A stretch of DNA of 64,000 nucleotides from Cymbomonas tetramitiformis (lineage: Eukaryota > Chlorophyta > Pyramimonadophyceae > Pyramimonadales > Pyramimonadaceae): the NCBI GenBank assembly GCA_001247695.2, contig LGRX02024671.1, forward strand, positions 1 through 64,000. Reading direction: 5' to 3'. Positions 1-64,000 of this stretch are shown here, one piece after another; positions within the stretch are counted from its first letter, which is position 1, and each line of letters starts with the position of its first letter. The notes beneath the pieces are model-generated. The model saw only the letters and a list, made by a program, of their open reading frames with translations, had not been told where the DNA came from and searched no databases. The position numbers and the translations under genes are program-made.

Positions 1-2
1 GG

Positions 3-278
3 TGTGGACAATACTTCTGCGCCTGGTGCTTCCGCAAAGAGCCGCATGGGAGTAACGCCAATCACGCACACCTTAAACGGTGCCAACTCAACCCCAACAT
101 CAACAAAGTCGGCGACCAGATCTATTACGTTAGCGAGGATGTACACAAAGCTCACTGGGCCTCCGTCGTGGCCAGACAGGTCCTCGAACGAATCAACCAG
201 GAGGCCGATGGGCCGCTGAAGGCGGCCATGATGCGCTACTTCGAGACCCACCACCGTGCGCATTACAGAGAAGACTGA
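3..278 (+). CDS. C-terminal part of a Cys/His zinc-finger protein (cut by window edge)
   Basis: The frame is open from the left edge to a TGA at 276-278, giving 91 residues of a protein whose start lies outside the window. The visible part begins with a dense Cys/His cluster (C-x4-C-x2-C, then two His and a Cys within about 20 residues). This resembles the end of an IBR/RING2-type zinc finger, as found in RBR ubiquitin ligases, but too little is visible to be sure. The tail is helical (HWASVVARQVLERI). It resembles a fragment at 18450-18611, which suggests a small paralogous family. The domain match is by eye and the function is inference. Confidence 0.55.
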   Translation, partial: CGQYFCAWCFRKEPHGSNANHAHLKRCQLNPNINKVGDQIYYVSEDVHKAHWASVVARQVLERINQEADGPLKAAMMRYFETHHRAHYRED

Positions 279-1184
279 TATGCCGTAGCCACCAGCGCAA
301 AGAGCCTGTAGGTGTCGAAGGACAGCTAGACGCAAGAGCTTGTAGGTGCAGTTTATTTGATCAGTGCTCTAGAGAACCTTCAAACTCCAATTTGTAACAG
401 TTTCATACAATTTTAACCTCTCCGCGTGTTTGAGTATAAGTCCTGTGGCGCACTGTGTGAAAGGGAACTCGTTGCTCCTATGCATCAGGTGGTTTGTTTA
501 AGGGACTCCTCCGTTACTTCGCATATTTAGGGTCTGTCAGGTCAAGCTCCGAATCACAACCTTCGAGACTTCTCTTCATGCGTGCATATCTCATTAGTTT
601 TTAGGGCCCCCCCCCCTCCCTTGTGTTTTGTCAACCTGTTTTTCTCGGACCTCATCTCGGCGAGTATATGAGTACCAATCTATTCGCAGGGTTTAGGGTT
701 TTCGGCACTCGCCCCCCCCTCCACTGTGTTTTGTCAACCTTTTTTCTCGGACCTCATCTCGGCGAGTAACGAGTACCCGGCGAGTGACGGCGAGTGACGG
801 CGGGCGATGGGGGGCGAGGGAGGGTCTTGGAGAGGGCCCGTGATGGGGCGAAGTCCTTGGGGCGTGCGGTGCTTGAGATGGCGCCGAGGATAGTAGTTAC
901 GTTTCGAGAGAAAATCCCTCTTCCGGTAAGTGTGTAGCATGCAGCGATACAAGTAGGCAGCGTGTATCGGTAGTATTCTACTCTATTGTTTTATTGAGAT
1001 AACAGTTAAAGCTTGAAGATTAAGCACACGAAGGGTTTTTTTTCGCGGCTCGGACGGTTGAATGTTGTATCGGACGGTCGTGTGAGACGTGATCGGTCCG
1101 TGCGTATCGGTTTCGCCGGGTGACCGGGCATACGGGGTGGCATTCGCAGGAGTGGTGGATTATTTCATGCGCGCGGATGGGACT

Positions 1185-1420
1185 GGTATTATTACTGGTA
1201 TTACTACTAATATTGTTACTGGTATTACTACTAATATTGTTACTGGTATTACTACTAATATTGTTACCAGTATTACTACTAATATTGTTACTGGTATTAC
1301 TACTAATATTGTTACCAGTATTACTACTAATATTGTTACCAGTATTACTACTAATATTGTTACCAGTATTACTACTAATATTGTTACCAGTATTACTACT
1401 AATATTATTACTAGCATTAT
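1185..1420. repeat. 24-bp AT-rich minisatellite, about 10 copies
   Basis: The unit is close to GGTATTACTACTAATATTGT plus TACT or TACC. The period is a multiple of three, so several frames stay open by default and encode an artificial 8-residue ITTNIVT(G/S) repeat. No promoter or non-repetitive coding extension supports a gene. Its AT-rich composition contrasts with the GC-rich arrays upstream of genes elsewhere in the window. Confidence 0.85.
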
Positions 1421-1520
1421 TGATATTATTATTACTATTATTTGTTTATTTTGAAGGGTTGAAAAGAGAAAGCGCGGGAGAATGCTCGGTTGCAGGCTGC
1501 AAATCGAGCCCCCTCAACAA

Positions 1521-1563
1521 GATCCGACGGCTGTAAATCGTCGTTGAACGACGACCGTCCGAT
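1521..1563. repeat. Dispersed GATCCRACGG inverted repeat (copy 1)
   Basis: The left arm GATCCGACGG faces the right arm CGACCGTCCGAT, with a TGTAAATCG motif inside. A second copy at 3043-3086 is nearly the same, and looser copies occur near 5923-5967, 7616-7660, 7739-7782, 7843-7888, 11229-11275 and 18820-18862. TATA-like tracts follow several copies. It may be a small non-autonomous element or a promoter module. Confidence 0.55.
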
Positions 1564-1627
1564 TATATATATACACCCTGTGTTTATTCACAATTCAATT
1601 TAATTAATTATCTAATTAATTCATGTC

Positions 1628-1757
1628 ACAGCTCGTGACATCGGCGGCCGCATCGTGAAGGATGACAGCTCGTGACATCGGCGGCCGCATCGTGAAGGAT
1701 GACAGCTCGTGACATCGGCGGTCATCTCATCGCGTCGATCGCTGACGCAATAAATAC
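1628..1757. promoter_or_regulatory. 37-bp x3 GC-rich array plus TATA-like box before AlkB gene
   Basis: Three units start at 1628, 1665 and 1702. Each contains ACAGCTCGTGACATCGGCGG, and the first two continue into GGCCGCATCGTGAAGG. A TATA-like CAATAAATACC follows at 1748-1757, about 130 bp before the ATG at 1889. The first 29 bp of the next array (3151-3179) are almost the same as one unit here. Confidence 0.65.
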
Positions 1758-1888
1758 CCGAAAACGAGCTTTCCCCCTCACAATTTACAACTTCACTTTT
1801 CTCGAGCCTCCTACTCTACAGCTCTACAACCTCGTACCTATCGTTCATAAAACAAGTTCATTCTCAAGCGCCCGCCCCATTTTTCTCC

Positions 1889-2551
1889 ATGTCTCTCAGT
1901 GATATCTTAAACTCCGACCGCGTCCACCTGACGCCCAACTCCTGGTACATACACGTACCGGGGCACGTGCGTGTGTCGAAGGAGGGATTCGAGCAGCTCT
2001 GGGAACTCAAGCACCGCTTTCAGCAGCAGCACATCGTCCTTTTTGGCAAACGTATACCAGTGCCTCGTATACAAGGTTTGTTCTCGGCGCGCGACGTGTC
2101 CTACAATTTCAGCGGCATCTCGGTGCCCAGTGAACCGATCACCTCGCACGCCATCCTGGAGGCTCTGCTAGAGCAAGTCACCGACACGCACAACGCGGTC
2201 TTTGCCAACTGGTACGCCAGCGGGCAAGATTCCGTGGGCGCACACAGCGACGACGAAAAGGACCTGGTAAAGGGCTCCTGCATCATCAGCATCAGTCTGA
2301 ACGCGACCCGCACTTTTCGGGTGAAAAAAAAACCCAAATGTGATGCATCGAGCGAAGTGGATAAGCTCGATTTTCAGTTGGGGGATGGAGACGTTTTTAT
2401 CATGGGCGGCGCTTTTCAGAAGGAGTTTCTACATGAAGTCCCCAAGAAAGCCCGCATGGTCGGCGACCAGAGGCGCATTAACCTGACCATAAGAAACTTT
2501 GCGCCGACGGGTATAGCGGACAAAAAACGAAAAAGAGAGCAAGCACGCTAA
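1889..2551 (+). CDS. AlkB-like 2-oxoglutarate/Fe(II) oxygenase
   Basis: This 220-residue protein has the AlkB fold signature in order. An NWYASGQDSVGAHSDDE stretch holds the iron ligands His119 and Asp121. A second iron His is at about 182. The 2OG-binding RRINLTIR segment is at about 195-202. Known AlkB proteins remove alkyl groups from DNA or RNA bases by oxidation. The length matches a minimal catalytic domain, and the ISISLNATRTFRV strand is typical of ALKBH2/3-type proteins. The C-terminus (KKRKR) is a likely nuclear localisation signal. The start is the first in-frame ATG after the array and TATA-like box. Its substrate is not visible from sequence. Confidence 0.9.
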   Translation: MSLSDILNSDRVHLTPNSWYIHVPGHVRVSKEGFEQLWELKHRFQQQHIVLFGKRIPVPRIQGLFSARDVSYNFSGISVPSEPITSHAILEALLEQVTDTHNAVFANWYASGQDSVGAHSDDEKDLVKGSCIISISLNATRTFRVKKKPKCDASSEVDKLDFQLGDGDVFIMGGAFQKEFLHEVPKKARMVGDQRRINLTIRNFAPTGIADKKRKREQAR

Positions 2552-3150
2552 GTAGCCAGCTTCACTGTCGAGCTTGTATACCCTTGTTAGGTGTTTGTAG
2601 CTACAATATCTGTATGACACTTCAAAATAGATCGTAAGATTATCAACTTTCCCACCCAAAAACCGTACCACGTCACGTGGCAGGCGACTGTTCTCTCTTA
2701 TACGATGGCCGTATCTTTTCAAGTGGCGAACAATCGCGAACGCTTTTTGCTTACCTTAGCCACTAGAGTGTTTTTGCATTGGGACACTTAAGAAGTGCTT
2801 TTCTATGAGCGTGGGATTCGGGGGAAACGAGATGCACGCTCTTAATACAATTTACGGATTGCCCAGGATATCTTACTAGTAAAATATTAAAAGGTTTACC
2901 GCCAAACCAAGTTTACAGATCCTCCCTCCCTGCAAAAATAGTCTATCAAGGGTTGCTTCCCTTTCGAAACGATCACTTTTAAGAGATCGCCGTATTCTAG
3001 GGGAGGGGGGGGGAAAGGGATCTGGCGATCAATTTCTCATCGAGATCCGACGGTTGTAAATCGACATTGAACGACGATCGTCCGATTATGCACAGGCGCC
3101 CTATGTTTATTCATAAATCCGTATAATTAGTTATTTAATATATTTAGGTC
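2552..3150. other. Intergenic spacer with inverted repeat copy 2
   Basis: No gene is seen. A C/G-rich tract lies at 3000-3015. A copy of the GATCCGACGG...CGTCCGAT inverted repeat is at 3043-3086, followed by an AT-rich stretch leading into the helicase array. Confidence 0.6.
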
Positions 3151-3326
3151 ACAGCTCGTGACACCGGCGGCCGCATCGTCGGCGGTCATCTCATCGGCGG
3201 TCATCTCATCGGCGGCCATCTGGTCGGCGGTCATCTCATCGACGGCCATCTGGTCGGCGGTCATCTCATCGGCGGCGATCTCATCGACAGCCATCTCGTC
3301 GACAGCCATCTCGTCGGCTATAAGAG
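3151..3326. promoter_or_regulatory. 15-bp GC-rich array plus TATA box before helicase gene
   Basis: About ten units of TCATCTCATCGGCGG and close variants follow a 29-bp segment shared with the array before the AlkB gene. The array runs directly into GGCTATAAGAGGC (3317-3326), about 90 bp before the ATG at 3415. The period is 15 bp here against 37 bp in the neighbouring array, while the CGGCGG core is kept. Confidence 0.7.
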
Positions 3327-3414
3327 GCGAAAGGTCGAGAGCGAACACATATCACTCTGCCTACCACCTCTGCCCACCACCTCGCCTCGTATCCTCCTTT
3401 TACCAAGTGTTAAC

Positions 3415-5253
3415 ATGGTTGAACTCAAGACTTACCAGACGCAAGCTGCGAAGGAAGCTGTGAAACGGATAGTGTCCAACAAGAACCAAACGCTGGTGGG
3501 TAAAGTCGGGTCAGGCAAGACCCTGACCTCGCTGGAGACGTGTCGGCGTTTGAGCGAGTCCGGCCAAGGCCTTCGAGACACGCAACACCACCTGCTGACC
3601 CTCGTGGTGGTGCCCAACTGCGTGCTGCACCAGTGGTTCAAAGAGACGCTGCGCTTCGGCGTGAACGAGAACCAACTCTGCCTATTTCACGGGAGCATCA
3701 AGTCGCGGACCAAAGCCTTCCACGCGTGGTGCGGTCGGGCCGGGGCGGTGACGAACATCAGTGGGCGGACCATGTGGATGCTCTTCACCACCTTCGACAC
3801 CTACCGCAGCTCGGCGGCCTTGCTCTCCGGCGTCACCTGGGGGATGGTGATCGTGGACGAGGCGCACCTGTTGCGCAACGGGGTGGCGAAGACGGCCGAC
3901 GAGGAGATCAAGTACGGTCTGAAGAACTACGAGGTCCTGGACAGGACTTTGATGCGGGCGCCCACGCGCTTATGGTCACCGCCCTTCACGCTTCTGGTGA
4001 CCGCCACGGTGGTACTGAACCACCCCATGGATATGCTGAGCCTAGCTCGCTGGTGCAGGATGCCCGACGGTTTGATGGACAAGGCGGACTGGTACAACCA
4101 GCAGGGCGTGTTCAAGCCCGCCCGCAGGCAGTACTGCGAAGACCACGTGACCGTCATCGACGTGCCCGAGCCCCGTCCGGTGGAGCGGTGTGTGCGGCTG
4201 GTGAAGAGGGACGAGAGCGAACGGCTACTGTCGGACTCGGCGTACCAACATCTCGCGGGATGCCTGAAGATCTTCCTCACCGCGATGCGGCAGATGGGCT
4301 CCGCCAACCGGGCGTCCCCGGAGCAGCAGGCGATCCTGCGAGCCGCTCGCCTCCAGTTCTGGGGCGCGGTGACTCGGTGTCGACGGGGAGAGCAGTTCCC
4401 CGGTTTTTTCGTGCAGCCCACGGAGAGCGCGCCCAGGTCCCTCATCGCCTCGGACGTGGACCGGCTGGTGCGCGAGCATCCACTGAAGGAGTGCAATAAG
4501 CTGCGAGCGGTGGTCGACTGGTGTGAGGAGCTGTTGGACGCCGAGAACAACTTCCGCAAGGGCCTCGTGATGTCCGCGTACAAGCAGCCGTTGCAGCTGC
4601 TGGCGGAGCACGTGCGACGTTGCAAGCCGGACGTCGCGGTCTTCGAGCACTACGGCGGTGGCGGAAAAGCCAACGCGGCCATCCTGCGCGAGTTCAGCGC
4701 GGTCTCTTGCGAAGGCCGACGGGCGGCGGTGTTGCTGGCCACTCGCGGCTCCATGGGGGTCGGAGTGGACCTGCCCTGCGTGCAGCGCACCTTCTTGATG
4801 GACCTGGCCTGGTCACGGGGGGACGACCAGCAAGCGCTGGGCCGCATGCAACGACCGCTGGCCCAGAAGGTGCACGAGTGGGTGGCCACCACCGCCAGCT
4901 TGGGTTCGGAAACCTTCTCCGTCGAGGAGTGGATGCGTCTCATCCAGGAGAAGAAGCGCTCCATGGTGGAAGAGATGTTCGCCGGTGTCGACCAGAGCGA
5001 GGACATGGACGAGGAGGAGGACGCGATGCCGGCGGTCGAGGAACCGGTCCAGCAGCCGATGGAGGGGAAGGCGGAGACCTCGAAGCCGATCCTGACGGTG
5101 CTCTTGGAGATGTTGGAGCGCCACGGATTCGTCCAGGCGAGCAGGAAGCGCAAGACCCCGAAGAAGGAGAGAAAAGTGTCCGAGAAACGGCAGAAAGTGA
5201 GCTCAACGGATACGCAGCAGGCACAAGTCTGCGAGACAGTAGGACGTGACTGA
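3415..5253 (+). CDS. SNF2/SF2-type DNA-dependent ATPase (helicase-like)
   Basis: This is a 612-residue superfamily 2 ATPase. Visible motifs: Walker A GKVGSGKT at residues 29-36; motif Ia region LVVVPNCVLHQW; Walker B DEAH at 148-151; motif III TAT in the LLVTATVV strand; motif V-like ATRGSMGVGVDL; and motif VI QALGRMQR at 473-480. Order and spacing fit SNF2-like remodelling or helicase proteins. The C-terminal ~110 residues are acidic, then basic (KRKTPKKERK), and probably disordered with a nuclear signal. Such proteins use ATP to translocate on DNA or remodel protein-DNA complexes, and viral relatives act in transcription. It is intronless and preceded by an array and TATA box. Confidence 0.88.
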   Translation: MVELKTYQTQAAKEAVKRIVSNKNQTLVGKVGSGKTLTSLETCRRLSESGQGLRDTQHHLLTLVVVPNCVLHQWFKETLRFGVNENQLCLFHGSIKSRTKAFHAWCGRAGAVTNISGRTMWMLFTTFDTYRSSAALLSGVTWGMVIVDEAHLLRNGVAKTADEEIKYGLKNYEVLDRTLMRAPTRLWSPPFTLLVTATVVLNHPMDMLSLARWCRMPDGLMDKADWYNQQGVFKPARRQYCEDHVTVIDVPEPRPVERCVRLVKRDESERLLSDSAYQHLAGCLKIFLTAMRQMGSANRASPEQQAILRAARLQFWGAVTRCRRGEQFPGFFVQPTESAPRSLIASDVDRLVREHPLKECNKLRAVVDWCEELLDAENNFRKGLVMSAYKQPLQLLAEHVRRCKPDVAVFEHYGGGGKANAAILREFSAVSCEGRRAAVLLATRGSMGVGVDLPCVQRTFLMDLAWSRGDDQQALGRMQRPLAQKVHEWVATTASLGSETFSVEEWMRLIQEKKRSMVEEMFAGVDQSEDMDEEEDAMPAVEEPVQQPMEGKAETSKPILTVLLEMLERHGFVQASRKRKTPKKERKVSEKRQKVSSTDTQQAQVCETVGRD

Positions 5254-5982
5254 ATGTTGTTAGCCTCGGGAAACCTGCGACGTGTGAACAGAGTAATCGC
5301 TTTATAAAATATAACGTACGTGTTTGCCATGCGCGGGTGTGTCCTGCAGTGACCATGTCTCAGATTGTTTGACTGTGCATCTCGCCTTCGACACATCACT
5401 TCGAAACCCACCCATTTCAACTGCCTTAGACCGTCCGCAAGATCCAGAGAACACACCGGAACCAGTCTAGCATATTCGGGTCGTGTTTCAGTAATACCTC
5501 GTGGCACTTTGTTTGTTCACGCATGACACCGTGAGCCGATTTGAATATTCGATATCCGTTTTGGGGTGGGTGTGCTTTTGAGGTGATGTTAAAAAACTTG
5601 ACGCGATTTTCGGATTCGGGTCGGATTCAAATGGCTCACGCACACATTTAGAGGTGAACAGGCCTAGCAGAGATCTCAACTTTGAAATCGACCAAGCTTG
5701 GCATTTTTTAGGCTTGAACACGTCGGGTTCCTGTTTGTCCTTATAAAGCTGCCCCTCGACCCGCACCATTGCACTCCAGTGTTTTGCTGAAGCATACAAA
5801 ACGGTCCCTCAACGAGCGGAAATAAAGCACACCGATTATTCGATGCACCCTCCCGACTCCCCTATGTGGGCTTTAGTTGGGTACGCACATCACCCCTGAG
5901 CCCCATCAAGAACCCCATACAGGATCCAACGGTCGATAACGATCAAGCGATTATATCCGTCCGATATCTTTAACACTTCCCC
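5254..5982. other. Intergenic spacer
   Basis: No convincing gene is seen on either strand. A looser copy of the GATCCAACGGTC inverted repeat lies at 5923-5967, immediately before the next array. Confidence 0.5.
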
Positions 5983-6139
5983 GGCGACCGTCATCCCCAG
6001 TGCCTGTCATCGCCCAGCGTTCGTCACACCTCCAGCGGCCGTCATCTCCCAGCGGCCGTCATCCCCCAGCGGCCGTCATCCCTCAGCGGCCGTCATCCCC
6101 CTTCGGCGGCCATCCCCCATACCAAGCGTGCATATAACG
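5983..6139. promoter_or_regulatory. 17-bp GC-rich array plus TATA box before RING gene
   Basis: About seven units of CAGCGGCCGTCATCCCC and degenerate flanking copies lead into GTGCATATAACG at 6130-6139. The ATG of the RING/coiled-coil gene follows 80 bp later at 6220. Confidence 0.7.
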
Positions 6140-6219
6140 AACGTCGGTCGTCCCGGCGTTCATTTCCTCTCGACATCCACAGACACGCCAACTTCATCTG
6201 TTCTTCGCTACCCGAAACC

Positions 6220-7386
6220 ATGACTCCGGTGTCTCCTGACTCATCCGACTACGAACCTGTCTCGCCCACCCCAGGTCACGGGGGCAACAACAACATACCG
6301 GACGAAGACGAACGCCAACTCGAGAATCGTTTTATTGACGAGACAATTGAATTGGAGGACTACCCTCCCCAACCACATGAGGGCGACCTTTCTGCCTGGT
6401 GCACCGATGCGAGCAAAGCCGCGGCCAGCGCACTGAATGTCCGCTTCAAGGCCCAGTCGGTCTCCCGGGACGTGCATCTCGACCTGGACACGTTGGCATG
6501 GTCACCGCGGTCGTACAAGCCCGTGCCGGAGCTGTCGGGCGAGGTGTTATGTGCGCATGCGAGCACGGAGCTGGAAAAGCGCGTGCAGGAAGTCACGGGC
6601 ATAATCATGGCACGGAATTGGTGCAACATCTGCCAGGATTACCAGGAGAAGGATCAAAAGTTGTATGTGACGTGCGAGCAGCATTTGCCCGTTCAGCATC
6701 TGGTGTGCGAAAGCTGCTTCGACAAGGACAAAACCTCGGTCTGCCCCATGTGCCGAGGTGAGCGTCCGAGACAACGCACGGAGCAGTGCGAGGCGATGCG
6801 ACGCGACTTCTATCGCATCAAATTGCAGTCCTGTCCGCTGTGCACCGACCCCGAGAAGCGGACCGCCGATGAGCTCCTGAAGCACGTGCACACCGAGTGC
6901 GCGGCGATCAAGTCGGAGACGGTCACCGTGGACGTCCGGAGGCTGCGGGCGGAGCTCGCCGCGCAGCGCTCGCGATGCGTCCAGGAGCTCTGCGACTCGC
7001 CCGTCACGGTCGACGTGATGCGGAAGGCCTTCGCCGAGGTGCTGGCGAAGACGGTAGCGGAGTGGTCCTCGCTTCAAATGCCGCACGCTCGGGAGATGAG
7101 ACGCTTGAAGAGGGACGTGGACCAGCTGGATACGTATTCGCAGCTTTCGGATAGGGACCTCAAAGACCGCACCAAGGAGTGCGAGACGCTCAAATCTCTT
7201 GTCAGATATCACCAGGAGACTAATAGGTGCCTGCAGCTCGACTACGACCACGCGCGGAGACAGTTTCGGGAGCAGCGAGAGAATTGCGACCGCTTGCAGC
7301 GGGAGGTGGACGACTTGAGGAGGCAGCGGAGGGTGGGGTCGCACGCGGAGGCTTGGGGGAGGCCCAAGCGGTCCAGACAATGGTAG
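6220..7386 (+). CDS. RING-finger protein with C-terminal coiled coil
   Basis: The protein has 388 residues. The N-terminal ~120 residues are acidic and poorly conserved in type. A C3HC4-like RING spans residues about 135-178 (CNIC ... CESCF ... CPMC). A second small Cys/His group (CPLC ... HVHTEC) follows at about 207-228. The last ~150 residues are rich in Arg, Glu, Gln and Leu with heptad spacing, predicting a coiled coil. This layout is reminiscent of TRAF- or TRIM-like ubiquitin ligases. A role as an E3 ligase is inferred from the RING; the partner is unknown. The start is the ATG 80 bp after the TATA box, with no intron apparent. Confidence 0.82.
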   Translation: MTPVSPDSSDYEPVSPTPGHGGNNNIPDEDERQLENRFIDETIELEDYPPQPHEGDLSAWCTDASKAAASALNVRFKAQSVSRDVHLDLDTLAWSPRSYKPVPELSGEVLCAHASTELEKRVQEVTGIIMARNWCNICQDYQEKDQKLYVTCEQHLPVQHLVCESCFDKDKTSVCPMCRGERPRQRTEQCEAMRRDFYRIKLQSCPLCTDPEKRTADELLKHVHTECAAIKSETVTVDVRRLRAELAAQRSRCVQELCDSPVTVDVMRKAFAEVLAKTVAEWSSLQMPHAREMRRLKRDVDQLDTYSQLSDRDLKDRTKECETLKSLVRYHQETNRCLQLDYDHARRQFREQRENCDRLQREVDDLRRQRRVGSHAEAWGRPKRSRQW

Positions 7387-7920
7387 CTTTCATCGCGGAG
7401 GCCTTCGTGCCAACGCCCATCGGGCACGAGGGAGTCGGTAGCTTAGAAAGACCTTGCGTACACAATTTGACAGCGATTAATGTGGAACTCTTTTATATAT
7501 ATAGAAATGTGATACGAATCTTGAGTGTGTGCTTAAAGTGCTTGTCTTGTTGCTGCGCATCCACTGCTCCCTGACTGTTGTGCTTGTTGGTAACACTTTC
7601 CACACGCATAAGCAAGATCCAACGGTCGCAAGATGACCGTAATTTGTGACCGTGCGATATAAAAGGATCCCTATCAGAGGGGGTCTCGTCCAACACCCAC
7701 AATGACCTTGCTTTTCACCCCCCCCCCTCCACACGATAGATCCAACAGTCACACGATACCCGTAAATCGTGACCGTCCGATAAACGCGACCCCCGTTCGA
7801 GGGGGAGGGGTGTCACGTTTAAGTTTCACCGTCACCTTCCGTAATCCGACGGTCCTTACGGTCGCTGTCAGCCCGGTAGTTGGATCTTGACTAGATCCTC
7901 GAACGCCGGGGATATGACGG
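7387..7920. other. Intergenic spacer with three inverted-repeat copies
   Basis: Three copies of the GATCCAACGGTC-type inverted repeat lie here, near 7616-7660, 7739-7782 and 7843-7888. Two are followed at once by ATATAAAA or GATAAA boxes, and C-rich tracts lie between them. A 62-codon open frame at 7702-7890 consists of this repeat material and is not called as a gene. Confidence 0.5.
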
Positions 7921-8032
7921 TCGCCGCCGTGCAGAACAGGCCGCCGCCGTGCATAACAGGCCGCCGCCGTGCATAACAGGCCGCCGCCATGCAGAACAGG
8001 CCGCCGTCGGACGTGCGAGTATACGAACGCTC
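7921..8032. promoter_or_regulatory. 20-bp GC-rich array plus TATA-like box before second RING gene
   Basis: Four units of GCATAACAGGCCGCCGCCGT and variants span 7921-8008. A TATA-like GAGTATACGAAC follows near 8023-8034, about 100 bp before the ATG at 8127. An in-frame ATG inside the array (7989) lies upstream of the TATA-like box and was not used as the start. Confidence 0.65.
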
Positions 8033-8126
8033 ACCCTTGCGGGGTTGCTCATTCTTGTCGCTCCCTCTCGATCCATCCACGGAAACTAGGTGCGTCTGTC
8101 AAAAGGCTTGTTCTTGTTCAGCATCG

Positions 8127-8780
8127 ATGGAAATCTGCTGCATCTGCCACGAGAGGTGCCCTCCGTCGGAGGTGTCCGTCGTCCTGCCTTGCAGGCACGA
8201 GATGCACCGCGTCTGTTGGCACGACTTCGCGTCGATGCACTGCGCACAGGACCCGCGGTGTCCCGTATGCAGGCAGTTCCCCGCCCACCGGACCATCGTG
8301 CGCTACCCGCCGCACGACGAAGCGTCGAACCTGACGGTGCGCGCTCCCCGCCCTAGGTTCCTCGCAGCGAGTGGGTTCGTTCGGAATCACCCCAATTCTG
8401 ACGGAGGAGGCGGCCGGGCGCTGTCTTCGCAGGATACGTTGGTCCACGCGGCGGGCGGAATGCCCACCTCGGAGACCGACCGCGAGCGTTTGGCGGCACG
8501 CGACGCCTCCGACCGCAGGCACCGAGAGTGCCGCCTGTACCGCGAGCGGATCACTCTCGCCGTGCATGTCGAGAGGGCGGCACGGGCGCGGCAGGGTTGC
8601 GCGGAGCGGGAGGCCTCCGAGAGAGAGACCCATCGCAAGCGCGTGAGCCTGGAGATGAACCCCGCGAACAAGCGGGCGCGGCTCACGGAGCTGGCCGCGA
8701 CCAGAGCGATGCTGCACGAGAGGTACCTGCGCTCGATGACCGGGCTGGACGTTCTGGCGGAGTGTGCGTGCCTGCAGTAG
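8127..8780 (+). CDS. Small RING-finger protein with coiled-coil tail
   Basis: The protein has 217 residues when started at 8127. The frame stays open upstream, but that part reads through the promoter array. A RING-H2-like finger spans residues 4-48 (C4-x2-C7 ... CRHEMHRVC ... CPVC). The rest is rich in Arg, Glu and Ala with helical spacing. It is the smaller companion of the RING/coiled-coil gene at 6220, with the same order of domains. E3 ubiquitin-ligase activity is inferred from the finger only. Confidence 0.78.
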   Translation: MEICCICHERCPPSEVSVVLPCRHEMHRVCWHDFASMHCAQDPRCPVCRQFPAHRTIVRYPPHDEASNLTVRAPRPRFLAASGFVRNHPNSDGGGGRALSSQDTLVHAAGGMPTSETDRERLAARDASDRRHRECRLYRERITLAVHVERAARARQGCAEREASERETHRKRVSLEMNPANKRARLTELAATRAMLHERYLRSMTGLDVLAECACLQ

Positions 8781-9527
8781 ATGCGGCCGGAGGGTTGCGT
8801 CGCTCGGCCGCGATGTTTGTGAGCGGGCTTTTAAGATGAACACGAACACGGTAAAAATTTTAATGTCTTAAATGTGAATTTTGTAATACGCTGCTCGGGG
8901 TTTTCATGTGGTGCAGAGAGAGAGAGAGAGAGACGATTCTCGGTCCCATAGCTATATCTCTGTGGGCAGGGGTCACACGAGTCGCTTAGGATAATTTGCA
9001 TGGTATGGGGCTAAAGATGTGTCGAAATATAATGTTAGAACCGTTATCGATCTTTATCCTATCTCTATGAGATGATGGACCAGCACGAGCGTCATCGCGA
9101 TATTCAAACAAACCGAGCTGAAAGGTTCTATAAGAGTAATCGATAAGGATACAGAACGAAATCAATGTGTTAACATTTGATCATCGATTACGAGGCAGCA
9201 TGCGGTGCAACCCAAACATGGAACGAGACAAGCGATGTTTCAAACATTCGTAATAGGACTTTCTATTGGAAACAATTTACGCCATATGCATATATAATCA
9301 GACACCGCCACACGACACACGAAAAAGCTTTCGAGCGTACGTCTGTTCCAGATTCCGCGACAGCGCGAACACAAGGTATCCATGCCTACGGATTAGGACC
9401 TGCTTCAACCTTCACAACATTCTCTCCTTGCAACGGTTCCTGCTTCAAAGCGTTCTCTCCTTCCAGCGGTGCCTGCTTCACCAGTGTCTCTCGGACGGTC
9501 TCGCCCTCTTCGGAACGAGCAAAGCAC
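8781..9527. other. Intergenic spacer with GA microsatellite
   Basis: A (GA)n tract lies at about 8919-8934. Otherwise AT-rich unique sequence with no supported gene. Open frames at its right end run into the next array and are repeat artefacts. Confidence 0.5.
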
Positions 9528-9743
9528 GCCGACCATCTCCTCGCCCGGCGGCCATCTCCACGCCCGGCGGCCATCTCCACGCACGGCGGCCATCTCCACG
9601 CCCGGCGGCCATCTCCACGCACGGCGGCCATCTCCACGCACGGCGGCCATCTCCACGCAGGACTCCACGCACGGCGGCCATCTCCACGCACGGCGGCCAT
9701 CTCCACGCAGGACGGCGGTGACCGACCACAACCGCATAAAAGC
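9528..9743. promoter_or_regulatory. 18-bp GC-rich array plus TATA box
   Basis: About ten units of GGCGGCCATCTCCACGCA/CC span 9528-9718. They end 15 bp before GCATAAAAGC (9734-9743), and the ATG follows at 9787. The 18-bp period keeps several frames open on both strands; these are not genes. Confidence 0.7.
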
Positions 9744-9786
9744 TGAAACAGCATCCAGCAAATTCATTCAGCGAGCTAAGGTAACA

Positions 9787-10724
9787 ATGGCTGGTTCTGC
9801 ATTCTCTCGTGTAAACACTGCTACCGGCGGCGATGTCGAGTTTCGATGTGGCCGCGCGCTTCCGTCTTCTACTCCTGCAGCTCCTACTCCTGTAGTTTCT
9901 ACTCCTGTAGCTCCTACTCCTGCAGCGCCTACTCCTGTAGTTTCTACTCCTGTAGTTTCTACTCCTGCAGCTCCTACTCCTGTAGTTTCTACTCCTGCAG
10001 CTCCTACTCCTACAGCTCCTGCTCCTACAGCTCCTGCGCCTGTAGCTCCGGCTGCCGGAAATCCACCCTGCACAACCCCGACGACCCGTCAGGGGTGCGC
10101 GCTATTTTTCTTAACGCTTTGAAGGTATTTACATTGCTTTGTATTACGAAGCACTGACACGATCGTTTTTTACGGTGCAGACACGTCCGGTCGGGTGGGG
10201 TCGACAAGAGAGCTGGTTACATAAGCCATACCAATTTAATGCAGAGGCACAAACGCGCTTCCCAAATATTCAGTGCGGCAAACGTATTACGGTGCCCGAA
10301 GTGTTTGAAAGAAATCGCAAAAGAGCATGTGATGTGTGACATAGCAAATATACCTACTTGCGTACAATACTGTTTCCCCTCGGATGGAAGTCAAAGTTGT
10401 TCGCACACCATGTTCGAATATAACAAAGAGAGACCGGAGCTAGGAGGCAAGAAGCTATCATTACTCACGCCTTTTTGTGGCTTTTGCTATAAGTTCAGCG
10501 ACCACGACGTAAGGGTCGTAACGAGACACGCCAGAGCACTTTGCGCAATGAATCCGGCAAATGACCTTGCACCTACGGCCGCGCACATACGAGGGTTGTT
10601 ATCTTCTCAAGTGGACAATGCGATAGCAGAAACAACGGACAAGGTAACGCAGGCGCTCGTGCAAACTTTGAAGAAGGTGTTCCCCCCTAAAGTAGGGGCG
10701 ACTGACATAGACCATATCGTGTAG
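9787..10724 (+). CDS. Spliced zinc-binding protein with Pro/Thr repeat (two exons)
   Basis: The proposed exons are 9787-10094 and 10181-10724 (852 nt, 283 residues). The intron begins GTGCGC and ends in a T-rich tract with GTGCAG. Removing it joins two open frames exactly; without it the first frame stops at 10122 and the second lacks an ATG until 10239. Exon 1 encodes an APTPVVSTP-type repeat from a 15-bp microsatellite. Exon 2 encodes Cys pairs (CPKC, then CDIA...C...C, then CGFC) that look zinc-binding, followed by a helical end. The function is unknown. Alternative donors within about 30 bp are possible, for example GT at 10125, which would not keep the second frame. Confidence 0.6.
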
Positions 10725-11669
10725 TCGTTTATTAGAGTGTATGGTGTATATACACGTACATACGCCATGTCTGGTGATACAATATTATATTACAATAAGT
10801 AAGAGCGATGGGTTTGTTAATGTTCAGCCTTTGTAGGCAGCTATCACGTGCGCTGCATTGGTCGGCCCTGTGGCTTTGATCCTGAAAATTTGGCGGCGTG
10901 TTGCTAGTAAAGTTTCTCAGACGATTCAACCTTTTTTACGGGCAAGTAGTACTTGAGTATGCGGACATGATTCGAGCTTCTGCAATCTTAGAAACAGGAT
11001 TCTGTTTCACCCTTGCCGAGTCTGCTGAAGACCAACCGCCCTTACACTAACACCATACATTTAAGAAAATGCTAGGTTAAGGAACCAGCCAGCTTTGGGG
11101 CGTTGTCCACAATATTTTACATACAACCATTCATATTTAAAAACGTTATGAAAACAAGATAATGATTGGGCCGACCCCAAATTCCCGTTTCCTTAAATAT
11201 GCGGTATAACTGTGCCTCGACACACACGATCCGACAGTCCACGTGTTCGGGACTCTCTCGGTCGTTGGATCTTGATTAAGCATATACTGGGAGTGATAGA
11301 GTTCTCCGAACCGATTACGGGTGCTCCACGGAAAATAAGGATCCCCGAAAATAAGAATTTTACAGGATGTTTGGGCCGTCGGATGGTCCTTAACACTGGC
11401 TTAATTACCGAGTTTCGAATATACGAACCGTCCATTTGCCCGATTTAATTACTCCGTCCAGCACCTTATATTCGGTGGAGCACTCGTATCTAGATTGCGT
11501 CGATGGGATCAAATCCGATCGAACATAATTATCTACATCATCCTCCCTCAAGAAGCGTTCAGCATGACGCCAGCTTCGAGCGCTTCGTCACGTGTCTCGC
11601 TACGGACACGATCGATACGCATTCGGGTGTAGCCGAAACGGTACTTCCGCGCCATTTAAAACGCAAGGT
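10725..11669. other. Intergenic spacer with inverted repeat
   Basis: AT-rich sequence. An inverted repeat at 11229-11275 pairs GATCCGACAGTCC with GGTCGTTGGATC. No gene supported on either strand. Confidence 0.5.
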
Positions 11670-12052
11670 TCGGTATGACATCCGAGGCGGATGCCAACGT
11701 CGCGCGCATGGATCGACCGCCGCCGGGACGACGCGCGGACCGATCGTCCTTCGGTATGACGCGCGGACCGATCGCCCTTCGATATGACGCGCGGACCGAT
11801 CGCTCTTCGATATGACGCGCGAGCCGACCGCCGTTCGGTATGACGCGCGAGCGGACCGCCGTTCGGTATGACGCGCGAGCGGACCGCCGTTCGGTATGAC
11901 GCGCGAGCGGACCGCCGTTCGGTATGACGCGCGGGCCGACCGCCGTTCGGTATGACACCCAAGGTGGACGCCGCCGTCGCGCGCACGGGTCGACCGCCGG
12001 CGGTGCAGCGTCACATCGGCGGCCGATGCCGCGCCCCATCTCTATAAAAAGG
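11670..12052. promoter_or_regulatory. 28-bp array flanked by ~57-bp repeats, with TATA box, before SPFH gene
   Basis: Units of GCGCGGACCGATCGCCCTTC followed by GATATGAC repeat at exactly 28 bp for about eight copies. The array is bracketed by two diverged ~57-bp direct repeats at about 11672-11727 and 11950-12006. A strong TCTATAAAAAGG lies at 12041-12052, 94 bp before the ATG at 12146. Confidence 0.7.
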
Positions 12053-12145
12053 TCCCGGCAACGAAACCTTCATCATTTTCACTCGCTCACCGCTCCCGAG
12101 GTTCCACGAAACGAGCATAACCACTCTCACCTATCATCCCTCATA

Positions 12146-13082
12146 ATGAAGGCTCACCTGTTCATCATCACGGCGTTTTTGCCGTGCGGGCTTTCGTTGA
12201 ACATGTTCCATCAAGTGCAGGAAGGGCACGTGGGCGTGTACTTTCGAGGAGGACGTCTGTTGGACACCGTCGTCGGACCCGGAATCCACCTCCACCTGCC
12301 TTACATTACGGAAATGGTCGATGTCAACGTCCGTCTGCAGACGGACATCATCCCCAACGTGCCGTGCGGCACGAAGGACGGCATACTGTCCCAGTTTGAA
12401 CGAGTGGAGGTGGTGAACACGCTGAGCCAAGCACAGGCGCACACCGTGGTCAAGGCGTACGGAGTGGACTACGACCGAGTCTGGATCCACGACAAGGTGC
12501 ATCACGAGATCAACCAGTTCTGCTCCAACAAGACGCTCCGAGAGGTGTACGTGGACGACTTCGCCTCCCTGGACGAACTGCTCAAGCTCGCTTTGCAGAA
12601 GGATCTGGACGCGCACGTCAACGGAGTATCTATCATGGCGGTCCGCATGACCAAACCGACCGTGCCAGCCTCCATTCGAGGCAACTACGAGGCCATGGAG
12701 GAGCAGCGCACGGCGGCCCTGGTCGCACAGCGGACGCACGAGGTGGTGGAGCAAGAGCTGGAGACGGAGCGAGCGAAGACCGTGTCCGCGGCGAATCGAC
12801 GGGCGGAGGAGATCCACATCCAGACCGAAACGGAGGCGCAGCAGAAGCGCACGCAGGCAGACCAAGGCCTACGAGGACAAGCTGGCGGCGGAGTCCAAGC
12901 GGTACGCCGTGGAACAGGAGGCGACGGCGAACGAGGCGCTCCTGACGGACGCTTACCTCCGCCTCCAGGAAACGCGGGTGTGGGAGCAGAACACGAAAGC
13001 CTATTTCGGAGAGAGCATCCCAAGGCTCATGATCGATGCGGTGCAACCTGTGGATCCGGCCTCCGTGCGAGTCACGGTTTGA
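12146..13082 (+). CDS. Erlin-like SPFH/band-7 membrane protein, interrupted by a frameshift
   Basis: The frame starts with a hydrophobic N-terminus (about residues 3-17), a signal anchor. An SPFH domain follows, with EGHVGVYFRGG, GPGIHLHLP, LQTD, NVPCGT, VEVVN, IHHEIN and LALQKDL. This order is diagnostic of erlins, the ER lipid-raft proteins that scaffold ER-associated degradation in eukaryotes. After about residue 238 the matching frame changes: the erlin-like tail, including YFGESIP, continues in the +1 frame from about 12861 to the stop at 13080-13082. A one-base insertion near 12850-12861, a sequencing error or a real inactivation could explain it; programmed frameshifting is possible but no slippery site is obvious. 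Transfer from a host is likely. Confidence 0.8.
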
Positions 13083-13725
13083 GTTGCGGACAGTTTTGTC
13101 GAAGACGCCTTTGTTGTGCGAAAGCTAGAACATGCACGTTTGTTTAGAGATCGAAATCAAACCTTTTAGAACGTTTATCATTAAGAAACATTTTTATAAA
13201 ATTGTCAAATCACGAACGAGGAGTTGTACTCCATACTGTCCGTGGGGCAAGGCTCGGCGTTGCACAAATTGGCATGTGTAATCAACCTACTAGCGCAAGA
13301 GAGCGACCTTCCTCTTGTACTGGTATTCGTTTGCTGCATCTGTGCGTTATTTCAACTAAATCCAGAGGCAGAGTACGAAAGGTTTCTTAAAATATGCAAC
13401 ATGATGCGTAAAATAATTCATAAAACAATGGCAATGGCTCTACAGGAGATGGATGAATCGATTTTTCGTACAATGACGAATCGTCTATTGGCACGGCACT
13501 CGCCAATCAATCAAGTAAAGATACGCCGGTGCCTGAGTAGACCGTTCGCATCCCACCTTCTCGCAGAACCCCTGTCCCTCTAAAGTAAGTGGGCTTACAC
13601 GTCTCCCTACAAATCCCAAGCGGATAAGCGCCGTACGAGTCGCAGATTACTGTTCCGAGCATCCAGCGTTATACGTTTAGCGAATGTATCGCAGACACAA
13701 AACGGAACTCAAGTCGGATTGCATC
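13083..13725. other. Intergenic spacer with an undefined open frame
   Basis: A frame open at about 13224-13583 on the plus strand encodes plausible helical protein (LNPEAEYERFLKICNM) but has no upstream ATG. It may be a decayed gene or an exon. It weakly resembles the broken frame at 14540-14935. Nothing else is seen. Confidence 0.3.
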
Positions 13726-14178
13726 TTAATCCCGGGAATTTAAATCGGGAATCTCGAGACCGGGAATAGTATATCCATTTAGTTTAGTTCCCCAATACGC
13801 CTGATCACGTTGACTTTGATACACTACGACCTTGAGTGCGGGATAATAAACAACAGTAATCAGCGTTGGGTTTATTCGGGAAACGGAGACGGAATCTAGG
13901 AGGATATACCCGAAATAATTGAATTCGGGATCCACCGAACTCTTGGTGATACGAATTGTTTTCCCTGGCACCAATACGAGTTTCTCGTACACTGGTGCTG
14001 TATGACCTGCAACATACGGTTGCACAACGGCAGCTATTTTCGATTCGCGTAGAAATGATGCTTGCGTGATTATATTCGTATGAACTTCAGTTGTTCTCGT
14101 ATCATCACGTAGCTGGCCGCTTATATCATCGACTAACTTGACGGTTTGGGTATTGTCGTGCGGCTCGGACAAGGACAT
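13726..14178 (-). CDS. Unknown protein, paralogue of the gene at 59006-59479
   Basis: This 150-residue protein shares its last ~90 residues with the protein at 59006-59479: LVLVPGKTIRIT, SVDP, NYFGYI, VSVS.IN, VVYQ and the end LEIPDLNSR(D/N). The pattern alternates hydrophobic and polar residues, suggesting a beta-rich fold. I do not recognise the family. A minus-strand TATA (GTATAAATAC) sits at about 14247-14256, some 70 bp before the ATG at 14178, and no GC-rich array is present. Conservation of both copies across 46 kb argues that the gene is functional. Confidence 0.7.
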   Translation of the reverse strand: MSLSEPHDNTQTVKLVDDISGQLRDDTRTTEVHTNIITQASFLRESKIAAVVQPYVAGHTAPVYEKLVLVPGKTIRITKSSVDPEFNYFGYILLDSVSVSRINPTLITVVYYPALKVVVYQSQRDQAYWGTKLNGYTIPGLEIPDLNSRD

Positions 14179-14539
14179 GGCTATTGCGACGCTTTCTCAC
14201 GAACCGAAGGAAAATGCGATATCGCTCTGACTTTGTGTTTGTCCGTGTATTTATACCACCACTTCTTGAAATGTGCGTCGGGAACTCTGTACATCAAACG
14301 AGTCCCTGCGCAGACGACGCACGAGCGTGACAGCTGCTGCCGACGCTTCCGATGCAGACGAATCTAAATGCGGAGTCGTGGGTGTTACTGCATTTAACGC
14401 CCCAATATCATCGAAAATGGTTGCTAGCTTGCGCGCTCTAGCGCGAGTGCGTGCACCCTGTGGTGTCTCCGTAGTAAGAACGACGGCGATATGGGATACG
14501 TGGGCTGGAGTGGCGCCAATAGATAAATCAAACGCAGCG

Positions 14540-14935
14540 GCCAAATCCTGCAGGTTGCGCTCTCTGAAAGCAAAGAGTCACGAGTGCAGGACTTTTTGGC
14601 ATGCAATGACAAATTTATTGCAAATGGAATTTTAGAAGAATACCAAACGCGAACGTACCATAAAGATAGGATGCAAACGTATATGAGTGCACTCGAGACC
14701 GTATTTGATGCGCGTGACAAACAAGTTGGTGACAATGGCAGTGGCGCACTTGATTGGGAAATACACTCAACACGTGGACAAGCACATCTTTTACACGGCA
14801 TTGTCAAAATGCATACAGGACCGACCAGATGCCGCCCCATCACGACGCAAACGCCGTGAGTTAGCTGCTCGCCGCATCCGAGACTGTCGCGACCGCCTTT
14901 TCAGTATTCATAAGGCACCCGGCGTTTTCTTTTAA
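14540..14935 (+). pseudogene. Possible frameshifted gene remnant
   Basis: From about 14525 to 14720 one frame reads as plausible protein (FLACNDKFIANGILEEYQ...). From about 14705 to the TAA at 14933-14935 another frame does so (VAHLIGKYTQHVDKHIF ... RRKRRELAARR). A single indel near 14705-14730 would join them. No promoter is evident and the 5' end is undefined. The family is not recognised, and two short unrelated open frames remain an alternative. Confidence 0.3.
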
Positions 14936-15154
14936 TTTATCACGGGTATATCATACGACACGCGACATACGATAGCCTAGTCTCCGCCGCTAAGATGCTC
15001 GAATACGATGTGATAATCCAATCAGAATCGTGCCGAAGACGCATCAAACAATGGATTCCAAACGGGCAAACATGCTGCTATTTAAATATCATTAAAAGGG
15101 TTCATAAAAGTTGGTTCACGTGCGATACTCAACCTAGCAGTTGTCCACGGCCAT

Positions 15155-15601
15155 TCACTTGTGACGAATTCTAGCAAGTTCCATGACGAAGCTCAATCGC
15201 TCCTCGGCACCGAACCCTATATCCTCTAAGGTCGTGTTCCAATCAAAATCGGAGGTGAGTCTGCACGTTTTCTCAGGACGCAACCAATCGAAAACCACAC
15301 TACGCGGTTCATATTCGCATCCTCCACGAAATTTGGGCGCCACGCCATGCCACAGGCCGCAATCGCAAAAGGCCTTGACAAAATCGAACAGCGTGTCGGA
15401 CAGCTTGTGATGCAGATGAAGATTGACACCGACCAAGTTGGTCATCTTTACGCATACGGCGGCGAACCCCGGCTTGCTCTCGAATGGATGACTCGCCCTG
15501 CGTTCGCGTGGCCGAGATTCGCGAGGAGGTTTCTTCACACCCCCATCACGAGGAGCGATCGGAGCAGAACTGCCGAATGCCTTGCCTGATCTTAACACCA
15601 T
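15155..15601 (-). CDS. Small protein with ubiquitin/SUMO-like domain
   Basis: The protein has 148 residues starting at 15601; the frame stays open upstream only because it runs into the array. Residues 1-45 are basic and Pro/Arg-rich, probably disordered. Residues about 46-146 fit a beta-grasp pattern: a first strand pair VCVKMTNLVGVNLHL, a helix LSDTLFDFVKAFC, and a late TTLEDIGFGAEERLSFV segment like the TxxDLGxxxxD.I signature of SUMO. The same layout (disordered head plus ubiquitin-like fold) is seen at 23207. No C-terminal diglycine is present, so conjugation is unlikely; a non-conjugated adaptor is inferred. A TATA-like CAATAAAGG lies at about 15697-15705 on this strand. Confidence 0.65.
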   Translation of the reverse strand: MVLRSGKAFGSSAPIAPRDGGVKKPPRESRPRERRASHPFESKPGFAAVCVKMTNLVGVNLHLHHKLSDTLFDFVKAFCDCGLWHGVAPKFRGGCEYEPRSVVFDWLRPEKTCRLTSDFDWNTTLEDIGFGAEERLSFVMELARIRHK

Positions 15602-15743
15602 GTCTCGCGGAATGGACGAGTACGAGAAAATGGAAGGGGGGAGGGGGCACGTGCTGGCGAAACCGAACAATGCGAGTCCCCTCCGACAATAGGAACCTTT
15701 ATTGTGCAATCGCAGGGCGCCGCCCGAGGTGGCCGCCGAGGTG

Positions 15744-15968
15744 GCGCGGTATCGGCCGCCGATATGACACCGCACCGGCGGCCGATATGACACCGCATCG
15801 GCGGCCGATACGACACTGCGTCGGCCGCCGATATGACACCGCACCGGCGGCCGATATGACACTGCATCGGTGGCCGATACGACGCTGCGTCGGCCGCCGA
15901 TATGACGCCAGGACGTGGGCGGCCGCCGAACATCACCGCCGCTCGCGCTTGCGAAGAGCATATTAAGT
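15744..15968. promoter_or_regulatory. 23-bp bidirectional array between divergent genes
   Basis: About seven units of CGGCGGCCGATATGACACCG plus CAT span 15744-15908. On the minus side a CAATAAAGG box near 15700 leads to the gene starting at 15601. On the plus side GCATATTAAGTATC (about 15957-15968) leads to the gene starting at 16070. Both starts are about 100 bp from their TATA-like boxes, so the array looks shared. Confidence 0.7.
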
Positions 15969-16069
15969 ATCATTCCAAGCACCCTCACACTTCATTCTTC
16001 AAACTCTCGTGTGCACCGCACCTCTACCTTATCCTTCCGATTTTATTTTCACCTCGCTCGCAACTCACC

Positions 16070-17452
16070 ATGTCTTCTCACAAATGCAGTCTGTTCATCC
16101 TCAACGAACATCTTTGCGACATCACCGTGCACAGCTGCCAGTCCGAGGATGGTCAAGCGCGTGTGCACATAAGCAACAATGACAATGAGTATCTGGAACG
16201 CGGCCGTCGTCACAGACGCGGCTTCTGGTGGACCGTGAACCCGGAGAAACTGAACGAGTCTCACGAGTGGCGCATTCTTCGAGGCGATACCAAGTTCATA
16301 GTCGTAAGCTCCAAGAACGACCGCAAGTACATGGACTGGGATACAGACGACGAGAATTTCTTTCTGGTTACCCAAAAGAAGAATCATACCGTGTTCATCA
16401 AAGGGAACGATGCTGACTTATCCGCCATCTCGGAAAAGGACGACGAGCCCGACCCACCGCCTGCTCCGAAGTTCGAGGCCAAACGCCTGGTGTGCGACCT
16501 GATGGCCGAAGACGAGGTCCTTTGCAACATCACTTTGCACCGCCACCAACAGCCAGATGGGTCCCTATGCGTGCGTGTGGAGAAGGGTAACAACGAGTAC
16601 CTGGAATATTGCGCCAAGTCCGAGCGCGCCTTCTGGAAGATTGCACAACTCGACCAACTCGACACCTCTCACGAGTGGTTCATCGACACAGACGACTCCA
16701 GCCCGGTCCTTAAGCCAACCTTTATGGTGTCGTTCATGCAATGGAATGCTTCCGACAACGTGTTTCGTATAGTCGAAGACTTGGAGAACAGTCAAGTGTG
16801 GATGGACGAGGATTATGGAAGGCTCGTGAGTTTTTTGAAGATGGAGAACGACCAGATGGTGTGCGGCCTGACGATCGACCACACGCACGTTTGCAACATC
16901 ACCTTGCACCGCCACCAACAACCGGATGGGTCCGTATGCGTGCGCGTGGAGAAGGGTACCGAGGAGTACCTGAAGTATTGCGCTAAGTCCAAGCGCGCCT
17001 TCTGGAAGCTCGCGGAACTTGACCACCTCGACAGCTCTTACGAGTGGTTCATCGACACGGACGACTGCGGTCCGATCCTTAAGCCAATCGCTTGTGTGGA
17101 CTTCTCCTTGCAATGGGACGCTCACGACAACGTGTTTCGTATAGTCGACGACGTGCAGAATAGCCAAGTGCGCATAGACGAGAACTATAACAGGCTCTTG
17201 AGTTTTCTGAAGATGGAGGACGAGGAGGACGAGGAGGACGAGGAGGACGAGGAGGACGAGGAGGACGAGGAGGACGAGGAGGACGAGGAGGACGAGGAGG
17301 ACGAGGAGGACGAGGAGGACGATGAGGACGAGGCCAAAGACGACACGATCGTGACAACACCCGCTATACTGACCGAGGGTGGTGCTCGAGATCGAGATGA
17401 CGGTGCATGCACATCCGCAAACTTCGCCTGCAACAAACGGCAGAGAACGTGA
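16070..17452 (+). CDS. Protein with three tandem copies of a new ~115-aa domain and acidic tail
   Basis: The protein has 460 residues. Three repeats begin near residues 5, 140 and 260. Each contains C(D/N)IT(L/V)H, an RVEKG..EYL.YC motif, RAFWK, EWFIDTDD and QW(N/D)A.DNVFRIV. Repeats 2 and 3 are nearly the same; repeat 1 is diverged. A run of Glu/Asp follows (from about residue 382), encoded by a 9-bp GAGGACGAG microsatellite. The protein ends with a basic NKRQRT motif. A single-domain paralogue with acidic stretch and NKRQKR end is at 27298-27939. The domain is not one I recognise. The acidic tail and basic end suggest a nuclear or histone-binding role, which is inference. Confidence 0.82.
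   Translation: MSSHKCSLFILNEHLCDITVHSCQSEDGQARVHISNNDNEYLERGRRHRRGFWWTVNPEKLNESHEWRILRGDTKFIVVSSKNDRKYMDWDTDDENFFLVTQKKNHTVFIKGNDADLSAISEKDDEPDPPPAPKFEAKRLVCDLMAEDEVLCNITLHRHQQPDGSLCVRVEKGNNEYLEYCAKSERAFWKIAQLDQLDTSHEWFIDTDDSSPVLKPTFMVSFMQWNASDNVFRIVEDLENSQVWMDEDYGRLVSFLKMENDQMVCGLTIDHTHVCNITLHRHQQPDGSVCVRVEKGTEEYLKYCAKSKRAFWKLAELDHLDSSYEWFIDTDDCGPILKPIACVDFSLQWDAHDNVFRIVDDVQNSQVRIDENYNRLLSFLKMEDEEDEEDEEDEEDEEDEEDEEDEEDEEDEEDEEDDEDEAKDDTIVTTPAILTEGGARDRDDGACTSANFACNKRQRT
17215..17330. repeat. 9-bp GAGGACGAG coding microsatellite
   Basis: This in-frame microsatellite encodes the acidic Glu-Glu-Asp tail of the preceding gene. Its length is likely variable between isolates. Confidence 0.9.
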
Positions 17453-18449
17453 ACAGTTCTCGTTCAGCAAAGAGGCTGGGCAGTGTTCAATGCAGATCCA
17501 TAAGGGGCAGCGACGGATCTTTTTTGTGTGCATGTGTAGAAACCTATCAGACTTCTCACTCGATGAAAAAACACAAGATTGTTAGGACGACTCGGGTCGC
17601 TGATTATTACCTCTTGTAAGTAAATGTAAAAAGGCTCACAAATTGTATACTCCGCGCCCGGCAGTGCAAATGCCCGGAGACGAGCGCAAATGACCAAAAT
17701 TGACGTGAGCAAATCGTCCATTAGTCGTGGGTATTTTTTAAGGACACTCACTCTAAATTAAATGCCGTAATTTAAATGTTGTATTATCTAATACTCGAGC
17801 ATCAGCTATCAACCCACGCGTCTTCGTGTTATGCTCTCTCTCCCCAAGATAGTCACACCACCCGGGAACCTTGTCTTATTTGGTATCGGGTCGCACTCGA
17901 GCGAAGCGAGGCTCTCTCTCTCTCTCTCTCTCCGAGATAGTCACACCACCCAGGAAGCTTGTCTTATTATTTGGTATCGGGTCGCACTCGAGCGAAGCGA
18001 GGCTCTCTCTCTCTCTCTCCGAGATCCGGCCCGGAGCAGGGCCGGGGATGCTGATTCACTCATACGCCCGACGGGCGTGGTTTTTTCTTTTTTAGCCGAA
18101 CCAACAGAACCAGCAAAACCAACAATGGGCGGTTGCCGGTTGCCGATTACGATCGCCGCTGAGCGATGACGGGATATGTATATGGACCGATGGTGTGTAT
18201 GTATATGATAGTATGACATTTCTTGCCCCATCTTAATCCTGGCATTAGTGGCATCACCCTTAATAGTAGTTGAGGTTATGTTAGTGATTGCGATATATGA
18301 GCTCTGGAGAAAAAAGTTGCTAGGGCGATGGTTCGGACTTTGCCTTTATTAACATAACCCTTATACATTTAATCTATACACTGTCTTGCGCAATCGTGTG
18401 TCGTGTTGCGCTCGAGCGAAAAAGGGCAACCGGTGCGCTCTCTACTATC
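17453..18449. other. Gene-poor region with duplicated 100-bp segment and CT microsatellites
   Basis: Two tandem copies of a ~100-bp segment lie at about 17832-17935 and 17935-18023: AGATAGTCACACCACCC, then GGTATCGGGTCGCACTCGAG, then a (CT)n tract. A shorter related fragment is at about 19100-19135. One reverse-orientation twin-hairpin element follows at 18026-18094. No gene is supported. Confidence 0.6.
18026..18094 (+). repeat. Twin-hairpin element, copy 1 (reads hairpins then T-run on plus strand)
   Basis: Hairpin A (CCGGCCC GGAGCA GGGCCGG), an 18-nt linker, and hairpin B (CGCCCGACGGGCG) are followed by TGGTTTTTTC. It is the only one of seven copies in this orientation. The stem-plus-T-run end resembles an intrinsic or Pol III terminator. 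Confidence 0.75.
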
Positions 18450-18611
18450 CCTAAGTTGAGCACCCTATCCGTGAAGGCGGGTGCTCATCTGCGTCACTGG
18501 CAGCGTCGCTGCGCTGAGAGGATCCTGCATCGGGTCCAGGGAGAGCCTGAGGGACTCTACAAGATCGCGCTTATGGAGCACTTCGAGAAGCATACTCGCT
18601 GCCTTCTTTAG
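18450..18611 (+). pseudogene. Fragment resembling the C-terminus of the left-edge gene
   Basis: The translation (RHWQRRCAERILHRVQG ... GLYKIALMEHFEKH) follows the same pattern as the tail of the protein at 3-278: HW, then A.R..L.R, then (P/G)L..A.M..(Y/H)FE.H. No zinc-finger part and no usable ATG precede it, so it looks like a broken copy. The match is by eye and short. Confidence 0.35.
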
Positions 18612-19412
18612 ATTGCATGCCTTTGTGTGATACAGTTTTAAGTAGAATTGGCGGTCAGCCCAGCCAATCTCTTGTTTTCGTAACGGTCTTGTTAAATATG
18701 GATTGTAATAAATTAAATATTGTGGACGATGCCCTAATCTTGACTGGAGTGTTTTGGAGGTTATGCTGAGGGTCAAATGCGCATCCCAATAAGGATCAAA
18801 AATAGGCGCAATGCACAATCTGACGGTCATCGTTCACGGGTTGCTCCCAGTCGTCAGATCTTGTATGAGGCTTGGATGAGGCGAAAATGTATTATAAAAA
18901 ATATATAATAAGACAATCGGACTAATGAGAGAACGTTATTATCGACGCAATTGCAAATTTCAAATAGTCAGACAAAAAGAAATGTGATTATTGGTTGCTA
19001 TCTAGTTAGTTAGTTAGTTAGGTAGTTAGGTGGTTAGTTAGTCTACGAATGATAGTTCCTCCAAAGGAGGCTGTATATATATATATAGATGTATATGATA
19101 TTCTCTCTCCGAGATGGTCACACCACGACCCGAGAAGGCGGTGTTATCGACCTATCCATTCATACACTCGAGGGATGGTCGCGTGCGTGAATGGGCGAGC
19201 GCCGCGGCGTGCTCCATCATCGTCACGAGCATGCTCGAATGGGTTTGAGTGAGATGCGTGTCGAGCGCGGTTCGGAGTGGCCTTCGCACAGAGGAGAACG
19301 ACGTGCCGAGGCCGACGCGCACACACATCTCAAGATACACACTCGGGATCGACCGTTTTTTGTTATAACAAAATGTTACCGATACAAAAGAGTTCGCTAA
19401 GAGCGGCTACGT
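18612..19412. other. Gene-poor spacer
   Basis: It contains a TTAG-type microsatellite at about 19003-19042, an imperfect inverted repeat CTGACGG...CGTCAG at about 18820-18862, and no supported gene. A 121-codon minus frame (18465-18830) overlaps the gene fragment and has no visible family pattern. Confidence 0.5.
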
Positions 19413-20117
19413 CTAGATGGAGCCGTCTCGTCTCTGAGCGTTGGACACGCGCTCCGGCTCCCGCTTAGCGGAGCTTTCACGGGCAAGCTCTGCGAAGCCC
19501 GAAGGAGGCTTGCGGCCCTTCGTGATGGAGTGCTTGAGGGTCATGAAAGTCGAGGTGGCGGACTCCAATCGCTTCTCGAACTCCACGAGGAGGTCCTCGA
19601 CGTTCACGTTACCGGAGTAAAGCGTGGTCGGTGAAGCCGAAGGTGTCGGCTTGTGCCGCTCGCACTGCGGCACCGTGCGCCCGTCGGGGCGCTCCTGAAG
19701 GATGCTCGCCTCGATATCAAGGCGGCAGCAGGGGCACTCGGGTCGAAGGCAGAGGCGACGCCGGGTCTCCTCCTGCCGAGCCGGGTTGGACTGGCTCCAC
19801 CTGGCTCGACTCCCGAAGGCGAGGCACAGCTCGGCCATCTCGTTCCTGCGCGCCGCGATCGCGGGTGAGTCCGAAGCGACGGAACCGTCCGAAGCGTAAA
19901 CAGGCCGACGGTCGAGAGCGTACCTCATGGAGAGCCCCCGAAACCGCGCCTCGTGACGAGGCTTCTTCTTGGGCGCCCCTGGCGGCGAGGTGGGCGAACT
20001 CCGGGGGGTGGGCTCGGGGCTGCTGTAACGGTCACGACGCGGCGCGGTCAGGATGCGTCCCGGAGTGGAGCACCGAAGCATGGACGGGGAGAGCGAGCGA
20101 CAGCGCTTAGGAGCCAT
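19413..20117 (-). CDS. Unknown protein with Cys-rich zinc-binding motif
   Basis: The protein has 234 residues from the ATG at 20117. An upstream in-frame ATG at 20192 lies only about 12 bp from the TATA-like box and is rejected. The first ~60 residues are Ser/Pro/Arg-rich and basic (nuclear signal KKKPRH). A Cys cluster at residues 123-155 (C, CPCC, then C and H) could bind zinc. The rest is helical and charged. The minus-strand TATTTAAA-like box ACCATTTAAACC is at about 20200-20210. The gene is divergent from 20606 across the shared 17-bp array. The function is unknown. Confidence 0.7.
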   Translation of the reverse strand: MAPKRCRSLSPSMLRCSTPGRILTAPRRDRYSSPEPTPRSSPTSPPGAPKKKPRHEARFRGLSMRYALDRRPVYASDGSVASDSPAIAARRNEMAELCLAFGSRARWSQSNPARQEETRRRLCLRPECPCCRLDIEASILQERPDGRTVPQCERHKPTPSASPTTLYSGNVNVEDLLVEFEKRLESATSTFMTLKHSITKGRKPPSGFAELARESSAKREPERVSNAQRRDGSI

Positions 20118-20199
20118 GACGCGAAGAGAGGAGGTAAGTTGTGGAGGGCGCAAACACTGGCGATTCGGCAGCGAAATGAGGCGATGCACCATCGGCTCG

Positions 20200-20388
20200 G
20201 TTTAAATGGTCCAGCGAACGACCGTCGCCGCCGATCACGCTCGGCGGCCGATCACGCTCGGCGGCCGATCACGCTCGGCGGCCGATCACGCTCGGCGGCC
20301 GATCACGCTCGGCGGCCGATCACGCTCGGCGGCCGATCACGCTCGGCGGCCGATCACGCTCGGCGGCCGTGATCGGGCATGCATATCA
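20200..20388. promoter_or_regulatory. 17-bp bidirectional array between divergent genes
   Basis: Nine nearly identical units of TCACGCTCGGCGGCCGA span 20226-20370, the most homogeneous array in the window. A TTTAAA box (about 20201-20206) faces the minus gene, and GCATGCATATCAAG (about 20378-20388) faces the plus gene. Confidence 0.75.
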
Positions 20389-20605
20389 AGGACAGCGGTC
20401 GTCTCACACTTCATTTCATCCCGACACCGGCGGAGCATACCCGACAGACCCATCGCCCTTATTCTTGCAAAGAGCGTCGCCGGGCGAAAAGGGTTTAGTT
20501 TTCGAGCTGCTCTCGTAACACCGCCTCCTCAAGACTTGACTCCTTCGTTCTCTCGAACTCCCTCCTCAGGATCACCGCCTCCCGAGAGCTTTTGTGCAGC
20601 ACATA

Positions 20606-21247
20606 ATGAACTTCGCCAGGTTGTGGTGGTTTGTGCGCACTTTTGACTTGCGCCTCACCGATACCGATCTCGCGCTCCTGAAGATGACATGTCGTGCAGC
20701 TCGGATAACCTTGGAAGCGCATCGTCCCACGATGCATCCGAGTGAGCTTATTAGCAGTGTGGCTATGATACGGTGGACCAGAGAGTTGGGAAGTCAACCT
20801 TGCGCCGCTCGAATAAGCGAGTTCTGGCGGGGAAATATTGTGAGGCTGGATCGAGCGGACCTTCTGCCGGAGGTGTTAACTCATCCATTTCACGTGCATG
20901 AACTGCGTGAGCTGGCGGCGTCGGAGAATTCCTTGAAGTGTCTGACCTACTTGCATGAGCGCAAGCCGTGCGACGAGACGACGTGCATTCGCGCGAGTGC
21001 CGCGGGAGCGTCGGAATGTCTCCGGTATCTTTTACAAAACGGGTGTCCATGTGACGATCAGTATATTACATACGCAGCATATACGAACGACCACCTTGAA
21101 TGTCTGCAAATCGCCTTAGAACATGGATGCCCTTTGTCGAAGACTGCGTGTTTGGAGCTGCGGATGTTCGCAGCAGACGAAGAAGATGGGTACAACACAT
21201 GTGAGACTTATTTGTTGGAAAACTACGCACAATATATTTGCTTGTAA
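20606..21247 (+). CDS. F-box/ankyrin-like repeat protein
   Basis: The protein has 213 residues from the first in-frame ATG at 20606. The N-terminus (LRLTDTDLALLKMTCRAARITLEAH) resembles an F-box helix set. The C-terminal half has three or more 28-residue ankyrin-like repeats of the type AAGA.ECLRYLLQNGCPCDD. Such proteins can recruit SCF ubiquitin ligase to targets held by the repeats; this is known for some large DNA viruses and is inferred here. The leader between TATA box and ATG is long (about 225 bp), so a further 5' exon or a leader intron is possible. Confidence 0.72.
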   Translation: MNFARLWWFVRTFDLRLTDTDLALLKMTCRAARITLEAHRPTMHPSELISSVAMIRWTRELGSQPCAARISEFWRGNIVRLDRADLLPEVLTHPFHVHELRELAASENSLKCLTYLHERKPCDETTCIRASAAGASECLRYLLQNGCPCDDQYITYAAYTNDHLECLQIALEHGCPLSKTACLELRMFAADEEDGYNTCETYLLENYAQYICL

Positions 21248-21375
21248 AGTGTATAAACAGTTTTTCGTATGTTAATGTATAAGGCTACGTATGTTCATAG
21301 AAATAAGGCTATCAGGTCAGGTTGTAGGTGCAAGGGGGGTAGAATGGGTTCGGACTATAACGTCGCGGCCCGGAA

Positions 21376-22047
21376 ATGAGTGTGATCACCAACAATAACG
21401 TCGTTACTTACGGCACCGAAAGGTATATGGAGTCTAGGGCAATAATGTTGTATGTCCGATCACAAGTTGAGAAACGAAGCTTATCTAATTTGCAAATAGA
21501 GTTTGCTACCGTTAAAATACGTTTAATTTTGGAAGTTTTTGAGTATCTTGTAAAAAATAGAAATAAACCTTCTGCAGATATGGTACAAGATATGGAATAT
21601 AAACAAAAGATATCTACTTTTATAGCTTACTTATGCACCCCAATATATGACATTATAGTGAAATTCACTGATGAATTATTTCCCGGAAATTCTAAAGTAC
21701 GATTAAACCTTTTAGGGTGTTTAAAAATAATTATTGATGTATCGGTGATTGATGATATCTGTGTTGTCATGCACGGCATGCAAGATTTGAATGGCGTCAT
21801 GCGTTTACAACCGCAGTACCCAGAACTATTGCCTAGAATTATGAGTTTTATGGTGGAATATATCCAATTACAAATTAATGAACGTGGGTTAAATAATTTG
21901 AAAATAACCATACCAATTATTTCCATAGAGAGAGAGAGAGATGAGAGGCGTGACCCTCCCCGCGCGCTCTCTCTCTCTCTCTCGGTCTCGCGCGATGGAA
22001 CAGGTGCCGCGACACATCACCGAAAAGTGCATCGGACGCATTTCTAA
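21376..22047 (+). CDS. AT-rich gene of unknown function with a chimeric C-terminus
   Basis: The frame encodes 223 residues. The first ~183 are ordinary protein, rich in Ile, Leu and Lys with helical segments (LNLLGCLKIIIDVSVIDDICVV), from an AT-rich region unlike its neighbours. From about 21925 the frame enters the GA microsatellite and the duplicated segment A, so residues after ISIERERDE come from repeat DNA. The original end was probably lost or replaced by the duplication. No array or clear TATA is found upstream. The family is not recognised. Confidence 0.6.
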   Translation: MSVITNNNVVTYGTERYMESRAIMLYVRSQVEKRSLSNLQIEFATVKIRLILEVFEYLVKNRNKPSADMVQDMEYKQKISTFIAYLCTPIYDIIVKFTDELFPGNSKVRLNLLGCLKIIIDVSVIDDICVVMHGMQDLNGVMRLQPQYPELLPRIMSFMVEYIQLQINERGLNNLKITIPIISIERERDERRDPPRALSLSLSVSRDGTGAATHHRKVHRTHF

Positions 22048-22180
22048 GAGCCACTTTCGGTAGGGCGATGACAGGGGATGCTAGTGGTCACGTCTACAAT
22101 TTGAATCGAGGCCGGCTTGTATACAGACACGCATACATACATATATATATATATATATTGCACGCTGAATACCTTAATTA

Positions 22181-22366
22181 ATGGTGGAACTTGTCAAACT
22201 ATCACTGCCGATGAAATGTTACACCGATCTTTGTCACCTTTCGAACACTCGCTATAAAGATGATTGCGAACTGTTCGGATTCAAAATGCCTAACACAAAG
22301 CGGGCGAATAAGCTACTGCGGCTTGCGATCAAGAGAGAGAGAGAGAAAAGCGTCTTCGAGTTGTGA
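22181..22366 (+). CDS. 61-residue ORF in duplication copy A
   Basis: The frame starts with an ATG about 20 bp after a (TA)n tract. It encodes 61 residues (CYTDLCHLSN, then KRANKLLRLAIKRE). The matching frame at 24617-24802 is also intact over 61 codons despite about eleven substitutions, which hints at coding use. Its 3' end overlaps the minus-strand gene at 22313-22699 tail-to-tail by about 54 bp. The function is unknown, and it may be a by-product of that gene's conservation. Confidence 0.35.
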   Translation: MVELVKLSLPMKCYTDLCHLSNTRYKDDCELFGFKMPNTKRANKLLRLAIKREREKSVFEL

Positions 22367-22699
22367 ACATTGCTGCGGCTGCGGCTGACGCTCCGTTCCG
22401 GTCCCGTCGACCTCGATGGGAGTGCCCTCGCCATGCCCATCCACGCATTTCACGTGTAAAACCTCCTCTTGAACGTCCTCGACCTCGGGGCGCTTTGGCG
22501 TGGACGAGACTGGACAGCCCCCGTTCGGGTTGCCGATGTACGACTCAACGACACGAGCCATCGCGGGGCTGCTGACGATACATCCGAGGAGAAAAGGATT
22601 CGCGAGCAACTGCCGCGTCTGCTGCTCCGTGAGGTTCTTGACAGTGAACACACGCACGCGCGGCTTCCTCACACCGCCGTTTCGAACTTGGTTGGACAT
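22313..22699 (-). CDS. 128-residue unknown protein, duplication copy A
   Basis: The protein starts MSNQVRNGGVRKPRVRVF with a basic head, then NLTEQQTRQLL.NP..LGCIVSS, a Pro/Ser/Thr linker and an acidic segment, ending LEDAFLSLSLDRKPQ. The copy at 24749-25135 keeps the same length with about 13 changed residues and no frameshift, so both are probably expressed. The tail is encoded partly by a GA/CT microsatellite. Shares the GC-rich array with the divergent gene at 23207. Family not recognised. Confidence 0.65.
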   Translation of the reverse strand: MSNQVRNGGVRKPRVRVFTVKNLTEQQTRQLLANPFLLGCIVSSPAMARVVESYIGNPNGGCPVSSTPKRPEVEDVQEEVLHVKCVDGHGEGTPIEVDGTGTERQPQPQQCSQLEDAFLSLSLDRKPQ

Positions 22700-22835
22700 G
22701 GTGCTGGGGTGATGACCTTTGGGGTGTGGTGAACGGAGCTGCTGTCTTGCGTGTGGGTGTGAACTCGGTAATGAATTTGCTGGATGCGGTTTGGGGTTTT
22801 GTGCGGTCGGTGTCGGCGTGGGGATCGTGGCCGCC

Positions 22836-23090
22836 GCGCGAGCGATTCGCCGCCGCCGGGATGCCATGTTCCGTTTTCAACTCGATTCGTCATTCGAATC
22901 GAACGGCGGCGAATCGCTTCGGCCCTCGGCGGCGAATCGCCGCCGCCGAACATCGCCGCCGGGATGCCGTGTTCCATTTCCAAATCGATTCGTCATTCGA
23001 ATCGAACGGCGGCGAATCGCTTCGGCCCTCGGCGGCGAATCGCCGCGGCCGATGACGCTCGGCGGCCGATGACGCTCGGCCGCCACAGGT
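22836..23090. promoter_or_regulatory. Bidirectional GC-rich array, duplication copy A
   Basis: Two ~111-bp units contain the palindromic ATTCGTCATTCGAATCGAAC and CGGCGGCGAATCGC. They are followed by two 17-bp units of GATGACGCTCGGCGGCC, like the array at 20226. It lies between the minus gene (22699) and the plus gene (23207). Confidence 0.65.
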
Positions 23091-23206
23091 GGAACAGCGG
23101 TTCGGATGTAAAAAGGGCAAACCATCATAAGATCGCTTCACAACCGAGCGACGCTCCAAAACAATCACACCTTCCCCAGCTTACTCGCTCTTTCCACGGA
23201 AGAAAC

Positions 23207-23683
23207 ATGTCTCTGAAACGCAGTCACACTTCCAACCCCGCCGGTGCTTCGCCTGTTCGGTACTTCAACGCCTCACCACCAACACTTTCTGACCAAGACG
23301 TGACACCGAAACGCACTCGGACAGCCTCCGCCGAGTCTGACATGCCCGAGGTATTCGTGTTGGTGATGAGCGGTTTTTGCTGTTTGAGTGACATCCAAGT
23401 TTACCCGATTGACGCTATAGGCACCGGCTCCAAGCTGAGAGAACTGATAGACCTATACATATCCCGTTCACCCGATGATGCGCACAAATGGAAGCTGAGT
23501 TTCGACGTCACGGACCAGTTCCATACGGGGGACTCGCGCGACATCCTCGGCATCACGGACTTCGAGAATGACGTGCTTCGCGAGGAAGTGGATGCCATCA
23601 CCGCCAAACAGCCTCTTTGCTCTGGTTCGCTACCGGGCTTGAAATTGGTGGGAAGCATCGCATTTCACTATGAAGTCAATTAG
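23207..23683 (+). CDS. Small protein with ubiquitin/SUMO-like domain
   Basis: The protein has 158 residues from the ATG at 23207; the frame upstream runs through the array. Residues 1-45 are Ser/Thr/Arg-rich and disordered with KRTRT. Residues about 48-140 fit a ubiquitin-like fold: VFVLVMSGF strand, second strand, helix GSKLRELIDLYISR, then WKLSFDV and a TGDSRDILGITDFENDVL segment like the SUMO TxxDLGMEDGD signature. The layout matches 15155-15601. There is no diglycine end. Role as a non-conjugated ubiquitin-like adaptor is inference. Confidence 0.6.
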   Translation: MSLKRSHTSNPAGASPVRYFNASPPTLSDQDVTPKRTRTASAESDMPEVFVLVMSGFCCLSDIQVYPIDAIGTGSKLRELIDLYISRSPDDAHKWKLSFDVTDQFHTGDSRDILGITDFENDVLREEVDAITAKQPLCSGSLPGLKLVGSIAFHYEVN

Positions 23684-24371
23684 AGCATCAATCGCCGCGT
23701 GTCTACCGGCTGTGCTTTTCTCGGTAGGCTACCGAAATGGGCTATTTCTGTAGCGGACCGTGAGTGATGGAATAGGCTTCAGCTACTCTTAGCCTGCCAG
23801 GTGCAGGGTTACAACCTTTTAGGACCTCGTCATTTTACTTGGTGTAAACGTTTTATTAATGTTGTCACAAAAGAAAAAACCACGCCCTTCGGGCGTATGC
23901 ATAAATTATTTTCCTCGGTCCTACTCCGGACCGGCTTACGGCAATGTCTCACGTTCAACCTGGGCAGCATCGTGTATACATTTGTATTCATCCGGCGAGT
24001 TCATCTATGACGGGGCTGCGATTTCTCAAATTTACGACATCCACAGTCTGCCACCGAACACCCCTTGTGACGGTACATCCATGTCTATGTATTAACTCCT
24101 ATACTGGTTTTTACTCCGGCAAGATTAATGTCGATTCACCCCCCAACAATCGCCGGTTTGGACCCCTTAGACACCCCTGTGCGGGGCATTAGACAACTTA
24201 CATCGTGCCGGACAATGTCATGAATAATTTGGTTCCCACCACATTCTCATGTGTCGGAATATACACATTTCAAAAGTTGAAACCTAGGCATGCATGTCGT
24301 GGAAGTGCTAAATGTCATGCCAGCATAGGAGTTAATAAAACCAGTTGATATCAAGCGCAAACAGAGAAAGA
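23684..24371. other. Intergenic spacer with twin-hairpin element
   Basis: A twin-hairpin element lies at 23871-23934. The rest is unique AT-rich sequence with no supported gene. Confidence 0.55.
23871..23934 (-). repeat. Twin-hairpin element, copy 2
   Basis: The plus strand reads an A-run, CGCCCTTCGGGCG, a linker, then CGGTCC TACTCC GGACCG. The outer stem has changed on both sides relative to other copies (GGTCC/GGACC versus GGCCC/GGGCC), keeping pairing. Confidence 0.8.
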
Positions 24372-24616
24372 GAGAGAGAGAGAGAGAGAGATGAGAGGCG
24401 TGACCCTCCCCGCTCTCTCTCTCTCTCCCTCTCTCGGTCTCGCGCGATGGAACAGGTGCCGCGACACATCACCGGAAAGTGTATCGGACGCATTTCTAAG
24501 AGCCACTTTCGGTAGGGCGATGATGGGGGATGCTAATGGTCACGTCTACAATTTGAATCGAAGCCGGCTTGTATACACGCGCACACATATATATTGCGCA
24601 CTGGATACCTTAATTA

Positions 24617-24802
24617 ATGGTGAAACTGGTCAGACTATCACTGTCGATGAAATGTTACACCGATCTTTGTCACCTTTCAAACACTCACTCCAAAGATGGT
24701 TACGAACTGTTCGGATTCAAAATGCCTAAGACAAAGCGAGCGAATAAGCTATTGCGGCTTGCGATCAAGAGAGAGGGAGAGAAAAGCATCTTCGAGTTGT
24801 GA
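24617..24802 (+). CDS. 61-residue ORF in duplication copy B
   Basis: The intact counterpart of the frame at 22181-22366, with the same length and tail-to-tail overlap with the minus gene. A different frame of this copy (through about 24570-24729) also reads DTLINGETGQTITVDEML and remains open only here, so the true coding frame is uncertain. Confidence 0.35.
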   Translation: MVKLVRLSLSMKCYTDLCHLSNTHSKDGYELFGFKMPKTKRANKLLRLAIKREGEKSIFEL

Positions 24803-25135
24803 ACGTTGCTGCGGCTGCGGCTGACGCTCCGTTCCGGTCCCGTCGACCTCGATGGGAGTGCCATCGCCGTGCCCGTCCACGCATTTCACATGGAAAACCT
24901 CCCCTTGAACGTCCTCGACCTCGGGGCGCTTTGGCGTGGACGAGGTTGAGTGGCCCCCGTTCGGGTTGCCGAGGTACGACTCAACGACACGAGCCATCGC
25001 GGAGCTGCTGACGATGCATCCGAGGAGAAGAGGGTTCGAGAGCAACTGCCGCGTCTGCTGCTCCGTCAGGTTGCTGACAGCGAACACCCGCACGCGCGGC
25101 TTCCTCACACCGCCGTTTCGAACTTGGTTGGACAT
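24749..25135 (-). CDS. 128-residue unknown protein, duplication copy B
   Basis: Paralogue of 22313-22699 with the same length, the same basic head and the same LSLSLDRKPQ end. Substitutions are spread over the protein and the frame is intact, which argues against decay after duplication. The function is not recognised. Confidence 0.65.
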   Translation of the reverse strand: MSNQVRNGGVRKPRVRVFAVSNLTEQQTRQLLSNPLLLGCIVSSSAMARVVESYLGNPNGGHSTSSTPKRPEVEDVQGEVFHVKCVDGHGDGTPIEVDGTGTERQPQPQQRSQLEDAFLSLSLDRKPQ

Positions 25136-25271
25136 GGTGATGGGGTGATGACCTTTGGGGTGTGGTGAACGGAGCTGCTGTCTTGCGTGTGGGTGTGAAC
25201 TCGGTAACGAATTTGCTGGATGCGGTTTGGGGTTTTGTGCGGTCGGTGTCGGCGTGGGGATCGTGGCCGCC

Positions 25272-25567
25272 GCGCGAGCGATTCGCCGCCGCCGGGATGC
25301 AGTGTTCCGTTTTCAACTCGATTCGTCATTCGAATCGAACGGCGGCGAATCGCTTCGGCCCCCGGCGGCGAATCGCCGCCGCCGAACATCGCCGCCGGGA
25401 TGCCGTGTTCCATTTCCAACTCGATTCGTCATTCGAATCGAACGGCGGCGAATCGCTTCGGCCCTCGGCGGCGAACCGCCGCCGCCGAACACCGCCGCCG
25501 AACACCGCCGCCGGGATGCCGCCGAACACCGCCGTCGGTCGTCCGCGTTTACGAAAAGATAAAAGCA
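25272..25567. promoter_or_regulatory. GC-rich array, duplication copy B, with TATA-like box
   Basis: The same ~111-bp units as copy A, then extra CGCCGCCGAACAC units not found in copy A. A TATA-like AAAGATAAAAGC follows at about 25554-25565, before the plus gene at 25699. Confidence 0.6.
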
Positions 25568-25698
25568 CAAACCACCAGAATTCTCCTTCATAAAACACAA
25601 CCAGCCTTCGCTCACACGCCTTACCAAGCTTTTCCTTATATTCGACAACGTCTTTCTCTACTGCGCGCGGACCTGCTTTTTTTTGCACAACTCTATAT

Positions 25699-26037
25699 AT
25701 GTCGTCTCTTGCGTGTGATGTCTCTAGCATGAAGCGGGGCGCCCCGGTGGAGCGCGATGTGGCGGGCATCAAGATGCCTCGCGGGGGCTCTTTGCCCACA
25801 TGGACGCAAAGACGTGCCGACGAGGAGCAGCCATTTGTAACCAAGTGCATTCGAATGTTCCATCAAGAGAAGCACCAAGAGTTGTGGGATCGCATGGGTG
25901 TCACGACTGATGCCGGTTTTCGGACCACGGACTTCAGTAAGCTTGAGGCATATCAAGAGTTGCCCAAGCCGAAACAAGACCGAATCTGTAGATTTCAATT
26001 TGAAGCGCGCGCGTGTGTCCAGCGTATTTTCATTTGA
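25699..26037 (+). CDS. 112-residue unknown protein
   Basis: The frame starts MSSLACDVSSMKRGAPVER; a second in-frame ATG at 25729 is also possible. The middle is charged and helical (KCIRMFHQEKHQELWDRMG) and the end is basic with Cys and Phe. It takes the position held by the gene at 23207 in duplication copy A, but the two proteins are not obviously related. Preceded by the copy B array and a TATA-like box. No domain recognised. Confidence 0.55.
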   Translation: MSSLACDVSSMKRGAPVERDVAGIKMPRGGSLPTWTQRRADEEQPFVTKCIRMFHQEKHQELWDRMGVTTDAGFRTTDFSKLEAYQELPKPKQDRICRFQFEARACVQRIFI

Positions 26038-26724
26038 GCCGTGCTCTAGGTTTGAACAATACCACGCAATGCTATTTCAGTAACAATGCAGTGTTTGTTT
26101 CGGACAAAACTCCGCAACTGGAGTATGGGTCGTAAACTGAATTTTCCATGGTAATTTTATGGTTTTTCAACAAATCGAAGTCTAATGACGCGTGCGTGTT
26201 TATATGTTATCACAACCACTTGTTGTGTTCACGCGGCACAAAGCCGTCGTTTGTGCAACATATTAGACGATGATGCTTTTGTGAACGTAAATAATGCATC
26301 CATTTAAACTAGATTGTTTGGCACCCGAAGGATGGATAATTGAAACCGTCAGATAGTGTGAGCGTGGCCAACGAGTTTCCAAGTCGCGCCTTCTGATCAG
26401 CAGCGAACCCGATGACTGCCACATTCGTTAAAGGGTCGTGTGTCACGTACATGTTTGCGTTCCTTTCGTATTTGCATACATCCACTCGGTATTTATGCGC
26501 CACCGCGAGCGTGCTTGTGTCTGTCGTCGTGCGATGGGAGGCTAGGCACCCGGAGACATCGGCGATCGCTCGTGACGGTCGCGCGTGCTATGAATGCGAA
26601 AATACTCGAGCAACATTACTGATACCTCTATCACCCCCTTATAGGAAAGAGTTTTACATTTACCAGACGTCGCATCCTATTTTCCCCAAATGAAGGTAAC
26701 AGGATTGCGAAAAGAGAGACGTGC

Positions 26725-26759
<35 letters not shown>

Positions 26760-27297
26760 AGGGTGGATTTGTAAACTTAAGGATTTATGGCGATATCACA
26801 TTAACCGAGTGTACAAAATTACTCACATGTCCCGATTTTCACACAAATTTCGTGCTGGGCTCCACACCTAACAAAAGGTGGACACCTCTTTTACCGGCGT
26901 GGGAGCGCTTTAGATATACGAGTGAACGAGTGTCGGTTTATATTGTAAGAGTAGAAAACCGCGTGTGCGTTTTGGATGCAAATTGTTTGAAGGTCGCGCG
27001 TGCGAGGCGTCAAAATTATGATACGGTAGACACAAAGAGCGAACAAAATTCACAAAGTTAACGAATCAGGCAAACATGGCGTGCACAAATCTCGGTCGCA
27101 GGAACTATATTTTATTTCCACATTTACCTATGGAAGGTGATCATCGGTATGTCATGTTATTTCTGCGAGCTGCTAGATTCACTGTGCGCTGAACTCGATA
27201 GGGCCTTATGCGAGCACGCTAAAAAGGGCGGTGTCAATGCTTGTTACTGTAGCATCCTCGCATCTTGCATCAAGCCTCCTCGCTCAAAACGGAACCT
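26038..27297. other. Long spacer with GA microsatellite and a small ORF
   Basis: It is AT-rich and mostly unique. A (GA)n tract of about 26 bp lies at 26731-26757. Apart from the 47-codon minus frame at 26309-26452, no gene is supported; a plus frame at 27137-27385 overlaps the next gene and lacks promoter support. Confidence 0.5.
26309..26452 (-). CDS. Possible 47-residue small protein
   Basis: The ATG at 26452 follows a minus-strand GCATAAATACC box at about 26490-26500 by some 40 bp. The protein (DPLTNVAVIGFAAD, then NSLATLTLSDG) reads naturally but is too short to classify. It could be a chance frame. Confidence 0.3.
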   Translation of the reverse strand: MYVTHDPLTNVAVIGFAADQKARLGNSLATLTLSDGFNYPSFGCQTI

Positions 27298-27939
27298 TCA
27301 CCTCTTTTGTCGTTTGTTAGAGTCAGATATCGCAAGGGTGTCGGCGGGATCCTTTCCGGTTTCAGCGCCATCTTTCCACGCCTGACTCGAGACAATAGAG
27401 CGCTGGCCATAGATCTCTCGAGACATTAGGGCGGATATGGCAGCATCTCGTATAGCGCGTGTATCTCCCTCGTCCTCGTCCTCGTCCTCATCCTCGTCGT
27501 CCTCGGCGTCCTCGTCCTCGTCCTCGCCCTCCTCGTCATCCTCCTGAAGAAAGTTGTCAAGCTCAAAGTCCCCCTCGTTGATGTGCACCGTATTATCCTC
27601 CTCATCCGTGACCATATGAAAAACGTTGTTGTCAGCGTCCCACCGCATGAACCAGTCCGCGGGGCTGCCCCATGTGAGGAATGAGCCGTAGGTGTCCGCG
27701 TCGACGTGCCATTCGTGACAGGTGGTCAGTTGTTTGGGCTGCACGTTCTTCCAGAAAGCGCGCTTGGACTCCTCGCAGCGTTCCAGATACTCGTTCTTGC
27801 GGTTCTCCACGCAAACGCACACATATCCATCCGAGTCTCGGCGTCGGTGCAGGGTGATGTCGCAGTGCTCCTCGCGGTCAACCAGTAGGCCGCAGTCCAG
27901 GCGTTTCGTGTTGGACTTCGAAGTATCTCGGGAATTCAT
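27298..27939 (-). CDS. Single-domain paralogue of the 16070 gene with acidic tail
   Basis: The protein has 213 residues. Residues about 12-115 carry one copy of the domain found three times in the gene at 16070: LDCGLLVDREEHCDITLHR, VCVENRKNEYLERC, RAFWK, EWHVDAD, RWDADNNVFHMV. A Glu/Asp stretch follows, then a helical region and a basic NKRQKR end, matching the NKRQRT end of the paralogue. The ATG is aligned with that of the paralogue. A TATA box (CTATAAATT) is only about 30 bp upstream, so the 5' leader is very short. The gene shares the array at 28078 with the divergent gene at 28355. Confidence 0.8.
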   Translation of the reverse strand: MNSRDTSKSNTKRLDCGLLVDREEHCDITLHRRRDSDGYVCVCVENRKNEYLERCEESKRAFWKNVQPKQLTTCHEWHVDADTYGSFLTWGSPADWFMRWDADNNVFHMVTDEEDNTVHINEGDFELDNFLQEDDEEGEDEDEDAEDDEDEDEDEDEGDTRAIRDAAISALMSREIYGQRSIVSSQAWKDGAETGKDPADTLAISDSNKRQKR

Positions 27940-27965
27940 GCTGAAGTACGAAAGAGTTGAAAGAA

Positions 27966-28260
27966 ATTTATAGAGGTCAGGAAGGGTGCGGTGGACACAA
28001 GCTAGCGGGAAATGAATTGCGAGGGTGCTTCCTACCTCTCTTACGCGTTTCGTAAAACCGAACGGCGGTGGTGCTTGGCGGCGGCCGTGGCGGAGCGTTC
28101 TCGATCGGCGGCCGTGGCGGAGCGTGCTCGATCGGCGGCCGCCGTGGCGGAGCGTGCTCGATCGGCGGCCGTGGCGGAGCGTGCTCGATCGGCGGCCGCC
28201 GTGGCGGAGCGTGCTCGATCGGCGGCCGCCGTGAGAAGCTCCCCACAGACACATAAATGG
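27966..28260. promoter_or_regulatory. 27-30-bp bidirectional array between divergent genes
   Basis: Six units alternate GCGGCCGTGGCGGAGCGTGC and a 3-bp longer variant carrying GCCGCCGTGG, plus TCGATCG, over 28078-28232. CTATAAATTTC (minus strand, about 27964-27974) and ACATAAATGG (28251-28260) flank the array and point away from it. Confidence 0.7.
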
Positions 28261-28354
28261 AATTCGGACAACCGATGTGTTCACAAATTATCTGTCTTCG
28301 TCCAGCAAGCCTGCACACGACCGCTCTTCCCAACTCTCTTCGTCACCGACAGAT

Positions 28355-29365
28355 ATGTCTCTCGTTCCTCTCGACGGATTGCTCGCAGGCACGGCCGGCG
28401 CGTGTGCCAGTGAAATCGTGGCGGCCATGTACAACCACGACTCATTGGCACCTCTTGTCGTCCGCCTTCTGCGTAACAAAGCCTTCGTACGGTACGCTAG
28501 AGAAGACTACGCATGCAAGCGAGGCAGGTCTCCTGAATGGCTGGTGAGCTTCGTGATTTTCAACTACTTGGAGTTCATGGCCGTGCTCGCGGATAACCGG
28601 ACCGACAACGCTTACAGACGCTTTTTGCCTCCCCCCGTTGTGGACGTCGTCTGGCATGAACACCTACTCGACACCTTAGGATATCCAGCCTTTTGCATCG
28701 ACGTCGTGGGCGGCATGCTTCATCGCTATACCGATCAAGGCTTGTCTCAGAACAGACTTCATCGCATTTCTCGCATTATGGACACCATCTCCGCGTACGG
28801 CCGGGTGCCCCACGGTCAGAATTCCATCAATCGGCTCGTGCAGAATGGAATGTGGTGGTACGAGCTAACCCCCCCTCACGCGAGGGCGCCTCCTTCTGCG
28901 CACGTTGCCGCGTCGCCTCCGGCCGCGCAGGTCGGGGAGAAGGCGAACAACAGCAACAAGCGGGCCCGTCGTGTGCCCGAAGGGGACGTAGAGGTAGACG
29001 TAGAAGGTGGACGAAACGTGCCCTTCAAGGTTCGAGTCAAGCTTCTGGCCACCGGACAGCTGGTGACGTGCGACGTCAACGAGGACTCCACGATGCACGA
29101 CGTGGCCAAGCACGCCGCTACAGCCGTCGGATGCGACTGCGATCAACTGAAGCTGGTTTGCGAAGGCAAGCTTTACTACGGTGCTGCGCCCACGTCGGTT
29201 CCGTGCGGCGGCAAGTGCGGCTCCAAGGACGCGTTGATGTTTTATGCCGAGAAGTGCATAATCGAGCACAAGGAGCAAGTCATGACTCTCAAGCAGCTCG
29301 CAGTGGACAACGGAACCGTGTTTCATCAATCTTTGAAATTGGGGGGCTGGACGTTAGCACCGTGA
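28355..29365 (+). CDS. WHEH-motif domain protein fused to a ubiquitin-like domain
   Basis: The protein has 336 residues from the ATG at 28355, 95 bp after the TATA box. The N-terminal domain contains VVDVVWHEHLLDTLGYPAFC around Trp100-Cys116, then a helical region to GMWWYEL. The same domain occurs at 31121-31744 and 56011-56985. A Pro/Ala-rich linker with NKRARR follows. Residues about 220-305 fit a ubiquitin-like beta-grasp (FKVRVKLLATGQLVTCDVNEDSTM, helix, LKLVCEGKLYYG). The WH.H...DT..Y..FC pattern resembles DUF1399/glycine-rich-domain proteins of plants and protists, a match from memory by eye. The function is unknown; the His/Asp pattern may bind a metal. Confidence 0.8.
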   Translation: MSLVPLDGLLAGTAGACASEIVAAMYNHDSLAPLVVRLLRNKAFVRYAREDYACKRGRSPEWLVSFVIFNYLEFMAVLADNRTDNAYRRFLPPPVVDVVWHEHLLDTLGYPAFCIDVVGGMLHRYTDQGLSQNRLHRISRIMDTISAYGRVPHGQNSINRLVQNGMWWYELTPPHARAPPSAHVAASPPAAQVGEKANNSNKRARRVPEGDVEVDVEGGRNVPFKVRVKLLATGQLVTCDVNEDSTMHDVAKHAATAVGCDCDQLKLVCEGKLYYGAAPTSVPCGGKCGSKDALMFYAEKCIIEHKEQVMTLKQLAVDNGTVFHQSLKLGGWTLAP

Positions 29366-29688
29366 GGATATCGAGTGCCACTCGAAATCAAAACGCTGCT
29401 TTCTCACTTCTGAAACTCTGAAAAGTGGGTCGAGCCCCTTTGTGTGCGCGCTATAGCAGAGGGAGTAGCCCCTGGTGTTTTCACTAGCCTGCTTTGCAGG
29501 GATACCGCACTCTCAGGACTTTGTCTCCTTTGCTAGCGTAAATGTTTTATTATTATTATTTTCTCACAGGTACCTACCGAAACCGTGGTTTCATCCAAAC
29601 CACGCAGGGATTGCTGCGCTCGTGCAATCGACCGCGGCGGCTGGTCTTGGAAAGCGCGCCGGATCCGATGCCGCAACCGACATTTTTC
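29366..29688. other. Intergenic spacer
   Basis: Convergent 3' region between a plus and a minus gene. I see nothing structured here beyond short T-runs. Confidence 0.5.
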
Positions 29689-30639
29689 TTATCCTTTTCT
29701 CGATATTGTTTTTTGTCTGAGTGCCTCTGCTTCTCTGGGATTAAAGGATGCGTTCATCACGTCCCAACCCAATTTGGTACAATCCATTTCACCGCTGTTC
29801 ATAGAAACAAGTCGTCTGAATTCTTCCTTAATCTCGTTTGGGTACAATGATTGCTCACAGGCGCTTAATAAATCTTGCCTGTCTCTCTCGGATAAGTTTG
29901 CAAACTTGATTACGGGGTTCTGATCATTATACAATTTCCAGATTTTGCACAGCGCTGCTTTTGCGAGTTGACGTGGCGAACTACGCGCGTTTGCGTCCGG
30001 CTTTGCAAAATCTGGTTCTATAAACCTTTCATCCACATTGTAACATCCCCCCAACACCCGCACGATTTCTGAAAGATGTATTTCTGGTCCGAGCAACAAC
30101 GAATAAATAATTTGAGTGGCAGCGTCCTTTTTCAAGCTTTCCAAAGTAGCCTCGCCCGTGCTATGCAGATAAATGTACATAGCGAACAACACCGTGTTTG
30201 AAGTGTTGCAACCAGTTAGAATTTTCACATAGTTTCCGAATACCTGGGGAATACCTGCATATCGGTCGTTCATCTGTTTTCCCACGTATGCTAGGTACAT
30301 TTGTTTCAAGTGATTGCTTACATGCCTGTCGATCTCTTGTATTTCAATAAAGTGCCCAAGCATCTTATTTAAATCTACACCCGCAGTCAAAAACTCGTAT
30401 ATCGTCCAATACAGCTTCAATTTATTTGGTTCGTGCTTGAGCAAACCTTGAAGGAAAAGCTGCCTGTGATTCGTACCGTCGTCAGGTAAAAAATGAATTG
30501 TTGATTGTGCGATCCCTCTCATATATGTTGCACAACCAGACTCGTCTGTTGAAGAATTTGCGCCCGCACTCGCGGACGCTTCGTTGTTGTCGGCCATGCG
30601 CATGGTGGCAAACACGAAACATTGTTCGTCGATCGACAT
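29689..30639 (-). CDS. 316-residue unknown protein
   Basis: The protein starts at the ATG at 30639, about 70 bp after a minus-strand GTATAAATATG box (about 30704-30715). There is no GC-rich array. The N-terminus is Ser/Ala/Asn-rich. The rest is helical and cysteine-poor with segments such as YVKILTGCNTSNTVLFAMYIY and LAKAALCKIWKLYND. AT-richer than its array-bearing neighbours. No family recognised. Confidence 0.75.
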   Translation of the reverse strand: MSIDEQCFVFATMRMADNNEASASAGANSSTDESGCATYMRGIAQSTIHFLPDDGTNHRQLFLQGLLKHEPNKLKLYWTIYEFLTAGVDLNKMLGHFIEIQEIDRHVSNHLKQMYLAYVGKQMNDRYAGIPQVFGNYVKILTGCNTSNTVLFAMYIYLHSTGEATLESLKKDAATQIIYSLLLGPEIHLSEIVRVLGGCYNVDERFIEPDFAKPDANARSSPRQLAKAALCKIWKLYNDQNPVIKFANLSERDRQDLLSACEQSLYPNEIKEEFRRLVSMNSGEMDCTKLGWDVMNASFNPREAEALRQKTISRKG

Positions 30640-31120
30640 GACTCGCAGTAACTTTACGTGTCTTCAAAATTGGTCAGTGTCGTATGCTTATTTTCACCTT
30701 TACATATTTATACTACGCGAGATCCCGCGTGCACCCTGCGCGCGCGTAATTGCGGCGTGAAGAGCTGGCGAGAGTGCGGCAGTGTCAATCACCGTTACGG
30801 TTCCTAAATCGTATACTGCGGTGTATTTATATGTACCGTACCATCACCTCGACCATACCATCGTCATCACCGGTATTACCAAATATCGATTCGCCGTTGC
30901 GCGCCCGATGGAGAAGCTCGAGGCATCCCCACCTCTGGTTGTGGCAAACCACGCCCGCAGTATCCAGGTGCTCGAGCGAGCGGCACGGCGTCCTCGTTGC
31001 TTTCGTGCATGTCGATAATGTCTAATTCGGTCGAGTCGGTCGACATCCTCGACGCACCGACAGTGGTCGATTCGAACTTATTTTGGGAAACGTGCTTTCC
31101 TGCACGGTGTGGGTCTCGGA
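30640..31120. other. Intergenic spacer
   Basis: It holds the promoter of the minus gene (TATA near 30710) and unique sequence. A plus frame at 30782-31018 has no promoter or family pattern. Confidence 0.45.
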
Positions 31121-31744
31121 TTACTTGTGACACTTTGTCTTCGGTGCGGAAGGATCTTGCTCATTCGCCCCGGCGCGCCTCTTTCGAGACATCTCCTCCG
31201 ACGGCGCGTTCACCTCGGTGATCTCTTTTTCGTCGGGGAGGTCCTCGAAGAGGCGAGTGGGCCACCACAAGCCCCTTACGATCATCTCCCTGATACGCCG
31301 CTCACCCAGCCGCTTGCTGTACTCGATCGTGGTTCTCGCTCTGGACAGCTCCCGGAGAGCGACGTTTACGATAAGCGCACGGTTGGCGTTGTGATGCACG
31401 AATTCACCGAACTGCTCGGTGCAAAACGCCTGGTAACCTCTCGTGTCCACCACATGCTCGTGCCAAACCATACCGATAATCGGAGGTGGAGAGAGCCAAT
31501 CGCGGGAACCATCTTTATTTAGACAAAGCAAATACATGAACTCGCAATAATGCTCCACAAGCTCCAGCACGATCGGTCTCGAGCCTATCATATCCTTGCA
31601 CGGGTGATAGCGCAAACTGAGAAAATGTGCTTGCAAAAGACGCTCCTGTAAGTCGCGGATGGAGGCGTGCTCAAAAAACTCACGAATCACCTCTTGCCGC
31701 GGCCTTAGTTTCAACTGCTCAGACACGCTCGACGGGGCGGCCAT
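31121..31744 (-). CDS. WHEH-motif domain protein without ubiquitin-like tail
   Basis: The protein has 207 residues. The conserved block PPPIIGMVWHEHVVDTRGYQ lies around Trp94 and is followed by a helical region and GLWWPTRL. It aligns by eye with the proteins at 28355 and 56011 over the N-terminal domain. It ends in a basic tail (SRKRR) where the others carry a ubiquitin-like domain. A TATA box (CTTTATAAAG) sits at about 31839-31849, some 100 bp before the ATG at 31744. It may be a stand-alone or truncated family member. Confidence 0.78.
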   Translation of the reverse strand: MAAPSSVSEQLKLRPRQEVIREFFEHASIRDLQERLLQAHFLSLRYHPCKDMIGSRPIVLELVEHYCEFMYLLCLNKDGSRDWLSPPPIIGMVWHEHVVDTRGYQAFCTEQFGEFVHHNANRALIVNVALRELSRARTTIEYSKRLGERRIREMIVRGLWWPTRLFEDLPDEKEITEVNAPSEEMSRKRRAGANEQDPSAPKTKCHK

Positions 31745-31838
31745 GATCCTGCGAGAAGGTCCCGTGATCCGCTTGACGACGACGGTCGTTTTGCTGGAAG
31801 CTGTCGCAGATTGTGAACGAACCTCGTGACCTTCGACC

Positions 31839-31912
31839 CTTTATAAAGCATTTCTTTGTACCATCGACGCAGACGGCCGCCGCTGCGGTTGTCGGCCGCC
31901 GCTGCGGATGAA
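31839..31912 (-). promoter_or_regulatory. Short two-unit GC-rich array plus TATA box
   Basis: Two copies of GGCCGCCGCTGCGG lie at 31875-31908, upstream of the CTTTATAAAG box serving the minus gene at 31121-31744. This is the shortest array of the set. Confidence 0.55.
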
Positions 31913-32043
31913 AGAATAGCTCTCATCAGAACATCGATGCTCGGTGTTTCCGAATCTCTTGTTCACCTAAACCCTAAACAAGTTTTATGAATGCTGAACC
32001 ATTCGCGACGTCGGCGCATCTGGAACTATAGATACACACACCC

Positions 32044-33227
32044 ATGGAGATGCGCATGCTTTCGAGCGTGCGCCGGTTCACCATGTCGATGTGTATAGTC
32101 GAGAGCAAGTTCGCGCACCTGTCCACGAGTGACACGCCGATCGCAGCGAGCGCAAAGCTGGTCATGAGCATGGCCGCAGGTGATACAGAGCGTGAGGCGA
32201 TTACGGTTTCCGACAGTTCACCATCAGCATCGACAAAGACAACGTCGTCTGAAGCCGATTCCGGAGGTAAAGCTTCTGAAGTTCAAGGCGAATCCAAACG
32301 AGACTCGAATGACACGAAGCTTCTCGAAGAGGACGTTTCGGAAGAGGACGTTTCGGATGCTAAAGGAGCGCAGACAAAGAGACTGTCATTCGACTCGGAG
32401 GACCTGTGGAACGCGTAAGCGATTTTTAACTCTGCATCGACACATCAAACGCGACAGAGTGTACTGACACTCTTTTTCTCTTGACAGGCATCGCCTGTTC
32501 TATTTTTGGTTTGATGCACCTGAAGCATCCTCGGAACGAGACCAAATCGTGGGGAAGTTGAACAGAAACCCCGCGTGTGAGTATATATGCGATTTGTGAA
32601 GGTTTGCAACACGTTGTATCCGTTGCACCGTGCATGCATAGTGAGGTTCCCCTCTCCGCTTTTGATGGTGTACAGGGAACTTCGCGCGGGATGCCCCTAA
32701 TCCTCTTACGAGTAAAAAAAGACGCGTGGGTTCTGATGAACCAATCTTGATATACCGCGCCCTTAAGGTTGAAGCTCCCGAAGGTGAAACACGCCTTTGA
32801 TCGTCGAGTTTTTTTTGTGTGAAGGCTTTTTCCTCTGACGAATCGCGAGAACGAACGCGCAGCGCTTTCCTGGGCGACTGGCGATGAGATAAGCTCACTA
32901 TCGGCCTTCGAACTCTTAAAACGTTACGATCCGGATTGTGAAACCAAAAACGAGAAGATGTATCGTGAATTTGAGGTGCGTGTTGGAATCTCCAAGTGTG
33001 CCAACGTGTGTTAAACGCCTCCGCTTCGTCGCCAACAAAAAATGTATGTTGCGTACTCGGCTCTGATTTGTTCGCTTTCGCAGAAGGACGACAAGCTTTT
33101 GAGAAGCAAAAAAGCGAAGCATGATATGTTCTATCCTCGTACTCCAGAGGAGTGGCGCTTATACGGAGAAGAGGTAAAGTGGGACGAGGATTCGAGCGAC
33201 GAGGACCGGGAGGATAATATGTTCTAA
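32044..33227 (+). CDS. Five-exon spliced gene, charged protein of unknown function
   Basis: Proposed exons: 32044-32414, 32488-32576, 32676-32783, 32863-32975 and 33084-33227 (825 nt, 274 residues). Introns start GTAAGC, GTGAGT, GTGAAA and GTGCGT and end CAG after T-rich or mixed tracts (73, 99, 79 and 108 bp). Each junction keeps one open frame, and unspliced frames stop soon after every donor. Exon 1 is Ser/Thr/Glu-rich. Later exons encode LFYFWFDAPEAS, PLTSKKRRVGSDEPIL, FELLKRYDPDCETK and an acidic end DSSDEDREDNMF. The third acceptor is the least certain. The start ATG (32044, with others at 32050 and 32056) is not supported by a clear TATA. No domain recognised. Confidence 0.65.
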
Positions 33228-33269
33228 TATCCTCGTAATGAAAAGGAGAAGAGCTTATACGGAAAAAAG

Positions 33270-33338
33270 GAAAAAGAAAAAACCACGCCCGTCGGGCGTA
33301 TGAGTAAATGAATTTCCCCGGCCCTACTCTGGGCCGGA
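33270..33338 (-). repeat. Twin-hairpin element, copy 3
   Basis: The plus strand reads GAAAAAAGG-type A-run, CGCCCGTCGGGCG, linker TATGAGTAAATGAATTTCC, then CCGGCCC TACTCT GGGCCGG. It lies directly after the five-exon gene. Confidence 0.8.
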
Positions 33339-33366
33339 TTATGCGGAGAAGAAAGCGGAACCCTAA

Positions 33367-33418
33367 ACACGTCGGGCGTATGAGTAAATGAATTTCCCCA
33401 GCCCTACTCTGGGCTGGA
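33367..33418 (-). repeat. Twin-hairpin element, copy 4 (partial)
   Basis: It has only the right half of hairpin B but a complete hairpin A: CCAGCCC TACTCT GGGCTGG. Compared with copy 3, 50 bp away, the second stem pair changed from G-C to A-T on both sides. Confidence 0.75.
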
Positions 33419-33772
33419 AGAGGTTACTCGCAACAAAATGATGTGACCCTCCCTATTGGAAGCGTGATATTCGAAGGTGCACAGCTGTGCTGATGCAGGA
33501 TATACCTCGCCCATGCCGAAATAAACAGGCGAAGGGTGGTTAGACGCCGTCTTACAATACGTGGTGATCATCCGTGTGTCTTTCCGAAGTGCTGCCTGAT
33601 CTGTGTCAAGTTCGAGATTCAAATGGGAAACCCCCTTCTCGGTGACGTGTACGTCGCGCGCATTCGTTGCCTTATGAAAAAAGGAGTGCGCGAGAATTGT
33701 GATCGATTGTTTCCTGGAGACGTAGCAGCTGCCCTTCAACGTAAGTGTGCGGGTTTCAGGGCTTGTCGTCAC
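33404..33772 (-). CDS. Possible unknown gene, start undefined
   Basis: An open minus frame of 122 codons reads like protein (SITILAHSFFHKATNARDVHV, then SPVYFGMGEVYPASAQLC) and ends at a TAG inside the twin-hairpin copy 4. It begins with a non-ATG codon; the first in-frame ATG is about half-way. A 5' exon is possible but I could not find a consistent splice pair. Confidence 0.3.
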   Translation of the reverse strand: MTTSPETRTLTLKGSCYVSRKQSITILAHSFFHKATNARDVHVTEKGVSHLNLELDTDQAALRKDTRMITTYCKTASNHPSPVYFGMGEVYPASAQLCTFEYHASNREGHIILLRVTSSSPE

Positions 33773-33789
33773 CTTTCATCTCGGTGTTT

Positions 33790-35325
33790 GCGACGAGGTT
33801 CTCGGATCCTCGAAATTTAAAGCCGACACGTCTCTCTGTCATGTTGGTTCGCACGAAACCGAATTTTTGGGGATCACAAGTGCGACGATCATTTTGGCCG
33901 GACCGATCCGTGCGCGGCCGTCGTAAGTTGGTCGGTCGACCACCCCCTCCGAGAGTCGACCCTGATTTTTCCGTGCTCGAAACCGACTCATCGACTTTGG
34001 AAATTTTGTCGGTGAAGGAGGCGTTTGGGGCTCGACCTCGCCTTTCATCCCCGATTTTACGGCAAAAAACTGGAAATTTATGTCTTGACGGGCCCTCGAA
34101 ATTTCGACTCGACACGTCTCTCTCTCTCTCTCTCTGTCGGAATAATTTTCTTGTGAGACTCCGTGAGAGACCATGGGCGCGACGGATATTTTGACCGGAC
34201 CGATCCGTGCGCGGCCGTCATAAGTTGGTCGGTCGACCTCCCCTTCCGAGGGTCGACCCTGATTTTTCCGTGCTCGAAACCGACTCATCGACTTTGGAAA
34301 TTTTGTCGATGGAGGAGGCGTTTGGGGCTCGACCTCGCCTTTCATCCCCGATTTTACGGTAAAAAACTGGAAGTTTATGTCTTGACGGGCCCTCGAAATT
34401 TCGACTCGACACGTCTCTCTCTCTCTCTCGGTCGGAATAATTTTCTTGTGAGACTCCGTGAGAGACCATGGGCGCGACGGATATTTTGGCCGGACCGATC
34501 CGTGCGCGGCCGTCGTAAGTTGGTCGGTCGACCTCCCCCTCCGAGAGTCGACCCTGATTTTTCCGTGCTCGGAACCGGCTCATCGACTTTGGAAATTTTG
34601 TCGACGGAGGAGGCGTTTGGGGCTCGACCTCGCCTTTCATCCCCGATTTTACGGTAAAAAACTGGAAGTTTATGTCTTGACGGGCCCTCGAAATTTCGAC
34701 TCGACACGTCTCTCTCTCTCTCTCGGTCGGAATAATTTTCTTGTGAGACTCCGTGAGACCATGGACGCGACGGATATTTTGGCCGGACCGATCCGTGCGC
34801 GGCCGTCATAAGTTGGTCGGTCGACCTCCCCCTCCGAGAGTCGACCCTGATTTTTCCGTGCTCGGAACCGGCTCATCGACTTTGGAAATTTTGTCGATGG
34901 AGGAGGAGTTTGGAGCTCGACCTCGCCTTTCATCCCCGATTTTACGGCAAAAAAACTGGAAATTTGTGTCTTGACGGGCCCTCGAAATTTCGACTCGACA
35001 CGTCTCTCTCTCTCTCTCTCGGTCGGAATAATTTTCTTGTGAGACTCCGTGAGACCATGGACGCGACGGATATTTTGGCCGGACCGATCCGTGCGCGGCC
35101 GTCATAAGTTGGTCGGTCGACCTCCCCCTCCGAGAGTCGACCCTGATTTTTCCGTGCTCGGAACCGGCTCATCGACTTTGGAAATTTTGTCGATGGAGGA
35201 GGAGTTTGGAGCTCGACCTCGCCTTTCATCCCCGATTTTACGGCAAAAAAACTGGAAATTTATGTCTTGACGGGCCCTCGAAATTTCGACTCGACACGTC
35301 TCTCTCTCTCTCTCGCTTCTTTCGG
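33790..35325. repeat. ~295-bp macrosatellite, about five tandem units
   Basis: The landmark GTGAGACTCCGTGAGA recurs at 34153, 34448, 34743 and 35039, giving 295-296 bp spacing, with a diverged first unit from about 33790. Each unit has GACCGATCCGTGCGCGGCCG, GTTGGTCGGTCGACC and a CT-microsatellite. The period is not a multiple of three, so the ~100-codon frames that run through it are not a repeated protein. The function is unknown. Confidence 0.85.
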
Positions 35326-35696
35326 ATACGCCTCCCCGTACAAAAGGTTGGGAAGGGAAAACCTCCGACACGGATGTCGGTGTCGTGAAAAATCCCGCGT
35401 GACCGACCTGCACCGAGCTTTCGGAGTTCGGTTCATCGCGAACCCCTCCGAGAGCGAGCCTCCTTCTTTTCGCCCGCGAATCGACGGACTTCACCTCGGA
35501 GGAAATGGGACGATCGATGCCGGTTTTGCAGCTCGAATTCGATCACCACCCTCGTCGCCGCATCCGAATCACGCGAATTTCACAACCTCCCAACCTCAAT
35601 ATTTTGGATTGGGTCGCCTTTCTCTCTCTCTCTCTCCCTTCCTTTCGTGTCGCGTCGACCGCGTTTTCTTTGTGCGACTACCGAGTGACGGATATC
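35326..35696. other. Spacer between macrosatellite and array
   Basis: GC-rich unique sequence with a CT microsatellite at about 35620-35638. No supported gene. Confidence 0.5.
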
Positions 35697-36085
35697 ACGA
35701 TGACGCAGCGGCCGCCGCGCCTTCCACGATGACGCAGCGGCCGCCGTGCCTTCCACGATGACGCAGCGGCCACCGTGCCTTCCACGATGACGCAGCGGCC
35801 GCCGCGCCTTCTACGATGACGCAGCGGCCGCCGTGCCTTCCACGATGACGCAGCGGCCGCCGTGCCTTCCACGATGACGCAGCGGCCGCCGCGCCTTTCA
35901 CGATGACGCAGCGGCCGCCGTGCCTTCCACGATGACGCAGCGGCCGCCGCGCCTTCTACGATGACGCAGCGGCCGCCGTGCCTTCCACGATGACGCAGCG
36001 GCCGCCGTGCCTTCCACGATGACGCAGCGGCCGCCGCGCCTTTCACGATGACGCAGCGGCCGCCGTGCGGGTCCTTATGAAAAGG
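35697..36085. promoter_or_regulatory. 29-bp x13 GC-rich array plus TATA-like box
   Basis: Thirteen units of ACGATGACGCAGCGGCCGCC plus G(C/T)GCCTTCC span 35697-36068, the longest array. Variant positions (CGC or TGC, TTCC or TTTC or TTCT) recur in order, as if blocks of several units were duplicated. CCTTATGAAAAGG follows at about 36073-36085, and the ATG is at 36187. Confidence 0.7.
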
Positions 36086-36186
36086 CCGACGGCGCCCGAA
36101 TATCGCACAATTCAACTTTGAAGAAGCGTTCCAATTCGAACCCATCTTTGACTCTCTCATCTCAAGCCATTCTCGATATCGTCACC

Positions 36187-37443
36187 ATGAACGGCGAGAG
36201 CGATAGTAGCGTCGCGCAAGAGCTGGCGCGTGAAGGTTACGTAGTCAGGCGGCTGTTCGACGAGTCGCAGACGGACGCCCTGTGCGAGTCCTTCAAGCTA
36301 ACGCTCGGGCAATTGCCGGAGTACAAGGTGCGCGAAGACTGGCGTTACTCCAAAACCGGCTTCGGGGCCCTGGGCACGGCGAGCTCCTTCCACAACCGCT
36401 TCGTTCGCGCGATGCGGTTGGTCGCCCACGCGCAAATCGCTCCCGTCATGGCCGAGGTCGACGGCGTCGACGAGCTCCGCGCCTCGGTGGGACCCGTGCG
36501 CAACCCTCGACGCTGGCTGTTCCGTCAACGCTTTCGTGGTTATCGTCGTAGAGAGTCGACAGAGAAGCCGCGAAGGCTGCACCAGTTGTACGACCGCATG
36601 CTGGTGCGCACCGAAAACCAGCACCCCACCGCGGAGGATTGGCACCAGGATCTCAGCGTGTACAGCGACGGCGACACCGTCTACGGAGGTTGGATCGCCT
36701 TCACCGACCAGCAGGCGAGGCTCATCCCGCGCACGCAGCATCTGCACGCGCCCGGCGCGGGGTTCCAAAAAAAGAAGAAGGCCGAGTTGGATGAGGTGTT
36801 GCCTCACGCCCTGACGGTGGAGGTTCCTCGCGGCTGCATCTTCCTCATGAACCAGCGGTTGGTGCACGCGGTGCTGCCCTCCAAGATCCGCACGGATCCC
36901 ATGTGCCGACTTTTCACCGCCTGGCGTTTGACCCACGACGACCGGTCCCTGCTGGAGGTGGAGGATCGAAATCGGAACTCGAGACAGGACGGCTTGGGGG
37001 CGGCGCAGAAGCTGGACGACGTGATGCGCGAGATGGAGGTCCCCAAGATACCCTCCAATCAGCTGCCCTCGATGTACAACGTCCGAAACGTGGACGACCC
37101 GAAGCAGCGCGAGCGGCTGCGCTCGTGGTGTGAAGGTGGCATGCAGGACGCCGTGCGCACCCACGTCCCGATGTACGCGGACGGGAAGACCCCCAAACGA
37201 CCCAGAAACCTGCCACCGGAGCAGGCCTTCAAGATTCCGGAGCTGCACGCGCCGTCGATCTCGACCCTGCGCGGACTCCCGAGGGACGCCTTCGACCGCG
37301 CCATCCATTGGGAGCACCTTTTTCCCGAGTACGCCGCCGTCGAGCGCGCGATCTTGGAGCCGCATCGCCCTCGAGCGGTGTCGGCGGTGGAGCTGAAGAC
37401 CCTCGCCCGCGAGCTGTTGCCGGCTCTGGATGGCTTGAAGTAG
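36187..37443 (+). CDS. Phytanoyl-CoA-dioxygenase-like 2OG/Fe(II) oxygenase
   Basis: The protein has 418 residues from the ATG at 36187. The catalytic core is recognisable: EDWHQDL with His156 and Asp158, YGGWIAFTDQQARLIPRTQHL, IFLMNQRLVHAV with the second iron His at 227, and CRLFTAWRLT with the 2OG-binding Arg. This order fits the PhyH family, whose members hydroxylate small molecules or, in some microbes, proteins and natural products. The C-terminal ~150 residues (PTY...PEQAFKIPELHAPSISTL) have no domain I know. It is the second of three 2OG oxygenases in the window. Confidence 0.82.
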   Translation: MNGESDSSVAQELAREGYVVRRLFDESQTDALCESFKLTLGQLPEYKVREDWRYSKTGFGALGTASSFHNRFVRAMRLVAHAQIAPVMAEVDGVDELRASVGPVRNPRRWLFRQRFRGYRRRESTEKPRRLHQLYDRMLVRTENQHPTAEDWHQDLSVYSDGDTVYGGWIAFTDQQARLIPRTQHLHAPGAGFQKKKKAELDEVLPHALTVEVPRGCIFLMNQRLVHAVLPSKIRTDPMCRLFTAWRLTHDDRSLLEVEDRNRNSRQDGLGAAQKLDDVMREMEVPKIPSNQLPSMYNVRNVDDPKQRERLRSWCEGGMQDAVRTHVPMYADGKTPKRPRNLPPEQAFKIPELHAPSISTLRGLPRDAFDRAIHWEHLFPEYAAVERAILEPHRPRAVSAVELKTLARELLPALDGLK

Positions 37444-37861
37444 GAGACGGCTAGAGAGAGAGAGAGAGAGAGAGAGAGAACCTTCACATTGGGACTCGTA
37501 AAGAGTGTGTCTATTATCTATGATGGCGTCACTGTTTTCGCCTGCGTGTGTGACGGTCGTGCGTGAAAAAGTCCGTGTTCGGCTTTGTGCCGATACCCTC
37601 GGGATGTCGTTCATACGCGAACCGCCCGAGAAGATGGCCGCGCGGAGAGAGAGTGAGGCGCGCCTTGCTTTTCGCCCGAAGATCCCTCTAGACTCATCGA
37701 GCGTTCGTTCGATGCGTCCTCGGCGTCCGTGCGACGCATCCGTGCTGTGAGACCGTTTAAGAATGGGACAATCAGAACCGGTCTCAGTATATATACGCAC
37801 GGGCCTCGGATTCCATCCGCAACCGACAAAGGTGAAGCGATCGTGATCGGAACCGTTCTTC
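37444..37861. other. Intergenic spacer with GA microsatellite
   Basis: A (GA)n tract lies at about 37452-37480, directly after the oxygenase stop. A TATA-like AGTATATATACGC sits at about 37785-37797, 65-75 bp before the next ATG. No array. Confidence 0.55.
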
Positions 37862-38626
37862 ATGGAGTCAGGTCTCGGGACGAATGCCGTTGTACCAAGC
37901 GTGCATATCGCTGCGTCGAGCGACCTGTCGAAGGGTAATGACCGATCCTCGGAGACGGCTGTCGCTGAACGCCGCGGCGAGAATCACCCGTATGACGAAG
38001 AGAAAGGAAATGAAAAAAATGGCGGGAACTCGGACGATGAGGATTACCATGATTCGAACGGATCGTTCGAGGACCCTAACCAACCTGTTGAAACGAGCGA
38101 GTCGCGGGAGGCCGCTAGACGATACTTCGAGCTGGGAAAACAGATTGCCGATATGAGGATAGATATCTACGACATGCACACAAAGGTAAATAAGAGCAGT
38201 GGCGAGATTGCGACACTCCAGAAAGAAGTTGAAATCGACAAAAAGGAAAAGGCTGAATGCTCGGCCGAGCTGCGACAGCAGCAAGAAAATATGCACCGTC
38301 TGCTCGAAGCCTTAAAGAAGAGCTCGAGCGAAGACGGTCAGATGAAGTTCGACTTGGCGACGATGAGTGATCAGTTGAAACTGTGCAAAAGCGAGATCGA
38401 CGCGCTGAAAGACCGAAATGAGCGGTGTGAGAAGACCGAGGAGCAAAAGCGGGTTCGTTTCGCGGAGTTGGACAAGCAACACAAAGACGGTGCGACCGAG
38501 ATTGAACGATTAAAGAGGGACCTGCAGCTCTGCCAGCAGGGGCAATGGGAAAGCAAACGTTTGTGGCAAAGACTCGTGAAACGTCGAGGGTGTCTTTTCC
38601 ATTCACCTGATATATACTGTATTTAG
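37862..38626 (+). CDS. Coiled-coil protein
   Basis: The protein has 254 residues. The first ~80 are acidic and Ser/Asn-rich. From about residue 85 to 230 heptad patterns of Leu, Ile and Met with many Glu and Lys (IATLQKEVEIDKKEKAECSA, LKLCKSEIDALKDRNERC) predict a long coiled coil. The end is basic. It has a TATA box but no array. No enzymatic motif is seen; a structural or scaffold role is inferred. Confidence 0.72.
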   Translation: MESGLGTNAVVPSVHIAASSDLSKGNDRSSETAVAERRGENHPYDEEKGNEKNGGNSDDEDYHDSNGSFEDPNQPVETSESREAARRYFELGKQIADMRIDIYDMHTKVNKSSGEIATLQKEVEIDKKEKAECSAELRQQQENMHRLLEALKKSSSEDGQMKFDLATMSDQLKLCKSEIDALKDRNERCEKTEEQKRVRFAELDKQHKDGATEIERLKRDLQLCQQGQWESKRLWQRLVKRRGCLFHSPDIYCI

Positions 38627-39017
38627 GAGGCGAATTCCGTTTACGGTCGCGTACACATTCCGTACGGCCACGCCTTTCCAGGGACGAGAGACGAGTGCCA
38701 CGCGTCGAACGAGGCAATCCTGGGGAGTGCGCCGCCAAAAAAGGAATCGCGGACTCCTTATTTTGGATCGATCCGTCATCGGCGCAGGACATTTCGACCG
38801 CTAGGTTTACCCACCGAATCCATGTTAGGTGTTCGTTACATCGAAGCGGTGTGCTTTAAAAAGACGAGTTTGTATCCGAGGTAAGATGACAACTGTGCAC
38901 GATCCGTGCACTCCTTGCATATATGTATATACACGCCATTGCGCGATCGCCAAAAGAGAGCTTCCTTGCACTCGCGGTATAAGTGCGCACGAAGCTTCGC
39001 GCGATACACGATTCCAT
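38627..39017. other. Intergenic spacer and promoter region
   Basis: Contains a TATA-like GCATATATGTATATACACG at about 38915-38933, about 90 bp before the ATG at 39018. A longer upstream frame exists but starts at a non-ATG codon and crosses the TATA box. Confidence 0.5.
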
Positions 39018-40007
39018 ATGTCATCCGCGATCAAGCATTTCGTTGACGGTGCGCACACGGGCGTTGCCACTGGCGGTCCAGAAGCTCTCATACAATTAGC
39101 GCTGTGCATGCATGCGCTATATCCGCAAAGAGTTTATTTTGCCCAAACACGCTTGACCTGGGTTGTCGATGATCCAGCAACAACTGTCTCGTTTTTTCAT
39201 CGGCGATACATAGACGAGTATCCGGACGTGATCAAAATGCCTTTTAGTCCCTCTCGGGTGATAAATTCCCGAGATGTTTACATACTGCCAGCAGTTTTTG
39301 CGTGGCCAAAGCAACTTGTCGACAAAGGCGTACGGGTGTACATTTACTTGCTAGGACCTAGCAAGATCGATAAAGCTTCCGGATGCGCGTACATCGCCCA
39401 CAACTTCTGGTTGTCGCACCACGCCGATGTCAACCTAACGCGCGACAGCGTGATCAGGCCCTACATCTCGCCATCGATGGTTGCGTCGGCGCATCGTGCT
39501 TCGGTAAAAATGGGTGATGCACAAGCGAGAAAGCTGGTCTTGCTGGACGATGATAACCCCGAAGAAATAATCTCGTACGTTGATCGTTGTTGCGTGGCAC
39601 TGGGTTGCAAAGCGTTGGTGGTCCAAGGATACGCGCGTTCGGAATTACCCGAGTTGTACACCAAAAGCGCCGTCGTTGTGGATTGGTGCATGCGGGGTTC
39701 GGTACGGATGCCGTTGGAGGCGGCACTGCACGGATTTATCCTGGTGACGGCCAACTGTCAGACGGGGTGTGACAGACGCGACATACCGATAAGTGATCGA
39801 TGGATTCCCGACAGCTCGTTTCCTCCTGCAAGAGGCGCGAGTTGGAATAATTCGAAACCGTTTCGCGCTTTGGAGCGCGGTTTGACATCGCGCACCCAAG
39901 CACTTCAGGAAATGTCGAACTTGCGAAACCTGTACTTGAAATACGTTTTATCCGAGAGCATGCGCAGAGAGGTTGCGATGCTTTTCCGCGAATCGAATGT
40001 GCATTGA
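39018..40007 (+). CDS. Glycosyltransferase-like protein (GT-B type)
   Basis: The protein has 329 residues from the ATG at 39018. The N-terminal half has VDGAHTGVATGGPEALIQLA, a Gly-rich acceptor-side loop as in GT4-like enzymes. The second half has CKALVVQGYARSELPELY, then AVVVDWCMRGSVRMPLEAAL and HGFILVTA, typical of the GT-B nucleotide-sugar side where an acidic residue and Gly/Pro-rich turn hold the donor. Donor and acceptor cannot be told. A decayed copy is at 53250-53594. Large DNA viruses often encode such enzymes to decorate their particles, which is an inference here. Confidence 0.65.
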   Translation: MSSAIKHFVDGAHTGVATGGPEALIQLALCMHALYPQRVYFAQTRLTWVVDDPATTVSFFHRRYIDEYPDVIKMPFSPSRVINSRDVYILPAVFAWPKQLVDKGVRVYIYLLGPSKIDKASGCAYIAHNFWLSHHADVNLTRDSVIRPYISPSMVASAHRASVKMGDAQARKLVLLDDDNPEEIISYVDRCCVALGCKALVVQGYARSELPELYTKSAVVVDWCMRGSVRMPLEAALHGFILVTANCQTGCDRRDIPISDRWIPDSSFPPARGASWNNSKPFRALERGLTSRTQALQEMSNLRNLYLKYVLSESMRREVAMLFRESNVH

Positions 40008-40049
40008 ACCCTACGGAGCGGACGCCGCGACGCTTTATGCGCACGCCGA

Positions 40050-40150
40050 CAGCGACTCGGCGGCCGCCAGCATCCCACGCCGTCGCGGCGACATCGTGAC
40101 GTGTCGACGGCCGCCATCGTCCCACGCCGTCGCCGATACGAGGAAGAGGC
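40050..40150. promoter_or_regulatory. Short GC-rich array before the large ankyrin gene
   Basis: Two ~50-bp imperfect units contain CGGCCGCCAGCATCCCACGC and CGGCCGCCATCGTCCCACGC (40058-40133). CCGATACGAGG follows as a weak TATA candidate, about 95 bp before the ATG at 40230. Confidence 0.5.
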
Positions 40151-40229
40151 CTCTTCATAGGGGCCTTCTCCGACGCGTAACCTCATTTCCGAGCGCACCT
40201 CCCACTCGAACCACGCCACGATCCTAAAG

Positions 40230-42011
40230 ATGCTTTCGACGAGTTTCAGAGCAGCCCCTCCGAAGTGCGAACACCTACTCAGCCTGGCACGGATGGATGT
40301 GTGGGACGAGCTGGTGCAGCCCTTGCTATCGGATCAGGACAAGGCGCTTCTGCGCGTGGTTTGCAAGAGCTTGCGAGCTCGGTACCGCCGCTTTACCTCC
40401 CTCCGAATCTTGGGTACGCTCGGGTTGTCCGTTTCCTTTTACGAGCACGTCATGAAGATGCTTCCGCACGAGGAGATCTCGCTCAAGCGCGTGGCGTGCG
40501 AGAGCGCCGCCGCGAGCGGCTCCTTGGAGTGCTTGACGCACGCACACAGGAACGGCTGCGAATGGACGGAGAAGGTTTGCACGGCGGCCGCCGCCGGTGG
40601 TCACCTCGAGTGCTTGGCGTACGCACGCGACAGAGGGTGCGCGTGGAGCGAGGAGTGCTCGACGGCGGCCGCGAAAAACGGTCGGCTGCGATGCCTCAAG
40701 TACGCCTTCGACAACGGGTGCGAGATCGACGAGCTCGCTTGCGCGCATGCCGTTCGTGGCGGCAACACGGAGTGCTTGCTCCTGGCGCACGATCGGGGCT
40801 GCCAGTGGGACGCCCGCACCTGCTACGTCGCTCTGCAGGTCGGCGATCTGAACTGTCTGAGATGCCTCATCGAGAACGGCTGCGCCTGGTGCGAGCACGC
40901 GTGCACGATAGCCGCCCACTATGGACATCTGGAATGCATGAAGTACGCTCACGAAAGAGGGTGCGAGCTGGTCTTTCACGCCTGCCACACGGCCGCCACG
41001 AACGGTCGCACGGAGTGCCTGCGGTACGCTCTGGACAACTGTTGCGAGCGAGACGCCCTCGTCTGCTCGTACGCCGCGGCGAGTGGACACCTGGAGAGTC
41101 TGCGATGCGCTCACGAGCGAGGCTGCGGCATGGACAGCACGCTCTGCGCCGTCGCCGCCCGTGCAGGGCGTATCGATTGCTTGCGATACGCGCACGAGAA
41201 GGGTTGCGCGTTGGATCTGATGGCCTGTATGTACGCCGCCGAACACGGCCATCTCGATTGTTTGCGGTACGCCTTCGTTCACGGATGCGAACCGAGCGCG
41301 CGCATCTGCGCGGCGGCCGCCTCCGGTGGGCAACTGCATTGTCTCAAGTACGCACACGAGAAGGGCTGCGCGTTGGAGCCGGAGGTCTGCGAGTCCGCCG
41401 CGGCGTACGGGGCGTTACCTTGTCTCGAGTACGCCCGCGAACACGGATGCGGGTGGACGAACGACGTGTGCTCGATGGCCGCCCAGTACGGACACTTGGA
41501 CTGCCTGCGGTACGCGCACGAGCACGGCTGCGGGTGGGACTCGAACGTCTGCGTGGGCGCCGCGTCCTGCGGAGCTCTGTCTTGCCTCGTGTACGCCCAC
41601 GAACACGGGTGCGAATGGACGGACGACGTCTGTTTGATCGCCGCGCAGTACGACCACTTGGACTGCCTGCGATACGCGCGCGAGAACGGCTGCGCCTGGA
41701 CGTCGGACACCTGCGTGATCGCCATCGAACACGAGAGCCTTTCGTGCGCGCAGTACGCGTATCGAAACGGGTGCGAGATCACGCCCCGCACGATCGAGGC
41801 GGCCATCTTCCACGACCTGGACCTGGTCGCCTTTCAGGGTTTGCTCGACAAGCTCGACGAGACGAGCCTCCGCGTGTTGTGCGGAACGGAATTCTACTTG
41901 GAAGTGGTGGCCGGCACCTTTGAGTACGAGGACGTGCTCAACGCGCACCTGCTGAACAAGGGCGTGCAAAAGGAGCTCATCCAGCGCACGGAGGAGCTCC
42001 TTGGGTGGTAG
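40230..42011 (+). CDS. Large F-box-like/ankyrin-repeat protein
   Basis: The protein has 593 residues. The N-terminus (WDELVQPLLSDQDKALLRVV) resembles an F-box. From about residue 85 to 525 there are about fifteen ankyrin-like repeats of 28 residues following AA..GHLECLRYAHE.GC.WD, each starting near a Cys-Ala pair. Such repeat stacks bind proteins. In poxviruses and other large DNA viruses similar proteins connect targets to SCF ubiquitin ligases; that role is inferred. The repeats share high DNA similarity, suggesting expansion by unequal crossing-over. Related to the smaller protein at 20606. Confidence 0.85.
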   Translation: MLSTSFRAAPPKCEHLLSLARMDVWDELVQPLLSDQDKALLRVVCKSLRARYRRFTSLRILGTLGLSVSFYEHVMKMLPHEEISLKRVACESAAASGSLECLTHAHRNGCEWTEKVCTAAAAGGHLECLAYARDRGCAWSEECSTAAAKNGRLRCLKYAFDNGCEIDELACAHAVRGGNTECLLLAHDRGCQWDARTCYVALQVGDLNCLRCLIENGCAWCEHACTIAAHYGHLECMKYAHERGCELVFHACHTAATNGRTECLRYALDNCCERDALVCSYAAASGHLESLRCAHERGCGMDSTLCAVAARAGRIDCLRYAHEKGCALDLMACMYAAEHGHLDCLRYAFVHGCEPSARICAAAASGGQLHCLKYAHEKGCALEPEVCESAAAYGALPCLEYAREHGCGWTNDVCSMAAQYGHLDCLRYAHEHGCGWDSNVCVGAASCGALSCLVYAHEHGCEWTDDVCLIAAQYDHLDCLRYARENGCAWTSDTCVIAIEHESLSCAQYAYRNGCEITPRTIEAAIFHDLDLVAFQGLLDKLDETSLRVLCGTEFYLEVVAGTFEYEDVLNAHLLNKGVQKELIQRTEELLGW

Positions 42012-42964
42012 ACCGTCCACGACGAGCGGACGTAAAAGCATTCCCGCCTCAGCATACGACTCGGTGATTAAGTGTATGCTCGTTTGTCCATTTGACTAGG
42101 CCATGTCGTACTTACCCAGTCGTGGCACCCAAAGTTCGTTTTCAACATTTTCTTTGCGTCACATGCCGTTAGGTTCCGTTCGAGACTTTCGCCCGTGTTG
42201 TAGGTTGCAGTCTCTTATTATCTAATCGCACTCGATATTCTGAACACATTCAACCCTGTTTAGACTCACTCCGAATACATCCGGTTGGGGTATATTCACT
42301 ATTACATGTACAATATAGAGTTCGCTGTCCCCATATATACGGGTGCGTATGTATGTGTATGGAGAGGGAAAGAGAGAGAGAGAGAGAGAGCCATCGCCGA
42401 CCGTTCGTGTATTTTTTGACTTGAGGATTTCGTGTCGGTTCGACCTGCACCGAGTCCAAAGAATCTTTCGCTGCTTCCCCACGCGCGCGTCGGCAAGGAA
42501 AGGCCGCTGCGTCGCGGACACCACCGACGGTCCGTTCGAGTCGACGCTCTCAGACTTCGTGTCCAAATATACAGCGGCCGCTCCGACAAAGGTTTCGCAT
42601 ACTATTTGCGCACGTGCACGCCGAGTATAACCTGTCTCGAAACTTGATTAGAAGAAATGAACACGAAGAGTCATCGCTTTACGTCCCTGGATCAAATTCT
42701 TCCGACGTATATGATTCAAATGAGAGAGTAGATAATATCGCACGCCCTTGGACCTCAAGGGAATCACTCCACAGCGGCCCATCTCACATAAAACAGTTTT
42801 TTTATGTATATCCTGAAAACCTTTACAATTCCGACGACAACGTCGCATAGTGCGTTTTATTTATGGTGTTATACATATGTGCGCATCTTAAGGTATGAGA
42901 TATATATATACATATAATACGAAGGAAATAATGTCTAAAAGACGGCGATCAAAAAACAGGTGAG
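42012..42964. other. Spacer with GA microsatellite and an orphan coding-like stretch
   Basis: A (GA)n tract lies at about 42368-42390. At about 42650-42850 a plus frame without ATG reads as protein (SSLYVPGSNSSDVYDSN, then FFYVYPENLYNSDDNVA) and may be an exon of an undetected gene. A strong TATA-like tract ATATATATACATATAATAC lies at about 42900-42918, serving the next gene. Confidence 0.4.
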
Positions 42965-44593
42965 ATGAGTGTGGCTACAATCAACGCGTACGAGCTTCAC
43001 GTGTCAGAATTCATGTCCTCGCCGTCCAAAAGAAATCATGAAGAAATCTTCACCCGAGAATCGTCCGCTCGTGAAGCAACAAATGACTCGTGCAAAAGTT
43101 GTGATCATTTCCCTGTTATCGCGGACGAGGTGGAGGACGATATGTTCTTCCAAGGGAATAACAATTCGGAAAGGATGAGAAAACGTGGAGAGCTGATTCT
43201 ACGGTTAACTTACACGTGTTCCTGCACCTGTGAGCGTCGTCGAAGTGTGTGCAACGACGAGGAGATCATAGCGCTTGCAGAAGAATTCGATATATCTATG
43301 GAAGAATGCGTGGAACTCTTGGATCAAATAAATACCGAACTGAAATTCTCAGATATGGTTGTAAAAGTAGATGAAGGTTTAAGAAGATCGAGCCGCTCGC
43401 TTCGAAAACTGATATTCGAGACCGAAGTGTTGGACTATGATGCGAGCAATAAGGATGTCACTCCCTGCACAATGTGCGATGAGAAAAAAAAAGTTTTTAA
43501 GGCGCGTGTTCGTTTTTTGAGCAGGCGAGCTACGGCGCCTGCTTGCTTTTGTGTTCTGTGACGCCTGCTTCTTATAATACTCTGTAATACGCAGGAATAC
43601 TTTTCCGTGCAGCACACGGTCGGCGAAGCCGACGATACGAAATTATTCGCGAGCGAATTCGTAAATGTCGTGTTAGATAAAACGCAGCTTGTCAATTTTA
43701 AGGACTTTCGTACAACTTTAAAAACCTGTTTGACCGAGCTGCTTCAAATATTTAAGGACGAAGGCGTGAAACACCTCATCTTCGTAACGGGTTCGAATTT
43801 GAAATCGAACTATTGGATTACGCAGATAGTGTACAGCATGCTACTCCAAGACAAAGCAATAGACTTTGTTTACGACATCGTCGGAATGCATGTCGACGTT
43901 TCCAAGTATCCATCCGACACGCTACCCCAGATGCGGATTCTTTTTTGTGATGACGCTTCGTACAGTGGAACTCAATTGTCGAAATTTATCCAGAGTTTTA
44001 TCCGCGAGTCTGCAGCTCATACCGGCTCCGAGTCATCGAGAGATCCAGATATGGAAGAATTATCATTTGAAGACGATGAAACGATCACTGAAGAACATCA
44101 TGCTGAGATCGAATCTATGATAGTATGCTTAGTACCTTACGTCACGAGCGTCGCCTTGACCAAGATACGTCACATACAAAAACTCAAAGGTCAGGTGCTT
44201 ATCAGAAATATCGAAGATCTTTTTGAGGAACATGTAAAGACCAAAGACTTAGCCCTCTTAAAAAAACAACCGGTTTCGGAATATATCTTTGAATTCTGTG
44301 GACGGCACGCGCGTGCGTCGTGCTCAAACACAAGTTGTCCATTTGTTTTTGCGCACAAGGTACCGGATCATATGAGCAGTTTCCCAACTATATACGAATT
44401 CGGACGTTTACCTCACGTGGAAAAACTTATGGACCTTCCTACAAGTACATTGGATGCTTATAAGAAACACGAAGAGACGCGATTCGTAATATGCGAAGAC
44501 TCGGATTCTACATATGGTAAACATAACATATCGGCCTCAAACGTTTCCAAATACTACTTTGACAAAAAATGGCAGCAAAAATATTGGCCGTGA
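42965..44593 (+). CDS. Two-exon gene, phosphoribosyltransferase-like C-terminal half
   Basis: Proposed exons 42965-43492 and 43595-44593 (508 residues), with a 102-bp intron starting GTTTTT and ending ATACGCAG. The second frame has no ATG at its start, and both exons are in phase at codon boundaries. Exon 1 has a CSCTCERRR cluster and a CTMCDEKKK end. Exon 2 has a Rossmann-like start (VKHLIFVTGSNLKSNYWI) and MRILFCDDASYSGTQLS near residue 295. This matches the DDxxxxGxT loop with which type I phosphoribosyltransferases bind PRPP. An acidic insert follows. Substrate unknown. The donor site is less typical than the acceptor. Confidence 0.68.
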
Positions 44594-44999
44594 TAAGTTA
44601 ATACCGCAAGAAAATGTGAAATGCAACATTGCTTTAAAACATGGTGCTACCATGCACCGGATGCCCGAAACATCCCCGGGACACAGTATCGTAATCACGT
44701 TCAGCACGGACGGCACGATCAGCTTCGAAAATGTGGAAGACGGTACGTTGAAGAATACTCAAGGCGTACTGCTGTTGGGTACCTTTGTCGCTACTTTATC
44801 CGTTCGACAAGTTCGAGGAGGCGCCTCGCGTCTGCTAGGACCACCGGGAAGTCGGTGACCCTTCGCGTAATATCGAAAGGCGGCTGTGAAATCACCTACA
44901 CATTTCCCGATATGCACTGCTAGATCGTATCGAACGGCGGACAACAGCCGCTCTGCCATCCATCGCCGTTCGATTCCTCGGTGCAGGACTGTGCTCGAC
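44594..44999. other. Possible degenerate gene or spacer
   Basis: A plus frame from an ATG at 44652 to 44858 (68 codons) reads SIVITFSTDGTISFENVEDG, and another frame nearby ends CEITYTFPDMHC at 44923. A frameshifted small gene is possible, but no promoter is evident. Confidence 0.3.
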
Positions 45000-45058
45000 G
45001 ATCGAAGCGGCGGCCGCCGTCGTCGGTCACCGCCGCGATCTCGCGATCGCTTAAAAGG
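45000..45058. promoter_or_regulatory. Degenerate GC-rich repeats plus TATA-like box before FHA-RING gene
   Basis: CGGCGGCCGCCGTCGTCGG and CACCGCCGCGATC precede GCTTAAAAGG (about 45050-45059), 50-60 bp before the ATG at 45109. Confidence 0.5.
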
Positions 45059-45108
45059 TTTTTCGAGCGCCTTGTTTCCTCATTTAACGGCCGCGCTTCC
45101 GGGCTTTC

Positions 45109-46200
45109 ATGAGACGCCCTTCACGCTCGCGACGCGTCGAAACCGGGCGACCCGAGTCGGACCGCGTAGTGGCCCCGACGAGCTCCGCACGGTCCGCCGA
45201 CGAGGCTCCGAGCGAGCGCCTCCCCGCTCGCAAGGCGCACTGTCGTCTGGTGTGCTCCACGTTCTCCATGTACACCCACTACGACCAGCGAGGACCGCGG
45301 TGCTTCCGCACGCTGCGCCTGTGCGACCATTTCAACGAGGGCCGGGATCGAGTGTGGATCGGTCGTCGTCGCGAGAACGACGTCGTGCTCGACGATCCCA
45401 AGGTGTCGAAGCTACTGTCCCCGTTTCACTGCTGCATCGAAGCGATTCCCGGAAAGTCGGAGCTGCACATTCGCGACAACGGCGGCGACAACGGCACGTA
45501 CGTTAACAATCGCAAGCTCGCGACCTTCCATGCTCGGCCCTTGGTCAACGGGGACGTGGTCTCCTTCGGCGGGCCGATGATGGTGCTGTACGAAGGTGTC
45601 GTGCGCAAGAATCCCTATCATTTCGCGTTCGTCAGCACGCCGCCGGTCAGCGAGCTCGCGGAAGTCTCGGAGTCCGAGGAGGAGGCCATCTGCGCCATTT
45701 GCATGGAGCCGCATTTTCTGCCCGTGGCCTCGGTGCATTGTCGGCATCACGCGTGTTTGCGGTGTTTGAGAAACCTGCGCCTTAAGGGCGTCGCGAGCGT
45801 CGAACCGGCGTGCCACACATGTCGCACGGCTTGGCACGCCGACCACCTCGTGAGAGAGTGGGTTCGTCTGCACGGTCCTCTGCTGCAGCGAGCGAAAGCG
45901 GACGAGGCGTCCAAGCTCAACCTGATCGCCGATATGGGAGCGTTGCGGGACACGGAGAGATACTGGCTTTGCGGGGTATTGCGCTTCGACAAGCGGGACC
46001 GACTCGCTTCGGACACGTCCCGAGCGAACTTTCTACAAAGTTACCGCGAGAGGATATTCGCTCGCTTCCCGGAGGTCAGGCACGTCCAGCGAGTGGTGCT
46101 TTCTGACAACGCCTTCGCGGTCGACGACACGGAGAGGATGTACCAACTCATCCCCGGCGTGATGCGTAGCGTACGCGAGCGCCTTGCCGAGGAGGGCTAA
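45109..46200 (+). CDS. FHA-RING protein, RNF8/CHFR-like architecture
   Basis: The protein has 363 residues. An FHA domain covers about residues 55-155, with VWIGRRRENDVVLDD at 82-96, a Ser/His pair in SPFHCCIEA, and DNGGDNGTYVNNRKL, the conserved phosphothreonine-binding loops. A C3HC4 RING follows at 195-238 (CAICMEP, CRHHACLRC, CHTC). The C-terminal region is helical. In cellular RNF8 and CHFR the FHA domain brings a ubiquitin ligase to phosphorylated targets in DNA-damage and checkpoint signalling. A similar phospho-directed E3 role is inferred. The first ~45 residues are Arg/Ser-rich. Confidence 0.87.
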   Translation: MRRPSRSRRVETGRPESDRVVAPTSSARSADEAPSERLPARKAHCRLVCSTFSMYTHYDQRGPRCFRTLRLCDHFNEGRDRVWIGRRRENDVVLDDPKVSKLLSPFHCCIEAIPGKSELHIRDNGGDNGTYVNNRKLATFHARPLVNGDVVSFGGPMMVLYEGVVRKNPYHFAFVSTPPVSELAEVSESEEEAICAICMEPHFLPVASVHCRHHACLRCLRNLRLKGVASVEPACHTCRTAWHADHLVREWVRLHGPLLQRAKADEASKLNLIADMGALRDTERYWLCGVLRFDKRDRLASDTSRANFLQSYRERIFARFPEVRHVQRVVLSDNAFAVDDTERMYQLIPGVMRSVRERLAEEG

Positions 46201-46309
46201 CCCCGCGTCGCATACTGAATGCAGGCAACGAACTGACGATGTAGAGACTGGGTTGCAAATGTTCCCGTCAGAAGGGCCACTTTCACGGACCGTCTACAAA
46301 GGTGTTGTG

Positions 46310-46391
46310 CAGGGATTTGCTTTGTGATTGTCGATAGGTGTTTACGAGTAGAACCTCCCGCTGTATATTTAACCGTCCTGGATAATCCTCG
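46310..46391 (+). repeat. 82-bp repeat, copy 1
   Basis: Differs at only one or two bases from 48062-48143. Contains TTGTGATTGTCGATAGG and a TGTATATTTAACCG box. Confidence 0.85.
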
Positions 46392-46471
46392 GAAAGAAAA
46401 AAGAAAAAGAAAAAATCACGCCCGTCGGGCGTATGGGTAAATTAATTCCCCCGGCCCTACTCTGGGCCGGG
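46392..46471 (-). repeat. Twin-hairpin element, copy 5
   Basis: Long A-rich start, CGCCCGTCGGGCG, linker TATGGGTAAATTAATTCC, then CCGGCCC TACTCT GGGCCGG. Confidence 0.8.
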
Positions 46472-46825
46472 ATATTCGCACGTGGAACCGCTTTTTATAC
46501 CAATTGGTGCACTGTGGGGGCTAGGCTTCCTCTACATGCCGCGCTCTTTAAGAGGTGCAAGTTTCAAAGCTTGCGATTCGGACGAACAGCGACGCCGCCA
46601 ACGTAGACGGTGTCAAGAGCGAGCGTTTTTTTTCCACATCCTTCCCACTTCACACTCATCAAATCGCGTTTCCTCATCTTCTTAGCCCTGCTCCGACAAC
46701 GACAGTTGTAACGACGGTGAGCGAACGAAAGGTGCGGTCAGCGGTGTGGGCGTATACATACCAGTAAGATCGTAACGATTCGTGTTTCATCATTCGCGTG
46801 GAAGGCGAACCACGTCCACGAAACG

Positions 46826-47302
46826 ATGTCGATTCGTCACGATGCGATCGTCAATTGGCATATGGCAAGGATTCGTCCGAGAGTTGGTGGCGTCATTCCG
46901 TTCATGGAGCAGACGAACGCAGAACTCCAGGACCACACCAGCCGGCTAGTTGCACTCGACGGTAATCTTGAGGAACTCAAACTTCAGTGCGATACGGCAA
47001 TCGTCGAAACGGCCGATCTACACGCACACCTCTCTGTGTCTAGCGACCGTCTTCAGGGGTTGCTTGATACGACGAGCAACCGTCTTGAGCATCTTGAGGC
47101 GTCGCTTAATGCGAAGACCGACCGTCTTGAGGAGTTGATTCGTACGACGACAGAACAAATGTCGGTCACTTATGTAAAGTCGGACGAGTTTAACCGGAAA
47201 CTTGAAGAAGCACTGGACGATCGCACACCTCAGGAGGATGTGGGCGGAGCACAACAGGCGCTACCAGCATCGTTTTCCGGGTGGCTCCCCGGAGCGCAAT
47301 AA
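46826..47302 (+). CDS. Coiled-coil protein with 14-16-residue repeats
   Basis: The protein has 158 residues. From about residue 35 to 115 it shows near-repeats of the form L.T.S.RLE.LEASLN and DRLEELIRTT, predicting a parallel coiled coil or trimeric fibre-like stalk. The N-terminus (MSIRHDAIVNWHMARIRPRVGG) is basic and the end is Gly/Pro-rich. It is AT-neutral and lacks an array. A structural role is inferred from the repeats only. Confidence 0.65.
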   Translation: MSIRHDAIVNWHMARIRPRVGGVIPFMEQTNAELQDHTSRLVALDGNLEELKLQCDTAIVETADLHAHLSVSSDRLQGLLDTTSNRLEHLEASLNAKTDRLEELIRTTTEQMSVTYVKSDEFNRKLEEALDDRTPQEDVGGAQQALPASFSGWLPGAQ

Positions 47303-47663
47303 GTGCGTGGACATGCGTTATACACGAATGGTGGGTCTCGCATGTTAGGATTAGCACAAGCAGCCCTCCCGGGAATCCCGGTGTAGGCCCTTGCTTAGTC
47401 CCCTAGTCCGACTTGACTCGAGTACTGCTGCTCGTGTGTGTCGCCGTTATGCGCAATGTGTTTATTTTTTGAATTAACCGGTTTTAGACAGATCGTATAA
47501 TGCTATTGACGATTGCAAAACACGCAAACTTAATTCGTTAAGCAAACATAAGGCACGAGCGTGCATTCGAGAATAATAAATACACGCCCAAGTTTGCGAT
47601 GACGCTTTGCGCTTCGCAAATTTAAAACTATATTTTGACGAATATTACGGAATCGTTGCGATC

Positions 47664-47921
47664 ATGCTAAACGAGGCAAACTTTGGTCAATATCTTATCG
47701 ACAACGTCGACGTAGTATTCATGGACAGCGAATTACATAAGTTGAGTTTAGGAAATCAGCCGTTCGAGATACCGTGTAAACCTACCGACGAGCTGTATCA
47801 CGTGCCGATGCATAAGCTCGTCAGCAGAATACCGGAAACATACCCTTATATGGGTGCACCTGCGTTTGAAAATGAAACCGTCATTCTGATAACACCCTTC
47901 GATGTGGAGGTAACTCCGTAG
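47664..47921 (+). CDS. Small unknown protein, 5' end uncertain
   Basis: From the first in-frame ATG the protein has 85 residues (MLNEANFGQYLIDNVDVVF ... TPFDVEVTP). The frame remains open and protein-like for about 20 codons upstream (ANLKLYFDEYYGIVAI), so the gene may once have started earlier, or the start lies in an upstream exon. No family recognised. Confidence 0.5.
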   Translation: MLNEANFGQYLIDNVDVVFMDSELHKLSLGNQPFEIPCKPTDELYHVPMHKLVSRIPETYPYMGAPAFENETVILITPFDVEVTP

Positions 47922-48363
47922 AGTTTTGATTGCGGTAAGGACATCATGGCGTTTATGGCGTGTCGTGCGTGTCGAATGGTAGTTGTACGAGTGGTCGGCG
48001 TAGCATGTAAAGATGTCTTGTCGGTTTCGCCTCGAGCTTAAAGCATCCTCGTCGCGCGATTCAGGGATTTGCTTTGTGATTGTCGATAGGTGTTTACGAG
48101 TAGAACCTCCCGCTGTATATTTAACCGTCCGGGATAATCCTCGTGTCGGACGAAGGGCACACTCGCTGTTACGAACATGCTTAAAGACTCAACAGCAGCT
48201 ATCTATTACATTTATATTTAGACCGCCGACGTGTATAAATCTGTATTAACCCGGGAAGGTGTAAAAATCGTTCTTGGCCTGTAAAATATACAGACCTCGC
48301 GAGAGCGGAATCTCGAAGCAGGCCTGCAACTTCTCACCCCACACGACGCCCTCATTTCGCGTA
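47922..48363. other. Intergenic spacer with 82-bp repeat copy 2
   Basis: The repeat lies at 48062-48143; unlike copy 1 it is not followed by a twin-hairpin element. No gene supported. Confidence 0.5.
48062..48143 (+). repeat. 82-bp repeat, copy 2
   Basis: Near-perfect copy of 46310-46391, 1.75 kb away in the same orientation. Confidence 0.85.
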
Positions 48364-49329
48364 TCACTGATTTCCGCATGACGAAGCGGGTGTCTCAACC
48401 GTGGATGCGGAACAGCAAGCCGCGCGATACTTTTTGCTGGCCAAACGACGCTTCTTGTTGCTCTCCACGTAAGCGTGAAAGTTGATGTATCCAGGAGCTC
48501 CCGCGGCGTGACGGAGATGGCAACCTGTGACGTGGGCGTTTTTGAAGTCCCACCCGGTGGTCTTCTCTGACATGGCGTACAGGGATCCCCCCGAGAGCGT
48601 GAACATGAAAGGCTCGCCCACCATACGAAGATACTCGCCATGTTTGAACCACGCAAAGCCCAACGCGTGAGACGCGCCCAATCTGGCACCCACCACGATC
48701 TTGCGTTCTTGATCGCCGTGCACTCCGATGCCCTGCTTGCCGACGTTGTCGTATCGATTGCCCTCCATCTGGCACCCGCTCAGCTTCTCGCCGAAGATGA
48801 CTCCAAGTCCCGCGCGGTACACGTCGGTCACGGGCACTTCCGAGAAGCTGTACACGGTACCCTGGCCTCGTTCCAAATCCGGCTCGACGCGCGTTTCGGC
48901 GTAACAGAGGTTGTGGCGCGCTCTTTTTTGCAGCACCTTTTTCTTCTTGACGTCGAAGTATTGGGTGTTCCACTCGAGACCGGCCTGTTCCTCAAGCAAA
49001 GCTTGGTGGGTGCAAGGGCGGCCATTCAAGAAATCCAGCGACACACCCAGCTTTGTGCATCCCGCGCGAAGAACGGCGTTCACCCCATCAGGTGCGTGCA
49101 GGAAATAGCCTCGTTTGTTCACGTATTGGGAGCACAGCAACTCCCGGACCTCCGCCTGCTCACAACCGTGTTCCAGTAAGCGTTTTCTGGCGTCTTGCAG
49201 TTCCTGCTCTGTGAGACCCTCTTTTGCCAAACCGGCGCCTTGCTTTTGCATGCCAGCGTGATTCTCAGACTGCTCTCCACAGGTCAGGGTGATGCTCAAC
49301 CCGTTTGCCACTTCTGATTCAAGAGCCAT
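48364..49329 (-). CDS. 2OG/Fe(II) oxygenase-like protein (AlkB-related)
   Basis: The protein has 321 residues from the first in-frame ATG at 49329; the frame upstream lacks an ATG. The C-terminal half carries NRYDNVGKQGIGVHGDQERK with a His204-x-Asp206 pair, RLG and FAWFKHGEY. SGGSLYAMSEKTTGWDFKN follows, then HLRHAAG with the distal His (271 or 274). This is the order of the AlkB/2OG-oxygenase fold. The N-terminal ~100 residues are helical. The gene has a minus-strand GATATAAAAG box at about 49438-49448 and no array. It differs from the AlkB at 1889 in the HGD motif. The substrate is unknown. Confidence 0.68.
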   Translation of the reverse strand: MALESEVANGLSITLTCGEQSENHAGMQKQGAGLAKEGLTEQELQDARKRLLEHGCEQAEVRELLCSQYVNKRGYFLHAPDGVNAVLRAGCTKLGVSLDFLNGRPCTHQALLEEQAGLEWNTQYFDVKKKKVLQKRARHNLCYAETRVEPDLERGQGTVYSFSEVPVTDVYRAGLGVIFGEKLSGCQMEGNRYDNVGKQGIGVHGDQERKIVVGARLGASHALGFAWFKHGEYLRMVGEPFMFTLSGGSLYAMSEKTTGWDFKNAHVTGCHLRHAAGAPGYINFHAYVESNKKRRLASKKYRAACCSASTVETPASSCGNQ

Positions 49330-49980
49330 AATATGCTGGCCAAAGTTTTCTGGACTGCTGCTGAGGTTGAACCGTTTCGTAACAGATGCGAAGGTTGCTA
49401 GGTTTTCTAATTGTGACAAGGTGAGGCGAAGGTCGGGTCTTTTATATCTTTGTGGGAGCGATGGGCAAAAGAGTCGATTGGTGAAAAGAAAAAGAAAAAG
49501 AAAAAACCACGCCCGTCGGGCGTACGAGTAAATTAATCACCCCGGTTCGAATCGAGATCGACTGACCTTTCAGAATGATGTCATCCGCAACGACGAAAGC
49601 TGTGTTACGAGAAGTATTTCTACGCCGATTCGGTCATGCACGAGGTTGATTATCTGTCGCGTCGTGTCGACGACTTGCATAGTGCGATGACGGTGACGCC
49701 GTTTGGAGCGAGAGATGAGCGAAAAATGAGGAGTGGCGCTTATCGAATCACGCGAGGATGCTTGAAAGAGAATACGGATGTACGGAGACGTAAAAAAACT
49801 CGAGTTCGAATATTTGTATTTTTGCGTGCACAGTCAAACACGCGCGCAAATGTGATAAGACGAGGTTTATAAGAGCGTGTCTATGCACAAGAATGTCGAC
49901 ATTACAAATAAGCGGTTTCTTCATCTACTTCACTTCTGTACAATTGCATTCCGTCAAAGCGCTCTTCGAGTGCCCACTGC
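49330..49980. other. Intergenic spacer with twin-hairpin element
   Basis: Contains the promoter of the minus oxygenase and the twin-hairpin copy 6. A 78-codon plus frame at 49636-49872 has no recognisable pattern and is not called. Confidence 0.5.
49484..49560 (-). repeat. Twin-hairpin element, copy 6
   Basis: Hairpin B is intact (CGCCCGTCGGGCG). The usual hairpin A is replaced by CCCCGGTTCGAATCGAGATCG, which could form a shorter CGATT/GGTTCG-type stem. The embedded GGTTCGAATC resembles a tRNA B box but there is no tRNA around it. Confidence 0.7.
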
Positions 49981-50469
49981 TCAGTACCACAGAGGCGACG
50001 GCAGGCCCACGAATTCTCCGCCGGCGATCCCCACTTTATAGTCGGTGGTCGTGCTGGCGCGATCGGTCGTGCAGTCTATCAATATCTCGTACATCTGCAG
50101 GCTCATTCGGATGGTTCGTAAGGCCTCCACGCTCGGCAGTCGGACACACAGCTCCTCCACTGCTCGCAGCACTTCACGAAAGCATCGCACGCCGGCCATG
50201 CTGTCCGCTTGCACAACCGGTCGCAAGGCCCTGATGTTGTGATGAAGGCCCTTTTTCCACGCGGTCGAGGCCCCGGTTGTGGCGGAGGTCACCTCGGCAC
50301 CCTGCGCGGAACGGCTCTCGTCGAGACTCGGCTCCATCGCGCCGAAGATGAGACCGTAGGAGTGCGTGTCACAGATTATAGAGCCCGCGTACACAGCTTG
50401 TATGAACTGCGTGCACAACCTCTCGGCGTGCCCGAAGTGGTCGTCCGCGATCACCTCGTCGATGTACAT
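49981..50469 (-). CDS. 162-residue unknown protein
   Basis: The protein begins MYIDEVIADDHFGHAERLC and is mainly helical, with ICDTHSYGLIFGAMEPSLDE and a helical FREVLRAVEELCVRLPSVEALR segment. The minus-strand box GAGCTTAAAACTC is at about 50528-50540, about 65 bp upstream, and short GC-rich repeats (GGTCGGCGGCGACG, GAGCGGCGGCCGCCG) lie at 50551-50596. No family recognised. Confidence 0.65.
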   Translation of the reverse strand: MYIDEVIADDHFGHAERLCTQFIQAVYAGSIICDTHSYGLIFGAMEPSLDESRSAQGAEVTSATTGASTAWKKGLHHNIRALRPVVQADSMAGVRCFREVLRAVEELCVRLPSVEALRTIRMSLQMYEILIDCTTDRASTTTDYKVGIAGGEFVGLPSPLWY

Positions 50470-50524
50470 GCCTCGCCACTTTGCGATAGTCCGCTCCGCC
50501 GAAAGTGAATTCCGAAAGGCGGTT

Positions 50525-50600
50525 CGAGAGTTTTAAGCTCCTACCTTTCGTGGTCGGCGGCGACGTCGGAGCCCGCTGAGCGGCGGCCGCCGTTCTTCGA
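50525..50600 (-). promoter_or_regulatory. Short GC-rich repeats and TATA-like box
   Basis: GGCGGCGACGTCGG and GCGGCGGCCGCCG lie just upstream of TTAAAA on the minus strand, between two co-directional minus genes. Confidence 0.45.
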
Positions 50601-50606
50601 CGAAAG

Positions 50607-50984
50607 CTATTCGAAGTCGTCCGTTTCGATCGACACGGTCCGATCGACCACGACATCGCCGGCGGCGAGGTTCGACTCGTCCGCCGCTTCGAGACCCTGC
50701 GACGCTTCGCTGGTACGGTTGTTCGGATGAGTGGGATCGGACGTGTCCGTTTCGACCCTCTCCGTGGGATTGGCCGTGTCCGAGGGAACGGTCGTCCGAT
50801 GGGCCCTCAGGAGGTGCTCGATGTCGTCGTTCAAACGTTTGGCTCGGTCGATCATCGCAACGACGTCGCGTTGCGTGCTTCGGAGGTCTTTCCGGCTTCT
50901 GAAACGCGAATGCTCCTGCGTCTCGGCGACGCACACGGCGATCATCGTCGACACGATCAGCACCACGACCCGTCCTGAAGCCAT
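50607..50984 (-). CDS. Small secreted or membrane-anchored protein
   Basis: The protein has 125 residues from the ATG at 50984. Residues about 4-20 (VVVLIVSTMIAVCVA) form a signal peptide or single membrane segment ending in an A-x-A-like site. The rest is charged and Thr/Ser/Asp-rich with a short helix (AMIDRAKRLNDDIEHLLRAH). A TATA box (GTATAAATACG, about 51022-51032 on this strand) lies about 40-45 bp upstream. The frame upstream of the ATG crosses the TATA and is not used. The function is unknown. Confidence 0.6.
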   Translation of the reverse strand: MASGRVVVLIVSTMIAVCVAETQEHSRFRSRKDLRSTQRDVVAMIDRAKRLNDDIEHLLRAHRTTVPSDTANPTERVETDTSDPTHPNNRTSEASQGLEAADESNLAAGDVVVDRTVSIETDDFE

Positions 50985-51441
50985 GCTTACGAGTGGCGTG
51001 CGCCGCAAGTTCGGTGCCCGAGCGTATTTATACTTTCGCGACGTCGTTGTTTTTTCCCGGACACGGCGAGCGCCACCGCTGAAGCGCTTTCGCACGGCGC
51101 GATCCCCGACGATTCGTGCGCTGGGGATGTTCGACGATCGAATTTCAGTAGAAATGTTCGTATTTTCATTATCGGGACTCCGCGAATTTGTCGCATTCGT
51201 ATGGTTTGCTGGAAGCGCGCGTCCCACTCGAGTTCGTTTTTTCGGCGCAACGACACGGTAGGATGATATACGGGTCGTGTGTCGAGATCGGTTCTTAAGC
51301 TGCGCGGAGTTTATCTTCGCAATCCCAACGAGGCGAGCGTTTGGTCGGAACTCTCTCACTCGCTCACTCACTCGCTCTCTCTCTCTCTCCGTCCGCGTGG
51401 CCTTGTTTGGGCGACGTCGGTCGAAAGCAACTACGGGAATA
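50985..51441. other. Intergenic spacer
   Basis: Contains a CT microsatellite at about 51367-51389 and the promoter of the minus gene. No further gene is supported. Confidence 0.45.
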
Positions 51442-51830
51442 TCATATATTTAAGAAAACGGGTTCGCCTCGATCGGAACCCCTTTTTCGAACTCGCGCGC
51501 TTCCGTGAAAACGTAGCGCGACGAGCGGTCGGCCGTGCTTGGGTGCTCGTCCCGTGCGCCGGCGGTACGCCTCGTCGTCGAGCAGCACGCGCAGTTTGAA
51601 GAGCACGCAACCGTTCACCTCGGGGCGCCGAGACGCTTGGGTGTACACCATGCGTCTCACGTGCTTGCGATGGTTTTTGACCTCGAAGCTCCACGGTCTT
51701 CTCGCCTCGCACGATCTGCCTAGCCACGAGCTCCTGCACCACCACAACCGGCTCGAACTCAGCCACCGAACACGAAGCCGCCGCGACGTTCGTGAAACAG
51801 TGCGCGATTCCGAGCGAGCATCCGCGTGTG
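51442..51830 (-). pseudogene. Likely frameshifted gene of unknown function
   Basis: On the minus strand, 51442 to about 51710 reads as natural protein (KNHRKHVRRMVYTQASRR, then NGCVLFKLRVLLDDEAY). It has no upstream ATG in frame. About 51710 to 51830 reads naturally in another frame (IAHCFTNVAAASCSVAEFE, then VVVQELVARQIV). One indel near 51700-51715 would join them. The array at 51838 sits directly upstream, as expected for a gene reading in this direction. Alternatively a short protein starts at the internal ATG. Confidence 0.4.
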
Positions 51831-51837
51831 AAGCGTC

Positions 51838-52006
51838 GCACGGCGGCCGCCACGCACGGCGGCCGCCGTGTCGTTCCTCGCACGCGCGGCCGCCGTGTCG
51901 TTCCCCGCACGCGCGGCCGCCGTGTCGTTCCCCGCACGCGCGGCCGCCGTGTCGTTCCCCGCACGCGCGGCCGCCGTCGTGCGACGCTTCGCTCGATACA
52001 TATCCT
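51838..52006. promoter_or_regulatory. 26-bp array plus TATA-like box, possibly bidirectional
   Basis: Five units of GCACGCGCGGCCGCCGTGTC plus GTTCCC span 51838-51982. GATACATATCC at about 51996-52006 leads to the ATG at 52079. On the other side lies the broken minus gene. Confidence 0.65.
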
Positions 52007-52078
52007 CTGAGTTGGCCTTCCCGGCCATTTCCTTTCCATCACCGGTGGTGCGACCCTCTCTGCCACGCTTCGAACGTC

Positions 52079-52810
52079 ATGAGCTCTTTCCGTCCGCATC
52101 TTCGTTACAAGCTCGCGTGCCTTCAAGAGTTTCGTGTACATCAGGAGGCCGAAGAGCTCCTGATGTCGGATCACGAGCTCGCGCTGCGCCGGAGCGTGGT
52201 AGCGGACGACGCGGAGGCGGTGCGAGCGCATATGCGGACCCACGGGACGCTTCGCCTCTCGCGGGACAACCTGGAGCACGCGGTGCGGCGTGGAAGCGTT
52301 CGGACCTTGGAAATGTACGTGACGGAGTTCGACAAGGAGTTCGCATTCGACGACCCATCGGACGTGTGCCACTTCATCGACGTCGCCATCGAGAACGACC
52401 AACTCCCCGCGCTCCGGTGGGGAATGCGCCGGTTCGTGCGAAAACACCCGAACGGAACGGACGGGACCCACTACGCGGCGGTGCTGGCCGCGCGCGCGGG
52501 ATCCACCGAGACGCTTCGTTGGATGCTCACCGGGGAGCGCAGCGACCTCTTCCATCACGCCTTCCCCGAGTTCTGCCTGCTCGACGAGGCGGCGAGGTGC
52601 ACGCAATTCGGGACGCTCCGCTACCTGCTCGAGACGGGCGCTCCCGGGGTGCGCTGCCGGGAGAGTCGCGAGAACCTGCTGTGGACTCTCGAAGAGACGT
52701 ACGACCGGGAAGACCTAGAGTCTGTTACGTGCTCGGTGAAGGGGCACTTCTCTCGGTACGAGATCGCGTACGAGACCTTGGATGACGTTCCGAAAAAGGA
52801 GTTTAAGTGA
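52079..52810 (+). CDS. Ankyrin-like repeat protein
   Basis: The protein has 243 residues from the ATG at 52079; the longer open frame upstream runs through the array. Helix-loop-helix repeats of about 30-35 residues are visible (DNLEHAVRRGSVRTLEMYV, DVAIENDQLPALRWGM, AVLAARAGSTETLRWML, DEAARCTQFGTLRYLLETG). These fit degenerate ankyrin repeats without the Cys-rich GC.WD style of 20606 and 40230. A protein-binding role is inferred. The last ~40 residues are unrelated and charged. Confidence 0.68.
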   Translation: MSSFRPHLRYKLACLQEFRVHQEAEELLMSDHELALRRSVVADDAEAVRAHMRTHGTLRLSRDNLEHAVRRGSVRTLEMYVTEFDKEFAFDDPSDVCHFIDVAIENDQLPALRWGMRRFVRKHPNGTDGTHYAAVLAARAGSTETLRWMLTGERSDLFHHAFPEFCLLDEAARCTQFGTLRYLLETGAPGVRCRESRENLLWTLEETYDREDLESVTCSVKGHFSRYEIAYETLDDVPKKEFK

Positions 52811-53249
52811 CGCGCAACGAGAGACCGTGTTTGCAACCTGCCGACCTTCGCTTTTCGAGCTTTAGGATCGTGGGTCCACAGCCTGAGAACAACGGATGTA
52901 ACCGTGCACATTTATTAAACGCTTCTTTTTCTTCTTCTTCGTGTGTTTAACAAACAAATGGAGTAAGGCTCCGCCAGGGCCATGTCGCGCGCGCGATAAT
53001 GCACTTTCGTCTAAGGTGAGTGGGGAGCTTGCGGCATCGACCGCCGTGGGAAATAACTTTCGAGGATATCATCCGCGTCGTGTGTGCGCAGTGTCGTGCG
53101 TCAAAGCGGGTACGAAAGAAACGTGCAACACGCGAGACGCAATATTCACACACGCGCGGCCCTTTCGTTTACAAGAAAAAAAACCACGCCCATCGGGCGT
53201 TTGAGTATATTAACTTCCTGGCCCTACTCTGGCCCTTTAAGCCTCTCTT
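52811..53249. other. Intergenic spacer with twin-hairpin element
   Basis: Twin-hairpin copy 7 lies at 53174-53237, directly before the pseudogene. No gene is supported. Confidence 0.5.
53174..53237 (-). repeat. Twin-hairpin element, copy 7
   Basis: Reads A-run, CGCCCATCGGGCG, linker, then CTGGCCC TACTCT GGCCC. Hairpin B loop base differs from other copies while the stem is kept; hairpin A is slightly shortened. Confidence 0.75.
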
Positions 53250-53594
53250 TCGTTTACGACCTTGGATGAAAGTTACGCCTGGCATCGCCGTCCTGCACTG
53301 CCAAATACACGGCGTCGGTCATCCTACGGTCGCCGGCGATCATTACGCGCTTTCGGATTTAGCCGACGAGCCGTACGCCAGAGGCGCCCTCGCGTTGTGG
53401 ATTGGTGCATGCGAGGCTCGGAGCGGATGCCGTTGATGCACGGAGCGGTACTCGCGACCCCTCGCTGTGGAACGGTGTTTAACGGACGCGCCATTCCGAC
53501 ACCCAAACGATTTTCGGCGAAGCTAAGCGTGGCCTGTTCGTTTCGCGAGTATGCGTATAAGAAGTGTTCATTCGACATCTTTGTTACGTGCTAG
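53250..53594 (+). pseudogene. Decayed copy of the glycosyltransferase-like gene
   Basis: Two frames here match the gene at 39018-40007. One frame (about 53330-53400) reads YALSDLADEPYARGAL, like YARSELPELYTKSAV. Another (about 53400-53500) reads VVDWCMRGSERMPL, then HGAVLATPRCGT, like VVDWCMRGSVRMPL and HGFILVTANCQT. A frameshift lies between them and the N-terminal half is missing, so it is a truncated remnant. The DNA identity around GTGGATTGGTGCATGCG is visible directly. Confidence 0.75.
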
Positions 53595-54164
53595 CTTGTG
53601 AAAGATCACAAACCGCCCAAAACATGGGCGCAAAGCGTGTTGTACATTTCGATGGCGAATACCCGTCGAATCGCGCGTTCGAACGTGACGGTGACGGAAA
53701 AGTCCGACAACGGAGGAGAAGTTTCGTCGCCGTCGTCAAGGCGGTGGCGTTGATTTTGCGTCCGGGGTGCCCAGTTTGGGGTGGCCGAGCACGTCCTTTT
53801 CCAATTGGGTCGCCTTCCATTTCGTGTACACTTCTCTCGCCGTGTGTGTTGTGCCATGTTCATCGTTGTATATATCCATGAGAGGATTATTTACTCGCAC
53901 CTCCTCCCCCTTATTTAGAACCGTCGTGTATTCAAGAATGTCTTCTTCGTTGTATTCGATGTGACCGATCATGCATCGCCACCTGTTCGAGACAGCCAAC
54001 GACTCAGACACCGATGAGAAAAAAGTAATGAGCGGCGCAATGCGATTCTTCATTCACGAAAGACTAAAGTCCGCGATGCGCGTGTCGAAATACGACTTTA
54101 AAGCGCGGCATCCGCTGATGAAAGAACACGGAGTCGAAACGCTTGAGCTCTCCGCGAAAAAAAC
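53595..54164. other. Region with two overlapping weak ORFs
   Basis: A minus frame at 53736-54053 (ATG at 54053 or 53972) reads naturally (IGHIEYNEEDILEYTTVLNK, then DEHGTTHTAREVYTKWKA). A plus frame from the ATG at 53624 starts MGAKRVVHFDGEYPSNRAF and another plus frame is at 53971-54183. Only one strand can be mainly coding at 53736-53880, and I cannot decide which; the minus frame looks the better of the three. Confidence 0.3.
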
Positions 54165-55457
54165 TCACCCGACGACGTCGTAGGCGGGCGAAGTTTCCAC
54201 GTCGACGACTTTCGCTTGCTCTACCCATAACTTGTACGCTGGAATTAGATTCTGGTAAAGCGGCCCATGGCTTTCTTCATCGTATGACCCGTCGTCTATT
54301 CCTAAGAGTGCAGATCTCGTTTCCGGATCACATTCAGTGTCTGTAGGAATAGATTCTGTCCACGCTTTCACCCAGTTCATTGCCTTTCCAGACACGTAGA
54401 AAGCTGGTTCCAAATTCAAAACCAACTTGCATACCATCAAGATGAATCTGTATCCCCTTTTGAATCCCATCTCTTCCGCATCGTAGTGTTCACGGAGGCG
54501 AACAACTTCGGGACCAGTTGTGCGCAATCGCTTTTCGTAGGTATCGATCACCGCATCCAAAGCCTCTATGTCATCATCTCCAACTGTATTTTCAAACCGT
54601 GCATATACCATATCGTACATATTCTTTTCAGATATGTCATCCGGTTCATCCCTCCAAAAACTTTTGGCTAGTCTGAAAGCCGTATCCACGTTAGCCCCCA
54701 TCTTCACACCGAATCTCCACTCGACCAGCTGCGCGGTGTGAAGTCCAGCTTCTGCAGCGCGCCCGATCAGATTTCGAAAGCCTATGGTCAAAATATGTTC
54801 GGTAAAGCGATGCTTTGCCGCGTCGGAATCCGCGCCCAGGAACAGATCCTCGAAATCCGTTTGCTTGAATCTTTGGGTGATACCCGAGCAACTAAATTTG
54901 AAAGCGCCCATTCCTCTTGCCGGATCGATCACGATCCTCTTATCCGCATACACAAAAAGGTCTTCGAACGTACCCTTTCGCACGTTGGTGGTGCCGTAAT
55001 CACCCAAGCTGTAGTAGGTGTAATCGTTATTGTTCAACATCGCTTTTAGCTGGCGTTTTTTAAATGTTATCTGTCGCTTATCTTCATTGTATTTTTCGAC
55101 GATAGGACCTATTTGCAAAACTTTCACGTTTGCATATCGCTCGACGACAGGGGCGACCCTGTTGCCTTCTAACTTCAGCGTAGAATCATCGTCAAAGTAC
55201 AAAAATTCTACATTCTTCGGAAATACGAAGTTTTTCCCGTACATACGTTTGTACTTTTCGATCGTTGTCAAACCCACCAGTACGAGGAAATACTTGTTGT
55301 CGGGATGCGCTTTCGCGTGAGCGATGATTTCTAGGAGAGCGAACTCGTCATCGCACTCTTCTCCCGCGTCGGCTATGCCCATAATCGTGAGTGCCGCACC
55401 ATGCTTGCGCTTCGTCCCCATGTACATATTTCCGCTCTCGTATACTGCGAAGCTCAT
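54165..55457 (-). CDS. 430-residue protein, possible nucleoside-hydrolase fold
   Basis: The N-terminal part reads AALTIMGIADAGEECDDEFALLE, which recalls the DxxxxxDDxxAL calcium/ribose motif at the start of nucleoside hydrolases. It is followed by KYFLVLVGLTTIEKY and the repeated strand/helix pattern of a Rossmann-like fold. Later IDPARGMGAFKF and long helices follow. The similarity is restricted to the first motif, so the fold is a guess and the enzyme assignment is weak. A minus-strand GATATAAATACG box at about 55516-55528 lies 60-70 bp before the ATG at 55457. No array. AT-richer than its neighbours. Confidence 0.6.
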   Translation of the reverse strand: MSFAVYESGNMYMGTKRKHGAALTIMGIADAGEECDDEFALLEIIAHAKAHPDNKYFLVLVGLTTIEKYKRMYGKNFVFPKNVEFLYFDDDSTLKLEGNRVAPVVERYANVKVLQIGPIVEKYNEDKRQITFKKRQLKAMLNNNDYTYYSLGDYGTTNVRKGTFEDLFVYADKRIVIDPARGMGAFKFSCSGITQRFKQTDFEDLFLGADSDAAKHRFTEHILTIGFRNLIGRAAEAGLHTAQLVEWRFGVKMGANVDTAFRLAKSFWRDEPDDISEKNMYDMVYARFENTVGDDDIEALDAVIDTYEKRLRTTGPEVVRLREHYDAEEMGFKRGYRFILMVCKLVLNLEPAFYVSGKAMNWVKAWTESIPTDTECDPETRSALLGIDDGSYDEESHGPLYQNLIPAYKLWVEQAKVVDVETSPAYDVVG

Positions 55458-56010
55458 GGCGACAACTTGTGGAGAGGTAGCTAGGAAAAGTGCGCTCTTT
55501 TTTCTCGAAAGTGATGCGCGTATTTATATCCTTGAGATATCTGTTGCACATAAAGGTCCATCGAGGATGCATCGATAAGAGGATGATATCCACTACTCGT
55601 GTAAACCACTGAAATATCCTAGTTCACCAGATGTCACAAACTGCCGAACTGCGTGGATAAACTCATAAGATGAACAAACCCTAAGCTGGATATAACCGGA
55701 ACGGTCTCGGGCGGTTTCGGAGTCTGGCCTACGTATGACACAGCGTGTGTCGCAGCACGAACCTGTATATCAGTCAGCAGTCCGGTGTTGGCCTAGGAGT
55801 CTGTCATGGGAGCCTGCATCGGGGCTCCCGGTCAGGGCTGCCCATAGATTTCAGCACAATCTAGTAATCGTGTTGAGAGAGAGAGAGAGGTTTCCCCGGT
55901 CCAACATTTAAAGTGTCAATTTTTGCAAAATTAAATCAAATTTACCGCTACTGCCGGTGTGACAGCGGCATCGATCCTCTAAAATGTTCCTCGGTTCTGT
56001 AAGCGCTGGG
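55458..56010. other. Intergenic spacer
   Basis: Holds the minus promoter near 55520, a GGGAGCC TGCATCG GGGCTCCC hairpin at 55809-55830 and a (GA)n tract at about 55874-55889. No gene supported. Confidence 0.5.
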
Positions 56011-56985
56011 CTACGCAGCGTCGGCGGTCCTACGGTAGCCGGAGGCGCTTTGCGCGGCTTCGTCGCCCAAATGACGCAGCGTGCTCGAGGGGACCATCCG
56101 TAACACGGAGTCGCTCGTGATGCGGCAACTTCGAAGCGACATCTCCGGTATGATCAGCAGCTTGTTGCAGAACGCCAATCTGGGAGGGTCCTCGTTGGTC
56201 GCTTCGTTTCGGACGATGAGCTCGTCCATGAGGGTGCGCACGGTGTGGGACGGCCGCAAGGTGAGCACGATCGTCTCCTCCTTCAGGTTCTTCACATGGA
56301 CCTGCATGAAGAGATCGGACTCCGACTCCGCGCCATCGGCGATCTGCCCGGACGGCGTCCACCGCCGTCGGCGCGACGGGGAGCTCGAACGGGAGAGCGA
56401 GGAGGCCTCCCGGGAGGGCGGAGAGGCCGAGCGATCGAGGCGCCGCTTGCACGGAGTCAGGCGCTCTCGTCGATTCTCCTTCGGTCTGTACCGCAGATCG
56501 TCGTACCACACTCCGTGCTCCGCCATGACGGCCACAATCGAGATACCGAAGGTGCATCGAAGCGCCATCGTGTACCGCACCTGTTCGACTTGGCGATCGA
56601 TGTGACCTTGCAGGGTGTCGTCGTCAGGTTGGCGATGAATGAAGAAGCCGACGCTCTCCTCGCAGAAGGATGCGTACCCCTCCGTGTCGAGGATGTGCTC
56701 GCGCCACGCGACGTGCACAAAAGCGGGGGGCGAGTAAGACACGCGCGCGGACTTTGGAGCTCCCCGTTTGGCCACGCTGGCGTACTCGAGTCCGCACATA
56801 TGCACGAAAGCGCAATAAAAGTACGAAAGCGCCTCCGCCGCCTCCGCCGGACTCTTCGGTCCCCTTTCTTGCTCGCACATCGATTGCACGCAACTAAGGT
56901 TGACCAGGCGTCTCCGAAGCGCTCGAACGGACGGATGCGCGAAGAGGCGGTCCACCTGCGCGTGTCGGTAGTCTGAGTATCTCAT
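56011..56985 (-). CDS. WHEH-motif family protein fused to a ubiquitin-like domain
   Basis: The protein has 324 residues from the ATG at 56985. Residues about 60-165 hold the family block PAFVHVAWREHILDTEGYAS around Trp94 and GVWYDDL; here the first His of WHEH is Arg (WREH). A Ser/Arg-rich linker follows (about 170-222). Residues 226-299 form a clear ubiquitin-like domain (FMQVHVKNLKEETIVLTLRP ... LAFCNKLLI ... SDSVLRMV) without a diglycine end. A (GA)n tract lies in the 5' leader and TACATAAG at about 57086-57093 is the likely TATA. The in-frame ATG at 57075 lies too close to that box. Confidence 0.82.
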   Translation of the reverse strand: MRYSDYRHAQVDRLFAHPSVRALRRRLVNLSCVQSMCEQERGPKSPAEAAEALSYFYCAFVHMCGLEYASVAKRGAPKSARVSYSPPAFVHVAWREHILDTEGYASFCEESVGFFIHRQPDDDTLQGHIDRQVEQVRYTMALRCTFGISIVAVMAEHGVWYDDLRYRPKENRRERLTPCKRRLDRSASPPSREASSLSRSSSPSRRRRWTPSGQIADGAESESDLFMQVHVKNLKEETIVLTLRPSHTVRTLMDELIVRNEATNEDPPRLAFCNKLLIIPEMSLRSCRITSDSVLRMVPSSTLRHLGDEAAQSASGYRRTADAA

Positions 56986-57085
56986 CTTGCGACAGGGGAG
57001 GCTGGAGAGAGAGAGAGAGAGAGAGAAGGAGCTCAACGTGCGAAGCGGCCCCGATGAGAATGAGGTGCCATTCATCGCTTGCTTC

Positions 57086-57530
57086 TTATGTACAAAATGA
57101 GATTCCGCGTTTCGAGGCGGCCGACACGACCAGGTCGGCGGCCGCCGAGTCGGATCGACAGCCGTCGAATCGGATCGACAGCCGCCGAATCGGATCGACA
57201 GCCGCCGAATCGGATCGACAGCCGCCGAATCGGATCGGCAGCCGCCGAATCGGATCGACAGCCGCCGAGTCGGATCGACAGCCGCCGAGTCGGATCGACG
57301 GACACGGGGTCATCGGCGGCCGTCGAATCGGATCGACAGCCGTCGAATCGGATCGACGGACACGGGGTCATCGACAGCCGCCGAATCGGATCGACGGACA
57401 CGGGGTCATCGGCGGCCGCCAGCGCGCTTCGCACAAATGCTAGAAGGACACGAGGGTGGAGGCGGGAAGCTCGTTTGCGCGTACGATCGAACAACGACGC
57501 AATTTGCGCATGTTCGTTATTTCCTTATAC
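57086..57530. promoter_or_regulatory. 20-bp bidirectional array between divergent genes
   Basis: About thirteen units of GCCGCCGAATCGGATCGACA and variants span 57133-57425, with a GGACACGGGGTCATCG insert recurring three times in the right half. Minus-strand box near 57090 faces the gene at 56985; TTATACATACACG near 57520-57533 faces the gene at 57606. Confidence 0.65.
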
Positions 57531-57605
57531 ATACACGAACGACGATCGCACCGACGGCCCCCGGAGTGTACTTGTCGGAAAGAGTTTTGAATCGAGAGAG
57601 GGACG

Positions 57606-58931
57606 ATGATAGCCTCACCGTGCGAAATAAGCCGACGCACCGTGCGTGATGTGGTATACAGTGTGAGACCGTGTTCGTTCAAATACAATGAAGCGGACGA
57701 GCTGATTTATCTCACCGATTCGAATAACAACGGTAGGTGCGAATTCCGTGGTCAGAACGTGTCTGGTAAAGAGTTATGCCAAAATCTGAACACGCTGTGG
57801 GCATCGTGTATCAAGGCCGGAAAGGCCTTGCTCGCGCTAGCCACACACATGAACAGCGGCAATACACAACCTGACCAGTTCCTTAAAGACGATTTCATAA
57901 AGGCGATGACCGAAATGCAGAACGATCGGAACGTTTCCAAAGACTCGAGCTTGCGTCTCGCTGTGCTGCATATACTCAAACTCCGGTTAAGATTTACGTC
58001 AATATATTGGACGGAGAGTCTCGAAACGTGTCTCGAGGCCTTGGAGGGCACTCTCCTTACGGAGGATGACTTTACTCGTTACAAAACAGTTTTCATGTGT
58101 GTGCGTTGCCCATCCCAGTTGTTGAGACAACTGAATATGCGGCATGCGAACATGGTAAAGAGCGGTAGATCTACATACATCTTTAAAACCAACGCCTTGG
58201 AAATTCTCAAGATACTTGCGGACACTGAGCGGAAAGCTCCTATAAAAAGAAGGAGTTTGCAAGCGCTCGTGATCGCCCCAAATAGAGGAGAGGGCGAGAG
58301 CATTCCGTTCATGCATGTCGACCAACCCGAGTTGTTGTCGCTTTTGGAAAGCGAGATGGATTGGTTAAAGAAAGAAGGACACAACTTCGAGCTCGAGAAC
58401 GAGGCGTGCGGCGACCCGTTTAATGAAGCCGTCTCGGCCGATGAGACGTGTACTTTAAAAGAGCTCGTGTCTGCGATAATACAAAATTGGAGCACGCTGC
58501 TGAATGGCTTTTTGGAAAGCCAAGCTGCTGCTCCAAACATCATCCAAACCTACCAACACGTGTTGACGATCGTGGCTATCAATTATGGCACGACCATACA
58601 TCAGATAGTTACGATCGAAGATATATTGCGCTTGATCTCGCGTACCATCGATCCCTACAAGACACGCGACATGTTTACGCTGTACGGTAACCCATTGATC
58701 CACTGGTACGCGTCGACCGAGGAATGTAGAACGCGTATAACAGACCGCTTGGAGAATGATGTTGAGGAACTTCGCACGAAGCTCGGTAAACCTTACGATC
58801 CATCGTCTACGTCAACAAAAGAACACGACAAATTGAAAGAAAAGAAAGCGCTCGCAGAGAAGCGCATGCGATTCGTGTCGGACGCTTACCCGAATGACGA
58901 TTCGACACCCCCCCGACTATATGGTGACTGA
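57606..58931 (+). CDS. 441-residue unknown protein
   Basis: Starts MIASPCEISRRTVRDVVYSV, about 75 bp after a TATA-like box. It is helical throughout (LRLAVLHILKLRLRFTSIYW, then LVSAIIQNWSTLLNGFLES) with a charged C-terminal coiled-coil-like end (KEHDKLKEKKALAEKRMR). No catalytic motif or known domain is seen. AT-richer than its divergent neighbour at 56011, with which it may share the array. Confidence 0.75.
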   Translation: MIASPCEISRRTVRDVVYSVRPCSFKYNEADELIYLTDSNNNGRCEFRGQNVSGKELCQNLNTLWASCIKAGKALLALATHMNSGNTQPDQFLKDDFIKAMTEMQNDRNVSKDSSLRLAVLHILKLRLRFTSIYWTESLETCLEALEGTLLTEDDFTRYKTVFMCVRCPSQLLRQLNMRHANMVKSGRSTYIFKTNALEILKILADTERKAPIKRRSLQALVIAPNRGEGESIPFMHVDQPELLSLLESEMDWLKKEGHNFELENEACGDPFNEAVSADETCTLKELVSAIIQNWSTLLNGFLESQAAAPNIIQTYQHVLTIVAINYGTTIHQIVTIEDILRLISRTIDPYKTRDMFTLYGNPLIHWYASTEECRTRITDRLENDVEELRTKLGKPYDPSSTSTKEHDKLKEKKALAEKRMRFVSDAYPNDDSTPPRLYGD

Positions 58932-59005
58932 CCCGTAAGCGTCGCGCTAAGAAATCAGGATCATTCCGATTCGACGCTTCTTTACGAGATCTACAGACAA
59001 TTGCG

Positions 59006-59479
59006 ATGCTCTCACGTGACCCCTCTGACAGCCATGTAAAGGCACCGCTCGCCGTGACACATCGAGCAACCCGTGTCTCCAAAAAACACAACGCGTACAT
59101 TCACGATATCACAGAACGATACCGTTTTATTCGTCTAAAGCTCGTCGGTCGCGCCTGTTTAGTCATAGCTGCCGGTGAAAATTTTGTGTCGCCGTATGTT
59201 GATAACTATGCACCACTGTTAGATAACCTCGTATTGGTGCCAGGGAAAACAATTCGTATCACCAATACTTCGGTGGATCCCGTTTCCAATTATTTCGGGT
59301 ATATCATAGGTATGGTCTCCGTCTCCCAAATAAACCTAACGTCGATTACTATTGTCTATTTTCCCGCACTCGAGGTCGTAGTGTATCAAAGGAGACTTGA
59401 TGAGATGTATCGGGGAACCAAACAAAATAATTATAATATTCCCAATCTCGAGATTCCCGATTTAAATTCTCGGAATTAG
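59006..59479 (+). CDS. Unknown protein, paralogue of 13726-14178
   Basis: The protein has 157 residues. The C-terminal ~90 match the minus gene at 13726: NLVLVPGKTIRITNTSVDP, NYFGYI, VSVSQIN, IVYFPALEVVVYQ and LEIPDLNSRN. The N-terminal halves differ. No TATA-like box is evident in the short space after the preceding gene. Conservation between copies supports coding use. The domain is not recognised. Confidence 0.7.
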   Translation: MLSRDPSDSHVKAPLAVTHRATRVSKKHNAYIHDITERYRFIRLKLVGRACLVIAAGENFVSPYVDNYAPLLDNLVLVPGKTIRITNTSVDPVSNYFGYIIGMVSVSQINLTSITIVYFPALEVVVYQRRLDEMYRGTKQNNYNIPNLEIPDLNSRN

Positions 59480-59661
59480 GATGCAATCCGACCTAAGATT
59501 CCGAATTCGGTCCCGTTTTGTGTATATAAGAATTGCATATTACGGTAACCAATCCGTCACGGACGGTGGGTTAGAGATGCAGTCAAACCCTCAATTTGTG
59601 TAAACATCCGTATATATGTGTAGGCGTTTAGGCGCAGTAAGAACTCTTGTGATTTGCAAAC

Positions 59662-61143
59662 ATGTCTATAAGAATGTGTATGCCTCGTTTAAAAAGGGAA
59701 AGATATCCGAATGAATCGCATGAGAACAGTGGCGATGAATGCGTGATTTGTTTACAGATCCTTTATGACGAGGCGGACGAACCGGGACATGAGAAAGTGT
59801 TTCGGCTACCACGTTGTTCGCATAAATTTCACTACGATTGTATATCAAATTTGATACAAGAAAATCGGTATGGAAAGTGTCCTCTATGTCAGAATTTATT
59901 TGAGAGTGATGATTTGGATAAGGATAAACCTATTGATATGTTTGACATCACGGGAACCTGCGAAATGTGGGGAGTTGATAGTTCACAGTGCGACGAGTTG
60001 CTCACTGAATATCTGGCACAACAAAAAGCCCTAACCTCGCGTCAGGTAATAAAGATTTGCAAATTCTTCGGACCTACCGATACACGGTGCGACCAAGTGA
60101 TCAAGAAATATCTGCAGGCACGAGAAGAATTAACCTCAGAGGATGTAATAAAGATTTGCAAATTCTTCGGACCTACCGATACACGGTGCGACCAAGTGAT
60201 CAAGAAATATCTGCAGGCACAAGAAGAACTAACCTCAGAGGATGTAATAAAGATTTACAAAGATTTAGGACCTACCGATGTGTACGACCGAGTGTTCAAG
60301 GCATATCTGAAAGGACCAGAAGTCCTACACACAAATCAGGTGACAACGCTTTGCAAATATTTTGGATATGACAATGCAAATTGCGTCACAGTAATCGATA
60401 CATATCTGAAGAGACGAAAATCCCTAAACTCGCTTGATGTAGTAGAGATTTGCAAACTCTTCGGACCTACCGATATACGGTGCGACCAAGTGATCGAGGC
60501 ATATCTAAATTCACGAGAAGAACTAAGCTCAACTGATATGGTAACGCTTTGCAAATATTTTGGACCCGACAATCAAAATTTCTTAAAAGTGTTTGAGGCA
60601 TATCTGAAGAGACCAAAATCCCAGAGCTCGCTTGATGTAATAGAGATTTGCAAAGCAGCTGGACCTAGCAATTCAATTTGCGAAAAAGCGTTCAATGCAT
60701 ATCTGGATTCGCGTGCACCAAAGCAAGGCGGCCGGACCGACAATAACCTCGCAAAACTAGAAGGTCTGGCCGTGTATGAAGTAGTAAACCTTTGCAAACA
60801 TTTTGGACCTGGCGATTCAAAATGCGCCGAAGTGCTGCAGGCATATCTGGAATCAACTCCGGCCGCGGGTGAAGTAGTAGACCTTTGCAAACATTTTGGA
60901 CCTGGCGATTCAAATTGCGCCGAAGTGCTGAAGGCATATCTGAAATCAAGGCAGACCTCGTATGGAGTACAAATCCTTTGCGACTATTTTGGACGTGACA
61001 ATCCAAATTGCGACAAAGTGCTGAAGGCATATCTGAAATCAAGTCAGACCTCGTATGGAGTAGAAAACCTTTGCAACTATTTTGGACATGACAATCCAAA
61101 TTGCGACAAAGTGCTTTCAAAAATCGTAAACGATGTCTTTTAA
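59662..61143 (+). CDS. RING protein with about 13 copies of a new ~35-aa repeat
   Basis: The protein has 493 residues. A RING-H2 finger spans residues 27-76 (CVIC, CSHKFHYDC, CPLC). From about residue 95 to the end there are about thirteen repeats of 25-39 residues following (V/E)ICK(F/Y)FGP.D..C..V(I/L)..YL..R..L.S.DV. Two adjacent repeats are nearly identical at DNA level, so the array is expanding or being homogenised. The regular Cys pair in each repeat could bind metal or form a helical solenoid. E3 ligase activity is inferred from the RING; the repeats probably bind a substrate. A GTATATATGTG box lies about 50 bp upstream. Confidence 0.82.
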   Translation: MSIRMCMPRLKRERYPNESHENSGDECVICLQILYDEADEPGHEKVFRLPRCSHKFHYDCISNLIQENRYGKCPLCQNLFESDDLDKDKPIDMFDITGTCEMWGVDSSQCDELLTEYLAQQKALTSRQVIKICKFFGPTDTRCDQVIKKYLQAREELTSEDVIKICKFFGPTDTRCDQVIKKYLQAQEELTSEDVIKIYKDLGPTDVYDRVFKAYLKGPEVLHTNQVTTLCKYFGYDNANCVTVIDTYLKRRKSLNSLDVVEICKLFGPTDIRCDQVIEAYLNSREELSSTDMVTLCKYFGPDNQNFLKVFEAYLKRPKSQSSLDVIEICKAAGPSNSICEKAFNAYLDSRAPKQGGRTDNNLAKLEGLAVYEVVNLCKHFGPGDSKCAEVLQAYLESTPAAGEVVDLCKHFGPGDSNCAEVLKAYLKSRQTSYGVQILCDYFGRDNPNCDKVLKAYLKSSQTSYGVENLCNYFGHDNPNCDKVLSKIVNDVF

Positions 61144-61337
61144 AGTGGAAGGACCGATGCGCGTGACGAAAGGACGGCGGCCGCCGACCCGACACAACGA
61201 CGAGGGGCAGCGGCGGTCGATCCTCCTCGTGATCGGCGGCAGTGGTCATCGCGGCGATGTTCACCTTCGACCGATTGTCGATTCGCCTCTCTCTCTCTCT
61301 CTTCCGTGCACCTGCTCGAGTCGAACTCGAGAGGTCC
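61144..61337. other. Convergent 3' spacer, GC-rich
   Basis: Contains GGACGGCGGCCGCCGACC and a CT microsatellite at about 61284-61302 but no tandem array. It is the only CGGCGGCC-rich stretch lying 3' of both neighbours. Confidence 0.5.
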
Positions 61338-62143
61338 TCACGCGATCGCTTTGATCGCGATGGTGACCACGTCTTCCAGGGCTGTCGTGCGGCCGTTGTC
61401 GTCGCTCGATGACGAGCCGGAATCGGAGTCGGAGTCGAACGTGTCTTCCTGCGGAGCGCGCGCGGAGGCGATTGGGAGGGAGGCTTGGATGCGGGCCGCG
61501 AGCTCCGCCATGCCCCGAGTCGTCCACTCCCTCGCGACGGGACGGTGAAGCGTTTTTTCGCCAGGCGGCGCGCCGCCGTACATCGGGAGCATGTTCGTGT
61601 CGACGAGCGCGGCGCCGAGTGCGGTCTCCGATCCGAGTTTCGCACGGAATCGAAGCCGCGCGCCGCTTGTGGAGTTGCGACGGTTTCGAATCTGCAAAAA
61701 CGAAAGGAATCAGCGACCGGTAGCCGATGACGAACGATCCGCGAGCGGATGTAAACGAAGCCAGGTTTTACCTTAAAGACGCCTCCCGAGGCATGATCGA
61801 CGCACCCTCCGACACGAAAAGCTGCTCGAGAGCTCGTTACGGCATCCGACATCGAGCGTTTTCTATTTTCCACGCCGCGAAGACACCGCTCGCAAAGGTG
61901 GTACGGCGCTCCATGCTCATTCGTATTCATGGTTTTGCACCTAACGCGACCGCACCCCGTGTTACGGCAGGCGTCCACGTCACAGTCGCGATTCTTCCTG
62001 AAACAGTAACTGCACACGAGGTTGCGCCAAATATGGAGCTCGGTCAATGTCGCGTTCGCCTCGTAAGGAACGTGCAGGTTTGTGCACAAATCGTGCTGCT
62101 TTACGCAGTCGTAGCAAACGTGAGTTCCCGTGAGGCAAGACAT
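61338..62143 (-). CDS. Two-exon Cys-rich protein with Ser/Asp-rich tail
   Basis: The exons on the minus strand are 62143-61772 and 61691-61338 (241 residues), separated by an 80-bp intron that begins GTAAAACC and ends CGTTTTTGCAG. Both splice ends are on codon boundaries. Exon 1 starts MSCLTGTHVCYDCVKQHDLC and has about 14 Cys with CxxC pairs (CSYC, CDVDAC, CERC), forming several zinc sites. Exon 2 ends with a Ser/Asp-rich stretch (DSDSDSGSSSSDD) and a hydrophobic helix. A minus-strand GATTAAAG box at about 62197-62204 lies 55 bp upstream. The function is unknown; the Cys pattern suggests a protein-binding zinc domain. Confidence 0.78.
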
Positions 62144-62196
62144 ACCTTTTTTAGGCTGCTCGAATTGAAAATGCCGCCTTTCTTCTGTTTACACCC

Positions 62197-62477
62197 GCTT
62201 TAATCGATGAAAGCCGTCGAAGGTGGCGGTCACGGTGTATCGGCCGCCGAAGGTGACGGTCACGATGTGTCGGCCGCCGAACGTGACGGTCACGGTGTAT
62301 CGGCCGCCGAAGGTGACGGTCACGATGTGTCGGCCGCCGAACGTGACGGTCACGGTGTATCGGCCGCCGAAGGTGACGGTCACGGTGCGTCGGCCGCCGA
62401 AGGTGACGGTCACGGTGCGTCGGCCGCCGAAGGTGACGGTCGCGGTGCGTCGGCCGCCGTCGATGCACCATAAAAGT
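62197..62477. promoter_or_regulatory. 30-bp x8 bidirectional array between divergent genes
   Basis: Eight units of GGTGACGGTCACGGTGTATC plus GGCCGCCGAA span 62219-62459. Neighbouring units alternate GATGTGT and GGTGTAT, giving a 60-bp higher-order period in the left half. GATTAAAG (minus) and CACCATAAAAGTCC (about 62467-62480, plus) flank it. Confidence 0.75.
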
Positions 62478-62577
62478 CCGAGGGGGTTCCCTCTGAAGTT
62501 CATTTCTATTACCAAGCTGCCAGCACCGCTCTCTTACTGACGAGCACCTTCGTTCTTTTATTTTCACACCTAAGGCC

Positions 62578-64000
62578 ATGGAGATTGATTCGTACGTCCT
62601 TCCGTTACCCAGTTCCTGCATAGTCGCCGAAGCGCAGAACCAGTGCGACGTGGGTATCATTCCTGGATTATGCGTCACCCGCGCGACCGGCATGGTGATG
62701 AGGACGCTGACGGAGAGCGCTCCGATCAACATGCGGATGCCTTTGGGGCACGGTCGGTACCTTTCCGAAATACTGCGTTACTCCGAGCACGACAAGGACG
62801 ATCTTTGTCTGGACGGACCTGACGAATCGGAGGCGGACGACATCAGATACATGGTCACGGACAAGATGGCCTCCGCTTACCCGTTTGACAGCGATGACGT
62901 GAGGATGGTTGACGCGACGGGTTTGGAGACGGCTAGACACATCATGCAGACGATGGGTGAGTTCGACACCAACCGAGAGCGACGGTTCTACTTGTGCTGC
63001 GTCATCGACCATTTCCACGACGTCGCCATCCGCGCATCGATGCACTTCTCGGACGCGGTGAAGCTCGCTGCGACATGGGAAGCCAAAGGAAGCCTATCCG
63101 AGCAGGAGAGGCAAGCTTGGCTGGACAAACTGGAATACGATAGCGACGATAGCATATGCAACTTGTACAGCTACAGCATGATGCAACGGGTGATGCTGGA
63201 GCTGCACCACATGGGCCTCACTTACGGACGACCCAACTGGCTCTACGGCCTGCCAGACGCTATCCAGTACGACCACGTGGACTACTTCGACGAATTGAAT
63301 AGAGACGTCTTCGCCGACATGTGGACGCGGCTTCAGATGAATCACGTTCCAGACGTCGTAGACAGCTTATGGGGTGAGCGGACCGAGCGCGGAGAGACCC
63401 TTCGCCGTGCGCAACAGTTGCGCGTGGAGCGGTCCGCGTTGGTACAACTCGCCCTCACTCCTCGCGCTGCGGTTCCTCATGAGTTGGGTGTCGTCCCGGA
63501 AGCCCCACCGCCGGCGCCTTTTGTTCACGCGAAGTCCGCAGAGGCGCGGACGTTGTGCAAAGTGGACCTCGCCTGCGCCGGCGAAGACGGCGTCTCACCT
63601 TCCGTCACGGCGACGATTCTGACCGAAAAGGTCCCCGTGAACATGCGGTTCGTCTTATCGTTGAGCGGACGGTCTCTGGCCGAGGTGTTGTGTTACTCCG
63701 AGCAGGACAGCCTCGACACCGTTTTGGACTCCCCTTCGATGTGGAGCCTAATCGTCGCGGAGTGCGCCCAAGAGATATACGGAGATATCGGTACCACCAA
63801 GGAGCTAAAATTGTGTATGCAGGACGACGAAATCGTCTGCTTGGCGAAGGACATCACCAATAGCCTGGATCCCGTAAATCCGTGGTTAGCATGCAACCGA
63901 AATCGTCGGTTTTACCTATGCAAGATCTTAAACGGTTTTCGCGACGCGGCCGTCGACGCGTACGGGGTCTTCTCGGACGCCCTTCGACGAGCGGCCGAAC
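62578..64000 (+). CDS. Internally duplicated unknown protein (runs off right edge)
   Basis: The frame is open from the ATG at 62578 to the end of the window (474 codons seen). Two copies of a ~150-residue unit can be recognised: NMRMPLGHGRYLSEILRYSE ... RRFYLCCVIDHFHDVA (about residues 45-165), and NMRFVLSLSGRSLAEVLCYS ... RRFYLCKILNGFRDAA (about 355-465). A central region rich in Tyr and Asp separates them. No known domain is recognised. The TATA box lies about 105 bp upstream, after the shared 30-bp array. Confidence 0.8.
   Translation, partial: MEIDSYVLPLPSSCIVAEAQNQCDVGIIPGLCVTRATGMVMRTLTESAPINMRMPLGHGRYLSEILRYSEHDKDDLCLDGPDESEADDIRYMVTDKMASAYPFDSDDVRMVDATGLETARHIMQTMGEFDTNRERRFYLCCVIDHFHDVAIRASMHFSDAVKLAATWEAKGSLSEQERQAWLDKLEYDSDDSICNLYSYSMMQRVMLELHHMGLTYGRPNWLYGLPDAIQYDHVDYFDELNRDVFADMWTRLQMNHVPDVVDSLWGERTERGETLRRAQQLRVERSALVQLALTPRAAVPHELGVVPEAPPPAPFVHAKSAEARTLCKVDLACAGEDGVSPSVTATILTEKVPVNMRFVLSLSGRSLAEVLCYSEQDSLDTVLDSPSMWSLIVAECAQEIYGDIGTTKELKLCMQDDEIVCLAKDITNSLDPVNPWLACNRNRRFYLCKILNGFRDAAVDAYGVFSDALRRAAE

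Follow-up and report, generated by a model that had tools for sequence, protein, structure and literature searches.

Seventeen GC-rich tandem arrays, each with its own unit length and spacer but nearly all built around one shared ten-base core, CGGCCGCCGW, lie upstream of TATA-like boxes in the 64-kb window (the whole stretch of DNA analysed), which is part of a 167-kb contig, C15959, from the assembly of the green alga Cymbomonas tetramitiformis. These arrays are probably upstream activating sites for one factor in a multi-copy, probably viral element, amplified separately at each promoter. At least four further copies of the element occur in the same assembly, and the element contigs compared here are C15959, C16801, C23002, C501 and C781.

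The element is plausibly an endogenous large DNA virus. A Pfam scan of 49 ORFs of the window detected no capsid family, the double jelly-roll major capsid protein (PF04451) included, and an Rfam scan gave no match. The protein of gene 54165 has a poor predicted structure (pLDDT 53), and a sequence search of its family against the PDB found no match. Membership in CHeCME (Cymbomonas heliorhodopsin element, a putative mirusvirus relative) was considered and set aside: the heliorhodopsin gene has 60 matches genome-wide and none on the five element contigs, which are possibly partial. One element gene has a weak relative (27%) on the heliorhodopsin contig C253. Viral elements of this alga are reported to be mostly silent transcriptionally (PMC10675990), which counts against the activating-site reading.

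With rows merged, TRF reports 33 tandem-repeat loci in the window at a score of at least 50. Ten dinucleotide shuffles of the window yielded at most one row each, with a top score of 54, versus 36 rows of at least 140 in the real sequence. Fifteen loci are non-coding arrays with two or more cores, and in all 15 the word is repeated in tandem shortly before a TATA-like box, as in a multimerised-site promoter; the placement given in the first-pass annotation is supported within the window, where the arrays precede promoters rather than lying in or after genes. One other locus with two cores (41331-41776) lies inside an ankyrin gene. The remaining 17 of the 33 are core-less, five of them in coding sequence; one, an AT-rich repeat with a 24-bp unit (1187-1442), lies farther out on the upstream side of gene 1889. 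TRF misses two further short arrays, at 31875-31908 (19-bp unit) and from 40058 on (47-bp unit, second copy partial); with these the total is 17, which agrees with the 'at least seventeen' first proposed. The private units measure 13, 15, 16+27, 17, 17, 19, 19, 20, 20, 23, 27/30, 28, 29, 30, 37, 47 and 103 bp, with a GC content of 0.63-0.82, and are homogeneous inside arrays, with higher-order copies. The earlier view that each array has its own period stands, although the 18- and 26-bp units then listed were not found as such. The array end lies 0-53 bp from the box in 13 of the 15 TRF arrays, 29 bp from it at 31875 and a few bp at 40058. In all, the distance from the array end to a TATA-like box in gene orientation is at most 55 bp for 15 of 17 arrays (5-60 bp had originally been given), the exceptions being arrays 11714 (86 bp) and 57141 (105 bp).

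The usual order is array, TATA-like box and, about 28-30 bp further, a predicted initiator, YTCAYW. From the left of the window on the plus strand, array 1628-1721 (37-bp unit, 2.5 copies; box 1749) precedes a 2OG-Fe(II) oxygenase gene (1889-2551), and array 3165-3318 (15-bp unit, 15/30/45; box 3318; initiator word absent) a SNF2-type helicase gene (3415-5253). Array 5979-6119 (17-bp unit; box 6131, initiator 6159) stands before a RING gene (6220-7386), 7922-8006 (20-bp unit; box 8019, initiator 8048) before a gene with a weak RING match (8127-8780), and 9524-9713 (19-bp unit, higher-order copies of 31/50 bp; box 9735, initiator 9763) before gene 9787. Array 11714-11956 has a 28-bp unit with a degenerate core, and single cores occupy the stretch up to its box at 12042, upstream of an SPFH/Band 7 gene (about 12146-13147). 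Array 15751-15906 (23/69-bp unit; box 15959, initiator 15991), with the core in both orientations, precedes a gene at about 16070-17452. The initiator word is absent at array 35696-36068 (29-bp unit, 12.9 copies; box 36075; gene 36187-37443) and at 51837-51977 (16-bp and then 27-bp unit, x4.7; box 51995; gene 52079-52810). Array 62213-62459 (30-bp unit, 8.2 copies; box 62469, initiator 62499) precedes gene 62578, which runs past the window end. As for the short arrays, 40058-40150 (box 40154, initiator 40182) precedes the ankyrin gene 40230-42011, and 31875-31908, about 1.8 copies, lies on the minus strand (box 31846, initiator 31817; gene 31121-31744).

Divergent gene pairs share an array at five places. 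These are 20230-20369 (17-bp unit, 8.2 copies; genes about 20117(-)/20606(+); boxes 20206(-) and 20382(+), each followed by the initiator word); 22851-23084 (103-bp unit, two copies, plus 17-bp unit, 2.4 copies; genes about 22700(-)/23207(+)); 25286-25534 (103-bp unit, two copies, plus 13-bp unit, 4.5 copies; genes about 25136(-)/25699(+)), whose left flank duplicates that of array 22851; 28077-28233 (27/30/57-bp unit; genes about 27940(-)/28355(+)); and 57141-57420 (20-bp unit; genes about 56980(-)/57606(+)), with a box at 50 bp on the minus side and at 105 bp on the plus side, where the initiator word is absent. Four minus-strand sides of these five were tested, and all four have the initiator word.

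Shared core and private spacers, as first proposed, are confirmed by an alignment of 17 unit consensi, in which the ten positions score C15 G13 G16 C17 C17 G17 C17 C16 G17 W15, the flanks are degenerate and the spacers are unrelated. The consensi comprise one each from 13 TRF arrays, two from array 22851, the 13-bp unit of array 25286 and the unit of array 31875, with 40058 excluded; the alignment was template-guided, the W being absent from the template. Of 58 exact copies of CGGCCGCCGW, 54 fall in the 7.3 kb upstream of TATA-like boxes, two in 32 kb of coding sequence and two in the other 24.6 kb (hand-set zones). The alignment has limits: exact GCCGCC is missing from the consensus units of arrays 5979 and 11714, and in array 11714 it is also missing in all three orthologues compared. 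Inside arrays, the core shows no significant excess of conservation over the spacer: 32 of 592 core letters deviate, versus 99 of 1270 spacer letters (p 0.065, with one array misregistered). A second word, ATGAC/GTCAT, occurs in seven of 17 units (shuffle mean 0.37) and is not common to all. A YY1-like reading of GGCGGCCATCT was dropped, as it fits arrays 3165 and 9524 only.

Among 23 hand-placed promoters, the distance from the start of the last core to the box is 15-48 bp in 22, the exception being gene 57606 (111 bp). YTCAYW occurs 22-38 bp past the box in 19 of the 23, versus a background of 6.4% and none of seven promoters of the second class described below. TATA/initiator promoters of RNA polymerase II would place such a word about 25-31 bp downstream of their boxes at a frequency above chance, which is the case here; the starts themselves are predicted. 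A blind scan of the window for core, TATA-like box and YTCAYW 25-31 bp on returned 19 sites versus a shuffle mean of 2.4 (maximum 9), or, when at least two cores were required, 15 sites versus 0.3 (maximum 1). Four altered words gave 0-4 sites. Four of the 23 hand-placed promoters lack the initiator word, and the scan misses seven. Two promoters have this layout with dispersed cores in place of an array: cores at 45008-45030 (box 45050, initiator 45079) precede an FHA gene (45109-46200), and cores at 50555-50592 (box 50537(-), initiator 50509(-)) precede an ORF at 49981-50469(-). Since both are cored without being arrayed, it is the site, not its repetition, that defines the class.

Seven genes have instead a TATAAATACRC-like box with neither array nor YTCAYW initiator. 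The box ATATAAATACGC at 55518-55529 on the minus strand precedes gene 54165-55457(-), and boxes more or less like it occur at 51033(-), 49447(-), 30713(-), 14256(-), 37787(+) and 38977(+). GCCGCC is nearly absent from this class, with one occurrence in 300 bp among the seven promoters. This second, TATAAATAC-like class is AT-rich; known NCLDV promoters have an AT-rich motif and no GC arrays, a description that the array class does not fit. The two classes are not cleanly separated. Array gene 1889 has a box, AATAAATACCC, that looks like those of the second class, and gene 49329(-), of the second class, carries GTCACA, a near-miss of the initiator. Of the 37 starts examined, six fit neither class.

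Comparison of element copies suggests that the arrays were amplified independently, as the first-pass annotation had proposed. In 36 of the 60 comparisons that were possible, the two 150-bp flanks of an array could be located jointly in the other copy; in the remainder they could not, in part because the compared stretches stopped short of them. Length differs in 24 of these 36 orthologous TRF array comparisons versus 56 of 672 controls (Fisher p 2.8e-16), and GCCGCC is kept in 33 of the 36. For instance, array 35696 has 12.9 copies in the window versus about 7.9, 4 and 4 in three other element copies, and three other copies have a 46-bp version of array 51837 with the 16-bp-type repeat only, leaving the 27-bp unit in one of four copies. 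The two short arrays, which are outside the 36, have the same length in five of five comparisons. Array 3165 on C781, excluded from the 36 by the flank filter, measures 153 versus 232 bp. Within each of the paralogue sets 28355/31121/56011, 16070/27298 and 20606/40230, the units differ. Duplicated flanks (21950-23052 with 24400-25488; 1513-1688 with 3036-3190) keep their similarity up to the array and lead to different genes after it, and numerous long alignments of one element copy with another are interrupted at arrays.

Beyond the window, C501 has three core-bearing array stretches, all adjoining TATA-like boxes, one of them between two divergent boxes; two of the three have the initiator word. 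Composites outside the window do not exceed chance in number (two observed, shuffle mean 1.4, maximum 5) except when at least two cores are demanded (shuffle mean 0.18, maximum 2). A strict composite has 36 matches in the 852-Mb genome and none in the reversed control; 32 of the 36 lie in the C15959-type element or one other repeat family, and 18 come from one other repeat, high in copy number, which has a lone core and lacks an array. Triple-core arrays, when TATA and initiator are left out, lack specificity for the element. No such promoters occur in 20 kb around relatives of one gene (56-58% identity) or in 10 kb of C253. Scans of IMG/VR for relatives gave one distant AT-rich contig (L001), whose TRF rows include no GC-rich array with the core. 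Among the triple-core matches listed from IMG/VR (160, in at least 120 stretches), none of the 25 lowest in GC is relative-like; a core-core-TATAAA pattern returned six stretches, none relative-like by eye, although L127 has a short 28-bp array before TATAAA. A phage collection gave no match for two proteins, and the one distant contig from a genome-contig collection, at 39% GC, lacks the core.

Under the explanation that we favour, CGGCCGCCGW would be the putative binding site of one regulator, repeated exactly or nearly so in each array, and RNA polymerase II would start at the predicted initiator downstream of the TATA-like box. Slippage or unequal exchange would duplicate the segment around a pre-existing single site to form an array, and each gene would therefore acquire a private spacer and a private period, the site itself being retained. 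The protein that would bind the core could be a host AP2-domain protein, a viral protein or a member of another family; the host has 31 AP2-domain matches, at least 23 of them over the cut-off, and the five element contigs have none. More array copies may give more output, and the class may mark a time of expression, such as early. We advance more tentatively, as somewhat short of an even bet, a broader reading, that of a previously undescribed promoter class in which a large endogenous virus re-amplifies one host-factor site gene by gene, the private, fast-changing arrays acting as a dosage dial and the array-free TATAAATACRC-like class marking another expression phase.

The arrays might also be minisatellites without function. 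Promoter DNA rich in GC readily undergoes slippage and forms R-loops; mutation would thus generate arrays there and drift would spread them, with the core being merely the slippage-prone G+C-rich part. Such an origin would suit the frequent length differences (24 of 36), the homogeneous units with higher-order copies, the lack of significant core conservation within arrays and the array 11714 orthologues without GCCGCC. Yet the ten-base core is near-invariant between arrays whose spacers differ, array-less promoters with TATA and initiator still have cores at the same position, TATA promoters of the second class are almost core-free, and the site survives in 33 of 36 orthologous arrays; we regard this account as unlikely.

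Recombination offers another view, in which the core is a hotspot and the arrays are breakpoints that shuffle promoters and genes within and between element copies. The two duplicated flanks that diverge at an array, and the many inter-copy alignments that break there, are what this would predict, but length change alone would give alignment breaks, both flanks remain together in 36 of 60 comparisons, and the spacing of TATA and initiator is left unexplained, which makes this improbable. A role in chromatin or DNA structure, with CpG-dense arrays keeping promoters nucleosome-free or unmethylated or serving as origins or for packaging, with no sequence-specific factor involved, has very little probability: GC content is high and the core is CpG-rich, but any GC-rich repeat would then do, whereas one ten-base word recurs, and, in contrast to origins, the sites are numerous and tied to genes.

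Several known systems resemble the activating-site arrangement that we prefer. The plant GCC-box, bound by AP2/ERF factors, contains GCCGCC, which the Cymbomonas core also contains in either orientation, although the Cymbomonas word is longer and its binding putative. Baculovirus homologous regions (hrs) are likewise repeated, enhancer-like elements of a large DNA virus, but consist of a few scattered regions of one repeat family rather than a private array per gene. SV40 has 21-bp GC-box repeats. The HCMV major immediate-early enhancer, with 18-, 19- and 21-bp repeats, is a tandem-site promoter at a single locus (PMC6116278). Both viruses have short repeats ahead of their core promoter, with a cellular factor binding each repeat, as is proposed here; there, one locus combines several factors and repeat kinds, whereas in the Cymbomonas element one core recurs in 17 arrays whose units and spacers are private to each gene. 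In yeast and human promoters, tandem-repeat number changes fast and can alter binding-site count (PMC3899988); the cases considered are separate repeats at separate genes, whereas nearly all arrays here share one word and one layout. NCLDV promoters, described as A/T-rich in PMC5294985, have distinct motif classes upstream of genes, as in the Cymbomonas element; that paper never uses 'GC-rich' and uses 'tandem' once. No such arrays appear in the titles or abstract openings of the open-licence papers listed on mirusvirus and giant-virus promoters and tandem repeats. Because tandem-site promoters are known at single loci, HCMV among them, the initial statement that no such promoter class is known in large DNA viruses needs narrowing: the principle is not new, but private arrays gene by gene across a large element are.

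If our reading is correct, the element would exemplify promoter evolution by parallel amplification, with one site at many genes, each in its own unit, in several near-identical copies within one genome. The birth, growth, replacement and decay of arrays would be directly countable, and the arrays would form a natural construct set for testing binding-site number against output. They would also mark a class of promoters belonging to elements that work in the host nucleus, and provide a sequence tag by which such elements may be found.

Tandem-repeat finder (TRF) analysis of the window gave 33 loci at a score of at least 50 once rows were merged, while ten dinucleotide shuffles of the same DNA returned at most one row each, low-scoring. 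Fifteen of these loci are non-coding with two or more cores, and all 15 lie upstream of a TATA-like box in the orientation of the gene; the remainder are a single ankyrin coding repeat with two cores and 17 loci without a core. This bears out the upstream placement, as opposed to a genic one, proposed in the first-pass annotation. Together with two short arrays (31875 and 40058, arrays being named by start coordinate), the total is 17, where at least seventeen genes had been claimed. The gap of 5-60 bp suggested between array and box is more variable: 13 TRF arrays end 0-53 bp from the box, and the remaining two at 86 and 105 bp.

Seventeen consensus units, aligned in their best-fitting orientation, share the core CGGCCGCCGW, which has sharp edges. 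The units are one from each of 13 TRF arrays (only the 27-bp unit of 51837), the 103-bp and 17-bp units of 22851, the 13-bp unit of 25286 and that of 31875; 40058 was excluded. A GC-rich template steered the alignment and thereby predetermined part of the core, but the final A/T (15 of 17 units) was not in that template. CGGCSG occurs in 17/17 units against a shuffle mean of 2.0, a test that is only descriptive because the units were picked for being GC-rich and core-bearing. The spacers are indeed private, as proposed, with unrelated units even within sets of paralogues (three genes share a WHEH motif and two a CDITLH motif, and two are ankyrin genes). Directly upstream of the 29-bp array 35696-36068 is a 295-bp unit repeated 4.8 times (33882-35314), which also aligns in contigs C16801, C23002 and C501 of the assembly.

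The last core begins 15-48 bp ahead of the TATA-like box in 22 of 23 hand-placed promoters, and an initiator word, YTCAYW, follows 22-38 bp past the box (mostly 28-30) in 19 of the 23, against a background of 6.4% at shifted upstream positions. Because the boxes had been placed by hand, the entire window was also scanned blind, by fixed rules, for the composite of core, box and initiator. This returned 19 sites (shuffles: mean 2.4, maximum 9), or 15 when at least two cores were required (mean 0.3, maximum 1); four altered words gave 4, 2, 0 and 2. Eighteen of the 19 sites fall at 16 hand-placed promoters, with seven of the 23 promoters missed. Five arrays (20230, 22851, 25286, 28077 and 57141) are located between divergent genes, and the initiator word is present on all four minus sides tested, the fifth (25136) being left out as a near-identical duplicate of the 22700 side. 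Promoters 45109 and 50469 (-) have the full layout with dispersed cores only.

Among 37 starts examined, 24 have the array or core layout, seven a TATAAATACRC-like box and six neither. In this second class the initiator word is found at 0/7 genes, and the upstream 300 bp of all seven contain one GCCGCC in total. The classes overlap slightly: the box of gene 1889 resembles those of the second class, and 49329 (-), itself second-class, has a near-miss initiator. As read from sequence, two relatives of second-class gene 54165 (-), at about 56-58% protein identity, keep its box.

Stretches 21950-23052 and 24400-25488 are 93% identical as far as the end of a 103-bp array, past which they diverge into a 17-bp versus a 13-bp short array and different genes. 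Similarly, 1513-1688 and 3036-3190 have a common flank and first core, followed by a 37-bp versus a 15-bp unit. For the 15 TRF arrays, 36 of 60 possible comparisons between element copies could be made, namely those in which each of the two 150-bp flanks had a match of at least 85% over 100 bp or more. Array length is unequal in 24 of the 36, compared with 56/672 control segments, a contrast whose p value is only indicative since the element copies share history. The short arrays 31875 and 40058 show no length difference in five comparisons. Array 35696 has about 12.9, 7.9, 4 and 4 units across four copies, and 51837 has a 27-bp unit in the window, three other copies having only a 46-bp, 16-bp-type repeat. 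GCCGCC is retained in 33/36 orthologous arrays, the three exceptions all being at 11714.

C15959, whose positions 1-64000 make up the window, is 167,356 bp of an 852-Mb assembly of 25,745 contigs. Collinear copies of window stretches occur on C16801, C23002 and C501 at 86-99.9% identity, mostly at least 93%, and C781 carries flanks of 9/11 arrays tried from the first 26 kb. CYMTET_37039 of Cymbomonas tetramitiformis is the window protein 54165-55457 (-), identical over its 430 residues, which identifies this marine green alga as the source; the annotation adds an exon at 53739-54053 (-), hence at least one annotated intron. This protein is conserved, with relatives in further sequence sources and on the heliorhodopsin contig C253. 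Its N-terminal DAGEECDDE motif is reminiscent of nucleoside hydrolases, and its predicted structure is of low confidence. In a Pfam scan of 49 window ORFs the majority had no match, the matches including an SNF2-type helicase, RING, FHA, ankyrin, SPFH/Band 7 and 2OG-oxygenase. Two ORFs of unknown function, 13726-14178 (-) and 59006-59479 (+), are paralogous (66% identity across 99 residues).

According to passages of its genome paper (PMC10675990), the alga contains an NCLDV, Polinton-like viruses and mirusvirus-like heliorhodopsin elements. One element gene has a weak relative on C253, but no heliorhodopsin gene is present on any of the five element contigs (C15959, C16801, C23002, C501 and C781), which therefore lack a defining feature of the last group. 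Being large, repeated and gene-dense, the element fits an endogenous large virus, and a viral origin is likely, if unproven.

A strict composite has 30 matches across the 852 Mb in the GGCCGCCG orientation and six in the CGGCGGCC orientation, with none for either reversed control; it undercounts, as it matches just two of the window's own promoters. Fourteen matches are on element contigs (three, C23903, C3596 and C20663, assigned by identical matched sequence alone), 18 in one other repeat and four elsewhere. The one copy of that repeat inspected (C1736:31001-36000) carries just one core and lacks a tandem array. Its single-core promoter, likewise in the order core, TATA, initiator, recurs nearly unchanged in no fewer than 18 copies, and three of the repeat's long ORFs matched no Pfam family. 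Triple-core arrays number 623 against 284 for the reversed control. Those listed include some on other contigs that have a coding or unrelated appearance; arrays lacking TATA and initiator are therefore not element-specific. Across 38.7 kb on contigs of the other copies, all of it outside the alignment with the window, three stretches of core-bearing array were seen, each of them on C501. One has a 16-bp unit and one a 29-bp unit, both with a full composite; the third is a degenerate GGCGGTC-rich array (29901-30200; in stretches L147 and L148) flanked by two divergent TATA-like boxes, CATAAAAGG (minus side) and TATAAAAAGG (plus side), with no initiator word. The two composites exceed chance only if at least two cores are demanded.

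Among the triple-core matches listed, C1364, C2185 and C2618 carry more arrays of the core with its final W (27-bp GGCCGCCGTCATCGATGCGTGACGGGT; a 14-bp unit) and may represent further portions of the element or else its relatives. In a distant relative of the element, the homologue of gene 54165 is preceded by tandem arrays built on another word (TTACGCAACA-type; units of 25/48 bp; L155:3705-3944 and L156:6828-7115). The minus strand of L127, an unrelated-looking IMG/VR contig of 60% GC, has a 28-bp array with CGGCGGCC cores directly ahead of TATAAA, probably by coincidence.

A double hairpin is interspersed in six copies (18065(-), 23883, 33286, 46419, 49510 and 53187), each an A-rich run and CGCCCGTCGGGCG with, in most, a GGCCC...GGGCC stem. 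Chance would give 0.25 occurrences of the first stem. Three copies follow genes 23207, 45109 and 52079 on the 3' side, at distances of 200-380 bp, and an Rfam search gave no match.

Both multimerised sites and promoter repeats that are unstable have been described before. The first-pass annotation knew of no such promoter class in large DNA viruses. A whole gene class of a large element, each gene having a private unit around one common site, did not appear in the titles and abstract openings of the literature searched, nor in passages of an NCLDV promoter review (PMC5294985).

The most economical reading is a single regulator with a site of about ten bases, multimerised beside RNA polymerase II-type core promoters. 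AP2-domain proteins are candidate binders on two grounds: GCCGCC is part of the GCC box of plants, and AP2-domain matches over the cut-off number at least 23 in the host, with none on the five element contigs. The private spacers, higher-order copies and changes in copy number would be explained by slippage, or by unequal exchange, around a single site that was already present. The main doubt about a regulator site is that diversity does not differ significantly between core and spacer within arrays, a pattern that homogenisation would also give. The number of units may set promoter output, by analogy with other systems, as described in parts of PMC3899988 and PMC6116278.
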